A stretch of 43,702 bases of DNA from a virus. How positions within the stretch are numbered: the first letter of the stretch is position 1; each line of letters begins with the position of its first letter. Under the pieces are notes generated by a model that ran no database searches, had not been told where the DNA came from, and saw nothing but the letters and a program-made list of their open reading frames with translations. Below, one piece after another: positions 1 through 43,702 of this stretch. The position numbers were made by a program, and so were the translations under genes. The stretch lies in IMG/VR virus record IMGVR_UViG_3300030329_003107, positions 1 through 43,702 of that record; one strand, 5' to 3'.

Positions 1-300
1 GATGGGGTAAGTAGGTTTGATGGTAAGGTAGGAATTGGTGGTGTGACAAATCCTGCGTCTTATCATGCTAATGCCGATGACCTTGTCGTTTATTCAACTG
101 GCAATACTGGAATTACTCTAGCTACCAATGACCAGAGTTCTGGCAGAGGAACTATTTATATGTCTGATGGAACGGCATCAGATGCGGAAAAACACGCAGG
201 GTATATTACCTACTTACATTCTGACAACTCAATGTACTTCGGGACGAACGGTAACGCTTCAGCGTCTTTTTATTTAGATGCCAATCAGAAGGGCATCTTT
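1..300 (+). repeat. Diverged copy of fibre segment found at 42866-43165
   Basis: Bases 1-300 align without gaps to 42866-43165 (constant offset 42865). The first 44 bases are identical and the rest differ at scattered positions; similarity is lost after about base 300. Both copies are in the same reading frame. They are either two alleles of one fibre module placed at opposite ends of the contig or a true tandem duplication. Confidence 0.9.
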
Positions 301-1647
301 GTTACAGACGTACAGATAGGTACTGGCACTGCTGCTGATAGAAAAATAGTCTTTGACGGTAACACCCAAGATGCTTACATAGGCATGGACGATTCTTCTG
401 ACTCACTCACTATACAGCTTGGGTCAACCGTAGGGCATTCTACTAATCCTTATATAGCCTTGCGGCCTGCGGATGGAGGTTCATCAACTGTAGGACACTA
501 TCTGGCTGAAGCACATGCTGGTACTTTTACAAGTGACGGCTCATCTACTGTCGTAATCGGAGCATCATTCGGACATGATTTAGTTGCTGCAAATGGAGAC
601 ACAAGTTACCACACGATAGTACAAATGGGTGGATGGGCTGGTGGTTCAGTAACTACACAAGGCAACTCTGAAACTATTCCAGTAATCTCCACTTTAATGC
701 TTACTGAACCTACTATCACAGTTGGTAGTGGTGATACCGTAACAACTGCGGCAACTCTGTGGATTAATAGCGTAGCGACTGAAGCCACCAACAACTATGC
801 CCTGTTTGTGGACGCTGGAACCTCTAGATTTGATGGAGTTTGTTTACATTATGACGGTGTTCAGCTTGGGTATTCAGGAACGAATACTGGTGAAGACCTA
901 TTAGCATACGGTGACACTTCTGGATATTACATGTGGTGGGATGCGTCTGCTAATTCACTTCTTATAGGTGATAGTGCTAATGGTCAAATGACTTCGGGAA
1001 TCACCATCAATCAAGGTGCTGCTGATGACGAAATACTGACATTTAAATCTTCTGATATTGCTCATGGAATGACCAGCAATACTGAAACTGATACGTTTGC
1101 TTATTTTGTGAAAGCCTCTGGTGATGAAGGTGGTCTTGGAATACAAGGAGTTACAGAAGTAACCACAGGTTTATCTTTAACTGGAAGGGGTGTGACTGAC
1201 AATACCACTAAAGGGGTTGGTGCTTCTCCCTATGTACGTATACAGGCTAGTAAAAAATCTGGAAGCAGTAGTGTAGCAGTAGGGTCTGACGCAAACATAC
1301 TGGGAATATTTAATCACGCAACTTGCAGGTTTATTTTTGATGCTGAAGGTTCAGCCCATGCTGACGTTGAGTGGACTACGTACGATACTTATGACGACCT
1401 TGCTGTAATAGAAGATATGGAAGGGGAGTTACTAAGTAGAGAGGAAGAAGGCCAAACGTCACGGCGAAAGATGCTAGAAAAAACAGGCATCATTGGTGAA
1501 GGGTCATGGCATATGGAAGACGGAAAACCAAGAGCCATGATTAACATGAACAAACTTTCAATGCTACATCATGGTGCATTGATTCAAGCAAACGACAGAA
1601 TAAAAGAATTAGAGACAAGGCTACTAGCCCTTGAAGGAGGGAAATAA
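1..1647 (+). CDS. Tail fibre protein, C-terminal part (enters from left edge)
   Basis: The frame is open from base 1; the first possible start inside the window is a GTG at 43, but the gene has no real beginning here. It continues in phase from the fibre gene that runs off the right edge. The product is rich in Gly, Ser, Thr and Asp with short beta-type repeats, as in phage fibres. The last 100 residues change character: they are charged and helical, holding DVEWTTYDTYDDLAVIED and then MNKLSMLHHGALIQ and a heptad-like IKELETRLLALE. I infer a C-terminal trimerisation or chaperone-like tail, but no S74 peptidase signature is clear. It likely acts in receptor recognition on the virion surface. 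Confidence 0.85.
   Translation, partial: DGVSRFDGKVGIGGVTNPASYHANADDLVVYSTGNTGITLATNDQSSGRGTIYMSDGTASDAEKHAGYITYLHSDNSMYFGTNGNASASFYLDANQKGIFVTDVQIGTGTAADRKIVFDGNTQDAYIGMDDSSDSLTIQLGSTVGHSTNPYIALRPADGGSSTVGHYLAEAHAGTFTSDGSSTVVIGASFGHDLVAANGDTSYHTIVQMGGWAGGSVTTQGNSETIPVISTLMLTEPTITVGSGDTVTTAATLWINSVATEATNNYALFVDAGTSRFDGVCLHYDGVQLGYSGTNTGEDLLAYGDTSGYYMWWDASANSLLIGDSANGQMTSGITINQGAADDEILTFKSSDIAHGMTSNTETDTFAYFVKASGDEGGLGIQGVTEVTTGLSLTGRGVTDNTTKGVGASPYVRIQASKKSGSSSVAVGSDANILGIFNHATCRFIFDAEGSAHADVEWTTYDTYDDLAVIEDMEGELLSREEEGQTSRRKMLEKTGIIGEGSWHMEDGKPRAMINMNKLSMLHHGALIQANDRIKELETRLLALEGGK
802..897 (+). repeat. Exact 96-bp repeat of the right end of the window (43607-43702)
   Basis: These 96 bases are identical to the last 96 bases of the window, and the codon phase is the same in both places. 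The contig therefore ends inside a sequence that is also found internally, which is how an assembler stops at a repeat or a strain bubble. Confidence 0.97.
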
Positions 1648-1895
1648 TGGCAACTGGTGACGTAACGATATCAGTAGCAGTTGAGGGTGGAGCGACCAAG
1701 TCAGTCGTTCTAGATTCAGCGACAAGAGTTCTTGCAAGAGCCTACGTTGAGGCTATGGACGAGAACATAGATGACGATGCCAAGTGGCAGGTGTATGAAG
1801 TAAACAAGATGGGCAACGGCGTACTTAACCGTGCTAACAAGCATGGTGTAGCAAGTCTGAGTTATACTCCCAAGACATTTACCGCGGCATCTTAA
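1647..1895 (+). CDS. Small hypothetical protein after the tail fibre
   Basis: An 82-residue product starting with ATG; the start overlaps the fibre stop codon (TAATG), with GAAGGAGG just upstream, so it is probably translationally coupled to the fibre gene. The sequence is soluble-looking, with an early beta-type stretch (DVTISVAVEGGATKSVVLD) and a central acidic helix. I recognise no domain. The position suggests a fibre-associated or fibre-assembly factor, but that is inference only. Confidence 0.75.
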   Translation: MATGDVTISVAVEGGATKSVVLDSATRVLARAYVEAMDENIDDDAKWQVYEVNKMGNGVLNRANKHGVASLSYTPKTFTAAS

Positions 1896-1925
1896 TATAA
1901 ATAGTATATATATAAGATGACAAAT

Positions 1926-1996
1926 GACATATATGTCGGTGTTTTAGGCAGATAGTTGACAGTTATTCGCCAAAAAGTTGGCGAGTTTAGGTAGCA
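1926..1996 (+). promoter_or_regulatory. 71-bp palindrome-rich element, copy A (inverted partner at 18860-18930)
   Basis: It lies in the gap between the small gene ending at 1895 and the gene at 2007. It contains GACATATATGTC (1926-1937, perfect 12-bp palindrome), TTTTAGGCA (942-950 of this kilobase), TCGCCAAAAAGTTGGCGA (1967-1984, 7-bp inverted repeat around AAAG) and TAGGTAGCA (1988-1996). By hand count its reverse complement matches 18860-18930 at 56 of 71 positions without gaps. A TTGACA at 1956-1961 has no matching -10. I infer a protein-binding regulatory site upstream of the 2007 gene. Confidence 0.7.
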
Positions 1997-2006
1997 AAGG
2001 TGTAAG

Positions 2007-2936
2007 ATGTTTGATTTTCTAAAAAGACTATTTACAATTCCCGGAGTTATTCTCCCGGCGATGAAGATGAAGTTGCCAACTCTCAACCTTAATTTCACTA
2101 CGCCAGTGATTATGGGGTGGTCAACTGACCTCCGTATGTATTGGCCTAAATTAAGCATCCCCGGTGGGCCATTGCGCGTTGCGATGACAGCCGCTATACT
2201 TGGGATAGGGATAGCAGGCGGTACATACTTCTTTGCTGCAAAGGGTGTGACCCAAGCACCCACGTATCCAGACGCGGCGGTGTATGATGTAGCGCAGGCG
2301 CAGCGATTGGAACAGAAGCAGATTAATGTAGGTGCGCGTCCAGAACAGGCGACACAAACCTTAAACCTAGTCATAGGTGGCGCGCGTATCAACGAGCTGA
2401 ACTTCGATACAATCAGTGTAGGTAAAGCTACTGGACTGGCAGAGGCGTTAAAGATATCAGGTACTTCAAGCAATACACTGCAATGTGATACTATAACACT
2501 AGACGGTATTGAAGCACCAAGCCTGTGGTTAGGCAATAGTAGTATCCACGAGTTGGAGATAACTGATAATGCTGCTGACGGACTGAGTATAGGCTCTACT
2601 CTGGCGGTAGTAAGCGACATAACTATGGGCAGTACTCGTGGGACAATTAATGTACCAAGCGCAAAGAGTAGCACTTATGACCGTATCATAATTGATACTT
2701 CTGGAGCGGACAGTATATGTAATTCACTGACCCTAAAGGACATTAAAGCATATGGTACATACTCAGGGTACGCGATACACCTAGAGCATATTGATGCAGG
2801 GAAACTAATAATAAAGAACAGTATTATTGGGTCGGGTACAGGTATAGATACGCCAGACTTTACAGTGGCTACCTCTACTAATGTAACCAGCTCAACATTA
2901 ACGAACAACATTGAACGAGCCATCACAATCAAGTAA
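2007..2936 (+). CDS. Membrane-anchored beta-repeat protein, unknown function
   Basis: A 309-residue product starting with ATG, preceded by AAAGGTG. Residues 1-50 are hydrophobic/basic, and a transmembrane helix spans about 57-80 (RVAMTAAILGIGIAGGTYFF). After it the protein is polar, with regularly spaced short beta strands (for example ISVGKATGLAEALKISGTSS, DTITLDGIEAPSLWLGNSS), which suggests a right-handed beta-helix or solenoid. It sits directly downstream of regulatory element A, with the holin-like gene overlapping its end. It could be a membrane-tethered exported protein or a minor tail component. I do not recognise the family. Confidence 0.75.
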   Translation: MFDFLKRLFTIPGVILPAMKMKLPTLNLNFTTPVIMGWSTDLRMYWPKLSIPGGPLRVAMTAAILGIGIAGGTYFFAAKGVTQAPTYPDAAVYDVAQAQRLEQKQINVGARPEQATQTLNLVIGGARINELNFDTISVGKATGLAEALKISGTSSNTLQCDTITLDGIEAPSLWLGNSSIHELEITDNAADGLSIGSTLAVVSDITMGSTRGTINVPSAKSSTYDRIIIDTSGADSICNSLTLKDIKAYGTYSGYAIHLEHIDAGKLIIKNSIIGSGTGIDTPDFTVATSTNVTSSTLTNNIERAITIK

Positions 2937-3156
2937 GACACAGATAACAGGAGCGCAGCTATTAATAGCTATAATCTTCTTTCCTGTAGTAGTTGTATGG
3001 TTAACACTCGCGGCTAGGATTATATGGAGCGCAACTAGCAATGCGGAGACTCTTGATAACATTGAGGGTTTGCTAACAGCTCTGGCGGTACTGACGATTC
3101 CAGTCAGCGCAGGGTTGTCAAAAGTGTTTGAAGCGTTCAGCCAAAATAACGACTAG
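2911..3156 (+). CDS. Small holin-like membrane protein
   Basis: About 81 residues with two transmembrane segments, around 16-40 (LLIAIIFFPVVVVWLTLAAR) and 49-72 (GLLTALAVLTIPVSAGLSKV), and a short polar N-terminus and C-terminus. This topology and size match small holins, and it opens a run of tiny membrane-protein genes. The start is doubtful: the frame opens with TTG at 2911, 26 bases inside the upstream gene, with no strong ribosome-binding site. No endolysin is identified next to it, so the lysis role is inferred from topology alone. Confidence 0.6.
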   Translation: MNEPSQSSKTQITGAQLLIAIIFFPVVVVWLTLAARIIWSATSNAETLDNIEGLLTALAVLTIPVSAGLSKVFEAFSQNND

Positions 3157-3182
3157 ACTTTTGAAGCGAGGTGTGATATAAT
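3154..3182 (+). promoter_or_regulatory. Putative promoter placing an ATG at the start point
   Basis: TATAAT at 3177-3182, with a weak -35 (TAGACT, 3154-3159) at 17 bp. The ATG of the next gene begins at 3189, seven bases past the -10, so transcription would begin at or next to the A of the start codon. AGGG between them is too close to serve as a normal ribosome-binding site. Confidence 0.5.
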
Positions 3183-3188
3183 AGGGAT

Positions 3189-3416
3189 ATGCCAAGTATA
3201 ACTGGAATAGCAGATAAGATTACAGAAGTTTTAAAACATGTCCCAGATGACTTGGATACGCAAGCTCGCTTCAGTGAACTACGTATTAATATGGTAAGAT
3301 TTAAAAGTGATATAGAGACAAGAGAGCAGGCCGAGAGGAGGATAGTAACTGATGTCTTGGACGCCATTAATCATAGCAGTTGTGCTGTGTGTACTACTCT
3401 CCGCTTGGCTTTGTAA
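3189..3416 (+). CDS. Small helical hypothetical protein
   Basis: A 75-residue product with ATG seven bases after a TATAAT box. Residues 5-60 are amphipathic and helical (ITGIADKITEVLKHV, then FKSDIETREQAERRIV). The last 15 residues are overlapped by another frame that encodes a membrane peptide, and the tail SSCAVCTTLRLAL looks less constrained. No family recognised. Confidence 0.6.
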   Translation: MPSITGIADKITEVLKHVPDDLDTQARFSELRINMVRFKSDIETREQAERRIVTDVLDAINHSSCAVCTTLRLAL

Positions 3417-3432
3417 AGAGGAGAGACCATGA
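3352..3432 (+). CDS. 26-residue single-pass membrane peptide
   Basis: The frame reads MSWTPLIIAVVLCVLLSAWL then CKEERP: an N-terminal transmembrane helix with a short charged tail. GAGGAG lies about 10 bases upstream of the ATG. It overlaps the end of the 75-residue gene in another frame, and its TGA overlaps the ATG at 3429 (ATGA). A Cys follows the helix, but the residues before it do not make a good lipobox. It may be a spanin-like or other lysis-associated peptide. Confidence 0.5.
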   Translation: MSWTPLIIAVVLCVLLSAWLCKEERP

Positions 3433-3806
3433 TTACAATTTGTAACGGCCCACTAACAGGACGCGGAGACCAAGCCTTGGTTATACAGACCCCAGAGGGT
3501 GATAGCAAGGGCATGGATGTAGCAGGCATTCTAGAGACTGCTTGTTACTACCGCGCCAATATGGATGCGCAGGCAGATACGGCTGACCTCGCTACGATGC
3601 GGAAATTAAATAAAATTCTGGATGCGGTAGAGAAGCCTGACTGTTGCGTGGAAATAGAGGACGACCAGTACGAACTGATTCGCCCTACAGTAGAAGAGAT
3701 AGTTACACGCAGTTGGACTATACACGCTCCTGCGGTCATTGACCAATTGGAGAAATATGAAAACGGCTGTGCCGATAACTGCGATAGTTGCGATAGCGGC
3801 GATTGA
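3429..3806 (+). CDS. Hypothetical acidic protein
   Basis: A 125-residue product; ATG preceded by GAGGAGAGACC. The sequence is acidic, with Cys residues clustered at the C-terminus (CADNCDSCDSGD) and a CC pair near the middle, which could bind metal. No fold recognised. It overlaps the next small membrane gene by about 50 bases. Confidence 0.7.
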   Translation: MITICNGPLTGRGDQALVIQTPEGDSKGMDVAGILETACYYRANMDAQADTADLATMRKLNKILDAVEKPDCCVEIEDDQYELIRPTVEEIVTRSWTIHAPAVIDQLEKYENGCADNCDSCDSGD

Positions 3807-3924
3807 GCTTTATGCTCTTTCGTTAGGAATAAATGGACACCTCATGATGATGACTATGGGCTTGATAGCCCTCATCGCAGGGGTGAAGATAAGGGACTGG
3901 TGGGATAACCGTGGCCCGAACTAG
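3757..3924 (+). CDS. Small two-helix membrane protein
   Basis: About 55 residues from the ATG at 3757 (MKTAVPITAIVAIAAIELY); six codons upstream there is another ATG at 3739. Two transmembrane helices, about 3-20 and 27-46, are separated by a short loop, with a basic/aromatic tail (KIRDWWDNRGPN). The size and topology again fit a holin or antiholin. GGAG lies just before the ATG. It overlaps the next gene's start by 14 bases. Confidence 0.6.
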   Translation: MKTAVPITAIVAIAAIELYALSLGINGHLMMMTMGLIALIAGVKIRDWWDNRGPN

Positions 3925-5218
3925 AACACAACTTAGACAAATGACTGTAGACCAGTTGGAAGTACCCCAGATTGCTGGGACTGCTGAAAGTAGTGGTGGT
4001 AGCACAAGCACACTGAAGGATACAGACCTCCAACGATTTGGTGATAATGACCTTATCGGTGGATGGTTGTATCTAACTAGTGGTTCTACTACCCCGGCGG
4101 TAAGCCTGAGAATAACGGACAATGTACAGAGTACAGGAGTTGCTACGTTCAGACCTACCCAATCAGCTACAACCAACAACCTCACCTATGAGGTACTGCC
4201 CTACGAGGCAGACGCAATACACACAGCTATTAATGAAGCAATGGACGAGCTGTACGATAGTGGTACGCTGGTTAGGAACATATGGCTAGACCATTGGGTA
4301 ACTGGCTCACCTATCTACAACTCGACATTCGAGTATTGGGACGGCACAGCAACCGTGGATGGCTGGACTGTGGGGACGACTTCGGCTTCACGACTCAGCT
4401 ATTCATCAGACCATATAGTCCCTAGCCAGAATGCGGTGCGGCTTGCCGCGGCAGGGACACTAACCTTAGACGATAAGTATGCCCAGTTCTTACAGGACTT
4501 GTCTGGTGATACAGTAACATTGAGAGCATGGGTACGTTCGAGTACAGCAAGCAACTCGCGTGCGCAACTGATTGTAGATGGTAGCGTAGTGGCGAGTACT
4601 TCTTATCACTCAGGTGATGGGCAGTGGGAAATGGTGAGTGCCGATGGATATGGTATCGCGAGTACGGCTACTAAGATTACTGTACGGTTACAGAATAGTG
4701 AGGCACAGACAGGAGACTTCGGAGCAGTGTGGCTTGAGGGAGGCACGAGGATACGAGAGTATCCGTTCCCTATTGGTCTGGCTCCTAACGGCCCTGACTC
4801 TATCTTTAGTTATCATGTGGATATGGACGAAGGCAACAACGTAAGTACTGTTAATGCTAGGAAGTTAGATGGTGTAAGATTTGGGTTTAATAAATACCGC
4901 TATTCTACGGACGAGCTTGGTGTAATAGAATTGCAGTCTCGCCCACAGGCGCAACAAGTATTGCGTATGCCTACATCCGTACCCCTTACACTACCATCCG
5001 CGAACACTGATTCGGTAGAGGTTAACAGAGTAGATAGTTTATTAATATGCAAGATGGCAGCAGCCAAGTTACTAATCAAGGACATGATGCATGGCCCGGC
5101 CTCATACAGGCAGCGTGCTTCTGAACGCTCAAATATCCTAATGCAAGAAGTTAGACAGCTTGCAGAGGGTAGAGGTTCTACTTCTGGTAACACTGCTCCT
5201 CTTGCCCCTACGTGGTAA
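3911..5218 (+). CDS. Virion protein with carbohydrate-binding-like domain (putative head-tail connector)
   Basis: A 435-residue product starting at GTG 3911 (MARTRTQLRQMTVDQL). The N-terminal 120 residues resemble phage head-completion/adaptor-type proteins: a short Arg-rich start, a beta region (GGWLYLTSGSTTPAVSLRI), then the helix ADAIHTAINEAMDELYDSG. Residues about 135-285 form a beta-sandwich-like segment (FEYWDGTATVDGWTVG, later VTLRAWVRSSTASNSRAQL) typical of carbohydrate-binding modules on virions. The C-terminus is helical (LLICKMAAAKLLIKDMM). It directly precedes the large tail gene. The connector role is inferred from position. Confidence 0.65.
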   Translation: MARTRTQLRQMTVDQLEVPQIAGTAESSGGSTSTLKDTDLQRFGDNDLIGGWLYLTSGSTTPAVSLRITDNVQSTGVATFRPTQSATTNNLTYEVLPYEADAIHTAINEAMDELYDSGTLVRNIWLDHWVTGSPIYNSTFEYWDGTATVDGWTVGTTSASRLSYSSDHIVPSQNAVRLAAAGTLTLDDKYAQFLQDLSGDTVTLRAWVRSSTASNSRAQLIVDGSVVASTSYHSGDGQWEMVSADGYGIASTATKITVRLQNSEAQTGDFGAVWLEGGTRIREYPFPIGLAPNGPDSIFSYHVDMDEGNNVSTVNARKLDGVRFGFNKYRYSTDELGVIELQSRPQAQQVLRMPTSVPLTLPSANTDSVEVNRVDSLLICKMAAAKLLIKDMMHGPASYRQRASERSNILMQEVRQLAEGRGSTSGNTAPLAPTW

Positions 5219-7720
5219 ATGCGTAACATAATATTACAGGACAAAGTTAGTTCTCCTAGCACAGAACTACAACTCGTTGTTGACGAGGAAGAAGGTGGCA
5301 TAGAAAGGTGGCGCGAGTTCCGCGCTCCCAAGCTGCCACCCAGACGTACTCAAGGCGCACTGACCGTATCAGAACAAGACCCATTAATTGACTTCACATG
5401 GGCGCAAGATGATTGGTCAGATGGTGCGCTACGCCCATACTATCGAGAAGGCGATAGAAAGTACGCGCTCGCTAAAGGTGTAGATGCACGTTGGGAAGGC
5501 GTGCTGTCATTGGGCATGGAGCAGAGCGCGCCAATGGACTACCTTATCAGGGGTATGCGTGCTGAGCAGTCGGCTGATGTTTCTGTATGGACTACTGATG
5601 GTTCGGATACCAACCCCACACTCACAAGACAGACATCGGAAGTAGAAAGTGGTAGTTACTCTTATCAATTTACAGTAACTACGGCTAGTGGTCAGGACAG
5701 TTACATACTGCAGAACCTAACCAATCCTGAACTCTACCGAGGCAGGCAACTAATTGTAGGATGTTGGATAAAGACTGCAACTTTAGGCAGCAGCTTCGCT
5801 CCTAACATATACATTAAGGACAGTGCTGGCACAACATCAGGTACAGCTATCACAGCATCTGACCAGAACTGGACATTTGTATCAGCTACCAGAACTATTG
5901 ATGCTAGTGCATCGTTTGTTAGGATTATGATTGGTGATGATGATACTGCTACTGGTGCTACTACTTGCACATTTTACTTTGACAGTATATCGGTACAGGT
6001 GGATGGCTCCAACGATGACGTATGTGTTGGTATGGCTACTGACGGTGGTAAAATATACCATGCGCAGGGGCCAGTAGTAGCTGAATGGAATGAGCAGAAC
6101 GATGTTTGGGATGCTGTATACATACATGCGAGTGCGAAAGCTACTGATATAATACACTTTGGTAACCAGATATGGGTAGCCTTTGGGTATGGTGACAACT
6201 ACATATACGGCAGTGGTACTTCATGGACTGTTAGTTCTCTTACTGACGAACTGGCACATGCCAAGTACTTTGCAACTGCTCGTAACAATGCAGGCGAGAT
6301 GGCGTTATGGAAAACAGAGACTGCTAATACTATAAAGTCATCCACTAACCCTGCTGGTAGCTGGAGCAGTGCATATACTATTGGCTCGGCAGATAGAACT
6401 ATTACCGCACTCCATACATGCTTCGACACAATACTTGTTGGTAAAGAAGATGGACTGTGGCAGTACAGTAGAACTTATGCAGGTACTGCGAGTGCTGAGA
6501 ATGTGTTCATGCCCATGTTTACAGAATGGGATAAGGGTGTAAACACTGATAACTTTTCAGTCGGGCAGGAGTGGCATGGCTTCTTCTATACAACAGCAGC
6601 ATCGCAGTCATTAATACGTTGGTCGCCGGGCCAGCTACAGGACATAACATCTCTTATCCTACAGCCTAGGATACCGGGATATGGTGGCGAGGTTAGAGCT
6701 ATGGTAGCTGCGCCTCACGAGCTATGGATTGCTGCGGACATACCTGAGACTGCGGAAGCAGGGGTGTTCTCAGACTTCCCATTGCAAATGACAGCGACCA
6801 GCAAGATGACAAAGTTAATATCTCTACGCATGGACTCTCAAGGACAGTTCAATATACACACACTGGATGAGGTAAACTTCGGTGAGATAGATGCCATGCA
6901 TGTATATACAGATACAACTACAGGACATCGCTATATAGTTATGGGTGGTCGTTTGAATAGGGCAGGTACTGACGCAGACCATGCACAGTTATTTAGATGG
7001 CAGTTACCTGTACGTTCTGCCGCGCCATTCATTGATGCGGAGACACCACTAACTACATCAGGAGAATTTGATACATCAGTATGGCACGGCGGTGTACCGG
7101 GTACTAGCAAAGCATTCTTAAAGGCAGTGTTCTGGGTAGACAAACTTGATGCTCAATCTACTGGCAACAACAGAAAGATAACTGTGAAGTATGGGTTAGA
7201 TGGTGAAGATAGTGAGACCTACACACTTGGTACTATCTACATGGACAACTCTAGCGACAGGGTAAAGACGCTTTATTTTAATGACGCTACTGTTACTACT
7301 GGGGGAGCTACTATAAATCCCTTAACGCAAGCCGTAGGGCGGTCTATTCAGATGAGATTCTCTTTCGCTACTGACGATGGGGCAGACACTGACCCACCTA
7401 GAATGTTTGCGTTTGAGATACACAGCACACTTAGACCTAAGAAGCTGAGAACGTGGGAAGTATATGTCAGGATTGGCGAGGACATGATGCAAGAAACTGG
7501 GTACTACCAGCCTGTATCAAAGACCAAGCAACTCACTGACTTGGACACGCTTGAAGACCAAGTGTTCCCTATATACATGAAGCATACCTATGATGGGCAT
7601 GCAGGGTTTGATGAGGAAGCATCACTTAACTGCACGATTGTTGATAGAGAACGAGTCTCTATTGGTGACGAGTATGAGATACACAAAATAGTACTACAGG
7701 AGGTAGATACAAGTGCCTAA
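5219..7720 (+). CDS. Large tail protein (putative nozzle / tail-tube-like component)
   Basis: An 833-residue product. The ATG directly follows the previous stop. Residues 1-110 form an adaptor-like start (RREF-type segment GGIERWREFRAPKLPPR). About 115-260 is a beta-sandwich with the same style as the domain in the preceding gene (SYSYQFTVTTASGQDSYILQ, RQLIVGCWIKTATLG). About 265-480 has repeating beta blades with aromatic turns (GGKIYHAQGPVVAEWNEQ, HFGNQIWVAFGYG), a propeller-like pattern seen in podoviral nozzle proteins. The C-terminus is mostly beta. The match is by architecture and gene order, not by a specific motif. Confidence 0.65.
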   Translation: MRNIILQDKVSSPSTELQLVVDEEEGGIERWREFRAPKLPPRRTQGALTVSEQDPLIDFTWAQDDWSDGALRPYYREGDRKYALAKGVDARWEGVLSLGMEQSAPMDYLIRGMRAEQSADVSVWTTDGSDTNPTLTRQTSEVESGSYSYQFTVTTASGQDSYILQNLTNPELYRGRQLIVGCWIKTATLGSSFAPNIYIKDSAGTTSGTAITASDQNWTFVSATRTIDASASFVRIMIGDDDTATGATTCTFYFDSISVQVDGSNDDVCVGMATDGGKIYHAQGPVVAEWNEQNDVWDAVYIHASAKATDIIHFGNQIWVAFGYGDNYIYGSGTSWTVSSLTDELAHAKYFATARNNAGEMALWKTETANTIKSSTNPAGSWSSAYTIGSADRTITALHTCFDTILVGKEDGLWQYSRTYAGTASAENVFMPMFTEWDKGVNTDNFSVGQEWHGFFYTTAASQSLIRWSPGQLQDITSLILQPRIPGYGGEVRAMVAAPHELWIAADIPETAEAGVFSDFPLQMTATSKMTKLISLRMDSQGQFNIHTLDEVNFGEIDAMHVYTDTTTGHRYIVMGGRLNRAGTDADHAQLFRWQLPVRSAAPFIDAETPLTTSGEFDTSVWHGGVPGTSKAFLKAVFWVDKLDAQSTGNNRKITVKYGLDGEDSETYTLGTIYMDNSSDRVKTLYFNDATVTTGGATINPLTQAVGRSIQMRFSFATDDGADTDPPRMFAFEIHSTLRPKKLRTWEVYVRIGEDMMQETGYYQPVSKTKQLTDLDTLEDQVFPIYMKHTYDGHAGFDEEASLNCTIVDRERVSIGDEYEIHKIVLQEVDTSA

Positions 7721-7769
7721 AGGAAAAGGAACATACGGAAGTAAGCGCGGAAGACCGCCTAAGAAGTAA
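7713..7769 (+). CDS. 18-residue basic micro-protein
   Basis: A GTG-started frame encoding MPKGKGTYGSKRGRPPKK. AGGAGG at 7698-7703 is 9 bases upstream, and the start overlaps the stop of the large tail gene. The GRPPKK end is AT-hook-like, and half of the residues are basic or Gly/Pro. I recall very similar tiny proteins next to structural genes in other marine phages, but cannot confirm it. Its end overlaps the convergent minus-strand reading frame by 11 bases. Confidence 0.65.
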   Translation: MPKGKGTYGSKRGRPPKK

Positions 7770-8031
7770 ATTTCTTCCTATACAAATTGTGACAGAAGGC
7801 ATCTGAGCCGGGGTTCAAACCACCTATACCGAAACCACTGCATAAATAATTGCTGTTCAGTTTCATGTAGGTAGCCGACCCACAGATACAACAGTATCCT
7901 TTCTCAGGTGCGCTCCTGTAGTCCTTGAGCCAATGCAACTATGCTTGCCGTTTAGGGCATCCAGACCTCATATGTGTAGCGTCTGGCCCTCTGGTTGTGG
8001 GCTTATGGACATACACCTTACCGAATCGCAT
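7759..8031 (-). pseudogene. Small zinc-ribbon gene split by an in-frame amber codon
   Basis: The minus frame opens at ATG 8031 (GGAGGT six bases upstream) and encodes 30 residues ending SGCPKRQA, then TAG at 7941-7939, and continues in the same phase to a second TAG at 7761-7759. The downstream 59 codons begin with TTG and contain EKGYCCICGSATYMK with later single Cys residues (NYLCSG, DAFCHN), a zinc-ribbon pattern. It is either a gene broken by a nonsense change, two coupled micro-genes (the second using TTG), or an amber read-through. Amber ends other genes here, so general recoding is unlikely. It is the last frame of the leftward operon. Confidence 0.5.
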
Positions 8032-8065
8032 CAGTGTACCTCCACTCGCGCCACATAAATGGCAT

Positions 8066-8347
8066 CTAATCGGGGAATACGATTTCATTTAAATCATCTA
8101 ACACTGCAGTGACTGCAGCAACGACATCAGGGTATGTGTCAATACCTACAGTCGTAGTAAGTATATCTCCATTGTCATAAAATGTTGACTTGATGTCATC
8201 CCTCTCATTATTTACCACATCAATTACTAACCGGGCTACGCCGGGGTGAGCATGGAACAATCCACATGGCGTTCCCTTCACCCCCAGACGTACCCTTTCA
8301 AGTGCTACCCCACAGTTGGGGCAGTGATTATCCTTTAATATCTTCAC
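8066..8347 (-). CDS. Small zinc-ribbon hypothetical protein
   Basis: A 93-residue product. The N-terminus carries CPNCG (residues 9-13), one half of a zinc ribbon; the second half could include the Cys at about 28 (TPCGLFHAHP) with nearby His. The remainder is mixed alpha/beta and acidic. It overlaps the upstream gene by 20 bases, as is usual in this operon. A strong promoter-like sequence lies about 90 bases upstream, inside the preceding gene. Confidence 0.7.
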   Translation of the reverse strand: MKILKDNHCPNCGVALERVRLGVKGTPCGLFHAHPGVARLVIDVVNNERDDIKSTFYDNGDILTTTVGIDTYPDVVAAVTAVLDDLNEIVFPD

Positions 8348-8633
8348 GTTTAAAGTACCGCCTTGGTATAAAGTACTGTTCTCCCCATCCCCAGTCTCTC
8401 TTAAACCCAGCCCACTCCGCGTCCATGTCTATAGTATACTTTACATTCTCCTCTTTGTCAAGTATCTCTAGATTTTCAGCACCCTTCTTTACCATCTCGT
8501 CAAAGAAATCACAGTCTAATCCCCAAGCATCCCACTTTCTAAATAGGTGCTTACTCTTATACACAATCTTGCGTACCGTGTCACCCTCAAGTGACCCGAA
8601 CACCTTGCCTTTGCGAATCTGTAAATTTGTCAA
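8328..8633 (-). CDS. Hypothetical protein
   Basis: A 101-residue product starting with ATG. It is charged, with many aromatic residues in the C-terminal third (DAEWAGFKRDWGWGEQYF, then PRRYFKRED). No domain is recognised. The start overlaps the upstream gene by about 47 bases, so the true start could be slightly downstream. It is part of the leftward replication operon. Confidence 0.65.
   Translation of the reverse strand: MTNLQIRKGKVFGSLEGDTVRKIVYKSKHLFRKWDAWGLDCDFFDEMVKKGAENLEILDKEENVKYTIDMDAEWAGFKRDWGWGEQYFIPRRYFKREDIKG
8433..8461 (-). promoter_or_regulatory. Intragenic sigma70-like promoter
   Basis: On the minus strand, TTGACA (8461-8456) and TATACT (8438-8433) are separated by exactly 17 bp. 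It lies inside the 8328-8633 gene and would serve the last genes of the leftward operon (8347 downward). Confidence 0.5.
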
Positions 8634-8772
8634 TCTCCCTCCTCAATATTTGTTCTTGTTCCCAGTATTCATGGGCTATGGTAAATTGTCCGTCATTCCA
8701 TGCCCTCTGGAACCTCTCTCTATGTACGTTTGCTGCTTCTCTCATTTGGTGTAAGGCTTCATCTCTGCCCAA
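8587..8772 (-). CDS. Small helical hypothetical protein
   Basis: A 61-residue product, almost entirely charged helix (EALHQMREAANVHRERFQRA, then YWEQEQILRREIDK). The ATG overlaps the end of the DNA polymerase gene by 31 bases. No homology is recognised; the size and charge are typical of phage regulatory or inhibitor peptides. Confidence 0.6.
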   Translation of the reverse strand: MGRDEALHQMREAANVHRERFQRAWNDGQFTIAHEYWEQEQILRREIDKFTDSQRQGVRVT

Positions 8773-11108
8773 TTTTTACCTACCTCCGGCTCTATCGGAA
8801 AATCTATCGGCATTACATCATCTAGCATATGATACACTAGTTGAATGGTTGCGTCAAGGTCTTCTTCAGATACCTCTAATATAACTTCATCGTGTACTTG
8901 TAATAATAAATGCGCATCCAGCCCACATGCTTCTATACTATCCCACAGGCGGCGCATGCCTATCTTAATACAGCTTGCTGCCGGGCCTTGTATGTGGAAG
9001 TTAATAGCTTCACGTATTGCTGTCATACGCTGGTTCTGGTTAGCAGAATAGATACCGGGAAAGTTACGTATCCTTCCAAAGTAATCGCGAGCATAACCGT
9101 TGTGGTATATCTCACTTGACACCTTGTCTTGGAACCTGTGCAGTCCGGGGTATCTATCTACTACTCTATCGTATCCTTTGAGACTCTGTTCTAGTGTTAG
9201 TCTTGGGTCTATCTCTCGCAGTTTGCCAGACCCTGCGCCATACACAAGAGCAAGGAAGAACGTCTTAGCAGTATGCCACTCCTGTTCATCTACCCCCTTG
9301 ACGATTGGACGTCCGTAGATGTCTTCGCCTATCAATGCATAGGGCGTTAATCCTTTTGTAAAATCTTCTCTTAGTGTATGCTCTGGGGCTACCAGACTTG
9401 CGATTCTGGGTTCTTGCTGTCCGACATCTGCTGCTACTAATACATAGCCATCCCTACTAACGATGCAATTCCGTATTTTCTTACCGTATTCCTCGTACTC
9501 AGCACCCTTCCCTCTTCCGTGATGAGGTACTTGCTGTAAGTTGGGCGTAGAACATGATAGCCGTCCTGTCGCCGGGGCAGACCCACTAGAGTCAGAAGAC
9601 TCTTCATAATAACCTCCTTGGTTAAAATTAGGATGTAACGCTCCATCCCATCCGCTTAATTCTTTAAACTTTTTAGGAAAGGCACTGAGCTTACGGAACA
9701 TCTTGTAGTCCACGAGTGCCTGCATCGTTTCTGGATGCCAATCCTCTAGGCTTCTCAATGTATTATCATCCGTAGCCAGTAGTCCTTTACCCTCTGTGCG
9801 CTTTAATATAGGAGCGTTCTCAGACTCTAGCCACCGGGCTAGCTGTTCGGAACTGCCGATGTTTACGGAGTCTGGTATATCTTTATGCGCTCTCTCTTCT
9901 GCTTCGAGCATCTTGCTCTCGAAAAGCTCTATGGCTTCGTCAACTTTAACCTCGCTTATCTTGACCCCTCTGCGCTCCATAGCGGAGAGTACAGGGACTA
10001 AGGGTATCTCTATATCAGAATACACAGAATACAGCTCTTTTTCCTCAAGCTGGGGTTTTAAAATATTCCACAACCTGAGTGCGTTATCTGCGTCTGCCGC
10101 TGCGTAGTCTAGTATTTCTTCCGGCGTTAACTCTGACATGTCTTTCCCATTGGTTACCTCGGAGTAGGTGATGGGACTCAACCCCAACTCCTGTACTGCT
10201 AGGTCTTTCAAGTGGGTTGACGGAAGTCCTAATAGGTACGCAGCTAGCTTTGTATCTTGAAAATTATTTAGCGTTATGCCATTGTTTAGGAGATGTGTTA
10301 TCTCGAACTTAACATTATGGCATATCACTTCTTGGTCAGGGTTCTCCAGTATCTCCTTCATCTTGTAAGGTTTGTCTGGCACATATGACCCGTGACCTTC
10401 AGTCTCCGACCAGCTATACCCCACGACCTCTGCTTCCTGTACGGCAAACCGTCCCCCTCTGGTAGGACTAGTGGTCTCTAGGTCAAAACCTATAGCACCA
10501 TTTGCGTTAAACGTGCCGTAGAGAGAATATGCAGTGCGTGGAGTTACTGTTTTATTTTGGAGTCTACCTCTCAGCGCGGCCCAATCCTCCAATGCAATAG
10601 GCCACAGGTTTGGATTATGTAGTGCTGCCGCAGGATGGTACATCGGAACCAGTAGAAACCCACCAGTCTCGTAAGGCATACCATGTTCACGAGTGATGGA
10701 CAGGTCTGGCTTGAAATGCTTACCTGCCACAGCACCAAGAGTTATCACCACCGAGGGTTTAACTCGGTTCATTTCGTCCTCCAACCAATGCGCACACGCG
10801 TTTATCTCACGCTTGTACGGATTACGGTTTCGAGGGGGACGGTGCTTTACGAGGTTGGTAATGTATACCTCACCTCGTGTAAGCCCTGCCTGCTCTAATA
10901 ATATATCTAATTTTGCGCCGCTTGCACCTACAAATGGGACACCAATTTCGTCCTCCATAGCACCGGGAGCTTCACCAATTACCATTATATCTGCAGGCAT
11001 TGGCCCCTCTCCCATTACTACGTGGCGTGCGTCCTCATGTAAAGTGCAGTCACGGCATTTGCTTAAACCAGCGAGGGGTAGTAGCGTGTTCAAATCTTTC
11101 ACCTTCAA
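8742..11108 (-). CDS. polA: DNA polymerase I with N-terminal family-4 uracil-DNA glycosylase domain
   Basis: A 788-residue replicative polymerase. About 1-185 is UDG family 4: KCRDC (Cys 18/21), GEAPGAMEDEIGVPFVG, TNLVKHRPPRNR, a later Cys (NACAHWL) and YHPAA. The usual third cluster Cys (KCRPP) is His here. About 205-370 is a 3'-5' exonuclease with FDLETT, HNVKFE...DTKLAAY and YAAADAD, all acidic residues kept. About 375-788 is family A polymerase: ATGRLS, motif A ADVGQQEPR, O-helix AKTFFLALVYG, motif C QVHDEV. No 5' nuclease domain. The residue matching E. coli Phe762 is Leu, and the residue matching Arg754 is Trp. It would copy the phage DNA and may remove uracil; the functional coupling is inference. 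Confidence 0.96.
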   Translation of the reverse strand: MKVKDLNTLLPLAGLSKCRDCTLHEDARHVVMGEGPMPADIMVIGEAPGAMEDEIGVPFVGASGAKLDILLEQAGLTRGEVYITNLVKHRPPRNRNPYKREINACAHWLEDEMNRVKPSVVITLGAVAGKHFKPDLSITREHGMPYETGGFLLVPMYHPAAALHNPNLWPIALEDWAALRGRLQNKTVTPRTAYSLYGTFNANGAIGFDLETTSPTRGGRFAVQEAEVVGYSWSETEGHGSYVPDKPYKMKEILENPDQEVICHNVKFEITHLLNNGITLNNFQDTKLAAYLLGLPSTHLKDLAVQELGLSPITYSEVTNGKDMSELTPEEILDYAAADADNALRLWNILKPQLEEKELYSVYSDIEIPLVPVLSAMERRGVKISEVKVDEAIELFESKMLEAEERAHKDIPDSVNIGSSEQLARWLESENAPILKRTEGKGLLATDDNTLRSLEDWHPETMQALVDYKMFRKLSAFPKKFKELSGWDGALHPNFNQGGYYEESSDSSGSAPATGRLSCSTPNLQQVPHHGRGKGAEYEEYGKKIRNCIVSRDGYVLVAADVGQQEPRIASLVAPEHTLREDFTKGLTPYALIGEDIYGRPIVKGVDEQEWHTAKTFFLALVYGAGSGKLREIDPRLTLEQSLKGYDRVVDRYPGLHRFQDKVSSEIYHNGYARDYFGRIRNFPGIYSANQNQRMTAIREAINFHIQGPAASCIKIGMRRLWDSIEACGLDAHLLLQVHDEVILEVSEEDLDATIQLVYHMLDDVMPIDFPIEPEVGKNWAEMKPYTK

Positions 11109-11292
11109 ACGTTTCTATAACCATGTGTTCGATGGACATGGAGGGCCAGACATAACTGGTATGCTCATCTGGTTTCTCCATGTTGTGCTGTATGATACTC
11201 AAGAAACCGGGGACTCCTATTGGGTCAACTGCCTCCACATCATTGACCTTAATGAAGTCCTCGACATCTCTTAACTTAATTAGTACGTTCAC
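11050..11292 (-). CDS. Small hypothetical protein upstream of the polymerase
   Basis: An 80-residue product starting with ATG. The N-terminus (MNVLIKLRDVEDFIKVNDVE) looks like a beta-strand then helix; the centre contains VWPSMSIEHMVIE. Its last 59 bases overlap the polymerase start in another frame, and its own start overlaps the stop of the SSB-like gene. No family recognised. Context suggests a replication accessory or an unrelated small early gene. Confidence 0.65.
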   Translation of the reverse strand: MNVLIKLRDVEDFIKVNDVEAVDPIGVPGFLSIIQHNMEKPDEHTSYVWPSMSIEHMVIETFEGERFEHATTPRWFKQMP

Positions 11293-11837
11293 ACAGTCAC
11301 AGATTGCGCAGCCCCAATCCGGGGGTCAAACTTCTCCGCTTGGAGATTAGACCATGTCCCAGAATGAGTTATTCTGCCAGTAAGGTACTGCCCTTCTAGC
11401 AGTATGCCTATGGCCTCAAGTAAATCACCGACTTCCTCTGGGTCATCAGCACTCATTAAAGCCTTATATGTCTGGTCGAACTGCTCACCAATCTCTTGGG
11501 TTGAAGTAGGGCAGTCTGCTAGTGCTTTCATATAGCCATGCAGCTTACGTCCTGTCATCCCTCTGAGATTTCTCTCTCGCTGTTCTATGGGAGTAGTGCT
11601 GTCAGAATTCTCGTTGGCATACCAGTTAAAGAACTCACTGTGAATTCTACCTAACTGCTTGCCGTCCTTGGATGCCTCAAGCCTATGCTGTACGCGTAGT
11701 CTCGGTACTCCTCCAACCTCGGTAACTTCTGACTTTTCTATCTCCCAGTTGTACGTCCCTACAGGTATCATAGAAGCCTTACGTGCTTCTTCTTCTCTCT
11801 CTTGGAACGCTATCATACTCGATGTGTCAAATGGCAT
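11289..11837 (-). CDS. Putative single-stranded DNA-binding protein (DUF669-like)
   Basis: A 182-residue product. The segment IPVGTYNWEIEKSEVTEVGG followed by PRLRVQHRLEASKDGKQLG and HSEFFNW is the layout of phage DUF669-type proteins, which are predicted OB-fold ssDNA binders found next to Sak4 and helicase genes. The middle (GRKLHGYMKALADCP) also fits that family. The C-terminus (DPRIGAAQSVTV) is not acidic, unlike E. coli SSB. Its start overlaps the stop of the upstream ATPase, so the two are likely coupled. Assignment is by pattern and context. Confidence 0.6.
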   Translation of the reverse strand: MPFDTSSMIAFQEREEEARKASMIPVGTYNWEIEKSEVTEVGGVPRLRVQHRLEASKDGKQLGRIHSEFFNWYANENSDSTTPIEQRERNLRGMTGRKLHGYMKALADCPTSTQEIGEQFDQTYKALMSADDPEEVGDLLEAIGILLEGQYLTGRITHSGTWSNLQAEKFDPRIGAAQSVTV

Positions 11838-12664
11838 TATTGCCCTCCCTTAACTTTTTCTATTTCCTCTATCGCTGTCGCCTTAGTTATTACCTCCTCT
11901 ACGTCTTCCCACACGGCGTTCTCTACTGTTGCAGGGTTCTCACCCCAGAGATGTGAGAAGATATTTTTTGTCCAGTAGTCACCGCCCCCAAGCAGGTGAG
12001 CTACGTGGGTAGGAACCTTAGTCGGCTTGCCATTGCGTATGGCAGAGCGGACATCTTGCTCCAGATATAAAACCATATTAAAGTAGTGGCCCATGTTGTG
12101 CCTCGCCCAACCTTCCATAGATGGGTAGTATTTAAACTCATCCATCCACTCAGGGTCACCCTTAACGCTAGTACCACGAGATGTAGTACTACCAGAACGT
12201 AGTTCTGCTACGCGTGCAGTCCCTATGACATTAGCATTCAAGGACTTGGGGTGTAGCAATTGCATGAACCTTATGAAGGCACGCTGCCACTCCCTGTATA
12301 CCTCGAATGTATCTCGTGGATTTAAGGACTCACGATATGCGTATGTAAAATCATAACACAACTCAGTGAATCCGTCAATCACTATGTCTGTCAGTCCTGC
12401 TTCTTTACCCTTCGCGCTGTTTAATGCACGGAGATATGTTTCAAACTCGTGGGCAAAGTTTATCGGGTCATCCTGTGGTAGAGGGAATCTGACTATGTTC
12501 TCATCGGGTATCCCCAATGCGTCATTCTCCTCCCTGCCGATAAGCAACAGCCTACCATTCCTACCTTCCACAGGCTCCCTTGTTCTAAAGTCCCAGAATG
12601 AAGAAGTAGCTAAAGCTGTCTTCCCTACTCCGGGGCCGCCGTATAATAATGTGCTAATGAGCAA
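11837..12664 (-). CDS. RecA-like ATPase (Sak4-type recombinase)
   Basis: A 275-residue product. Walker A is at residues about 8-16 (YGGPGVGKTALA) and Walker B about 92-98 (DIVIDGF). A conserved sensor-like stretch follows (LNANVIGTARVAE), then a region ending in a charged C-terminal helix (EEIEKVKGG). This is the usual short phage NTP-binding protein called Sak4, a RecA-like annealing/recombination protein acting with an SSB; here the SSB-like gene is immediately downstream and nuclease genes are upstream. A separate sigma70-like promoter lies just upstream in the nuclease gene. Confidence 0.82.
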   Translation of the reverse strand: MLISTLLYGGPGVGKTALATSSFWDFRTREPVEGRNGRLLLIGREENDALGIPDENIVRFPLPQDDPINFAHEFETYLRALNSAKGKEAGLTDIVIDGFTELCYDFTYAYRESLNPRDTFEVYREWQRAFIRFMQLLHPKSLNANVIGTARVAELRSGSTTSRGTSVKGDPEWMDEFKYYPSMEGWARHNMGHYFNMVLYLEQDVRSAIRNGKPTKVPTHVAHLLGGGDYWTKNIFSHLWGENPATVENAVWEDVEEVITKATAIEEIEKVKGGQ

Positions 12665-13433
12665 CGTATTCCTCCTCGTAATATTTCTCGCTAATTATAC
12701 CATCAACATCCGCACCAGTCAACCACCCTCTACAAATTTGTTGGTAGTCACACCAGTTACAGAGTGGAGAGAAATGGTGAATCGGTGACGCACCCTTCTC
12801 TCGTATCTCAGTTCCCAATCTTATCATATCTTTACCAGCGTTGTCAATAGCTTCTGTCGAAATCAAAACTCTGCCACCTTCGAGATGTTCTGACTGCGTA
12901 CTCCAGAGAATATGTTGGCGGTAGAACGGCAGTCCTGCTAACCAATCATATCCCTGTCTCAATAGCCACGCGTACCGTACAGGCTGTATTCCCCACTCCT
13001 CATAGTTGAGCAGTTTCTTCATCATACCTGCACCTTTCTCGGAACACGTTTTGAACTCGTATATAATTACCCCTTCATCAGTCACAGTCCATAGGTCTGG
13101 TTTCCCTACGTAGGTAATTTCGTCCATGACTACTTCTATTTTGTCCTCTGCCACAGGTATCTCAACATCGAGTAGCCACGAGGGTACATCTTTCAGCATC
13201 CTCAGTACACCCGGCTTGAACCTGTTGCCATCCTCTAGTATCTCATGTGTGTAGTCGAAAGCATTGCGCATGTCCTTAGTCATTAGCGCACGCTCAAGCG
13301 AATCATGAAATGTAGTACCAGATGTCAAAGGGCCGGACGGTTTATAGTCGTACTCTTTTAGTCTCCTACCTCTGTATATATATTTAACTTGGCACTCTTG
13401 CCAGTTATCCAGTGCCGTTACGCTCGTGCGCAT
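12654..13433 (-). CDS. Cas4/RecB-like PD-(D/E)XK nuclease with iron-sulfur Cys residues
   Basis: A 259-residue product. The N-terminal Cys (WQECQVKYIYRG, about 14) and the C-terminal cluster CNWCDYQQICRG (about 216-227) give the four Cys that bind a 4Fe-4S cluster in Cas4/AddB-type nucleases. The catalytic elements are visible: GTTFHDSLE (His), TYVGKPDLW (Asp) and YEFKTCS (E-x-K). It is expected to trim DNA ends during recombination or replication. It overlaps the ATPase gene by 11 bases. There is no CRISPR array in the window, so this is a phage recombination nuclease, not an adaptation gene. Confidence 0.88.
   Translation of the reverse strand: MRTSVTALDNWQECQVKYIYRGRRLKEYDYKPSGPLTSGTTFHDSLERALMTKDMRNAFDYTHEILEDGNRFKPGVLRMLKDVPSWLLDVEIPVAEDKIEVVMDEITYVGKPDLWTVTDEGVIIYEFKTCSEKGAGMMKKLLNYEEWGIQPVRYAWLLRQGYDWLAGLPFYRQHILWSTQSEHLEGGRVLISTEAIDNAGKDMIRLGTEIREKGASPIHHFSPLCNWCDYQQICRGWLTGADVDGIISEKYYEEEYVAH
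12694..12722 (-). promoter_or_regulatory. Sigma70-like promoter inside the nuclease gene
   Basis: On the minus strand TTGACT (12722-12717) and a perfect TATAAT (12699-12694) are 17 bp apart. The predicted start point is near 12687, about 23 bases upstream of the Sak4-like ATG at 12664. It would give the ATPase-SSB-polymerase part its own transcript. Confidence 0.6.
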
Positions 13434-14133
13434 GTGTTAGCTCCTCTAGTGCTGTGCGCTGTCTTATATTCAGACCTGCGTCCAGCCACCCTTCCTCTGT
13501 ATCAAATAATAATTCTCTTAAATCACCCTCGTAATGTGCGTGTAGCTTCTTGGCAGTAGAGGGGCCGACTCCTTCAATCATGCGCTGTACTGCACGCTGA
13601 AAGTGAGTGTCCCCCTTCACCTTCTGGTCAGTGCCTGATACGATACTGAACAGATGCCTTCCCGGCTGTAAAACATTACGCGCTCTTCGTAGTGTCTTGA
13701 GCAGCGAGTCCTCTCCATAGGGCAGTAGTATTATGCCACCTCGTAGTGACCACTTCAGTAATTCTATTGGCATACTGAGACTACCTAACTGCCACCAGTG
13801 AGGTGTGAACCCTCTTCGTCCTGTGAATCTGAGTCCGAGTAGAGGGATATCCACTGCTTTTTCAAGTTTGCGGAGCTGTCTTTGAAGCCTTCTACTTCGT
13901 AGTGAGGAACCCAAATCTCCCGGTTTCTTTTCCTCGATACCCACGGTGAGGCCACTAGGTGTAACCATGACATAATCCCCCTCGGTGAGCTGGGCGACCA
14001 GTACCTTGTTGCGCCTCGACTGTCTGATATATTCAGCAACGTCCTGACGACCATCCACGAAAATGGTGTCTTCATTGCCCAGTAGTGTCCCATCGCTGTA
14101 TAGCTCTCCGTTCCTTACTTCGTACACGTTCAC
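13405..14133 (-). CDS. ERCC4/XPF-type nuclease with helix-hairpin-helix
   Basis: A 242-residue product. An ERCC4 domain occupies about 20-150: DTIFVDGRQDV, AQLTEGDYVMV, then the catalytic-type stretch VGIEEKKPGDLGSSL, matching the family E-R-K-x3-D pattern with K in place of R. A helix-hairpin-helix follows (IEGVGPSTAKKLHAHY, about 190-205). This is the XPF/Mus81 layout for cutting branched DNA, for example Holliday or flap structures. The frame opens at GTG 14133, but the GTG at 14127 has a better-spaced GAGGAG. It overlaps the downstream Cas4-like gene by 29 bases. Confidence 0.82.
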   Translation of the reverse strand: MNVYEVRNGELYSDGTLLGNEDTIFVDGRQDVAEYIRQSRRNKVLVAQLTEGDYVMVTPSGLTVGIEEKKPGDLGSSLRSRRLQRQLRKLEKAVDIPLLGLRFTGRRGFTPHWWQLGSLSMPIELLKWSLRGGIILLPYGEDSLLKTLRRARNVLQPGRHLFSIVSGTDQKVKGDTHFQRAVQRMIEGVGPSTAKKLHAHYEGDLRELLFDTEEGWLDAGLNIRQRTALEELTHAHERNGTG

Positions 14134-14218
14134 TCCTCTTCTTATAATATCTTTCCAGATTAGTACTCCTCTTTACTTTCTTAGCGCGCTTTGCATCACG
14201 CCGTTGCCACTTTTCCAC
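14072..14218 (-). CDS. 48-residue strongly basic small protein
   Basis: GTG at 14218, with GGGAG eight bases upstream. The product starts MEKWQRRDAKRAKKVKRS and stays basic (LERYYKKRSERVRSKERRA). It overlaps the end of the upstream zinc-finger gene and the first 60 bases of the ERCC4 gene in other frames. The good ribosome-binding site and the extreme charge make it worth calling, and nucleic-acid binding is likely. It could still be a chance frame. Confidence 0.45.
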   Translation of the reverse strand: MEKWQRRDAKRAKKVKRSTNLERYYKKRSERVRSKERRAIQRWDTTGQ

Positions 14219-14495
14219 TCATAAACTCCCACGGTATACATCCGTCATTATACTCTACTTTAGGTACTGAGCCTGCAAAATTAAATTGTTTACACGCTAT
14301 TCTTTTGTATAGAGTTTTACTTATTACCGTATTTGTAATCATTAACTCTTCGCAGCAATTTATACATAGCTGTACTGTATCTTCTTCATTAACCCTTAGT
14401 CCCACCGTCCAGTCGAGCCGGGGCTTTACACATGATACACAGTCTCTGCTTTTACCTATGTTTGGGTCGTAGTTAACTCTTTTCTTTTTAGTCAT
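14196..14495 (-). CDS. Small zinc-finger protein
   Basis: About 99 residues from the ATG at 14495 (MTKKKRVNYDPNIGK); the frame could open five codons earlier at 14510. CVSC and CINCCEEL give a four-Cys zinc site around residues 20-50. The start overlaps the upstream stop by eight bases. The function is not known; such proteins are common in phage early operons and may bind nucleic acid or protein partners. Confidence 0.7.
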   Translation of the reverse strand: MTKKKRVNYDPNIGKSRDCVSCVKPRLDWTVGLRVNEEDTVQLCINCCEELMITNTVISKTLYKRIACKQFNFAGSVPKVEYNDGCIPWEFMSGKVATA

Positions 14496-14724
14496 CGAAC
14501 TCGTTCTCAATACCTGCTAGTTTCTCTAAAGCAGCAGCTATTCTAAACAGCCCTGTACCAATAGTCTGCATGTATATATCAAACTGCATCCCTGCTTCTA
14601 TTTCTACAAATCCCTTTCTAGGCTGTACTTCCACCTGTAGAGGTGTCCAGCTACTGTCATAAGTACTCGTCCCATGTATTCCTATAGTTCCAAACACTTC
14701 TCTCTCTTCTTCAGTTCTTGCCAT
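14488..14724 (-). CDS. Small hypothetical protein
   Basis: A 78-residue product; ATG shortly after the stop of the membrane-protein gene. It is mixed alpha/beta: PLQVEVQPRKGFVEIEAGM reads as beta strands, and FRIAAALEKLAGIENEFDD as a C-terminal acidic helix. No family recognised. It has conserved spacing with its neighbours in the leftward operon. Confidence 0.65.
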   Translation of the reverse strand: MARTEEEREVFGTIGIHGTSTYDSSWTPLQVEVQPRKGFVEIEAGMQFDIYMQTIGTGLFRIAAALEKLAGIENEFDD

Positions 14725-14725
14725 T

Positions 14726-14890
14726 TTACTCTCCCTCTAGTAATTTCATACCTAGTGCTATGACACCACCTACGCAGCCAGTGACTATACTTATAAATTC
14801 TTTATCACCATTAAGTATAGCCATAACACTAACTAATCCCAGTATACACAAGGCCACTATAATTTGTATTCTTATTTTTCCTATATTCAT
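14726..14890 (-). CDS. 54-residue two-helix membrane protein
   Basis: ATG at 14890; the start overlaps the stop of the helicase gene (ATGA). The first helix is about 6-26 (RIQIIVALCILGLVSVMAIL) and the second about 31-48 (FISIVTGCVGGVIALGMKL), with a short charged end. The frame is uninterrupted and the translation start is coupled, so it is probably real. It could be a holin-like protein or a small inner-membrane protein expressed early. Confidence 0.65.
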   Translation of the reverse strand: MNIGKIRIQIIVALCILGLVSVMAILNGDKEFISIVTGCVGGVIALGMKLLEGE

Positions 14891-15846
14891 TTCTTCTCAA
14901 TCCATTCAATCATTTTAGCACGTTTATCTCCTGCGTTCATATACTCCCTTATTATCTTATCTTCAACTAATTTCTGTCTATATCTACCTGCTGACCTAGC
15001 TGCTTTACCTCCTTGCATTATCAATGCTGTATCTACTTCTTTCCTAGTCCTCGGCCCATCTCGTAATACTTTGTACACGAGTTGTTTAGGGTCGCTTTCT
15101 GACTCCACCAGTATACCACTATCCGAGTCAAAACGCAACCATTTTTCCAACGGTTCCGGGCCATGTCTAACTTTCTCCCAAGATATCTCTATAGTATTCT
15201 TCTCAATACCTCGTGGGTTGTTAAGCCTAATCACGGTATCAGTCCATCCATTCAAGCCACTCCAGCCTCTAAGGTTTTCTGCTCCCTTATAGAGAACACC
15301 ATCACCTGAGTACACACCCTTCCTAGCATGATGGACGAGACCAATACCGCAGTCTGCATGCGTACTGAGCAGGTCAAGTCCCTGCAAGAAGTTACGCATT
15401 GCTTTGTCATCTACTTCACTGCCCGGCAGTAGCTGTGATAGTGGGTCAAGGAATATAAAGTCTGCCTCACTCCTCTCTACAGCATCGGCGAGGTCTTGCC
15501 AACTCTGCTCATTACGTAGACTGAAGTCTCTCGTATATGAGGTCGAGAAGTTTTCGGCTTCACCATAGAACGTGTGCATCTTAGCTGCTCTGTCTTGCAG
15601 CCTACGCTCTACGATTTCTGCTTGCATGTAAAGAACTTTAATTTTATTATGTACTTCATATCCTAACCAATCATCACCCAATGCTAACGAGTAACACAAC
15701 TGCATTACTGCGAATGACTTAAAACTACCCGGCGCGCCGTATATAACTAGCCTGCCTTTGGGTACTATCAAACCATCTCCAAGCAGTGAAGGTATCTCAT
15801 CTATTTTTCTATTTATTAAGTCGTCTATCTGTTCTACTTCAATCAT
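14887..15846 (-). CDS. RepA-like replicative helicase (AAA_25 / RecA-fold)
   Basis: About 319 residues from ATG 15846, which overlaps the upstream stop (ATGATTGA); the frame also opens at GTG 15912, but coupling favours the ATG. Walker A is IYGAPGSFKSFA, Walker B is ADFIFLDPLSQL, and a conserved motif reads GIGLVHHARKG, as in RSF1010 RepA-type hexameric helicases. A C-terminal winged-helix-like segment follows (YKVLRDGPRTRKEVDTALIM). It would unwind DNA ahead of the PolA-type polymerase. No separate primase is recognised in the window. Confidence 0.85.
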   Translation of the reverse strand: MIEVEQIDDLINRKIDEIPSLLGDGLIVPKGRLVIYGAPGSFKSFAVMQLCYSLALGDDWLGYEVHNKIKVLYMQAEIVERRLQDRAAKMHTFYGEAENFSTSYTRDFSLRNEQSWQDLADAVERSEADFIFLDPLSQLLPGSEVDDKAMRNFLQGLDLLSTHADCGIGLVHHARKGVYSGDGVLYKGAENLRGWSGLNGWTDTVIRLNNPRGIEKNTIEISWEKVRHGPEPLEKWLRFDSDSGILVESESDPKQLVYKVLRDGPRTRKEVDTALIMQGGKAARSAGRYRQKLVEDKIIREYMNAGDKRAKMIEWIEKK

Positions 15847-16087
15847 CGTATTCGTGGTATCCGCATGTAGGGCATACCCACTCACCGTACCAATCCCTGT
15901 AAAGTTTACCACAATTCCGTTTGCACCTCTTTACATGAACACGGACACGAGGTATTGCAACCTTCGTATACTGAATCTTCGCAGGAACACCACGCAACCC
16001 TACTGCAGTCTTCTCCAAAGCAGTCACATCGGATGCTGTGACGACAGTAACATCTTTCATCATCTCCACTATATCCACACACCTCAC
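15839..16087 (-). CDS. Zinc-ribbon protein (overlapping frame pair with 15906-16103)
   Basis: The C-terminal half reads VPRVRVHVKRC-type strands and then CKRNCGKLYRDWYGEWVCPT plus CG: a clear four-Cys zinc ribbon. The frame opens at GTG 16087 with a poor ribosome-binding site; the ATG-ATG pair further in (MMKDVTVV) is an alternative. Its stop TGA overlaps the helicase ATG. A second Cys-rich frame overlaps most of it, so either both are coding or the true product is formed by a frameshift between them. Confidence 0.6.
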   Translation of the reverse strand: MRCVDIVEMMKDVTVVTASDVTALEKTAVGLRGVPAKIQYTKVAIPRVRVHVKRCKRNCGKLYRDWYGEWVCPTCGYHEYDD

Positions 16088-16103
16088 AGTCGTCTATCCG
16101 CAT
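15906..16103 (-). CDS. Cys-rich overlapping reading frame
   Basis: A 65-residue product with 14 Cys. ATG at 16103 has GGAGG four bases upstream. The N-terminal part (DDCEVCGYSGDDERCYC) resembles a zinc knuckle; the rest (SCPCSCKEVQTELW) looks like an out-of-frame reading of the neighbour. It has the better start signal of the two overlapping frames, while the other has the better C-terminus. Confidence 0.45.
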   Translation of the reverse strand: MRIDDCEVCGYSGDDERCYCRHSIRCDCFGEDCSRVAWCSCEDSVYEGCNTSCPCSCKEVQTELW

Positions 16104-16176
16104 ATATCCTCCATGCGATAAACACCATGCAAACTAATATACCTGCGCTGATTGGATTAATATCCGACATGTTCAT
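16084..16176 (-). CDS. 30-residue single-pass membrane peptide
   Basis: ATG at 16176 with AGGAGA seven bases upstream. It reads MNMSDINPISAGILVCMVFI then AWRIYADRRL: one transmembrane helix with a basic end. It overlaps the upstream zinc-finger gene's stop and the start of the next Cys-rich frame. Function unknown. Confidence 0.55.
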   Translation of the reverse strand: MNMSDINPISAGILVCMVFIAWRIYADRRL

Positions 16177-16417
16177 AAAACTTTCTCCTACTCATTCTCT
16201 TACTTTTATACTCGTGTCCGAATACTGCATTGGCGCAGTTGTAACACCATCGGAATGCGTCACCTCGATAGTCAAAGATACCCAACACACGCACCTTGTC
16301 ACATGCATCACAGTTAAACTTAGGATTCCTACGTCTATCTTTATCATGATGTGCTATGTCAAGGCGGCGCATCAGGTGTCTATCTAACATACCACTTACT
16401 ATATCTAATAATCCCAT
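16157..16417 (-). CDS. Small zinc-finger protein
   Basis: An 86-residue product; ATG overlaps the upstream stop (TAATG). CDAC (residues 36-39) and CYNC (58-61) give a four-Cys zinc site, and the N-terminus is an amphipathic helix with His and Arg (LDRHLMRRLDIAHHDKD). The basic tail (KSKRMSRRKFYEHVGY) suggests nucleic-acid contact. It is one of several tiny zinc proteins in this operon. Confidence 0.7.
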   Translation of the reverse strand: MGLLDIVSGMLDRHLMRRLDIAHHDKDRRRNPKFNCDACDKVRVLGIFDYRGDAFRWCYNCANAVFGHEYKSKRMSRRKFYEHVGY

Positions 16418-16668
16418 TATTCCTCCTTCTCGTATACTGGAACTAGTGTTGTACCACCGTCTTCAGTTATGGACATATCCCACGCATCATACTCTAATAT
16501 ATCAACGTCCACCGAGGTATATCCATACTCACACTTGTTTTCATCCTGTGCTATATAAACGTACTTCATATCCTCGGCAGCTTTGTCAATTGCGTCCTCT
16601 TCGGACTCGGCTTCGACATAATACCACAAGTCCACTCGCGCTGTCAACTGGACTTGGAAATGTTTCAT
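16417..16668 (-). CDS. Small hypothetical protein (beta-strand plus acidic helix)
   Basis: About 83 residues from the ATG at 16668 (MKHFQVQLTARVDLWYYVEA); a start at 16680 or further upstream is possible. The pattern of a beta hairpin, then VEAESEEDAIDKAAED, then an aromatic strand is a common small phage-protein layout of unknown role. The C-terminus is acidic. It overlaps nothing important if the 16668 start is right; upstream starts would overlap the previous gene. Confidence 0.65.
   Translation of the reverse strand: MKHFQVQLTARVDLWYYVEAESEEDAIDKAAEDMKYVYIAQDENKCEYGYTSVDVDILEYDAWDMSITEDGGTTLVPVYEKEE
16618..16647 (-). promoter_or_regulatory. Possible intragenic promoter
   Basis: On the minus strand TTGACA (16647-16642) and TATTAT (16623-16618) are separated by 18 bp, inside the small gene just described. 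The -35 is perfect and the -10 is 5 of 6. It would drive the zinc-finger and helicase genes downstream. Position inside a coding region lowers confidence. Confidence 0.35.
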
Positions 16669-16672
16669 TCTG

Positions 16673-17116
16673 TCACCCATATGCACACTCCCCACATCGC
16701 ATGCCACCTTGGACTCTAGCGTCATCGGGTCGTAACTCACCACACTCGCCACAAAATTTGATTATTGGTTTTGCGAATTGCATTGCATCAAATAACTCAC
16801 TTGCAATATCCCATGCTTTATCAAACTCACCAGCATCATTGTAGTTCTGCATAGAGTCGGCGTAGTATGTCAATAGCCACTCGTCAATATGACCGCGCCC
16901 CCAGTTTTTATTAATATTCTGGAATGCTTTTACCAAGTCATCGGTGTACGGAAACTTTCTTTGTCCGAGTGTCATGTTATACCAATCTTCATCATCTAAA
17001 TAAGTGTCCATGTAGTGACATAATGCGCCTCCCACGCAGAAACCGAAGTCGCTGCGTGAGGCTCGGCGTATTTGCCCATAGTAGTAGTTTCTAATTTCTT
17101 CAACTAGTGCGTTCAT
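16673..17116 (-). CDS. Hypothetical protein with C-terminal zinc ribbon
   Basis: A 147-residue product. The N-terminal two thirds are helical with many aromatics (EEIRNYYYGQIRRASRSDF, then VKAFQNINKNWGRGHIDEWL). The C-terminus has FCGECGE and RCGECA, a zinc ribbon at about 120-145. The ATG overlaps the upstream TGA (ATGA). I do not recognise the helical part. Confidence 0.7.
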   Translation of the reverse strand: MNALVEEIRNYYYGQIRRASRSDFGFCVGGALCHYMDTYLDDEDWYNMTLGQRKFPYTDDLVKAFQNINKNWGRGHIDEWLLTYYADSMQNYNDAGEFDKAWDIASELFDAMQFAKPIIKFCGECGELRPDDARVQGGMRCGECAYG

Positions 17117-17271
17117 TCTGTCTCCTCTATCAGCTCTATTGAAACTTCATTTTCGTCTACTTCAAGACAGTATGCAAAGAACTCAGCTTCCTCTTCATAA
17201 TCAAACTCCAGTACCTTACCGCTACTCGTTGTATATACCTTACCGTCTATTAATAATTTATACACAGTCAT
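17113..17271 (-). CDS. 52-residue acidic hypothetical protein
   Basis: ATG at 17271, preceded by GGGGGA; its TGA overlaps the next ATG. It starts MTVYKLLIDGKVYTTSSGKV, a beta hairpin, and ends in an acidic stretch (EFDYEEEAEFFAYCLEVDEN). Short, but the coupling at both ends supports it. No family recognised. Confidence 0.65.
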   Translation of the reverse strand: MTVYKLLIDGKVYTTSSGKVLEFDYEEEAEFFAYCLEVDENEVSIELIEETE

Positions 17272-17446
17272 TTCCCCCATATGCTTCTATCGTGTAGCCT
17301 CCGGCGATACTCGCATACTCTGCAGGTATCACCATCTGCACCTCTAAATACCCATCATCGGATTGTATCTTGCAATACCAATCATCCGAGTAGTAGTGCT
17401 TCAGCAGTGTCTCAAGCTCTAAGAAGAATACTTGTTGTTCAGTCAT
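17258..17446 (-). CDS. Small hypothetical protein
   Basis: A 62-residue product beginning MTEQQVFFLELETLLKHYY. An N-terminal helix is followed by beta strands (WYCKIQSDDGYLEVQMVIP). ATG overlaps the upstream stop by one base. No domain recognised. Confidence 0.65.
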   Translation of the reverse strand: MTEQQVFFLELETLLKHYYSDDWYCKIQSDDGYLEVQMVIPAEYASIAGGYTIEAYGGNDCV

Positions 17447-17868
17447 TAAAGTCCTCCTGTATGTTTAACCTTCGGAGCAGGGGCGCGGAACTCTGGTTCA
17501 CCATCGTCACCAATTACCTCTACCCATCCCTGTGGTGGGGTGTATCCTACACCAACAGCCCACGCATTAATAGCATCTATGCAGTAGAATTGCTGTGTTG
17601 AGCCTACTGCGCCCTGTCTACCTGTGCCACTCACGTAGATGCCACTCCTACTAGGTAGCCCTTTCTGGTTACGTTTAACTAGCAAGGTTGTATCGCTGAT
17701 ACCCCATATGTACTCAACCCACGGCCCCCTAATCATGGTCTCACCGCACTCATAGCACAACGGAGCGAGTACACCCTTGTCATTCCATGTGCGCCTGTTT
17801 AAATTCTTCCTTTTTCTCTGAATATCTAAATGGCTCATAAATCCTGTGTCTGTATGTCGTTCTGTCAT
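17446..17868 (-). CDS. Hypothetical protein with CxxC
   Basis: About 140 residues from ATG 17868, which overlaps the upstream TAA (TAATG) with GGAGAA at good distance; four codons upstream is another ATG. CYECGE (around residue 38) is half of a zinc site, with no clear partner pair. The C-terminal half is Gly/Pro-rich beta (YTPPQGWVEVIGDDGEPEFR). Function unknown. Confidence 0.68.
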   Translation of the reverse strand: MTERHTDTGFMSHLDIQRKRKNLNRRTWNDKGVLAPLCYECGETMIRGPWVEYIWGISDTTLLVKRNQKGLPSRSGIYVSGTGRQGAVGSTQQFYCIDAINAWAVGVGYTPPQGWVEVIGDDGEPEFRAPAPKVKHTGGL

Positions 17869-18227
17869 TATCTTCTCCAACTAAAATTAATATGTGAATT
17901 TGCTTCATCGGGTTCGCCACGAATTGCGAAAACCGTGCCACCCATCGAAATTAATACTTCTTCTTGTCCTTCCTCTAGTAATACTTTAGCCATCGCCTTT
18001 ATAATTACCGACACCGCCGGGTTAGTAGAGATGAAGGAGAGAGCGTGCAAGTCCTCCTGCACAGTCTCCCCTGCGGAATTAATCCACACCCCTGTTACAG
18101 GTGTTTCGGTCATACGTCCTGTAATAGAGACTATCTCACCAATGTGGGCGTCTATAGCGTCACTCACAGCTTCACAGGGTATCCATATCATGTACTCAAC
18201 CCCTAACTCAGCTTGCGTTAGCTGCAT
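17868..18227 (-). CDS. Hypothetical protein
   Basis: About 119 residues from ATG 18227 (MQLTQAELGVEYMIWIPCEA); the open frame extends a little upstream. It is beta-rich (IGEIVSITGRMTETPVTGVW, EVLISMGGTVFAIRGEPD), resembling a small OB- or SH3-like barrel, but I cannot assign a family. It overlaps the upstream coiled-coil gene by about 20 bases. Confidence 0.65.
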   Translation of the reverse strand: MQLTQAELGVEYMIWIPCEAVSDAIDAHIGEIVSITGRMTETPVTGVWINSAGETVQEDLHALSFISTNPAVSVIIKAMAKVLLEEGQEEVLISMGGTVFAIRGEPDEANSHINFSWRR

Positions 18228-18477
18228 CGTTACGCTCCTTGTTGATGGCACTCTCTAGCCTGTATACCAACTCTTCAAGCTGTCCTGAAGCCTCTTGGAT
18301 AGCTGACTCGGCTACTGATATCTCAGACTCAGCATTACTAACGTAATATGCCAAGTCAGATATCTGACCATAAACACCATCTATATATGACGAAGCCTCA
18401 TCTACCTGCGATTGCGCCTCGCTAATAGCTTTCAAGTGTATCTCCAACTCTTTTATGTCATAGTATCTATTTATCAT
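18208..18477 (-). CDS. Small coiled-coil protein
   Basis: About 89 residues from ATG 18477, with AGGAG seven bases upstream. Nearly the whole protein is a heptad-patterned helix (EIHLKAISEAQSQVDEASSY, ISVAESAIQEASGQLEELV). It is the second gene of the leftward operon. The role is unknown; coiled-coil oligomerisation is all that can be said. Confidence 0.65.
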   Translation of the reverse strand: MINRYYDIKELEIHLKAISEAQSQVDEASSYIDGVYGQISDLAYYVSNAESEISVAESAIQEASGQLEELVYRLESAINKERNDAANAS

Positions 18478-18508
18478 ATTCATTCTCCTGCTCCTATACT
18501 TGTATGAA

Positions 18509-18688
18509 CTATTTAAGCCAGTCATTAATACTATCTATATGTACCTCCTCTACCTCTAGCCAATCATCATACTCATCAGGGTACATAAGATTCCACTCTG
18601 CAAGAGCTTCCTCTACTGCTTCTAATTCATATAATGCACTATCATATGAGCCACTTACCTGCATATCTATCGTAAATTCTTTTTCCAT
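18509..18688 (-). CDS. First gene of the leftward operon, small acidic protein
   Basis: A 59-residue product with ATG 18688 and AGGAG just upstream, about 33 bases after the predicted start point of the leftward promoter. It begins MEKEFTIDMQVSGSYDSALY and is strongly acidic after that (VEEALAEWNLMYPDEYDDWL). Being first and acidic, it could be an early inhibitor or DNA-mimic type protein, but there is no motif to prove it. Confidence 0.65.
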   Translation of the reverse strand: MEKEFTIDMQVSGSYDSALYELEAVEEALAEWNLMYPDEYDDWLEVEEVHIDSINDWLK

Positions 18689-18727
18689 TTTTCGCTCCTA
18701 TAAACTAGATTTCTCGACCGCCAGACA

Positions 18728-18756
18728 ATTCTATCGCAGCTCGGTGCGTTGGTCAA
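18728..18756 (-). promoter_or_regulatory. Leftward promoter PL
   Basis: On the minus strand TTGACC (18756-18751) and TAGAAT (18733-18728) are 17 bp apart, each 5 of 6 to consensus. The predicted start near 18721 is 33 bases upstream of the first leftward ATG. It faces away from a rightward promoter whose -35 is 34 bases off, and TTCATGAA (18770-18777) lies between them. Confidence 0.75.
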
Positions 18757-18790
18757 TCCTGTTCTTTTATTCATGAAAAAAACTTCAGTA

Positions 18791-18819
18791 TTGACTAGCC
18801 TGTCGCAGTTTGGTAGTAT
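18791..18819 (+). promoter_or_regulatory. Rightward promoter PR
   Basis: TTGACT (18791-18796), 17-bp spacer, TAGTAT (18814-18819). The predicted start is about 18826. A terminator-like hairpin ends at 19032, so the main product may be an RNA of about 0.2 kb that contains element B. An ATG at 18827 sits at the start point, but the frame behind it runs through the terminator. Confidence 0.65.
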
Positions 18820-18859
18820 TGAAAGCATGAAATTCCGACCGACATATACCCGACATATA

Positions 18860-18930
18860 TGCTACCTACGTTCGCCAAAATTTTGGCAACTAATTGGCGA
18901 GTATGTGCCTAAAATGGCGACATATATGTC
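18860..18930 (-). promoter_or_regulatory. 71-bp palindrome-rich element, copy B (inverted relative to 1926-1996)
   Basis: It has the same ordered blocks as copy A, on the opposite strand: TGCTACCTA (18860-18868), GCCAAAATTTTGGC (18874-18887, perfect 14-bp palindrome), TGCCTAAAA (18906-18914) and GACATATATGTC (18919-18930, perfect). Just to its left, two more half-copies of the last motif occur (CCGACATATACCCGACATAT). It lies downstream of PR and upstream of PL, so it could bind a regulator affecting both, or belong to a replication origin. Confidence 0.7.
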
Positions 18931-18991
18931 GTTTGCGGTATTATATATATGTATTCATATAATTAATACCCTAACAGCCAATCCGATGGAA

Positions 18992-19032
18992 GGCACTCTC
19001 ATTTTTAAACCTCTTTTAGGGAGTGTCTTTTT
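18992..19032 (+). terminator. Rho-independent terminator after PR
   Basis: GGCACTCTC (18992-19000) pairs with GGGAGTGTC (19019-19027) with two G-U pairs, followed by TTTTT. The loop is long (18 bases). It would stop transcripts from PR before the rightward early genes. Confidence 0.55.
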
Positions 19033-19045
19033 CGGGCTGTCGATG

Positions 19046-19079
19046 TATTCATTGTCGCTGTCGTCATATTCATTGTCGC
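19046..19079 (+). repeat. Two 13-bp direct repeats, 21-bp period
   Basis: TATTCATTGTCGC occurs at 19046-19058 and 19067-19079, exactly 21 bp (two helical turns) apart. It precedes the 14-bp iterons and shares the ATTCAT core with them. Confidence 0.7.
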
Positions 19080-19102
19080 AAGGAAAAAATTGGAACCCCG
19101 GA

Positions 19103-19187
19103 AATTCAGGAAATGCAATTCAGGAATCCGAATTCATGAAACAAAATTCATGCTTCCCCCAGACCAGGTCGTCCGAAAATTCATGAA
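19103..19187 (+). repeat. Iteron array, possible replication origin or operator cluster
   Basis: Five copies of AATTCA(G/T)GAA or a close variant start at 19103, 19117, 19131, 19145 and 19178. The first four have an exact 14-bp period; copy 4 ends CT instead of AA. The core TTCATGAA is itself palindromic and also occurs at 18770-18777 between PL and PR. AT-rich DNA follows (19176-19260). The layout of iterons, AT-rich DNA and adjacent replication genes is that of an origin, or of a repressor-bound operator array. Confidence 0.7.
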
Positions 19188-19229
19188 TAAAAATTCCTTA
19201 TTTTGTATAAAAAATTGGTCAAAAAACCC

Positions 19230-19258
19230 TTGACTCGTTTTTTGAGAGTGGATAAAAT
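19230..19258 (+). promoter_or_regulatory. Promoter of the rightward early genes
   Basis: TTGACT (19230-19235), 17-bp spacer, TAAAAT (19253-19258). Predicted start about 19265, leaving a leader of about 170 nt before the ATG at 19435. Confidence 0.65.
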
Positions 19259-19264
19259 TGGTTT

Positions 19265-19370
19265 GTGGTGTGGGCCGATTTAAAAATTGAATATCTCCAA
19301 AATTGAATAGTACTTATAGTTTAAAGAAAGCGTGACAACTTATAGATTTGTGTAGCATGGCCTACACCAC
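19265..19370 (+). promoter_or_regulatory. Structured 5' leader with two competing hairpins
   Basis: GTGGTGTGGGCC (19265-19276) can pair with GGCCTACACCAC (19359-19370) over 12 bp with one G-U. Alternatively GTGTAG (19350-19355) pairs with CTACAC (19362-19367) in a tight hairpin. The two cannot form together because they share 19362-19367. The first stem begins at the predicted transcript start. No known riboswitch is recognised. Confidence 0.45.
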
Positions 19371-19434
19371 ATACACCAGTAGGAGGGGTGCAATCGGACA
19401 AAGTAACAACCAGTAAAATAAGGAAAATTGACCA

Positions 19435-19656
19435 ATGGCAAAAGACGATTTAAAAGGCGCAGCAACTCCTAGCAATCTCCAAGAGCTAGGAGAATTTATT
19501 GTCTCTAAAGAGACCGCTAATAGGGTAACTTTTCAAGCTAATAGCTTTTCACCTGTAGATACAATTTACATCAACTCTAATTGGTTAAAAGATGTAAAAA
19601 GAGATAGTAAACCAATAGACATGACACGCATTAAAGTACATATCGAGGTGTTGTAA
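19435..19656 (+). CDS. First rightward early gene, small hypothetical protein
   Basis: A 73-residue product with ATG 19435; AAGGA lies about 10 bases upstream. The sequence is polar with a mixed fold (NLQELGEFIVSKETANRVTF, ending MTRIKVHIEVL). Its stop overlaps the next ATG. No family recognised; early expression is inferred from the promoter and leader directly upstream. Confidence 0.7.
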   Translation: MAKDDLKGAATPSNLQELGEFIVSKETANRVTFQANSFSPVDTIYINSNWLKDVKRDSKPIDMTRIKVHIEVL

Positions 19657-20396
19657 TGTCTATTGTCTCAAGAGTATTTGATAAGTACCAATGGATTAAG
19701 GGCGACTGGGCCTCACAAACTTGGGAGCCTGAACACTTGCAATGGACTGACTCCGATGGGGTAACACGTAAGGGTGTAGGCTACCGCAGTAATTCATCAA
19801 GCGAGAATTACAGCACATGCAATGGTGTTTGTGCTATGGGGGCAATACATGTTGACCTAGGGCGACCGACTGCAAACAATCCTCAGCAATATGAGATAGT
19901 TGCCAACATAGTGACCCAAAGACAAAATCAGCGACTTGGCATAAAGCCTAAAAATCCTGTTGATGATGTTGATTATGGCATGTTGCTGCGTAGTTGGTTA
20001 TATGCTGCTGCGGACGTTGCAGCAAATACTATCTGGCATCGATGGGCGGCAGTGGAGAAAGCGGCGGGAAATGCAGTTCTCAACAAAACTGACGGCTATG
20101 GTAACTATCGTCACGAAGTAATGGACGAAGAACAACTACCCTATGCAGACGGCATTATAAGTTGGAATGATGACCCACAAACAAGCGAAGAAGAACTAAG
20201 GGAATTTTTCACCATATTAAGTGACCACGCCGAATACCGACAGGCTAGGATATTGCTAGAATTGAATGATGAAGAACTCGGTCGGCGTTATGGTAGGCCA
20301 TTTTTCGATTGGCGTACTGATGGCGAGATTCAACGCCTCCCAGATAGTAGCGCAGTGTCAATATATCTGACACTAAAGGGGGCGAATGTCATATGA
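19656..20396 (+). CDS. DUF6197-like early protein
   Basis: A 246-residue product; ATG overlaps the upstream stop. The pattern WIKGDWAS, then a CxxG-A element (NGVCAMGAIHVDLG), and later IISWNDDPQTSEEELREFF followed by an A-rich helix resembles actinobacterial and phage DUF6197 proteins, in which a Cys-x-x-Gly-Ala motif and a W-N-D motif are the hallmarks. The family has no known activity. A 28-residue membrane peptide gene overlaps its end. I am fairly sure of the similarity, not of the family name. Confidence 0.65.
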   Translation: MSIVSRVFDKYQWIKGDWASQTWEPEHLQWTDSDGVTRKGVGYRSNSSSENYSTCNGVCAMGAIHVDLGRPTANNPQQYEIVANIVTQRQNQRLGIKPKNPVDDVDYGMLLRSWLYAAADVAANTIWHRWAAVEKAAGNAVLNKTDGYGNYRHEVMDEEQLPYADGIISWNDDPQTSEEELREFFTILSDHAEYRQARILLELNDEELGRRYGRPFFDWRTDGEIQRLPDSSAVSIYLTLKGANVI

Positions 20397-20472
20397 CCCC
20401 GATGACCTACTTGCCACAATTGGGGCTTTCCTCGTGGCTTTATTTCTGTGGATAGGTAGGCGTAAAAGATGA
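20386..20472 (+). CDS. 28-residue single-pass membrane peptide
   Basis: ATG at 20386 with AAGGGGG upstream; it overlaps the end of the DUF6197-like gene. It reads MSYDPDDLLATIGAFLVALF then LWIGRRKR: acidic N-terminus, one transmembrane helix, basic cytoplasmic-type tail. Function unknown. Confidence 0.55.
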   Translation: MSYDPDDLLATIGAFLVALFLWIGRRKR

Positions 20473-20479
20473 TATTTTC

Positions 20480-20526
20480 GGGACGTAGTGAAACAATACA
20501 GGCTGTAATCGCTTGCACTACGTCCC
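20480..20526 (+). promoter_or_regulatory. Intercistronic 11-bp perfect hairpin
   Basis: GGGACGTAGTG (20480-20490) and CACTACGTCCC (20516-20526) are perfect inverted repeats around a 25-base loop. There is no T run, so it is not a standard terminator. It sits between two early genes and could be an RNA-processing, stabilising or protein-binding site. Confidence 0.6.
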
Positions 20527-20547
20527 ATAATTAAAAGGAGTAATAAA

Positions 20548-21138
20548 ATGCAATTCCCGAACGGCAAAGACCCCTTTAAACTTGAGATTGTAGAACACCT
20601 GCAAAACTTGGGTATTAAATGGATTTTAAACGATGAATATAAGGATATATCTTGGCTCGAAATGGTACAGGATATACTAAATCTAATCTCTATTGTGCCA
20701 GCGTTCGAACAGCACGCAAACCCTAAAATTGACCAGAAAATAAGAGACGTTTTGAAGTGTGACGGCGCGCAGCATAACGAGTTAATGATTGATGAATTAA
20801 ACAGGATAAAACCGACATATTCAATTTTCAGTGTGTCTTATATGTCCTGTGGATGCCTCGTTGCTACTGGTCACCTTGTTAATATGATGACTGTATGCGA
20901 TGCGCACAACGAGTATTACAACAAGCCTAAAGATAGCATGGCAATTTGGGAATCAACTTTTCAACACAATCATCACCACTCAAAAAACGCTTGTATGTTT
21001 AGGTATCCTCTAGGGTTATCCAAAAATGATGATGGCTCTGTAATGATTGAGCAGGACGCATATGAAGCAAGCTATCAAACAGCACTAGACAACAAACAAT
21101 TAAACCTAGCCGTTGATAAGCTAGACTGGAGTGACTAA
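20548..21138 (+). CDS. Hypothetical early protein
   Basis: A 196-residue product; ATG with AAAAGGAG upstream. The N-terminal half is helical (GKDPFKLEIVEHLQNLGIKW, then WLEMVQDILNLISIV). The centre has CGCLVATGHLV and later VCDAHNEYYN and a run of His (FQHNHHHSKNAC), which might make a metal site. No catalytic motif is identified. It is followed directly by the next gene. Confidence 0.7.
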   Translation: MQFPNGKDPFKLEIVEHLQNLGIKWILNDEYKDISWLEMVQDILNLISIVPAFEQHANPKIDQKIRDVLKCDGAQHNELMIDELNRIKPTYSIFSVSYMSCGCLVATGHLVNMMTVCDAHNEYYNKPKDSMAIWESTFQHNHHHSKNACMFRYPLGLSKNDDGSVMIEQDAYEASYQTALDNKQLNLAVDKLDWSD

Positions 21139-21519
21139 ATGCCTACCACAGAAAAGCAGATAATTAATAACATGCAAGCTAAAGAACACCTACCCGAAAT
21201 ACTGCGCCACGCAATCACGCAGGCGGACTACCTACCAGACAACATTAGAGGAAATCAAATTGCAATCAATCGTTTAAATGGTGAAGAAGTTATATTGCCC
21301 CCTCTAGCATTCAAAGTGTACACAGTGGCAATATTCGCACATGATGTACTTTGGGAATTAAACGAACTCTCTAAGGTTGCCGAAATTTTCCCAGTTACCA
21401 GAGAGAAAATGCGAGAACAACACCAGAAGATGTATGAAGATAACCACGCAATATTTTACGCGGCGCGTGAATGGTTTATTGAGTATTACATTAATGAGTA
21501 TATGAGGTTACTAGACTAA
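21139..21519 (+). CDS. Hypothetical helical early protein
   Basis: A 126-residue product; ATG immediately after the previous stop. Mostly helical with hydrophobic patches (PPLAFKVYTVAIFAHDVLWE, then YAAREWFIEYYINEYMRLLD). No membrane helix long enough to be certain and no family recognised. Confidence 0.7.
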   Translation: MPTTEKQIINNMQAKEHLPEILRHAITQADYLPDNIRGNQIAINRLNGEEVILPPLAFKVYTVAIFAHDVLWELNELSKVAEIFPVTREKMREQHQKMYEDNHAIFYAAREWFIEYYINEYMRLLD

Positions 21520-21698
21520 TGGAAAAACAATACAGAGATGACGATTTTTTAGTGATGTATGACCCCGAAGAAGGAATAAAAACTATTTACTGTAATAGCC
21601 CAGAAGGGCAAAAACTAATCGCCGAAAATAGAGATAACATCATAGATATAAATTTAGATGATATTGATTCTGAGGAGGGCGACAATGCCAGAAACTAA
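21519..21698 (+). CDS. 59-residue acidic hypothetical protein
   Basis: ATG at 21519 overlaps the preceding stop (TAATG). It begins MEKQYRDDDFLVMYDPEEGI and ends in an acidic stretch (IIDINLDDIDSEEGDN). The frame overlaps the start of the next gene by 14 bases. No family recognised. Confidence 0.65.
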   Translation: MEKQYRDDDFLVMYDPEEGIKTIYCNSPEGQKLIAENRDNIIDINLDDIDSEEGDNARN

Positions 21699-22212
21699 AG
21701 GGTTATCACTATTTGACCACTTGAGCAGTTCCAAAAAAGCAGAAAAACTATTAGAGCGCGGAATCGTTGAGCATGTAATCGCAATTCCTAGCCACCTAGT
21801 AGACAAACTTCATAATTGCGTGCATGTGTGGAGTGATACAGGTAGCGTGTGGAGTAAAAAGGTTTGTGCATACTGCGGCGTGTCAACTGGTATGTATGAG
21901 AACTGGATGAAACACTGCCTATGGTTAGAGATAAATAAATATAATAGAAAAGTATTCATCAACTTACATGCTAGGTTGTCAATCGTTAATGGAGAATTCG
22001 CGGAAATGGAAGCTAAACGAGGAGATGCAGTAGTTCAGAAATACAAGCGAGCTTATACACCTGAGCGGTGGGCGCAATGGTGTTTTGAGTGTGACGCTAT
22101 TGGTATATTCACTGTTGGCAAGTATCCACCCCTTGAGCCTAATGACTTCCAGTGTGAGTATGGTCATTATTTAGATGAGCATACATTCACTGAGGAATTA
22201 GAAGAGGGGTAA
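21685..22212 (+). CDS. Hypothetical protein with CxxC pairs
   Basis: About 175 residues from ATG 21685 (MPETKGLSLFDHLSSSKKAE), which has GAGGAGG upstream; the frame is open further upstream, but that start is weaker. CAYCGV at about 62-67 and WCFECDA at about 132-138 give two Cys pairs that could bind zinc. It is the last gene before a strong terminator, closing the rightward early operon. Confidence 0.7.
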   Translation: MPETKGLSLFDHLSSSKKAEKLLERGIVEHVIAIPSHLVDKLHNCVHVWSDTGSVWSKKVCAYCGVSTGMYENWMKHCLWLEINKYNRKVFINLHARLSIVNGEFAEMEAKRGDAVVQKYKRAYTPERWAQWCFECDAIGIFTVGKYPPLEPNDFQCEYGHYLDEHTFTEELEEG

Positions 22213-22239
22213 CACGGCACCCCACCTGATTTATCCTAA

Positions 22240-22282
22240 CCTCTACAGTAGTTTAACTCCTTACTGCTGTAGGGGTTTTTTT
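22240..22282 (+). terminator. Rho-independent terminator of the early rightward operon
   Basis: CCTCTACAG (22240-22248) pairs with CTGTAGGGG (22267-22275), one G-U, followed by seven T. It is 28 bases after the last stop. Confidence 0.85.
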
Positions 22283-22502
22283 GTTGGTTGTCGCTTTTTA
22301 CATAGTGCGCTTATGTCGATGTCCATATCGAGGGGGTTCGTAGGTTGCCGTCACGTGTATGAGGAGCCTAGCCTCCCACAAAATTTTGAATATATGCCTT
22401 TTTCCCGGCGAAAAGGGGCGCAATTGAATACGAAAAGTGGTTTTTGAAATTTTGAATTAAATCAAAACGAAATGCGAGCGCGTTCGCGCGGCGAGGCGGC
22501 GG

Positions 22503-22610
22503 CTAATTACCGTCACTACAGTCGAAGGAGAACCCACAATTGTTGCATACAACCTTACACTTTATCTGAAACATAGAACATCTGCAGACCGGGCAACGCA
22601 TCATGGGCAT
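22503..22610 (-). CDS. 35-residue zinc-ribbon mini-protein
   Basis: Minus-strand ATG 22610 with AGGAG seven bases upstream. It reads MPMMRCPVCRCSMFQIKCKV then VCNNCGFSFDCSDGN: CPVC and CNNC pairs make a compact zinc ribbon. It lies alone, opposite to all neighbours, in the stretch between the early genes and the terminase genes. Similar isolated mini zinc ribbons are known in other phages; the role is unknown. Confidence 0.6.
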   Translation of the reverse strand: MPMMRCPVCRCSMFQIKCKVVCNNCGFSFDCSDGN

Positions 22611-22632
22611 TATACTACTCCTTGGTGAAAGA

Positions 22633-22729
22633 AAGGGAACCTGCTTGAGGCTCCCTTCCCTAGTTGGGGGGCGAAAACAGAGGGCCAGTCTCCCAGCCCC
22701 CTGCCGAGGAGGAGTGGTGCTTTCGCACC
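22633..22729. other. GC-rich multi-hairpin region next to the terminase gene (candidate packaging site)
   Basis: Three inverted repeats in under 100 bp: AAGGGAACCT/AGGCTCCCTT (22633-22657, one mismatch on plus, G-U on minus), GGGGGC/GCCCCC (22667-22701) and GGTGC-TTTC-GCACC (22716-22729). There is no conserved gene here. Packaging sites (cos/pac) are usually near the small terminase gene, so this is the best candidate, but a structured RNA is possible. The rest of 22283-22502 is AT-rich and shows only a short GC-rich inverted repeat near 22472-22500. Confidence 0.45.
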
Positions 22730-22779
22730 GGGAGGGTGATAATTAAATCACATATACATTATAACATCTGTAACGTCAC

Positions 22780-22808
22780 TTGTCAATAACCTCAAAGTAT
22801 GGTATAAT
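22780..22808 (+). promoter_or_regulatory. Promoter of the packaging/structural operon, leaderless
   Basis: TTGTCA (22780-22785), 17-bp spacer, perfect TATAAT (22803-22808). The small-terminase ATG starts at 22815, seven bases past the -10, and no ribosome-binding site precedes it. The mRNA would start at or beside the ATG. Confidence 0.75.
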
Positions 22809-22814
22809 AGTTGC

Positions 22815-23213
22815 ATGACTGAAAATAGAGGTGGTGCGCGGCCCGGAGCAGGTCGTCCCAAAAAGCTAGACATTAATAAAGGCGAAGTGGTTGCAAAGAA
22901 ACTGCAGACCTCCTTTCAAGCCGGGCTGGAAGAGATAGGGACTAGTCTCCCTAAACTCATCAAGGCCAGCGTGGATAGTGCGCTTAGCGAGTCGAAGGAA
23001 TCAGGTACAGACCGTAGGTTCCTCATTAAGCTGTTTTCAGACATGGTTAAGATTACCGAGGATGATAAGACACCATATGCACAAATGATGCAACAGTGGG
23101 TACAGCAGGTGCAAGTAAATGTGGACGGAGAAAGCAAGGGACGTTATGAGGTATCTCAGCCTCGAACTGTCTCAGGAACAACAGGAAGTTTTATTACACC
23201 AGAGTCGCCTTAA
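22815..23213 (+). CDS. terS: Terminase small subunit
   Basis: A 132-residue product. The N-terminus ENRGGARPGAGRPKK is the AT-hook-like start typical of small terminases. A helical middle (LEEIGTSLPKLIKASVDSAL, then FLIKLFSDMVKIT) would form the oligomer. It binds the packaging site and brings the large subunit. The next gene overlaps it by about 70-95 bases in another frame. The ATG lies at the promoter's predicted start point. Confidence 0.85.
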   Translation: MTENRGGARPGAGRPKKLDINKGEVVAKKLQTSFQAGLEEIGTSLPKLIKASVDSALSESKESGTDRRFLIKLFSDMVKITEDDKTPYAQMMQQWVQQVQVNVDGESKGRYEVSQPRTVSGTTGSFITPESP

Positions 23214-24552
23214 AATAATTGGCGGTGGTGAGGGTGCAGGGAAATCCTTCCTTGGCGCGCTCACAGGTGTTGTAAGAGCAATAAGCGATGCGCACGAAAA
23301 CGGTTATGGAGAAGACCTCCTGTACTGGGTAGTCGGTGCGGACTTTGAAGACGCGCGTAAAGAACTTGAGTACATACACGAGTGGCTTGACGAACTAGGA
23401 CTAGTTGATAATTCTAAAACTTCTATCTCGACCCACAGAGACCAGAAGTGTATTCTTACTACTACGATAGGAGTTGTCTTTGAAACAGTATCTGGCTATG
23501 ACCCAAAAAAGATTGGAAGAGAGCAGCCACAAGGTATTATTGGGTGCGAAATCAGTCGTTGGCCCAAAGAGGTCTGGGACAGATGTTATGGTAGGTTGGC
23601 TCGTAGATACCACCGAGGCTCTTGGGGATTTTTTAGTGGCTCTTTTGAAACGAGTGAAGGCTGGTTTCCTGAGATGTGGGAAATTGGTCAAGCAGGCAAT
23701 GAACTAGATGTTACGAGCTTTTCGTTACCTGCATGGGCTAATCTTGCAATATATCCGGGCGGTGAAACGGACGCTGCAATAGAACAGTTAAGAGCGCAGA
23801 CTACAGAGCCTCGCTTCTTGGCGCGCTATGGTGGGCGGCCACATCCTCCGATAGACAGTGTGTTTCCAGAATTTAAACATGTGATGCATGTGGATGAACG
23901 GATAGAGTTCAATCCAAATGAATCAACTTACATATTTATAGACCCCGGAGATTTGGTTTATGCATGTGAGTTTATACAGTTCATAGATGATGAGGTGCAT
24001 GTGGTCGATGAGCTATATGTATCTCATTGGACTCATGAACAGGTTATGCAGGGCGTACAAACTAAACCAGCTTGGAATAACATAAAAGAGGGGGTGATGG
24101 ATATTGCAGGTACTCAGCATCATATGGGATTGGGCAGTGCGTTTGAAGCATGGCACAGAGACACAGGACTATCAATGGCAGTTAACAAATGGCCTGTTGA
24201 TGCGGAGCTGGAGAGACTGCGCTCGGTACTCGCCATTAATCCAACTACTGGACGGCCCAGACTTCGTATCAGCCCGAAATGTCAAGGACTGATAACAGAG
24301 ATGGGCGGCGGTACAGCACCAGTACATGGTATAGGTAGATGGAAGATAAGGAATGGTAAGCCCGAACTTCGGAACGACCATGCATGTAAAGCTCTATCCT
24401 ATGGGCTGCTAGAGAAGTTTGGTACAACAAGAATAGATGAACGCTCTGAGGTAATGGCTACAAGTTACCTCGGAAGTCGTAAAAGCGATAGTATATATGA
24501 CAGTGTACTGTGGCACAATCGTGAAGGAGTTAATCCGTGGCAGCCTCGTTAG
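23146..24552 (+). CDS. terL: Terminase large subunit
   Basis: About 468 residues from ATG 23146 (MRYLSLELSQEQQEVLL); the frame also opens at ATG 23119. Walker A is IIGGGEGAGKSFL, and a Walker-B-like strand ends in Glu (GIIGCEISRWP). The RNase H-like nuclease half begins with TYIFIDPGDLVYACEF (Asp), with more acidic residues later (GVMDIAGTQ, LRNDHACKAL). It translocates DNA into the capsid through the portal and cuts it. Overlap with terS is normal in this genome. Confidence 0.9.
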   Translation: MRYLSLELSQEQQEVLLHQSRLKIIGGGEGAGKSFLGALTGVVRAISDAHENGYGEDLLYWVVGADFEDARKELEYIHEWLDELGLVDNSKTSISTHRDQKCILTTTIGVVFETVSGYDPKKIGREQPQGIIGCEISRWPKEVWDRCYGRLARRYHRGSWGFFSGSFETSEGWFPEMWEIGQAGNELDVTSFSLPAWANLAIYPGGETDAAIEQLRAQTTEPRFLARYGGRPHPPIDSVFPEFKHVMHVDERIEFNPNESTYIFIDPGDLVYACEFIQFIDDEVHVVDELYVSHWTHEQVMQGVQTKPAWNNIKEGVMDIAGTQHHMGLGSAFEAWHRDTGLSMAVNKWPVDAELERLRSVLAINPTTGRPRLRISPKCQGLITEMGGGTAPVHGIGRWKIRNGKPELRNDHACKALSYGLLEKFGTTRIDERSEVMATSYLGSRKSDSIYDSVLWHNREGVNPWQPR

Positions 24553-26258
24553 ACGATATATTATCAGCAAGTGAACAATATTATGGGCAAGCTCATGAGC
24601 AAATGAACGATGCCGATAACTTATACAATCAGGACTTCTATCTAAATATAGACTTGCCTGAGAATATTAACGTACACAAATCTTCTAAGGCTACACAAAT
24701 AGTAGACAACCTTAGAGACCAGATACGTGTAGACGAGCCTGTAGTTGTATATCGTGAGCGCAGCCCAAAGCAGAAAGACCAAGAGCATAAGGCTCTTCTT
24801 GAGCAGTGGGGCCAGAATACGCTGGCACAACTCAGTCAGTCTGGTATGATTGACCCTCTGGGGCAAGCACCTCACGACCTGATACTTCGAGGCGCGGCAT
24901 GTGTCAAGATTATAGTACGTGAAGATAGTTTAGAAGATAAGCCGTCAAAGGTTAGTAAGCGCGCGTGGGAGGCAGAGATGTCTCACAAACCGCACTTCAT
25001 GCTAAAACCTGTTGACCCTCTAAACTGTTTCCCTTCGCCGGGAAATGAACTAACCTACATGGTTGAGAAGCAGAGAAGGCGTGTTATAGATATACGAGAA
25101 TCCTACCCCCACTGGTCAGACCCCAAGGCAAAGAAGTTTGGTAAGAACCTTGCTGACAATCCTTTACGAGAAGTAGAGTGGGTAGAGTTCTGGACTCGCG
25201 ATGAATACATCGTAGAAGTCGATGGTGACAGAATAATTGACCAACCCAACCCATACGGAATAATACCGTATGTCTACAGGTATAGCGGTCTGGGCCGATA
25301 CAATGCGGATGGTAATCCAAAACATTTAGCGGTGGGGATTCTCCATAGCATACAGGGCGAGCTAGAAGCCGAAATCGAAGTCAAAACTGCTATGCGTGCG
25401 GCGTGGCAGTACCATGTATTCCCCAGACTGTTAACTACCGATGACCCTTCCCAAGTAGCCCAACAGTTTCAGAAGGGGCCGGGCGCAGTGATTAAGCATG
25501 CCCCAGAACGCCCTCCACAATGGCTAGATTCCCCACCGCCCAATCAGCACATGATGGAGTTTCTAAATTCCATAGACGAGAGTATACGGCGCACAATACC
25601 TGCTGCTTTAATGGAGAGGCAGGCAGATGCTGGTATACACCAAGCACTTCTCATAGGGCAGGCACTAAAGATAATTAGTCCTGTTAAGAAGGCTTTGAAC
25701 TCTATGGGAACTGAAGTTCTAAACAAGCTGAGTCATCTCATGAATTGGTTTGAACTGTCACAGTCAGTTCAAGGGCCGAGAGAAGGTGACAGTACTCGAA
25801 TGGTACGAGGTAAAGACTTCACCCACCATCAGTTTGAGGTAACCTTTGAAGCTACAGACCCAAGTGAGGATGACAGAAGAATGCTCAGCGCATTGGCTGT
25901 CAAACGCGAGCCGGGTCTTATCTCTCGTGCTACATATAGAGAACGCTTCCTTAAAGGTGTAATTCCTAATGGTGAGGAAGAGGAAGAGAAGATAATGGCT
26001 GAGCAGGTTGTTGACCAGCTTGTACAGAGCGGAATGCTAGTACAGGAAGTTATGGCACAGATGCAAGCACAGCAGCAACAAGATAACGCACAGCAAACTG
26101 CAGACGGACTGGCAGGTCGTATGAGAGATAGAGCTGGCGGTGCAGCAGATGTTATTGGTGGCCCAGAACGAAACATGGAAGGTATCATGGGTGGTGGCGG
26201 TGGAGGAAGGATTCCAGTAGGTCTAGAAAATGAAGGCATGGCTAACGCAGGGGTATAA
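24537..26258 (+). CDS. Portal protein
   Basis: A 573-residue product from GTG 24537 with AAGGAG seven bases upstream. The beginning has the portal-type pattern of a helical start, a D-rich segment, and a K-T-x-D-type DNA-contact region. The middle holds PHFMLKPVDPLNCFPSPGN and EVEWVEFWTRDEYIVEVDG, then a helical stem (EAEIEVKTAMRAAWQYHVFP). The C-terminus is Gln/Gly-rich. It follows terL and is the usual size. It forms the dodecameric DNA gateway of the capsid. Confidence 0.85.
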   Translation: MAASLDDILSASEQYYGQAHEQMNDADNLYNQDFYLNIDLPENINVHKSSKATQIVDNLRDQIRVDEPVVVYRERSPKQKDQEHKALLEQWGQNTLAQLSQSGMIDPLGQAPHDLILRGAACVKIIVREDSLEDKPSKVSKRAWEAEMSHKPHFMLKPVDPLNCFPSPGNELTYMVEKQRRRVIDIRESYPHWSDPKAKKFGKNLADNPLREVEWVEFWTRDEYIVEVDGDRIIDQPNPYGIIPYVYRYSGLGRYNADGNPKHLAVGILHSIQGELEAEIEVKTAMRAAWQYHVFPRLLTTDDPSQVAQQFQKGPGAVIKHAPERPPQWLDSPPPNQHMMEFLNSIDESIRRTIPAALMERQADAGIHQALLIGQALKIISPVKKALNSMGTEVLNKLSHLMNWFELSQSVQGPREGDSTRMVRGKDFTHHQFEVTFEATDPSEDDRRMLSALAVKREPGLISRATYRERFLKGVIPNGEEEEEKIMAEQVVDQLVQSGMLVQEVMAQMQAQQQQDNAQQTADGLAGRMRDRAGGAADVIGGPERNMEGIMGGGGGGRIPVGLENEGMANAGV

Positions 26259-26483
26259 ATGGAAAGAGATATAACAGGACGAGCAGTCCAACAAAGTGCA
26301 AAGATTGTAGCTCGTGTTTTAGAAAGAGTTACTACTAAAGTACCTCTTGGGCCTTCGCAAGTCAAGATGACACCAGAGGAGATGAGAAGAGAGGTTAGTA
26401 AAATGCGTGGGGAGCCATTACTTAGAATGGCTGAGATGCTTGGTAATGAAGAAGTACTACGAGCAATGAGGGAGAACCAGTAA
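26259..26483 (+). CDS. Small hypothetical protein after the portal
   Basis: A 74-residue, basic, helical product (AVQQSAKIVARVLERVTTKV, then PEEMRREVSKMRGEPLLRMA). ATG directly follows the portal stop. Its stop overlaps the next ATG (TAATG). It is likely a small virion or assembly protein, by position only. Confidence 0.65.
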   Translation: MERDITGRAVQQSAKIVARVLERVTTKVPLGPSQVKMTPEEMRREVSKMRGEPLLRMAEMLGNEEVLRAMRENQ

Positions 26484-29400
26484 TGGCTAGAAAAAAACAA
26501 AGGAAGATAAAAGGCTCCAGTTACGGTTCTATGGAGGAATTGCTTCCTCCTTTTCAGCCTCCTAATTCTGGCGCAACGGCGGCTGGTAATGCTCCGGGGA
26601 ATGGGCAAGGGGCATACGCTCCCCCTGATGAAATGCAAATGATGCCGGAGAACATAGACCCCTACCAATCAGGGCAGCCCGGCGATGTATTAATGAAAAC
26701 TCCACAAATAGGGTCATGGCTGCCATATACTCAAGAGTGGATGCCGGAGGATATAAGCGGCACTGGGTTAATGTCCTCTATACCATCTGTACGTCCCGGT
26801 GGAGTGCATCACGCGCAGGTCTATCCTGACTCCCCATATATGAAGAGCAAGTCTGGGAGATATAATAATAATGTCGCCCACAGTGGGATGATACGAACTG
26901 ACGGCCCAGAATCTCTTGGCTTAGTTCAAAACGAGCAAGGAGAGTGGGTAAAGGTAAGTGCCATTAGCCCAGATGGGACTCCATCTGCACCACAATCATG
27001 GGCGCAAGGTGCAAGGAATTATATTGTTGGGCAGCAGGAAGCAAAACAAGAGTGGATGAATAGGGAAGGAATATCTCCTCAAGAAGCAGATGCGCTAGAG
27101 GCTCAGATGATGGAACAGGGTGGAGGGGTACAAGACTTAGCTAAGCTCTATGCTTCAAGTAGAACTGGGCAGATTGGGCCGCCGCAGACATGGGCGCAGG
27201 GTGCGCAAGAGTTTAAGAGAAGAGCAGGGGCATCATATGAAGATGATATATATAACAATACAGCACCCCCTATAGAACAAAAAACTCCTGTAGAAACTGT
27301 TCCCTCGTTCGCAGAGCAAGTAGGACAGTCTCAGAGGAGCGCGGCGATAGGGCCGGGCTATGGTTCGTATGAAGATATTGAAGGAACTCAAGGGCCACAA
27401 AATATTCCTGCGTGGCAAAGGTCTAGTCAGCCTCCTGACACTATTGCGCAACAAGCAGCAGAAGCTACTAGGGCAGGGACATCATATGAACAGGATATGC
27501 ATGAAGGAACACCTACCCCAGTTGGTCAGGATAGGCTGACAGGAATGCCACAAAAGAGTCTTGCTGAAATGGCAAAAGAAAGACAGACAGCGGTTGGCCC
27601 CGGTCAAAGTACAACAGAGACTGGAGATACAGTGGCTCCACCAACAGGGTCAGGGTTTCTGGGTTCTATTGCTGGAAAAATAGGTTCTATTACAGGAGTG
27701 ACAGACGAAAGGCAAAATCTTTTTGGCATACCTTTTGATAAAGACCCTGCTGGAGGGCATAAAGGTTCTATTACCCACGGCGGTAGAGACACAGGTGTTG
27801 AGAAGATAGAAGAAGCACGCGAACTAGAGCAAATGATGGGTGGGGCAGGCGGTTCAGTGTATGGAGGAGTGCCGGGATTAGATTCTGGTTCTCCACTAGA
27901 ACGCGACCCTGAGTCTCAATATCTATATCCTAGTGGGGAATATGGAGCTGAACCCCCTCGTCAAGCATTCCAGACAGCTTATCAAGCATTAAAAGAAAGG
28001 AAGGGTGGGGTAGACCCCTCTGCAGCCGAAACAGCAAATTTATATAAGCAATTTATTGCGCCCGAAGGCGGGCCAGATATAATGGGTGGTATTAATGTTG
28101 ACCGTACTGTAGAGGCTATTGAAGCAGGTAAGGAAGCATTAACACAGAATCCAGTTGCTGATAAAGTCGAGCAGATAGTAATGGGATTGCCCACTTCTGA
28201 CGGTGGCGACTTAGATACAGTAGAGGGAAGTGGCTTTGGTAATTATGGAGGTAGGGGAATAGACCACGATAAAGCTGCAGCAGAAGCAGCCGCAAAAGAA
28301 GCAGCCGCTGACGACCGAGCTGGTTTATATATGGGCGATGAAAATAATGTGACAGAAGATGGTAGAGAAATTATTACAACAGAAAGCGGCGAAAAAATTC
28401 TTGGGCCGCATAGTGACCCACAGTCAAGTACTGCAAGTAGAGTAGGAGGAGAAGGTACTAGGAATGCTGGGTATAGTCCTCAAAATACTATGAATAGTGT
28501 AAGTAACATGTCTAGGATATTAGTTGGTGATTTAACCAACCGCGCAAATAGGGATGAGCTGATGCGTAATATGAGCGTTACTATGCCAGATGGATATACT
28601 TGGGACAGTGAAACAAAAAAACTTGAATTTACAGGTGGAGCTATAAACATACCGGGGGAGGAACCAGTACCAGCAGACGAAAGTTTGAAAAGAAGCTCTT
28701 TAGAAGAGGAAGCTCAACTAAGAGCCGCACTAGAATTAAAAGATATTGCTATGGACAGTCTTAGAAAATATGCTGCTACTGATGCAGATTTGGCTGCTCA
28801 GATAGGATTTATGGAAGCTCAGTCTGCACAGGAAACAGCAGACTTTGAGAAGCGGCGCGAAATAACCACTATAAAAGGCCCAGCAGGGGAAGCCGCGCGC
28901 AACAAAGTTACAGAGGATGCAACTGCATACACTACTAGTATAAATAATGCTTTTAAAGCTATAGGAAGCGGTGCTGAAAATGCGTATGCTGATGCACATA
29001 CTGCGCTCTCAGCCCCATTACCACCAGCACCTTCTGGCCTTGGTTGGGACAGTGCCACTGGTACAATGGAGTTCCGAGAAGGTTTTGAAGGAAGAGAGAT
29101 GGACGAGGCTACACGAAAATGGGTTGCTGCTGTAACACCTGCATTCAAGGCTCGTGACAGATTGGAAATTGCTGTTAGGGAAGGCATAAGATTAGAACAG
29201 GAATTTCAAGACAACCAAAGAGAAATACAAGAGGCTGACGAAAGATTTAATATGCACATGGCTACTGCACAAATTGATTCTGCAGAGGAAGCTGCTGCTA
29301 AACTAAAAATGGCTGAACAGAAAGCAATAGAGTTTGGGCAGCAAAAAGAATACCTAGAGTTATTAATGGGTATAATGCAAAGCCCAGTACAGATGGGCAT

Positions 29401-29677
29401 GGCTAAACGATATGGACTTCTTGACCAAATAACTACTAAGATGGGCTTCAATATACCAGAGGGGTTAATACCAACAGCTCCTTCTGGCGAGGCGGCTCTT
29501 GGAACCCCTAACTATAATGACTGGGTTACTATGGACAAAGAACAGCAGGCTATGGCTATTGCTTCATACGTTGAAGCCGGAGGCAACCAAGAGGAATTTT
29601 ACAATATGATTGGGAAAAGTCGTCCTATAGCAGGAATGCACGAATCTTCCCAACCAACACAATATGGCGTACTGTAG
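26483..29677 (+). CDS. 1064-residue putative internal virion protein
   Basis: The first 500 residues are Gly/Pro/Gln-rich and low in predicted structure, with internal repeats: PQSWAQGARNY (about 170) against PQTWAQGAQEF (about 234), and AGASYEDDIYNNT (about 249) against AGTSYEQDMHEGT (about 331). After about 700 it becomes helical and charged (LRAALELKDIAMDSLRKYAA, FDNQ-type stretches such as EFQDNQREIQEADERF). There is no transmembrane helix. Size, position before the giant protein, and composition suggest an ejected internal protein or long scaffold. No enzyme motif is seen. Confidence 0.6.
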   Translation: MARKKQRKIKGSSYGSMEELLPPFQPPNSGATAAGNAPGNGQGAYAPPDEMQMMPENIDPYQSGQPGDVLMKTPQIGSWLPYTQEWMPEDISGTGLMSSIPSVRPGGVHHAQVYPDSPYMKSKSGRYNNNVAHSGMIRTDGPESLGLVQNEQGEWVKVSAISPDGTPSAPQSWAQGARNYIVGQQEAKQEWMNREGISPQEADALEAQMMEQGGGVQDLAKLYASSRTGQIGPPQTWAQGAQEFKRRAGASYEDDIYNNTAPPIEQKTPVETVPSFAEQVGQSQRSAAIGPGYGSYEDIEGTQGPQNIPAWQRSSQPPDTIAQQAAEATRAGTSYEQDMHEGTPTPVGQDRLTGMPQKSLAEMAKERQTAVGPGQSTTETGDTVAPPTGSGFLGSIAGKIGSITGVTDERQNLFGIPFDKDPAGGHKGSITHGGRDTGVEKIEEARELEQMMGGAGGSVYGGVPGLDSGSPLERDPESQYLYPSGEYGAEPPRQAFQTAYQALKERKGGVDPSAAETANLYKQFIAPEGGPDIMGGINVDRTVEAIEAGKEALTQNPVADKVEQIVMGLPTSDGGDLDTVEGSGFGNYGGRGIDHDKAAAEAAAKEAAADDRAGLYMGDENNVTEDGREIITTESGEKILGPHSDPQSSTASRVGGEGTRNAGYSPQNTMNSVSNMSRILVGDLTNRANRDELMRNMSVTMPDGYTWDSETKKLEFTGGAINIPGEEPVPADESLKRSSLEEEAQLRAALELKDIAMDSLRKYAATDADLAAQIGFMEAQSAQETADFEKRREITTIKGPAGEAARNKVTEDATAYTTSINNAFKAIGSGAENAYADAHTALSAPLPPAPSGLGWDSATGTMEFREGFEGREMDEATRKWVAAVTPAFKARDRLEIAVREGIRLEQEFQDNQREIQEADERFNMHMATAQIDSAEEAAAKLKMAEQKAIEFGQQKEYLELLMGIMQSPVQMGMAKRYGLLDQITTKMGFNIPEGLIPTAPSGEAALGTPNYNDWVTMDKEQQAMAIASYVEAGGNQEEFYNMIGKSRPIAGMHESSQPTQYGVL

Positions 29678-29688
29678 AAGGAGTATGA

Positions 29689-32600
29689 ATGGTTAACTTT
29701 TTACCACCTTGGCAGGAAGACGAAAAAGCACCAGAATTTATTCGTCCTTTAGAAAGCCATATAATTAACCCTATGCTGATTACACAGGGTAAAACTGAAT
29801 ATCATGCAGAGCGCGCTAAGAATCTGGCTACTATGCCACTTGTACAGCAGCAGCATCAAGAGCCGCTTACTATCTCTCAAGGTTACCATCAGGTTGGTAT
29901 GGACATGGCTGACCCTAATGTGCAGAAAGACCCTGCATGGTGGCAGAAAGCTCTAGCTAAACTTGAGCCTTTAAAATATATAGATATAGTCCCAGAGCTG
30001 GCAGTGCAGGCTGTGGAAGGTGTTATTCCGGGCAAGTGGGCAGGTGAAGGTACTGCTCCGCGTGAGAACTTCGAGTCTTGGAAAGCCTTGTTTGGTGAAG
30101 ACCAAGGAAGTTTTAAACAAAGAATTGATGCTGCAGCGGATGCTTTTGAAAAACGTCCGTTATGGTTCCAGATTGGTGTTGGAATAGGAGCAGGTCTTGT
30201 TACATTTGGTACAGGCACAGTTGCTAAAGGGTTAGCTATGGGAGGCAGTAATGCTGGAAAATTAGCAGCCGCTTCGGTAAGAGGTGCTGGATATCTGGTA
30301 GACCCGGCTGAGATGGGTGTTCAAGCTGTTAGTAAAAGTGTTAAGGCAACTAATGCCTTTGTAAGAACTGTTCGTGACGGCAAGCCCTACATGGAAAGAG
30401 TAACCCCACAAATGATGGCTGTAGAAGGAGGCTCGTCAGATATTGAGGACTTCTATAGCGCAGCACGAAGAAATGAAATACGAACAAGTTTTCATCTAAT
30501 ATCTAATGAACAAAGACTATTAGATTTGTTCCCTTATAACAGCTATGAGAATATGAATGCTCCTTTATTTGGCTATCGTGGGCAGGAAGGCGCGCGTTTT
30601 AAGATAGATACAACTACTAACCCCGGCGCACCTTGGGGAGCAGCAGACCATCCTACAAAACTTCCTCCAATATTACATAGAGGCAATGAGTTTAGAAGAC
30701 TCTTTGGTGACTTGTCTAGGTCACAGCGTACGAGTATAAACGACCCTGTTAATGCAGAAATTCTTGAAGAAGCTAGAGACTTAGCAATACTGGTAATGCA
30801 ACTAGGAATGGCTTCTAGGCCGGGTGCAATTACAGGACTAACATATAGAGACCTTAAAAATTTCCTTAAAACCCAGACAATAACTGTAAGGGGCAGCAAT
30901 GAATATAGACAAGGTACGCTCTATAGCTTAGATGAATTAGAATCTCTAGGTGCTGTAGAGAACTATATAACTAGATTAGAGGAGTGGGCAGAGCTTAATA
31001 ATTTTAAATTAGAAGACAGTACTAGGGCATTTACTTTAGAAAATAAAAAAGATGGCATTGATTTCTTTAAAGCAGGCGCAAGTAATACAAAGAATGAAAA
31101 TAAGTATCGTAGTACACTTAAAAGAATAGTAGATAAATATAAACCTAATTATGAAATTACGGACGATGCTAAGACTATTCGTAACCAGCGTGTATCTGAA
31201 GAATGGCTTATGGGTACGCCTCTTGAAGACCTTCAAATGCAACTGGGGCATGCAGATATAGACCATACTCTTGGGTATATTCATGACATAGATTTGCACA
31301 TAGGTACACCACAAGATGCTATACAGTCAGTCCCTCTTCGCCAACTCATGCTAGGTGCTGGTGTATTAGAGCAGGCTGCTGCATCCGGGTCAACCGTATT
31401 AGAGGATATAGGAAGGAATTTATCTAGCTTAAATATTGCCTTGAATGCTGCAAAAATAGCAGGTGTAGTAGGCAGAGCTAAAGGTAAGACTGTTGGTGGA
31501 GAAATAGGAAATGACCTGATGGCTAGGGTTGGGGAGACATACCTGCGTAGTGATGAGCTTAGACATATAAATGTAGATGATTGGAATTTATATAATGCTC
31601 AGAGAGACTTGGGGGATGTTGTAGATACATCAGTACTAGATTTAACTGAAGAGGTAATTAGGGTATCTGCAATTCAAGAAATAGTAAAAAACTCACGAAA
31701 GGGTTATAATCAGATATTTGCTAAGTTTCGTGGTATATCTTCGCGTAGTTGGAAACCTAAAGTTGCAGGTAAACAAAGAGATATAACATTCTGGGGTAAA
31801 TTGCAACGTGCAGGCTATGACTTAAAAGGCGATAAACTAGTCAAGCCTACAGACCCTAGGGCTATTCAAGACCGTGCAGACTATGCTGTAGAAACTGGAC
31901 TTATTAGGGAACTTGGTGACGGTACAACTACACAGAGTGCCGCACAGTGGGATGCATGGGCTTTAGGACTTGCTGAAGAAAGAAAGACTCTTCGTAATAT
32001 TCTTGATGATTATGGACATTTAAAGTATGTGAAAGATGATGGTACTGTTGGAGGCAAGTCGAGGCATCTTCTACATGAAGTTCTTGACCAATATGTACTT
32101 GGTAAAATGTACCACATAAAGCAGCAATGGAATAACTTGGTAAGAGATGGGTTAGTAGATAGTAACTCTGACCATTTTGCTAAGCTAATTGACTATATAA
32201 TTGACGGAAATGCTAGTGCGAATATAGTAAATGCTAGTGGTTCTGACGGTGCATATTGGAAAGGGCTGAACGAAGCTAAGAAGGCATTAAAGCATTCGGA
32301 TATATTAGACCCTTACACATGGCGCAATCTAGGCCCACAGCAGTTTAAAGATGTAGGTAACAATATACGAATTAGTACCAAGCCTATTATATATCGTGGT
32401 AGAAAAATTGTCATGGCAATAATGCCTGATGGAACTAGACAGCCATTCTACTTTAGAACTGGGAGAGGCGGCCCTCTTGCTGAAGGCAAGGGACGAGAGT
32501 GGCGACCCTTTGATGGGATAGCCCCAATCATTTCTGAAAATGGATGGATGGATAAAGCAGTATACGCATTAGGAGAGGCAGACGACCCTGCAAGTGAGTG

Positions 32601-35600
32601 GTATCGTTATGGTGTAAATAACCATACTATTAGAGAGGTTGCTAGGCACTTAGATAGCATAAGTGACCAGATTCCAGATGGGCCTGTTGCAAATAACTTA
32701 GAACAGGTTAATGAGTTTTTACAAGTTAAGTATAATAGCTCTAGGCAAGGGGACTGGCAGGATGGCAAGAACATGGCTTGGGAAGATGTTTCGCCACACG
32801 CTGAAGAAATTACAGGTGCTAGAGGATACCTAGAAGCCGACTACAAACAGAAGAACCACCATATAAGAATGTGGCTTAGAGACCCGAATGTTAGAGAAGC
32901 ATTAAAGATGTACAGGTTTAGTAGGGACAGTAGCCCAGAAAAGATAAGAGAAAAACTTGGGTCGCTTGCTGTTAATACTCCTGATATGTTTGGGCCGGGC
33001 TTTACTAAGCTAGCTAAAAATAAAGGTGAGGCAGAGAGATTTCTGGACGACATAACCCAGAGAATGGTTCTCCATAGAGAAGAGTGGTTAGAAGAGTATG
33101 CGCATGCAAACGTAAGGGCGTTAGTTGGTAAAGATGCAGAGACAGAAGTATTTACACAATTACGTAAGCCTCTTGGTGACGCTAAAGATATAAGAGAGTA
33201 CCACGGAATTTCTGTTGAGAGTGCTGTTAAATCTCCAGACTTAGAAAACCATGTGCCTAGAATCAGAAGTGTTGAGTGGATGAAAAGGTTGGCTGCTAAA
33301 GATTCGGGTGTACTGGGCTTTTTTAATAAGAACTTATTTCAGACTGCTGTTTCTGCCCTCTCAGGCGGTAAGGCAATGTTTGGAAGAAGTATAATTAAAC
33401 CGATTGCTGCTAGAGCTTACTTATATTCTAGACATGAAAGGGACGCAATTCATCTTGGAGTTCTAGCAAAAGCTGTTATGGAAGATACACAAGATGGGTT
33501 GGGGATGAAGACAATTGATGCTACTGAAGAGATGCAAAGATTAGGTATTATGAAAGGTAACCAGTACTTCTCTGCGCTAGAACTTCGTCCTTTAGAAGAA
33601 ATAAGGAAGTTTGAAAGTCTACAAAGCACACAAAATATATACGCACAGATAGGTAGACTAGCAAATAAAGCAAGTAAGGAAGGTTTTAAACCAGCACTCA
33701 AGAAGATAACACGCGTTACAGGGTTGCACGAGCGTGGTTATGATGAAGCTGCCCAGATAGGGGATGACCTATCTAATCCTTCTAATATGCTAAGACAGGT
33801 AGACGTAGTGCTGGAAAGAATACTTCCAGAACATTGGGAACATTATTTTAGTAACTTAAAAACCGCTGACGGACAATACACGCAACAGTGGCATGCTCTT
33901 AGGTATATTAAAGAGTTACAGAATCAAGTAGACCAAGTCGCTAAAAGTCGCGGACTAGATATTGTTGCAAGTATAAGAGCCAATGAAGGAACATACTTAG
34001 CTAACTATTTCCCAAGACTTTACAGAAGAGGAGACCAAAGATACAGGCTTGGCGCGCCCCAAAGAGAAATTGGTAATATATCGCGGAATAACTTTGTATC
34101 ACAGTTTCAGCCAAGACAGTTGCCAGATATACTAGACCAACTTGGTAAATCTCTAAATACTGTAAGCAAGACATCAGACGAACTAATAGCTTCTGTTCTT
34201 GAATCTACAGATGACCGTTTAGCAATGTACTATGAGTCTATAATGAAAGAAGCTACTGACTTACAGACAAAGAAACATATTCTTGACATGGACTATTCTA
34301 AGAACTACGCCAAGGGTGTTAAAGAATTTAAACAGAAAGATGACGAGTTAGATAATTTAAGTAATTTGCTTAATGCTAAACTAACAGGTATGGTTACTGG
34401 AGATGCAAAATGGACTGCTAGAGCGGATAAACTATTACGTTCTAATTACATAAAACACTATAACTGGTTGGTAGACGATAACCCTGCATCAGTGGAACGC
34501 GCAAGAGCAGCACAAGACGAGATATTTAATTATATTGACCAAGAGCGTATGCAACTTGGATATGAAAAAGAATTAGTAGAAGGACAGCGAGTAATATCAG
34601 ATGACTGGATGCGAGCAGTATGGAAGAAGTTACCACCTGCTGAGCAGCAGGCTGCGCGCGAACAATTAGAGCTGACAGCTCCTGCACTTGTAAAACCTAT
34701 TACAGAACTTGGTAAGCAGGCATATCCTATTACTAACATACTTCGCACATTTAAAGCTGGTATTGACGTAGGTGCGCCTATGATACACGGTTTTAATGCT
34801 CTTGTTAGGCTTCCAATGCTAGATGGTAAGTTTGACCTTGCCTCTCAAAAGGCTTGGTGGACTGGTGTTAAGCAGATGTATAGGTTCTTGTGGAATCCAG
34901 ACAATCTGGACACCTATATTGTTGATAATTATGCACTTAGGCAGGAGGCTAGTGAGTGGATAAAACTAGGTTCTGCAGAGCCTTTATCCGCAGCTTTAGG
35001 TGAGTCAGCATTTATGCAAAGGTTTAAGAAGAATGCTTCGAAGGCTTGGATTAAAAGTCCACTGCCGGGCGTACAGGGCAAGCCAGACTTTAGATTACTA
35101 GATAGATTTGAGTCAGGATTCGTTGGGTATACAGATGTGCTACGTCTTGAACTATATAAAGCGTTTAAACCTTCTGTAGACAGGCAGCTACGCAGGGACT
35201 ACCCAAAAATTAAACTGGATGATACTGCAGACCCTATAGTAAGAAATGCCTATCATGAAATGGGCGCGACCATAAATAAGATGACTGGAGTATTTGACCA
35301 AGAACTGGCAGCACAGTCTCCTATGCAGAGAATACTAGAGTCTAGCTTACTATTCTTCGCCCCGATGTATAGACGAGCAGTGTATGGTATCATAGCTGAT
35401 ATATTCAGAAGCTCTGAAGGTGGATGGACAGCCGTTCCGGGCCAGAGTCTAAGGTCTAGAGAAGCTCTAAAGCAGCTAACTGGAGTAGTCGGCGTAGGAG
35501 CTATGATAGCTTCGTTAGTTGACATGACTGGAAATAACCCAGAAGGTGCAGGAGATATAGAGAACTTTATTATGCATGGGGATGACCCTAACCTAACTCA

Positions 35601-37206
35601 TAAGTTTGGTAAAATGAATATCTCTGGAGTACATACAGGTATTGGCACAGCATGGTGGACAGCTTTTAGATTGGCTAGTGACCTAGCAATGATAGGGTAC
35701 GGTGAGGATAAACCCCTAGACGATGAGAACAACAACTGGATGAAAGACAATGCAGTACTTAGACTACTGCAGAGAAAGGGCAGGTCACAGCTTGCTCCGG
35801 GTGCAGGTTTGTTAACGGACTTTGTACTAGGTAAGTCATTCTCTGGAGACCCTCTAAGAGACCCTGATGGGCTTTGGGGATACGACTGGTCAGAATCAGT
35901 ATTCCATGTTGGAAAGGCTGCATTCCCATTCTGGCTAGATGGTGCAGCGTCTGGTAGTTGGGGTGATGGGTCAGCACCTTTAATGATGACTAGTGAAGCT
36001 CTAGGATTTACCTCCTATAAGATGAGCGCATACGATAGGCTATCACAGGCCAGACAGTATCATCTAGCGACTTCACAGATAGAGGAGATAAAGACTTGGA
36101 GAGAGGAGGTGGAAAAGGAAAATGGCGAAGTAAACTGGCTTAATGCGTCAGGCCCAGTAAAAAGAATAATTGATGATGAGCTTCCAGATGTAGCTATACT
36201 AAAGATGGAAGCCGAAAAAAGGGCTGCCGTATTCGCAGAAGGACAAAGTGGAGAGTATAGAGACTTCTTGTCACGCAAGGCTTACCAGACCCAACTAACC
36301 ATGCGAGATGTTAGTACGTTTACTATGCAATGGGAAAAGAACGAAATAGATGGTAGGACATTAGGCATGCAGATTGCAAAGGTAAAATACAACAGAGCTA
36401 AAAGCAATGAGGCTTTGTTAGCGTCTTACCCTGCATTAGAAAATTATCTTAACGATTTAAAAGCTGGTAAGTCTAATAAAGACAAACTGTTTTGGGGTAA
36501 GATTTTCTATGATGCCTACCAAGCTCAAGTAGCACATCATCCAAGTAATATAAATGATGATGGTACTTTCAACTTCCAAAACAGGGAGAACCTACATCTA
36601 CAGTTCCTAGAAGACCATAATATCGATAACGATGGGAAGGAGATGGCCTATATAAGAGAAGAGCAGAATGCATGGATGGATGCTAACCCAGTACTTAAAT
36701 CCTATATAGAAGATAGAGAGGCATTAAAACCATACTGGCAGGCACACAAACTTATATGGAAACCCGGTACTAGGGGACATATGCTAGCTTCGTATTATGT
36801 TAGTCTCTCTACATCTAATAGAAAAGCACTAAGAGATGCCCGACCAGAATTTGCTGCAATTGACAAGAAGATAAGGGCAACAAGAAAAAGACTAAGAGAG
36901 CAAAGTCCTTATTATGACTGGTTACTTGTTAAGTGGGGCTATGTATCTGCACCAACACACGGTAATGTACAAAGACTTAAAGAACAGCAAGATGCTAAGA
37001 AAAAATATGCTAGAATGCAGGAGCTAACTAATCCTGATAGCTGGCCTTATGAAAGTCCAAAGAGGGATAGAATATTTGTAAATATATCAGGAAGGATAGA
37101 GATAAGAAAAGGTGTAACGGATTCAGAGGTGGTCAGAACAACAGAAGGAGAAAGAGTAAGTTTCTTATCAGAGGAAGACCAAGCGTTATTGACACCGGGA
37201 CTATAA
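29689..37206 (+). CDS. 2505-residue virion protein with embedded tyrosine-recombinase domain (large polyvalent-type)
   Basis: ATG 29689 has GAAGGAG upstream. About 160-185 is hydrophobic (GVGIGAGLVTFGTGTVAK). About 340-545 reads as a tyrosine recombinase: Arg377 in MASRPGAITGLTYRDL, Lys495/Arg498 in DDAKTIRNQRVSEEWL, His521 in LQMQLGHADI and Tyr530 in DHTLGYIHD, with H521-Y530 spacing of 9 as usual. The beta-hairpin Lys is not obvious (Arg401). About 1680-1945 matches the helical tail of phage large polyvalent proteins (LRTFKAGIDVGAP; GATINKMTGVF; LESSLLFFAPMYRR; then GVVGVGAMIASLVD). It may be packaged and ejected with the DNA. Catalytic activity is unproven. Confidence 0.75.
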   Translation: MVNFLPPWQEDEKAPEFIRPLESHIINPMLITQGKTEYHAERAKNLATMPLVQQQHQEPLTISQGYHQVGMDMADPNVQKDPAWWQKALAKLEPLKYIDIVPELAVQAVEGVIPGKWAGEGTAPRENFESWKALFGEDQGSFKQRIDAAADAFEKRPLWFQIGVGIGAGLVTFGTGTVAKGLAMGGSNAGKLAAASVRGAGYLVDPAEMGVQAVSKSVKATNAFVRTVRDGKPYMERVTPQMMAVEGGSSDIEDFYSAARRNEIRTSFHLISNEQRLLDLFPYNSYENMNAPLFGYRGQEGARFKIDTTTNPGAPWGAADHPTKLPPILHRGNEFRRLFGDLSRSQRTSINDPVNAEILEEARDLAILVMQLGMASRPGAITGLTYRDLKNFLKTQTITVRGSNEYRQGTLYSLDELESLGAVENYITRLEEWAELNNFKLEDSTRAFTLENKKDGIDFFKAGASNTKNENKYRSTLKRIVDKYKPNYEITDDAKTIRNQRVSEEWLMGTPLEDLQMQLGHADIDHTLGYIHDIDLHIGTPQDAIQSVPLRQLMLGAGVLEQAAASGSTVLEDIGRNLSSLNIALNAAKIAGVVGRAKGKTVGGEIGNDLMARVGETYLRSDELRHINVDDWNLYNAQRDLGDVVDTSVLDLTEEVIRVSAIQEIVKNSRKGYNQIFAKFRGISSRSWKPKVAGKQRDITFWGKLQRAGYDLKGDKLVKPTDPRAIQDRADYAVETGLIRELGDGTTTQSAAQWDAWALGLAEERKTLRNILDDYGHLKYVKDDGTVGGKSRHLLHEVLDQYVLGKMYHIKQQWNNLVRDGLVDSNSDHFAKLIDYIIDGNASANIVNASGSDGAYWKGLNEAKKALKHSDILDPYTWRNLGPQQFKDVGNNIRISTKPIIYRGRKIVMAIMPDGTRQPFYFRTGRGGPLAEGKGREWRPFDGIAPIISENGWMDKAVYALGEADDPASEWYRYGVNNHTIREVARHLDSISDQIPDGPVANNLEQVNEFLQVKYNSSRQGDWQDGKNMAWEDVSPHAEEITGARGYLEADYKQKNHHIRMWLRDPNVREALKMYRFSRDSSPEKIREKLGSLAVNTPDMFGPGFTKLAKNKGEAERFLDDITQRMVLHREEWLEEYAHANVRALVGKDAETEVFTQLRKPLGDAKDIREYHGISVESAVKSPDLENHVPRIRSVEWMKRLAAKDSGVLGFFNKNLFQTAVSALSGGKAMFGRSIIKPIAARAYLYSRHERDAIHLGVLAKAVMEDTQDGLGMKTIDATEEMQRLGIMKGNQYFSALELRPLEEIRKFESLQSTQNIYAQIGRLANKASKEGFKPALKKITRVTGLHERGYDEAAQIGDDLSNPSNMLRQVDVVLERILPEHWEHYFSNLKTADGQYTQQWHALRYIKELQNQVDQVAKSRGLDIVASIRANEGTYLANYFPRLYRRGDQRYRLGAPQREIGNISRNNFVSQFQPRQLPDILDQLGKSLNTVSKTSDELIASVLESTDDRLAMYYESIMKEATDLQTKKHILDMDYSKNYAKGVKEFKQKDDELDNLSNLLNAKLTGMVTGDAKWTARADKLLRSNYIKHYNWLVDDNPASVERARAAQDEIFNYIDQERMQLGYEKELVEGQRVISDDWMRAVWKKLPPAEQQAAREQLELTAPALVKPITELGKQAYPITNILRTFKAGIDVGAPMIHGFNALVRLPMLDGKFDLASQKAWWTGVKQMYRFLWNPDNLDTYIVDNYALRQEASEWIKLGSAEPLSAALGESAFMQRFKKNASKAWIKSPLPGVQGKPDFRLLDRFESGFVGYTDVLRLELYKAFKPSVDRQLRRDYPKIKLDDTADPIVRNAYHEMGATINKMTGVFDQELAAQSPMQRILESSLLFFAPMYRRAVYGIIADIFRSSEGGWTAVPGQSLRSREALKQLTGVVGVGAMIASLVDMTGNNPEGAGDIENFIMHGDDPNLTHKFGKMNISGVHTGIGTAWWTAFRLASDLAMIGYGEDKPLDDENNNWMKDNAVLRLLQRKGRSQLAPGAGLLTDFVLGKSFSGDPLRDPDGLWGYDWSESVFHVGKAAFPFWLDGAASGSWGDGSAPLMMTSEALGFTSYKMSAYDRLSQARQYHLATSQIEEIKTWREEVEKENGEVNWLNASGPVKRIIDDELPDVAILKMEAEKRAAVFAEGQSGEYRDFLSRKAYQTQLTMRDVSTFTMQWEKNEIDGRTLGMQIAKVKYNRAKSNEALLASYPALENYLNDLKAGKSNKDKLFWGKIFYDAYQAQVAHHPSNINDDGTFNFQNRENLHLQFLEDHNIDNDGKEMAYIREEQNAWMDANPVLKSYIEDREALKPYWQAHKLIWKPGTRGHMLASYYVSLSTSNRKALRDARPEFAAIDKKIRATRKRLREQSPYYDWLLVKWGYVSAPTHGNVQRLKEQQDAKKKYARMQELTNPDSWPYESPKRDRIFVNISGRIEIRKGVTDSEVVRTTEGERVSFLSEEDQALLTPGL

Positions 37207-37217
37207 TGTGGTATAAT
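37189..37217 (+). promoter_or_regulatory. Consensus promoter for scaffold and capsid genes
   Basis: Perfect TTGACA (37189-37194), 17-bp spacer, perfect TATAAT (37212-37217). It overlaps the stop region of the giant gene. Predicted start about 37224; the scaffold-like GTG is at 37261 with AAGGAGG 8 bases before it. This would boost capsid synthesis independently of upstream transcription. Confidence 0.85.
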
Positions 37218-37260
37218 AAAAGTGGAGTACCTGCGTGGGACATCCAAGGAGGCACTAACC

Positions 37261-37905
37261 GTGGCAGAGTATGACGATAGTAGTCAGGACAGCAGCAGTA
37301 CTAACGCAGAAGCGGACATCGCTGACGGAGTATCTGACGAACAGAAGAACTGGCAACGACAACTGAACCGGGCCAGAGACCAGAACAAGGAGCTATTAAA
37401 GGGATATTTGGAGTTAGGTGAAACCAAGGCAGCCTTATCACGTGTAGAGGGTGCGGTTGAGTCACTTGTTGACCACTTTGCGCAAAGCGGTTACGATGAC
37501 TCTCCATTGGCAGGAGTCAAGGATAGCTTATCTCAGCAGAGACAGAGGGACACTTCCATGTTGATGCACAGAACCCAGATTGCCGATGTATTACACGACA
37601 ACGATGCTAATTGGGACGGAGAACAAATGGCAGAAGCTAGGGCTAAGTGGCAAGCAGGAGACCATGCAGGTGCATTGGCCTCAGTACAGTCAGCTTTTGC
37701 GCAGCCAGTGGAGAATATAGACGATGAGGTTGAGCGAAGAGTACAAGAACGCCTACGAGAGGCTGGCAGAGGGGTCGATTCTGGCTCCTCTACAGCAGCA
37801 GGCAGTCGACGCTTAACACTCAATGACGCTAACATTTCTCCCGGCATGAGCGATGCAGAGATGAAAGCTCGTGCTGATTCGGTATTAGACCAATTTTTTA
37901 AATAG
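37261..37905 (+). CDS. Putative capsid scaffold protein
   Basis: About 214 residues from GTG 37261, chosen because AAGGAGG is 8 bases upstream; the frame opens at GTG 37222. Acidic N-terminus (EYDDSSQDSSSTNAEADIAD) and charged helices (QKNWQRQLNRARDQNKELLK), then Ser-rich and a final helix SDAEMKARADSVLDQFFK. This composition and the position right before the capsid gene are typical of scaffolding proteins. Confidence 0.75.
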   Translation: MAEYDDSSQDSSSTNAEADIADGVSDEQKNWQRQLNRARDQNKELLKGYLELGETKAALSRVEGAVESLVDHFAQSGYDDSPLAGVKDSLSQQRQRDTSMLMHRTQIADVLHDNDANWDGEQMAEARAKWQAGDHAGALASVQSAFAQPVENIDDEVERRVQERLREAGRGVDSGSSTAAGSRRLTLNDANISPGMSDAEMKARADSVLDQFFK

Positions 37906-37915
37906 GAGTATATAA

Positions 37916-38782
37916 ATGGCAACAGGAGCGGCAGAGTTTATTGACAATACTACTGCTGATGTCTTCATACCAGAAATTTGGTCTACCTTGGCAATTGTCG
38001 CACGAGAAGCACAATTAGTCTTTGCTAAGTTAGTAGACCGAAAATTTGAGGATGGCCTTGTAAAAGGGGACAAGATTCATGTTCCTAATATTAGTGATTT
38101 AGCCGCAAGGCAGAAAACGGCTAATACGGCTATCACATATGAGACAGTCACAGAAACAAACACAACTATCACCGTAAACCAGCATTACTATGCTGCGATT
38201 GCGGTTGAGAGTATAACTAAAGTACAGTCCGACAGAGACATGCTTGCAGCTTATGCAGGCAAATTAGGGTACGCCTTGGGGTTAAACGTAGATGATGCGC
38301 TAGCCTCAAGAGTAGAAGCTGACTGGTCTTCACAGACAGTTGGTTCCCTCGCTGCGGAGAATACATACCATGACTATCTGAGGGCTATCCAGTATCTGGA
38401 TGATGCAAATGCCCCGGCAGACAGTCGGTACTTTGTAATTTCCCCGGCGGCAGAAGTCGGTCTGTTAAAAATGGATACATATATAAACAATGACTATACG
38501 AACATTCACGGCTCTGGTCGTGACACTTCGTTAGAAAAGGCTTATATATCTTCCTTCCTCGGAGTACCAGTCTACAAGTCTACTAACGTGGACGGTAGCA
38601 ACTCTGCAGGACACGACAACACACTCTTCCAACGCGAGGCCCAAGCACTAATAATGCAGATGACCCCGGACATGCACACTATGTTTGACATAGATTACTT
38701 CGCTGATAAGGTTGCTATCGAGCAGCTATACGGCGAGGAGGTCATGAGGTCTGACCACGGAGTTTGGATTAAAGGAGCATAG
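37916..38782 (+). CDS. Major capsid protein
   Basis: A 288-residue product with GGAG before the ATG. The N-terminus TTADVFIPEIWSTLAIVARE, then FAKLVDRKFEDGLVKGDKIH and YYAAIAVESITKVQSDRD, and the C-terminal FLGVPVYKSTNVDGS and DMHTMFDIDYFADKVAIEQL match capsid proteins of the P22-gp5/HK97-like fold found in many marine phages. It forms the icosahedral shell. No maturation protease is visible nearby. Confidence 0.85.
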   Translation: MATGAAEFIDNTTADVFIPEIWSTLAIVAREAQLVFAKLVDRKFEDGLVKGDKIHVPNISDLAARQKTANTAITYETVTETNTTITVNQHYYAAIAVESITKVQSDRDMLAAYAGKLGYALGLNVDDALASRVEADWSSQTVGSLAAENTYHDYLRAIQYLDDANAPADSRYFVISPAAEVGLLKMDTYINNDYTNIHGSGRDTSLEKAYISSFLGVPVYKSTNVDGSNSAGHDNTLFQREAQALIMQMTPDMHTMFDIDYFADKVAIEQLYGEEVMRSDHGVWIKGA

Positions 38783-39166
38783 ATGACAACGAAGAAGAGT
38801 AGTACTGACGCACTGGGAGAGATTTTAGAAAAGCTAGGGGCTATGGAAGACCGACTTTCCGAGATGGAAGAGAAGTCTTCTCAGCCCCAAAAGCTATTTG
38901 TAACTGAGCCTTTACCAGAGACTGAACAGATACCAGAAGGGACTAAAGTTAGGCTAAAAGAGACTGCGGAAAGACATGCTGTAGTTATGAGTAAGTTTGA
39001 TTCTTTTAGTTCTGATGTGCAAGAAGCTATAAAAGCTAATGGCATTGCTGGTACTATTGGCCCAGACTTCTACCATATAAAAGATGGTAACCATAAGTAT
39101 AAGGTTATCTTCAAAGGACTAGGAAGCTGGGGGGTTCGTATATCGGACATGGAATTAATTGAGTAA
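38783..39166 (+). CDS. Hypothetical coiled-coil protein
   Basis: A 127-residue product; ATG directly after the capsid stop. Residues 8-35 are a coiled coil (LGEILEKLGAMEDRLSEMEE). The C-terminal half is a small beta-type domain (HYKVIF-like strands, IKDGNHKYKVIFKGLGSWGV). It may be a head or tail-connector component by position. Its end overlaps the next start. Confidence 0.65.
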   Translation: MTTKKSSTDALGEILEKLGAMEDRLSEMEEKSSQPQKLFVTEPLPETEQIPEGTKVRLKETAERHAVVMSKFDSFSSDVQEAIKANGIAGTIGPDFYHIKDGNHKYKVIFKGLGSWGVRISDMELIE

Positions 39167-39512
39167 CGAAATACCATTAATAGATGTGGAGAAAGTCCAG
39201 AAACGCTTAGACGCGAAGAAGGACAATCCCTATACAGTTTTGGAAGGCAGTTGCCACGTACCAGTAGACGCAAGTAAGGGACTAAAGAAGTCACACTTAA
39301 AGACTACAGCAGATACGTTTCTGAGTACGATGATGAAGCGAGGGTACGAACTGGCCTCGCAGCTACGGCTTAACGGCCCCTATCCTGCAGTAGAAATGGA
39401 TAGTGATGTAGTAATAGAAGACATGGAAGAATGGCGCATTCGAGCGGTATTCAAAAAAGATAAACCTGATTTTACAAGGATAGAATTAGACCCGGCACTC
39501 ATAAAGGAGTAG
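39159..39512 (+). CDS. Hypothetical structural-region protein
   Basis: A 117-residue product from TTG 39159, overlapping the upstream stop by 8 bases. Mixed fold: VEKVQKRLDAKKDNPYTVLE at the start, beta strands and a helix after (SHLKTTADTFLSTMMKRGYE). No domain is recognised. The start codon is the weakest part of this call. Confidence 0.6.
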   Translation: MSNEIPLIDVEKVQKRLDAKKDNPYTVLEGSCHVPVDASKGLKKSHLKTTADTFLSTMMKRGYELASQLRLNGPYPAVEMDSDVVIEDMEEWRIRAVFKKDKPDFTRIELDPALIKE

Positions 39513-39515
39513 ATA

Positions 39516-40310
39516 ATGGCTAACCCGGTACAACATGTCCCAAGCCGTCAGAACCTTAGAAACACACTGGGGCTGGCTAGGGAGTTTGGATTTTTAGAAT
39601 TTAATACAACAGACCATGTGGTCTGGGATGATGACTTTTTAGGTGATACACTTCATGGTGGTTACCAAACTACAGCGGCTAGTGGAACCGCACTAGCAAT
39701 TGCAGCAGGAGTTAATGGTGTAGCTACACAGGTTACACAGGCTTCTAATGACGCGCACGCAAACTTTACTCTAGGACTAGACTGGCAAGGCCAGTTAATG
39801 TGTGCTATGGCAGCCAGAGTAAAAATAGATGCTATAACAAATGTTAAGATGGAAATTGGATTTACTGATGTCGTATCAGGAACTGATGCTGCGGCAGTTA
39901 ATGACCTTGACGGAGCCACATTTACAGCTACAGACTGCGCAGTGTGGGCATTTGATACAGACGATACTACAGACAATTGGAAACTTGCTGCAACCTATGA
40001 TGGAGGCACTAACGATACAGTAACTGATGCAGGTTTTGCGCCAGTTGCAGATACGTATGAGACTCTAATTGTGGCACTTGAAGGAACTAGAACTGCTGGA
40101 ACTACAGATGCTTGGACTTCTCCAGCTACAGTACACTTCTATAGGCTTAATACAAATGGGTATCAAACGTACAAGTCAGCCCCTATAACAACAGGGCCAA
40201 CAAGCAATACGCTTATAACACCCCATCTTAATGTTACTACTAGAAACGGAACTGCAAACACTATGTCAATTGACTTTCTAAAGGTTTGGCAGAGGAGAAC
40301 AGCAGACTAA
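39516..40310 (+). CDS. Putative head-surface or jelly-roll virion protein
   Basis: A 264-residue product; ATG with GGAG upstream. It is beta-rich with a concanavalin-like pattern (DHVVWDDDFLGDTLHGG, DWQGQLMCAMAARVKIDA, then GTANTMSIDFLKVWQRR), similar to phage surface or decoration proteins, here just before the fibre. Its stop overlaps the next ATG (TAATG). Confidence 0.65.
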   Translation: MANPVQHVPSRQNLRNTLGLAREFGFLEFNTTDHVVWDDDFLGDTLHGGYQTTAASGTALAIAAGVNGVATQVTQASNDAHANFTLGLDWQGQLMCAMAARVKIDAITNVKMEIGFTDVVSGTDAAAVNDLDGATFTATDCAVWAFDTDDTTDNWKLAATYDGGTNDTVTDAGFAPVADTYETLIVALEGTRTAGTTDAWTSPATVHFYRLNTNGYQTYKSAPITTGPTSNTLITPHLNVTTRNGTANTMSIDFLKVWQRRTAD

Positions 40311-40717
40311 TGGGAAACTTTCATCAGACCATGTTCGCGAGTGCAACAAGAGCGGCTGGAGCGCACACAAGTAATATCATAACAAACCACACTGGTAAGG
40401 GTGGGGTATTCTACTTGGACATCACAGCCGAGGGTGGCACTGCGACTCTCGATGTTAAACTGCAAGGTTTAGACCGTATAAGTGGAGACTGGTTTGATTT
40501 GGGTAACAACGTAATGGGTACAGGTGCTTACGCATACGCACAGGCGAGTGGCGTAACTACTGGCCCCACGATATTAACTGTCTATCCGGGTCTTACAGCA
40601 AGCGGCAATGCGGTATGTACAGGAATACTGCCTGTTACTTTTAGGGCGCACGCCACAGTAGCAGGCTCTAGTACTCCTACATTTACATTCTCTTTAGGAG
40701 TTGAAATAATTAATTAA
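40310..40717 (+). CDS. Small beta-rich virion protein
   Basis: About 135 residues from ATG 40310 (MGNFHQTMFASATRAAGAHT); the open frame reaches further upstream. The fold looks like a beta barrel (GGVFYLDITAEGGTATLDVK, then STPTFTFSLGVEIIN). It lies between the surface protein and the tail fibre, so it may be a decoration or fibre-attachment protein. Confidence 0.7.
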   Translation: MGNFHQTMFASATRAAGAHTSNIITNHTGKGGVFYLDITAEGGTATLDVKLQGLDRISGDWFDLGNNVMGTGAYAYAQASGVTTGPTILTVYPGLTASGNAVCTGILPVTFRAHATVAGSSTPTFTFSLGVEIIN

Positions 40718-40726
40718 GGAGGCCGC

Positions 40727-43702
40727 ATGGCTAACGAACTGCGCCATAAAGACGTAGGAACCGCGCTGTCCAAGTCTGAGTGGGAAGACGTAAGCTCCCA
40801 CATACTAAACAGTCAGGCAGCCGGGGATATAATATACGCCTCCTCAACAACTCAGTTATCAAGACTGGGCATCGGAGCCGCGAAACAGATACTAGCTGTT
40901 AACAGTGCAGGGACTGCTCCCGAATGGACGAGTAGCCCTCCTGTAGTTACAGCTCTAGTTCCTGACGCGGCTGATGGAGCAACACTAGGAACTGCTTCTG
41001 CAGAGTTCTCAGACCTATACCTAGCAGACGGCGGTGTGATATACCTTGGTAATGACCAAGATGTAACGATTACACACGTTGCTGACACTGGTATTCTGCT
41101 AAACTCTACAATGCAAATCCAGTTCAATGACGCGTCCCAGTACATTAATGCTCCTAGCGGTACGGTACTGGACATTAACGCTACAGATGAGATTGAGCTA
41201 AATGCTACACTAGTTGATGCTAATGCAAATCTAAACGTTTCTGGTACATATACTGGTGGTGGCCTTATGACCACTGGCGGTAATATAGTTATACCAGATG
41301 GGGGTAATATAGGTTCTGCTAGTGATACAGACGCCATAGCAATCTCGTCTGGTGGAGTAGTCACAATGAACCAGATACCAGTGTTCAGTGCTGGTATTAA
41401 TGTGTCAGGTGGGACAATAACAGGTACTCTGGCTACTGCTGCTCAAGGACAGGTAACATCACTTGGCGACCTAACTGCGCTAACTGTGGATGATGTAGCT
41501 GTAGATGGTAAGGTTATTACCATGACTGGTAGTGCTAGTGATACGGCAGTATTTACTGCTGGAACTAACGGCACACTAAGTATAGTTACAACTGATGCGG
41601 CTGCAGCGGCAGCTAACATCCAGATAACAGCAGACGGTACAGTAGATATTGACTCAGCAGGCGTACTGACATTAGACTCAGGCGCAGCTATCAATATAGA
41701 ACCTGCATCCGGGTCTGCCATTTTACTAGATGGTACTATAAGTATTGACGCAGGTGTTGTGACAGGTGCTACAAGTATTACGTCTACAGCCTTTGTCGGT
41801 GCTATCGATGGAGTTGTAGGGGGTAATACTCCTGCTGCTATAACTGGCACAACTATAGACGCTAATACTGACTTCACTATAGGAGACACCGTAATAACTA
41901 ATGGGGTTATTACTGATACTTCTGGGCTTTCTATTGCTGCTGCCGTTGACCTTGGTGCTAACACACTAACTTCAACAGGAAGTCTTCAGGTTCGTACCAT
42001 TGATTATTCCGATGGCGACAACGCCATAACAATAGCTGATGGTGGAGGTATTACAGTTCCACAAGATGCTACGTTTACAGGGGATATCTCTGCTCAGTCG
42101 GGTAGGTTTGTTACGAGTTCCACTGGAACATCTGCACAGGTTTTAATAGGGGCTCATGGTACATATAATGCTGTTCTAAATTCTCCTGAGTCCTTCTTTA
42201 TAAATATTGATTCTAATAATGGACAGACGGATAGGTATTTTGCCATTGGTGCTAATGGAACCACAGATGGAACAACGTCTTTGTTTAAGGTTCTAGAAAC
42301 TGGATATGTAGGAATAGGAGAATCAGCACCTGCTAATTTACTGCACGTTAAGGTTAGTGATACAGGCATCGCACCACATGCTTCAGCACAGATAGTCTTA
42401 GAAAGAGATGGTACAAACTACCTACAGTTTTTAACTGGCAATGATGGAACATCGGGGTTGTTGTTTGGGGATGAAGACGACAATGATGTTTCCAAGATTT
42501 ACTACGACCACAATACCAAGAGTATGATTTTCGCCGTTGAGACTGACAGTGTCATAACGATTGATTCTGATGTTGGAGATAGGCGTATCACTTTAGGTGA
42601 TGCTGGAGATGAGCAAACCACAGAAGGGTTGCTCTATTTAAATCCTAATACACATACAGTTGGTGCTAACCGCCCATTCCACTATATGTATTTGTCTAAT
42701 AACAATGCAATAACAATACCTTCTGGTACTGCAAGTCTTGTTACAGGCATAAACATTGAAGCTCCTAACATCACAGCAACAGGTACAGTAACTAATACAG
42801 CATCACTGCGAATTGCAGGGGCGATGACAGAAGGCGGTACTGGCAACTATGCCCTCTGGGTAGATGATGGGGTAAGTAGGTTTGATGGTAAGGTAGGAAT
42901 TGGTGGTGTAACAAATCCTGCGTCTTATCATGCCAATGCCGATGACCTTGTTGTTTATTCAACTGGTCAAACTGGAATTACTATAGCTACCAATGACCAG
43001 AGTACAGGTAGGGGGTCTCTTTATTTCTCTGATGGAACGGCATCAGATGCGGAAAAACACGCAGGATATATTCTCTATACTCACTCCAATAATAATATGT
43101 ACTTTGGGACGGCTGGCAACGCCTCGTCGTCTTTTTATTTAGATGCCAGTCAAAATGCCATATTTAGTGCAGGGGTTACGGTATCAGGTGCTTTTGAAGC
43201 AAACGCTGGGGCAATCTTCAATGAAGGTAGTGTAGATGCTGACTTCCGTATCGAGAGTAATGGTAACGCCAACATGTTTGTTGTTGACGGTGGTGCTGAT
43301 GTAGTAGGTATAGGTACTACTCCTAACGCAAACTATGGCGTTTATATAAATAAAACTTTTACCGCTACAGGATGGCCATCTCAGTTCAGGGTTTCTGGCT
43401 CGCTAACTGGTGCGGTTGATACTGAGATGCACGTTATAACAATGGGTTCTAACACATTGATAGAAGCGGCATCGGGAACTCATGCACTTGCTACAGGGAT
43501 GGCTTTGTATGCACCCACACTGACAACTACAGGCGGTGCAACTACCACCACTGCGTCAACCTTTTATATCAATAATGCTATGTCAGGAGCTACCAGTAGC
43601 TACGCTCTGTTTGTGGACGCTGGAACCTCTAGATTTGATGGAGTTTGTTTACATTATGACGGTGTTCAGCTTGGGTATTCAGGAACGAATACTGGTGAAG
43701 AC
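40727..43702 (+). CDS. Tail fibre protein, N-terminal part (runs off right edge)
   Basis: ATG 40727 with AAGGAGG four bases upstream. The frame stays open for 992 codons to the last base and continues in phase at base 1, or at base 898 through the exact 96-bp repeat. The start MANELRHKDVGTALSKSEWE is the conserved virion-attachment type. The rest is Gly/Thr/Asp-rich with short repeating strands (GTLDINATDEIELNA-type, GNIVIPDGGNIGSASDTDAI). The full product is about 1241 or 1261 residues if the end segments are alternative alleles, or 1540 if both are present. Confidence 0.85.
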   Translation, partial: MANELRHKDVGTALSKSEWEDVSSHILNSQAAGDIIYASSTTQLSRLGIGAAKQILAVNSAGTAPEWTSSPPVVTALVPDAADGATLGTASAEFSDLYLADGGVIYLGNDQDVTITHVADTGILLNSTMQIQFNDASQYINAPSGTVLDINATDEIELNATLVDANANLNVSGTYTGGGLMTTGGNIVIPDGGNIGSASDTDAIAISSGGVVTMNQIPVFSAGINVSGGTITGTLATAAQGQVTSLGDLTALTVDDVAVDGKVITMTGSASDTAVFTAGTNGTLSIVTTDAAAAAANIQITADGTVDIDSAGVLTLDSGAAINIEPASGSAILLDGTISIDAGVVTGATSITSTAFVGAIDGVVGGNTPAAITGTTIDANTDFTIGDTVITNGVITDTSGLSIAAAVDLGANTLTSTGSLQVRTIDYSDGDNAITIADGGGITVPQDATFTGDISAQSGRFVTSSTGTSAQVLIGAHGTYNAVLNSPESFFINIDSNNGQTDRYFAIGANGTTDGTTSLFKVLETGYVGIGESAPANLLHVKVSDTGIAPHASAQIVLERDGTNYLQFLTGNDGTSGLLFGDEDDNDVSKIYYDHNTKSMIFAVETDSVITIDSDVGDRRITLGDAGDEQTTEGLLYLNPNTHTVGANRPFHYMYLSNNNAITIPSGTASLVTGINIEAPNITATGTVTNTASLRIAGAMTEGGTGNYALWVDDGVSRFDGKVGIGGVTNPASYHANADDLVVYSTGQTGITIATNDQSTGRGSLYFSDGTASDAEKHAGYILYTHSNNNMYFGTAGNASSSFYLDASQNAIFSAGVTVSGAFEANAGAIFNEGSVDADFRIESNGNANMFVVDGGADVVGIGTTPNANYGVYINKTFTATGWPSQFRVSGSLTGAVDTEMHVITMGSNTLIEAASGTHALATGMALYAPTLTTTGGATTTTASTFYINNAMSGATSSYALFVDAGTSRFDGVCLHYDGVQLGYSGTNTGED
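42866..43165 (+). repeat. Diverged copy of fibre segment found at 1-300
   Basis: Ungapped alignment with bases 1-300, identical over the first 44 bases. See the entry at the left edge. The two versions diverge completely after it and converge again at 43607 (= 802). Confidence 0.9.
43607..43702 (+). repeat. Exact 96-bp match to 802-897 at the contig end
   Basis: The final 96 bases are identical to 802-897 and in the same codon phase. Joining 43702 to 898 restores a continuous fibre gene of 1241 residues and a circle of 42805 bp. Confidence 0.97.

Follow-up and report, generated by a model that had tools for sequence, protein, structure and literature searches.

An inverted pair of fast-changing dyad elements in a marine phage genome as possible matched sites for a replication initiator

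The window analysed here, 43,702 nucleotides long, is the whole of a 43.7 kb IMG/VR record of a marine phage, for which no close relatives were found among the GenBank phages. It harbors an element in two inverted copies: positions 1926-1996 and the reverse complement of 18860-18930 are identical at exactly 56 of 71 positions without gaps, a recount that agrees with the original prediction, and this is by far the top inverted 71-mer match of the window (the runner-up, formed by two adjacent stretches, reaches 47/71). A repeat search of the window extended the inverted repeat beyond the length first noted, to 98 nt with 77% identity (1906-2003 and 18853-18950), and an AT-rich dyad lying outside the originally proposed coordinates also belongs to the element. 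On the plus strand, copy 1 comprises this dyad, CATCTTAATATA-AATAGTA-TATATaTAAGATG (1888-1919), which overlaps the stop codon of the gene at 1647-1895; the strandless GACATATATGTC (1926-1937), within a genome-specific 25-bp box; a TTTTAGGCA box (1942-1950); the strandless palindrome CGCCAAAAAGTTGGCG (1968-1983), a form that the relatives lack; and a TAGGTAGCA box (1988-1996) that continues into the gene 2007 ribosome-binding site. Copy 2 presents the corresponding parts on the minus strand: the dyad GGTATTAATTATATG-AATA-CATATATATAATACC (18937-18970), GACATATATGTC (18919-18930, strandless), a TTTTAGGCAC box (18905-18914), the strandless palindrome GCCAAAATTTTGGC (18874-18887) and a TAGGTAGCA box (18860-18868). 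Both palindromes previously described as common to the copies were recovered, the second in a related form at copy 2, and GACATATATGTC occurs exactly at these two places in the window and nowhere else in it.

The two copies lie in different surroundings. Copy 1, inverted relative to copy 2, separates two blocks of late genes and lies immediately 5' of a plus-strand gene for a 309-aa membrane protein (2007-2936) that opens a rightward unit ending near 8754; two products of this unit, p435 and p833, gave no useful match among solved structures. Copy 2 sits in the control region between the late genes and a leftward operon encoding a PolA-type polymerase, a helicase, a Sak4-like recombinase, an exonuclease and an ERCC4-type nuclease. 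An AAA_25 helicase-type protein (14887-15912, minus strand), whose C-terminus looks winged-helix-like by eye, is encoded in this operon. Three sigma70-like promoters are predicted in this region: that of the leftward replication operon (TTGACC-17-TAGAAT, 18728-18756, minus strand), that of the rightward unit (TTGACT-17-TAAAAT, 19230-19258, plus strand), and a further rightward one reading into copy 2 (TTGACT-17-TAGTAT, 18791-18819, plus strand), a counterpart of which was seen by eye in the same position in the relatives G022, G032 and L094. The TTCATGAA site occurs three times in the window (18770, 19133 and 19180; strandless), each time within 18770-19187, and the same sites are present in relatives. 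Rightward of the dyad of copy 2, the 13-nt sequence TATTCATTGTCGC is directly repeated at a distance of 21 bp (19046-19079, plus strand), an arrangement that none of 200 shuffles equalled. TGTCR motifs are enriched in the window, G022 and L094, and are missing from the G032 and L121 copies. Rfam models recovered no match in the window and no tRNA was found there.

Searches of related phages recovered the pair in the two syntenic IMG/VR genomes in which both loci are present, G022 and G032. Each has two copies, inverted and about 17 kb apart, in the same places as those of the window, namely before the homologue of gene 2007 and in the divergent control region, such that the orientation originally proposed, alike relative to the genes that each copy precedes, holds in the window and is kept in both relatives. 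A scan for AT hairpins with a TAGG-like box after them, a rule devised after the copies were known and hence a test of number and specificity rather than of discovery, recovered exactly two matches each in G022 (42.4 kb) and G032 (35.5 kb), inverted and 17.0-17.1 kb apart, and none in G004, G025, G019 and G029; the strict stem that it demands leaves the bulged copies of the window, as well as L094, undetected. Comparison of copy 1 with copy 2 in the same orientation gave z-scores of 20.5 (window), 8.8 (G022) and 7.4 (G032); with the orientation reversed, the values were 3.5, 1.2 and 0.1. Each copy combines the AT-rich dyad with a box of 25-28 bp, which is common to both copies within a genome and differs from one genome to the next. 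A TAGGCAC-like box is usually present as well, and copy 2 in most cases has paired direct repeats and the conserved promoter on its flanks. The pair changes rapidly in sequence while its place and inverted orientation stay the same in three genomes, and since the box changes fast but in step at the two sites of any one genome, these phages would make a natural series for studying protein-site coevolution. Conservation of copy 1 is uneven: it has shrunk to a short AT tract in L089 (G029) and is weak in L013/G025.

That the likeness reflects chance, a host repeat or a gene remnant is very improbable. AT-rich DNA readily forms short palindromes, but the two copies occupy the same places in three genomes, and the original concern that the element might be a common host repeat or a fragment of a known gene is not borne out: the copy-2 region has no match in GenBank phages, copy 1 has none in plasmids, and the exact core pattern has none in other viral contigs. 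The exact AT/GACA pattern occurs among the relatives only in G022 and L098, its remaining matches being in unrelated contexts. A search of bacterial genomes for terminase relatives recovered none, and so no host was found. The short peptides CYLRSPKFW and CYLNSPTFW, previously put forward as a hint of coding origin, are indeed alike, but this follows from the repetition of the DNA. No reading frame is conserved across the relatives' copies, no relative was found for a 145-aa ORF, and the matches of an antisense 260-aa ORF in relatives are confined to the part mirroring gene 2007, all but two weak ones stopping before the element. On this comparison of reading frames we reject a coding origin.

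We then examined the dyads, counting base pairs from each copy's own hairpin because the MAFFT alignment displaces the 5' arm. Across nine dyads (the bulged copy 1 of the window being omitted) the arms form 86 Watson-Crick pairs and no G-T pairs, with two mismatches. The arms measure 9-15 nt around centres of 3-9 nt, and the centres are unequal between the two copies in the window, G022 and G032 (in G022, GTTATATGT and TTATTACAT). The arms vary between sites, even inside one genome, yet still pair, a pattern that indicates pairing of DNA bases and not any particular arm sequence. As the dyad is short and AT-rich, some of this pairing could come cheaply, and the ungapped hairpin is no better than shuffles in copy 1 of the window, L013 and L094.

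Taken together, these features lead us to propose, tentatively and with a probability of roughly 40%, that the two copies are matched cis-acting sites for a single phage-encoded DNA-binding protein, most likely a replication initiator. Of the roles in the original prediction, origins are thus favored and operators stay in consideration; regulatory, recombination and antisense-RNA roles of the pair are possible. Consistent with an origin, copy 2 adjoins the replication and recombination operon, and direct repeats lie beside its dyad in the window, G022, G032, L098 and L121 (0-5 of 200 shuffles as good), though they are weak in L094 by the same shuffle test; those of the relatives differ in sequence and are similarly placed. 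Such repeats flank copy 2 only, and their absence from copy 1, together with its reduced or weak form in some relatives and the failure to recognize an initiator, counts against the proposal. GC skew turns at copy 2 with gene direction and shows no turn at copy 1; being confounded with gene direction, it was dropped as evidence for an origin.

A precedent is provided by the 44 kb phage SPP1, whose two origins, separated by about 13 kb, each have direct repeats and an AT-rich region, one of them being intergenic among late genes (PMC6316719, PMC3485210). Like its oriL and oriR, bound by gp38 (G38P), the window has two distant, similarly built sites with an AT-rich part, here the dyads as judged from sequence, and short repeats, in a phage of about 44 kb; in both phages one site is near replication genes and the other is intergenic among late genes, and an annealing or recombination protein and an exonuclease are encoded (PMC6316719, PMC3485210). 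Unlike those of SPP1, the window sites are 17 kb apart and inverted, contain a compensating dyad and have direct repeats beside copy 2 only, in a phage of another lineage with another polymerase and no identified gp38 relative. We infer a scheme in which copy 2 would be the main origin and copy 1 either another origin or a fork barrier to which the initiator binds. The initiator would bind the genome-specific box beside the dyad, and the AT dyad would melt or be extruded in hairpin form, with loading of the replicative helicase; forks later reaching the second site might help the switch to recombination-dependent concatemer synthesis, in which the Sak4-like protein and the exonuclease would take part. 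If the pair are origins, they would furnish a map of replication starts for a marine phage group known here from metagenomes only, and a testable SPP1-like two-site replication switch in another lineage.

The like orientation of both sites towards an operon would suit an operator equally well. A phage regulator binding the genome-specific box might co-regulate the leftward replication operon and the 2007 unit: both copies are upstream of an operon, copy 1 reaches as far as the gene 2007 ribosome-binding site, and palindromic boxes that are common within a genome and different between genomes resemble coevolving operators. We consider this somewhat unlikely, given that the leftward promoter lies about 100 bp past copy 2 with its own TTCATGAA sites, that no conserved -35/-10 pair is visible by eye within the element, and that differing dyad arms at the two sites of one genome are left unexplained.

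The conserved rightward promoter predicted beside copy 2 raises the alternative, in our view improbable, of an antisense RNA that would pair with the 2007 mRNA leader and block translation of that mRNA. The predicted duplex between the copy-2 RNA and the copy-1 leader has z-scores of -16.4 (window), -6.5 (G022) and -4.6 (G032), the cognate partner being the lowest for every copy 1. However, any common element in inverted orientation gives complementarity, and the G022 leader scores nearly as well with the partners from the window (-6.4) and L094 (-5.7). Inspection by eye of four relatives suggests that a small ORF with a ribosome-binding site instead stands at the start of the RNA, and the dyads have none of the G-T pairs of typical RNA stems. 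The same lack of G-T pairs separates them from nutL and nutR of lambda and the put sites of HK022, which likewise come as two copies in opposite orientation, each a hairpin with a short linear box; moreover, copy 2 lies upstream of, not inside, the leader made from the predicted leftward promoter. Phage N4, in which DNA hairpins act as promoters for a virion RNA polymerase, is comparable in that the window likewise combines DNA hairpins in front of transcription units with a giant virion protein; a simple motif search found no T7/N4-type RNA polymerase motif in the giant proteins, and we reject this reading.

The giant protein in question, a conserved virion-type protein of 2505 aa (29689-37206), does contain a tyrosine-recombinase-like domain (30664-31347, plus strand). 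The Pfam Phage_integrase model scores above its cut-off in G019 and G022 and with E = 2.1e-5 in the window, and has no match for the G025 and G032 domains; the excised domain recovered no solved relative by sequence alone. Foldseek, starting from a model with a pLDDT of 66, returned tyrosine recombinases as all 50 matches listed (best E = 0.006), and R52, R173 and H196 are invariant in all five domain sequences. The domain occurs in each of the four element-bearing genomes covering that part of the protein (window, G022, G032 and G025), and we regard it as real, with a predicted activity. It might act at the dyad cores, whose arm and centre sizes resemble core sites, either by inversion between the copies or by pairing each site with its own duplicate in circularisation or multimer resolution, which we deem quite unlikely. 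Frequent inversion is not supported by the flanks: seven copy-1 and five copy-2 contexts from different contigs include no flipped arrangement, all 12 keeping the same flanks. Furthermore, the centres of one genome differ, as do the outer arms, and Pfam is silent on two of the domains.

A more speculative variant is suggested by the integron attC sites, which keep structure while changing in sequence (PMC2727003); the tyrosine recombinase IntI acts on them as folded hairpins. The window shares this mode of change, and its phage also encodes a tyrosine-recombinase-like domain; it has no cassettes, attI partner or observed recombinants, and the link between domain and site is putative. In this doubtful scenario the dyads would be attC-like folded-hairpin sites for a recombinase delivered with the DNA as part of the large virion protein, acting on the entering genome in circularisation, resolution or a switch of replication mode, with the unequal centres preventing inversion. 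If a virion-embedded recombinase does act at the dyads, it would be a novel route by which phage DNA is processed on entering the cell.

The record comprises 43,702 bases, all covered by the window. The phage collection yielded no nucleotide relative for the queried stretch, the terminase is only ~24% identical to that of the best phage there, and no host emerged when terminase relatives were sought in bacterial genomes; relatives of the phage are present in IMG/VR. The genes form three blocks: 1) a leftward operon (~18.7 to 8.7 kb, - strand) coding for a PolA-type polymerase, an AAA_25 helicase, a Sak4-like protein, an exonuclease and an ERCC4-domain protein; 2) a rightward late block (+) with the terminase and major head protein, which runs from 19.4 kb up to where the record ends and, should the genome be circular or permuted, continues to 1.9 kb; 3) a rightward block (+) from 2007 to ~8.75 kb. 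The 71-bp inverted repeat of the original prediction was borne out: copy 1 (1926-1996) and copy 2 (18860-18930) share 56 of 71 positions without gaps, against only 47 for the runner-up inverted match in the window. Each copy contains GACATATATGTC once, and the window has no further occurrence of it; a repeat-finding run widens the repeat to 98 nt at 77% (1906-2003 and 18853-18950). Copy 1 lies between the late block (ending at 1.9 kb if circular or permuted) and the 2007-8.75 kb block, and copy 2 in the control region separating the leftward operon from the late block.

Relatives carry related sequence at both sites, upstream of the homologue of the gene at 2007 and in the divergent region. 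Aligned in the same orientation, the two copies score z = 20.5 in the window and 8.8 and 7.4 in the syntenic relatives G022 and G032, with shuffled copies as reference, versus 3.5, 1.2 and 0.1 in the opposite orientation; both loci are available in these three genomes only, other relatives being mostly fragments. When genomes were scanned by rule for a TAGG-like box after an AT hairpin, exactly two matches each turned up in G022 (13856 (+) and 30897 (-)) and G032 (3666 (+) and 20790 (-)), and none in the relatives G004, G025, G019 and G029. As these same copies served to define the rule, and the bulged dyads of the window itself escape its strict stem, the scan supports the number and place of the sites rather than their independent discovery.

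The arms of the AT-rich dyad beside each copy (1888-1919 and 18937-18970) vary from site to site, even between both sites of one genome (CATCTTA/TAAGATG and GGTATTA/TAATACC in the window; CTAATATAT/ATATATTAG and TACTTATAT/ATATAAGTA in G022; CACTAGTATA/TATACTAGTG in the relative L121). They stay complementary across nine dyads (86 Watson-Crick pairs, no G-T, 2 mismatches), pointing to retention for base pairing, not for letters. In 9 of 15 copies the hairpin, scored without gaps, beats all of 60 shuffles; in L016 it surpasses the shuffle mean though not the maximum; it is not strong in window copy 1, L013, L094, L097 and L089. A 25-28 bp stretch is similar in both copies within a genome and dissimilar across genomes. 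Most copies have a TAGGCAC or near-variant box 25-29 nt from the dyad (on the opposite strand, GTGCC, in L103 and L094; TAGCTA instead in L098) and, at their distal end, another box resembling TAGG.AGCA. The copies of the window, G022 and L094 are enriched for TGTC(A/G) motifs; those of G032 and L121 have none. These patterns point to a pair of DNA sites bound by a fast-changing phage protein. An operator pair would account for the position and shared boxes but leaves the dyads unexplained, and we hold it to be doubtful. Distinctly improbable is an antisense RNA from the copy-2 side, which would account for the orientation and conserved promoter: z is lowest for the cognate RNA duplex in each of the three genomes (-16.4 in the window, -6.5 in G022, -4.6 in G032), but such pairing is expected of any shared inverted element, and non-cognate G022-window pairing is almost equal in strength.

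The copies could also be sites, jointly or each alone, for a tyrosine-recombinase-like domain in a 2505-aa protein (ORF 29689-37206), which is encoded two genes ahead of the head protein and, judged only by size and place, looks like an internal virion protein. The domain is assigned to Pfam Phage_integrase (E 2.1e-5 in the window; G019 and G022 above cut-off), its R, R and H are invariant in five relatives, and all 50 structural matches listed for its middling model (pLDDT 66) are tyrosine recombinases. However, seven copy-1 and five copy-2 contexts display a single arrangement, none flipped, and dyad centres are unequal within one genome. Hence the inversion between copies envisaged originally is unlikely; a recombinase may act on each site singly, and we rate recombination sites overall as unlikely. 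The domain lies at 30664-31347, and the large protein has an equivalent at the same position in each of G019, G022, G025 and G032; the main text of a polyvalent-protein survey lacks the words recombinase and integrase (PMC5512222).

Given the site-pair facts and the precedent of SPP1, we favor paired initiator sites, with a probability of roughly 40%. SPP1 has two origins ~13 kb apart, each with direct repeats and an AT-rich region, one being in an intergenic region of late genes, and its replication switch employs a recombinase and an exonuclease (PMC6316719, PMC3485210); this origin pair is the nearest precedent in the literature consulted for the window's two-site element. By analogy, a phage initiator would act at both sites, these would have origin activity, and the window phage might undergo a replication switch. 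At copy 2 the sign of the GC skew flips, but the skew tracks gene direction and decides nothing on the origin. To the right of the copy-2 dyad is a direct-repeat pair, spaced 21-30 bp, whose sequence differs in most genomes (G022 and L098 share theirs). It matches at 13/13 positions in the window, 12/13 in G022 and L121, and 11/13 in G032 and L098, a level reached by 0 to 5 of 200 shuffles; that of L094 is not significant (42/200).

Near copy 2 the relatives share a leftward sigma70-like promoter, a TTCATGAA or related site, a rightward promoter reading into copy 2, and further TTCATGAA sites beyond; all promoter calls are consensus matches, some in relatives having weak hexamers found by eye only. 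The window's three TTCATGAA sites all fall in the control region (18770-19187), with the same sites and promoters in relatives, and are probably operators of a conserved regulator. By eye, the conserved promoter into copy 2 precedes a good ribosome-binding site with a small ORF in L094, L100, L103 and L121, these ORFs being unrelated in sequence, and a possible terminator, GGCACTC..GAGTGTC-TTTTT, in the window (18827-19043).

The AAA_25 helicase (14887-15912) is a candidate origin helicase; its winged-helix-like C-terminus is conserved in four relatives. Several small leftward-operon proteins (14196-17880, -) have CxxC pairs, zinc-ribbon-like by eye; those of them that were tested gave no family match. 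At the record ends (40718-43702 and 1-1647), a 995-codon open frame extends past the window end; window 1-300 repeats 42866-43165 (85%) and 705-897 repeats 43510-43702 (79%). The two regions probably belong to a single long, internally repetitive fibre gene, or to two paralogues, split by the record ends.

Follow-up and report, generated by a model that had tools for sequence, protein, structure and literature searches.

Introduction

RNA polymerase and lysozyme activities, as well as activities that modify the host, are carried by the proteins that phages eject into the cell. Phage T7 has the internal core proteins gp14, gp15 and gp16, and we know of no recombinase in gp16. In the Schitoviridae N4 and DEV, one ejection protein is a giant virion RNA polymerase, whose gene lies beside those of two other ejection proteins (PMC10925440, PMC12633501). 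Large multidomain proteins of virion gene clusters that bear nucleic-acid enzymes have also been surveyed as polyvalent proteins (Iyer et al., 2017, PMC5512222); the words “integrase” and “recombinase” do not occur in the text of that survey. VLF-1 of baculoviruses and nudiviruses is a virion-associated member of the tyrosine recombinase superfamily. In baculoviruses it belongs to the nucleocapsid and takes part in packaging, and virus in which its conserved tyrosine is mutated is non-infectious (PMC11654684, PMC3649998). Our searches of full-text, open-licence PMC papers brought up no description of a tyrosine recombinase within a virion or ejection protein of a phage.

Here we describe, as judged from aligned sequences, a lineage of uncultured bacterial viruses in which a recombinase with an intact core active site is located inside a giant protein. 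The window, i.e. the whole stretch of 43,702 nucleotides that was analysed (IMG/VR record IMGVR_UViG_3300030329_003107), encodes one of these proteins. Like the virion RNA polymerase of N4 and DEV, it is a giant enzyme-bearing polypeptide encoded next to putative ejection proteins; in contrast to the latter system, the enzyme is a recombinase, the giant protein and its homologues are shorter (2300-2650 aa versus ~3400-3500 aa), no sequence relation was found between the two, and ejection is deduced here from the genes. As in T7, neighbouring genes specify putative internal proteins of small, medium and giant size, in a phage that is probably short-tailed, but the gene order differs from that of the T7 internal core (here these genes lie between portal and scaffold) and no homology was detectable. 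The likeness to polyvalent proteins lies in the combination of large multidomain proteins, virion gene clusters and nucleic-acid enzymes, although the large polyvalent protein associated domain 38 (LPD38) was matched in a single homologue only (L006), weakly and below the cut-off (E 0.0067). VLF-1 shares with our protein the association of a tyrosine-recombinase-superfamily member with the virion, a location that is only probable in our case; it differs in being mostly stand-alone (~350-470 aa in our fold matches), in belonging to eukaryotic viruses and in having an assembly role, with no giant fusion. Finally, the PF00589 recombinases (P2 Int, XerA/XerD, IntI4, Cre) have the same catalytic fold and the same order and spacing of R-R-H-Y, whereas the domain of the window forms part of a 2505-aa protein of the head cluster in which no core-binding domain was recognised, is acidic, and is variable at the box II H/K and beta-hairpin Lys positions.

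A giant protein encoded among head genes

The genes of the head cluster and the best-conserved part of the giant protein are the following.

23119-24552, plus strand: terminase large subunit (PHROG 2, E 3e-18)
24537-26258, plus strand: probable portal, 573 aa, directly following the terminase (weak match to the PHROG 332 head-tail adaptor, E 0.34)
26259-26483, plus strand: small conserved ORF of 74 aa between the portal and the 1064-aa gene, no known family assigned
26483-29677, plus strand: 1064-aa protein, just upstream of the giant gene, candidate partner ejection protein
29689-37206, plus strand: giant recombinase-carrying protein, 2505 aa, 283 kDa, in an open ORF; probable ejection/polyvalent-type virion protein
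34906-37098, plus strand: best-conserved part of the giant protein, residues 1740-2470 (alignment A1), predicted mostly helical
37222-37905, plus strand: probable scaffold, 227 aa, immediately before the major capsid protein
37916-38782, plus strand: major capsid protein (MCP; PHROG 267, E 6e-36; tblastn to annotated capsid proteins)

We recovered the same order (terminase, portal, 74-aa ORF, 1064-aa gene, giant gene, scaffold, MCP) in the relatives as far as their contigs reach, and the scaffold precedes the MCP as it does in Cyanophage PP and Mycobacterium phage CCUG48898T-2. The sequence-only reading had described the giant protein as portal-adjacent. Its gene is indeed flanked by head genes, but the 74-aa and 1064-aa ORFs separate it from the portal gene. 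The 74-aa ORF was kept in the eight relatives aligned; a conserved 224-bp gap after the portal gene, which had been considered as a recombination site, turned out to be this small ORF. The 1064-aa protein has a low-complexity N-terminus, and its conservation is confined to the C-terminal ~250 aa.

Direct searches with the whole giant protein retrieved no relative among viral contigs or annotated phages, because this protein diverges fast. Relatives were reached instead via the capsid protein, the portal gene, a profile of the terminal region, the N-terminal region and a subclade profile. The homologues obtained (2335, 2548 and 2647 aa, plus partial ones) share the gene position. Six contigs span the recombinase domain (the window, L020, L023/L064, L026, L059 and L066), and the domain was present in every homologue covering this region. 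We could rule out that the giant ORF results from a frame fusion or an assembly artefact, since independent contigs show the same fusion within one open frame.

The identity between the window and its relatives was 88% for the terminase, 84-93% for the portal, 76-82% for the scaffold and 69-95% for the capsid protein, versus 28-38% for the giant protein. Within the latter it varied by region: 33-40% at residues 20-230, 17-34% in the recombinase domain, 14-25% at residues 546-1050 and 33-40% at residues 1701-2470. The segment 26483-37206 appears as a sharp fast-evolving island (~30% identity for the giant protein, the 1064-aa protein being alignable only in its C-terminal part) between head genes that are 69-95% identical. 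In the phage collection, the relatives of the capsid protein and terminase were 22-30% identical among the matches listed, and neither the giant nor the portal protein had a cultured relative there.

Outside the recombinase domain, the giant protein gave no match in Pfam, PHROG or the PDB, known ejection proteins included. The AlphaFold2 model of its C-terminal 731 residues was of low confidence (pTM 0.44), and its comparison with the PDB in search of ejection-protein folds gave no meaningful match. No conserved HExxH metalloprotease motif, by which the domain might be released, turned up.

The giant ORF is the longest of the genome, and neither Pfam nor PHROG revealed a tape-measure-like gene, a combination that fits a short-tailed phage with large internal proteins. 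Packaging and ejection of the giant protein are plausible in view of its size, its gene position, the analogy with N4 and T7 and the fact that no stand-alone integrase was recognised; we consider that it is probably packaged in the virion. It could plausibly represent an ejection/polyvalent-type protein with a new enzymatic cargo. Alternatively, the giant protein may never enter the virion and be an intracellular late protein that happens to be encoded among head genes; its virion location is deduced from the genes, and this leaves some room for such a role. However, its size, the position of its gene between the portal and scaffold/MCP genes and the conserved 1064-aa neighbour match the gene sets of ejection and polyvalent proteins, and we find an exclusively intracellular protein improbable.

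Affinities of the embedded domain

The domain itself was delimited as follows.

30706-31323, plus strand: tyrosine recombinase catalytic domain, residues ~340-545 (PF00589, profile versus PDB, fold search)

The PF00589 (Phage_integrase) model covered residues 360-533, with an E-value of 9.6e-4 for the whole protein and of 1.9e-5 for the domain slice, the score of the latter (24.9 bits) being just under the gathering cut-off (27.1 bits). The L020 homologue exceeded this cut-off with 31.1 bits. The domain also matched the PHROG integrase family 216 (E 6.6e-5), and its nearest NCBIfam profiles, far below their cut-offs, were those of XerS/XerA/XerC and integron integrases. A single-sequence search of PDB sequences was uninformative. 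The profile built from the six homologues matched P2 Int (8.6e-6), a XerA/XerC-like enzyme (1.7e-5), IntI4 (3.9e-5) and XerD (2.8e-4) in the PDB, and tyrosine recombinases exclusively at E<=0.001; a subset profile limited to the window, L020 and L023 gave a nearly identical list. The most diverged subclade (A7, L059/L066) and L026 had no PDB recombinase match when used alone, and their membership therefore rests on alignment (hhalign for A7, A4 for L026). The hhalign comparison of the two subclade profiles had an E-value of 3e-5, with R, R, H and Y aligned.

The AlphaFold2 model of the domain (pLDDT 65.5, pTM 0.67) was compared with the PDB by Foldseek, and tyrosine recombinases accounted for 50 of the 50 matches listed, including Cre, Tre, XerA, XerH, Tn1549 Int, P2 Int and IntI4 (best E 3.5e-3, probability ~1, TM 0.3-0.47). 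Given these modest TM-scores, the model backs the family rather than the fine geometry. The sequence-only reading had staked its assignment on a structural match to tyrosine recombinases, and this match was found with the AlphaFold2 model and Foldseek. The catalytic domain that it had placed at about residues 340-545 was recovered concordantly by PF00589, by the six-homologue profile and by all the fold matches listed, and we thus consider a tyrosine recombinase fold, predicted from both sequence and model, as nearly certain. We obtained no Pfam match at E<=1 for an N-terminal core-binding (SAM-like) domain before the catalytic domain. Some members of the tyrosine recombinase family have little or no core-binding domain, which is therefore not defining for the superfamily.

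In the viral fold library, the domain model matched both integrases and VLF-1 proteins. By analogy with VLF-1, the domain could act in the producing cell or in the particle at the time of packaging, either in concatemer processing or in the binding of genome ends. Such a role would agree with the involvement of VLF-1 in packaging, with the loss of infectivity upon mutation of its conserved tyrosine and with the location of our gene among head genes. On the other hand, the virus has its own large terminase available for concatemer cutting, and a packaging role does not need a fusion to a fast-evolving giant protein; it seems unlikely to us, slightly more so than the action on host DNA considered below.

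Type IB topoisomerases, one of which is carried by poxviruses, share the superfamily catalytic residues R-K-R-H-Y and the corresponding chemistry. The domain could then be a swivel of this type, relaxing DNA at packaging or ejection, and the box II K of the window and L020 resembles that of the type IB family. However, the sequence and fold matches were with recombinases and not with type IB topoisomerases, and the box III context (LGH...T..Y) is recombinase-like. We therefore view a topoisomerase-like swivel as very improbable.

Conservation of the active site

The residues discussed below are encoded at the following positions.

30817-30819, plus strand: R377, box I catalytic arginine (SRPGAI), invariant in six homologues
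30907-30909, plus strand: R407, invariant arginine where the beta-hairpin is expected (alignments A4/A2, A5)
31171-31173, plus strand: K495, box II H/K position, variable in the alignment
31180-31182, plus strand: R498, box II catalytic arginine, invariant
31249-31251, plus strand: H521, box III histidine (LGH), invariant
31276-31278, plus strand: Y530, putative nucleophile, invariant in A4 and hhalign-aligned

The active-site residues proposed from the sequence of the window (R377, K495xxR498, H521 and Y530) were correctly positioned, with spacings of 121 residues between the two arginines, 23 between R and H and 9 between H and Y. Loss of R377, R498, H521 or Y530 in close homologues had been named as an outcome that would refute the assignment; all six divergent homologues retained R377, R498 and H521, together with a Tyr at the Y530 position or close to it. 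This did not extend to K495, which is present in the window at the proposed place but is replaced in several homologues (K, K, E, Q, Q, S). The beta-hairpin Lys, thought to be missing, is indeed absent in the window and L020, but by eye a Lys is found nearby, preceding the invariant R407, in L023, L026, L059 and L066. In the window and L020, R407 might take over the role of the absent Lys. In L059 and L066, the Tyr is located 11-12 residues past the His, versus 9 elsewhere; the position Y530 is unaligned for these two homologues in the whole-protein alignment but aligned in A4 and in the profile-profile comparison.

In A4, where the homologues are 17-31% identical to the window, only 7 of the 236 columns were invariant: R377, R407, L430, R498, L519, H521 and Y530. 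The four active-site residues named beforehand are all among these seven (hypergeometric p 2.8e-7). In the whole-protein alignment, the invariant columns of residues 207-696 were limited to N333, R377, R407, R498, L519 and H521. The domain being among the faster-changing parts of the giant protein, its invariant active site is all the more telling.

The domain could nevertheless be a catalytically dead DNA-binding remnant anchoring the giant protein to the packaged DNA, an interpretation close to the non-catalytic relic that had been envisaged from the sequence. It would be consistent with the lack of conservation of the beta-hairpin Lys and of the box II H/K, as well as with the acidic character of the domain (pI 5.5). 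Against it, there is no variation at R377, R498 and H521 and a Tyr persists at or near Y530 despite 17-31% identity, while nearly all other positions in residues 207-696 are free to change. Because R377, R498, H521 and Y530 are among only seven invariant columns, a relic becomes quite improbable, and the conservation pattern suggests that the domain is probably catalytically competent.

Proposed action on the incoming genome

The best explanation overall, to which we assign a probability of roughly 40%, is that the giant protein is ejected together with its recombinase and that the latter acts most likely on the incoming phage genome. In a phage that is probably short-tailed, the giant protein would be stored inside the head close to the portal and would leave the particle before the DNA or alongside it, as do T7 gp16 and the giant N4/DEV virion RNA polymerase. 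Once ejected, the domain would cut and rejoin DNA via a covalent 3'-phosphotyrosine at Y530. Its substrate would most likely be the incoming phage genome, whose redundant ends could be joined or resolved into a circle before new phage proteins are made. Cre acting at loxP can circularise the genome of phage P1. We favour action on the incoming genome because a pre-loaded recombinase would be most useful on linear DNA from which no phage gene is yet expressed.

The different parts of this proposal are not equally firm. If the rest is granted, the odds that the phage's own genome is the substrate are about even. The more inclusive statement that a giant ejection protein may deliver a ready-made site-specific recombinase, which would recombine either the incoming genome or host DNA before phage expression, falls a little short of even odds. 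Several observations speak against an ejected recombinase, namely the acidic domain, the variable box II H/K, the Lys missing in the window and L020, and the H-Y spacing of 11-12 residues in two homologues. The same holds for the negative searches, which gave no core-binding domain with Pfam, no lox/dif-like site that stood out in the window and no PDB match for the C-terminal model. In addition, the genome-encoded RecA-like ATPase and nucleases could themselves circularise or repair the DNA.

If this proposal is correct, the lineage would use a previously unreported viral route for bringing a recombinase into the infected cell, and its giant protein would parallel the virion RNA polymerase of N4, with a recombinase as the enzyme. 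A packaged and active domain would represent a new enzyme class among those delivered by virions, and the circularisation, resolution or integration of phage DNA by a pre-loaded enzyme would become testable. Some caution is also called for when a phage genome yields a Phage_integrase match, which does not necessarily imply lysogeny.

Genome content and possible action on host DNA

The record corresponds to essentially the whole genome. Its right end lies inside an open tail-fibre-like ORF (40727-43702), the last residues of which recur within the ORF entering from the left end. Positions 1-1647 and 40727-43702 belong to one repeat-rich tail-fibre-like gene, whose internal repeats probably interrupted the assembly. 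The syntenic relative G010 (42368 bp) has two ends that are identical over 99/100 bp and was therefore taken as complete.

The absence of a stand-alone integrase, already suspected from the window alone, was confirmed by a six-frame search in which the giant-protein domain was the sole PF00589 match of the genome; the same was true in G010. No integrase or repressor was recognised among the ORFs scanned with Pfam and PHROG. The minus strand carries a replication module with a UDG-DNA polymerase A fusion, AAA ATPases, a PD-(D/E)XK nuclease and an ERCC4-type nuclease. In the fusion protein (8742-11108, minus strand), a uracil-DNA glycosylase domain is N-terminal to a family A DNA polymerase (PF03167 + PF01612 + PF00476), and the protein is 77% identical in G010.

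These searches bear on the possibility that the ejected recombinase targets host or resident DNA rather than the phage genome, through phage integration, hijacking of a dif-like site or disruption of a plasmid or prophage. Host-facing parts are expected to diverge fast, and the giant and 1064-aa proteins do so (~30% identity versus 69-95% for the head genes); the nearest NCBIfam profiles, though far below cut-offs, also belong to Xer proteins and integron integrases. However, this fast divergence spans the whole giant protein and not the domain alone. Among the genomes of ~85,000 bacterial and archaeal species, none yielded a relative of the giant protein, and there was thus no sign of integrated copies. 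The window contains no tRNA gene, and no lox/dif-like inverted-repeat site stood out in it with 11-bp arms, a 5-9 bp spacer and at most one mismatch, the single match being inside an ORF and judged to be due to chance. We thus regard action on host DNA as unlikely. Among the alternatives considered for the function of the domain, action on host DNA ranks highest, closely followed by a VLF-1-like packaging role; a dead anchor comes next and a topoisomerase-like swivel last. An ejected recombinase acting on the incoming phage genome remains the reading that we prefer.

Two other records are of interest in this context. IMGVR_UViG_3300025131_000111 (40595 bp; L072/L073 with L005) carries the capsid protein of the lineage (95% identical) and the end of a giant protein, and also has a second set of virion genes comprising an HK97-type capsid, a portal with Mu F, a tape measure and a terminase. 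This record is probably the product of chimeric assembly or, if not, a hybrid phage. IMGVR_UViG_3300032087_003063 (G022; L055, 7372-7707, minus strand) is a distant capsid relative with a weak Phage_integrase match inside a 389-aa ORF, which is probably an ordinary stand-alone integrase.
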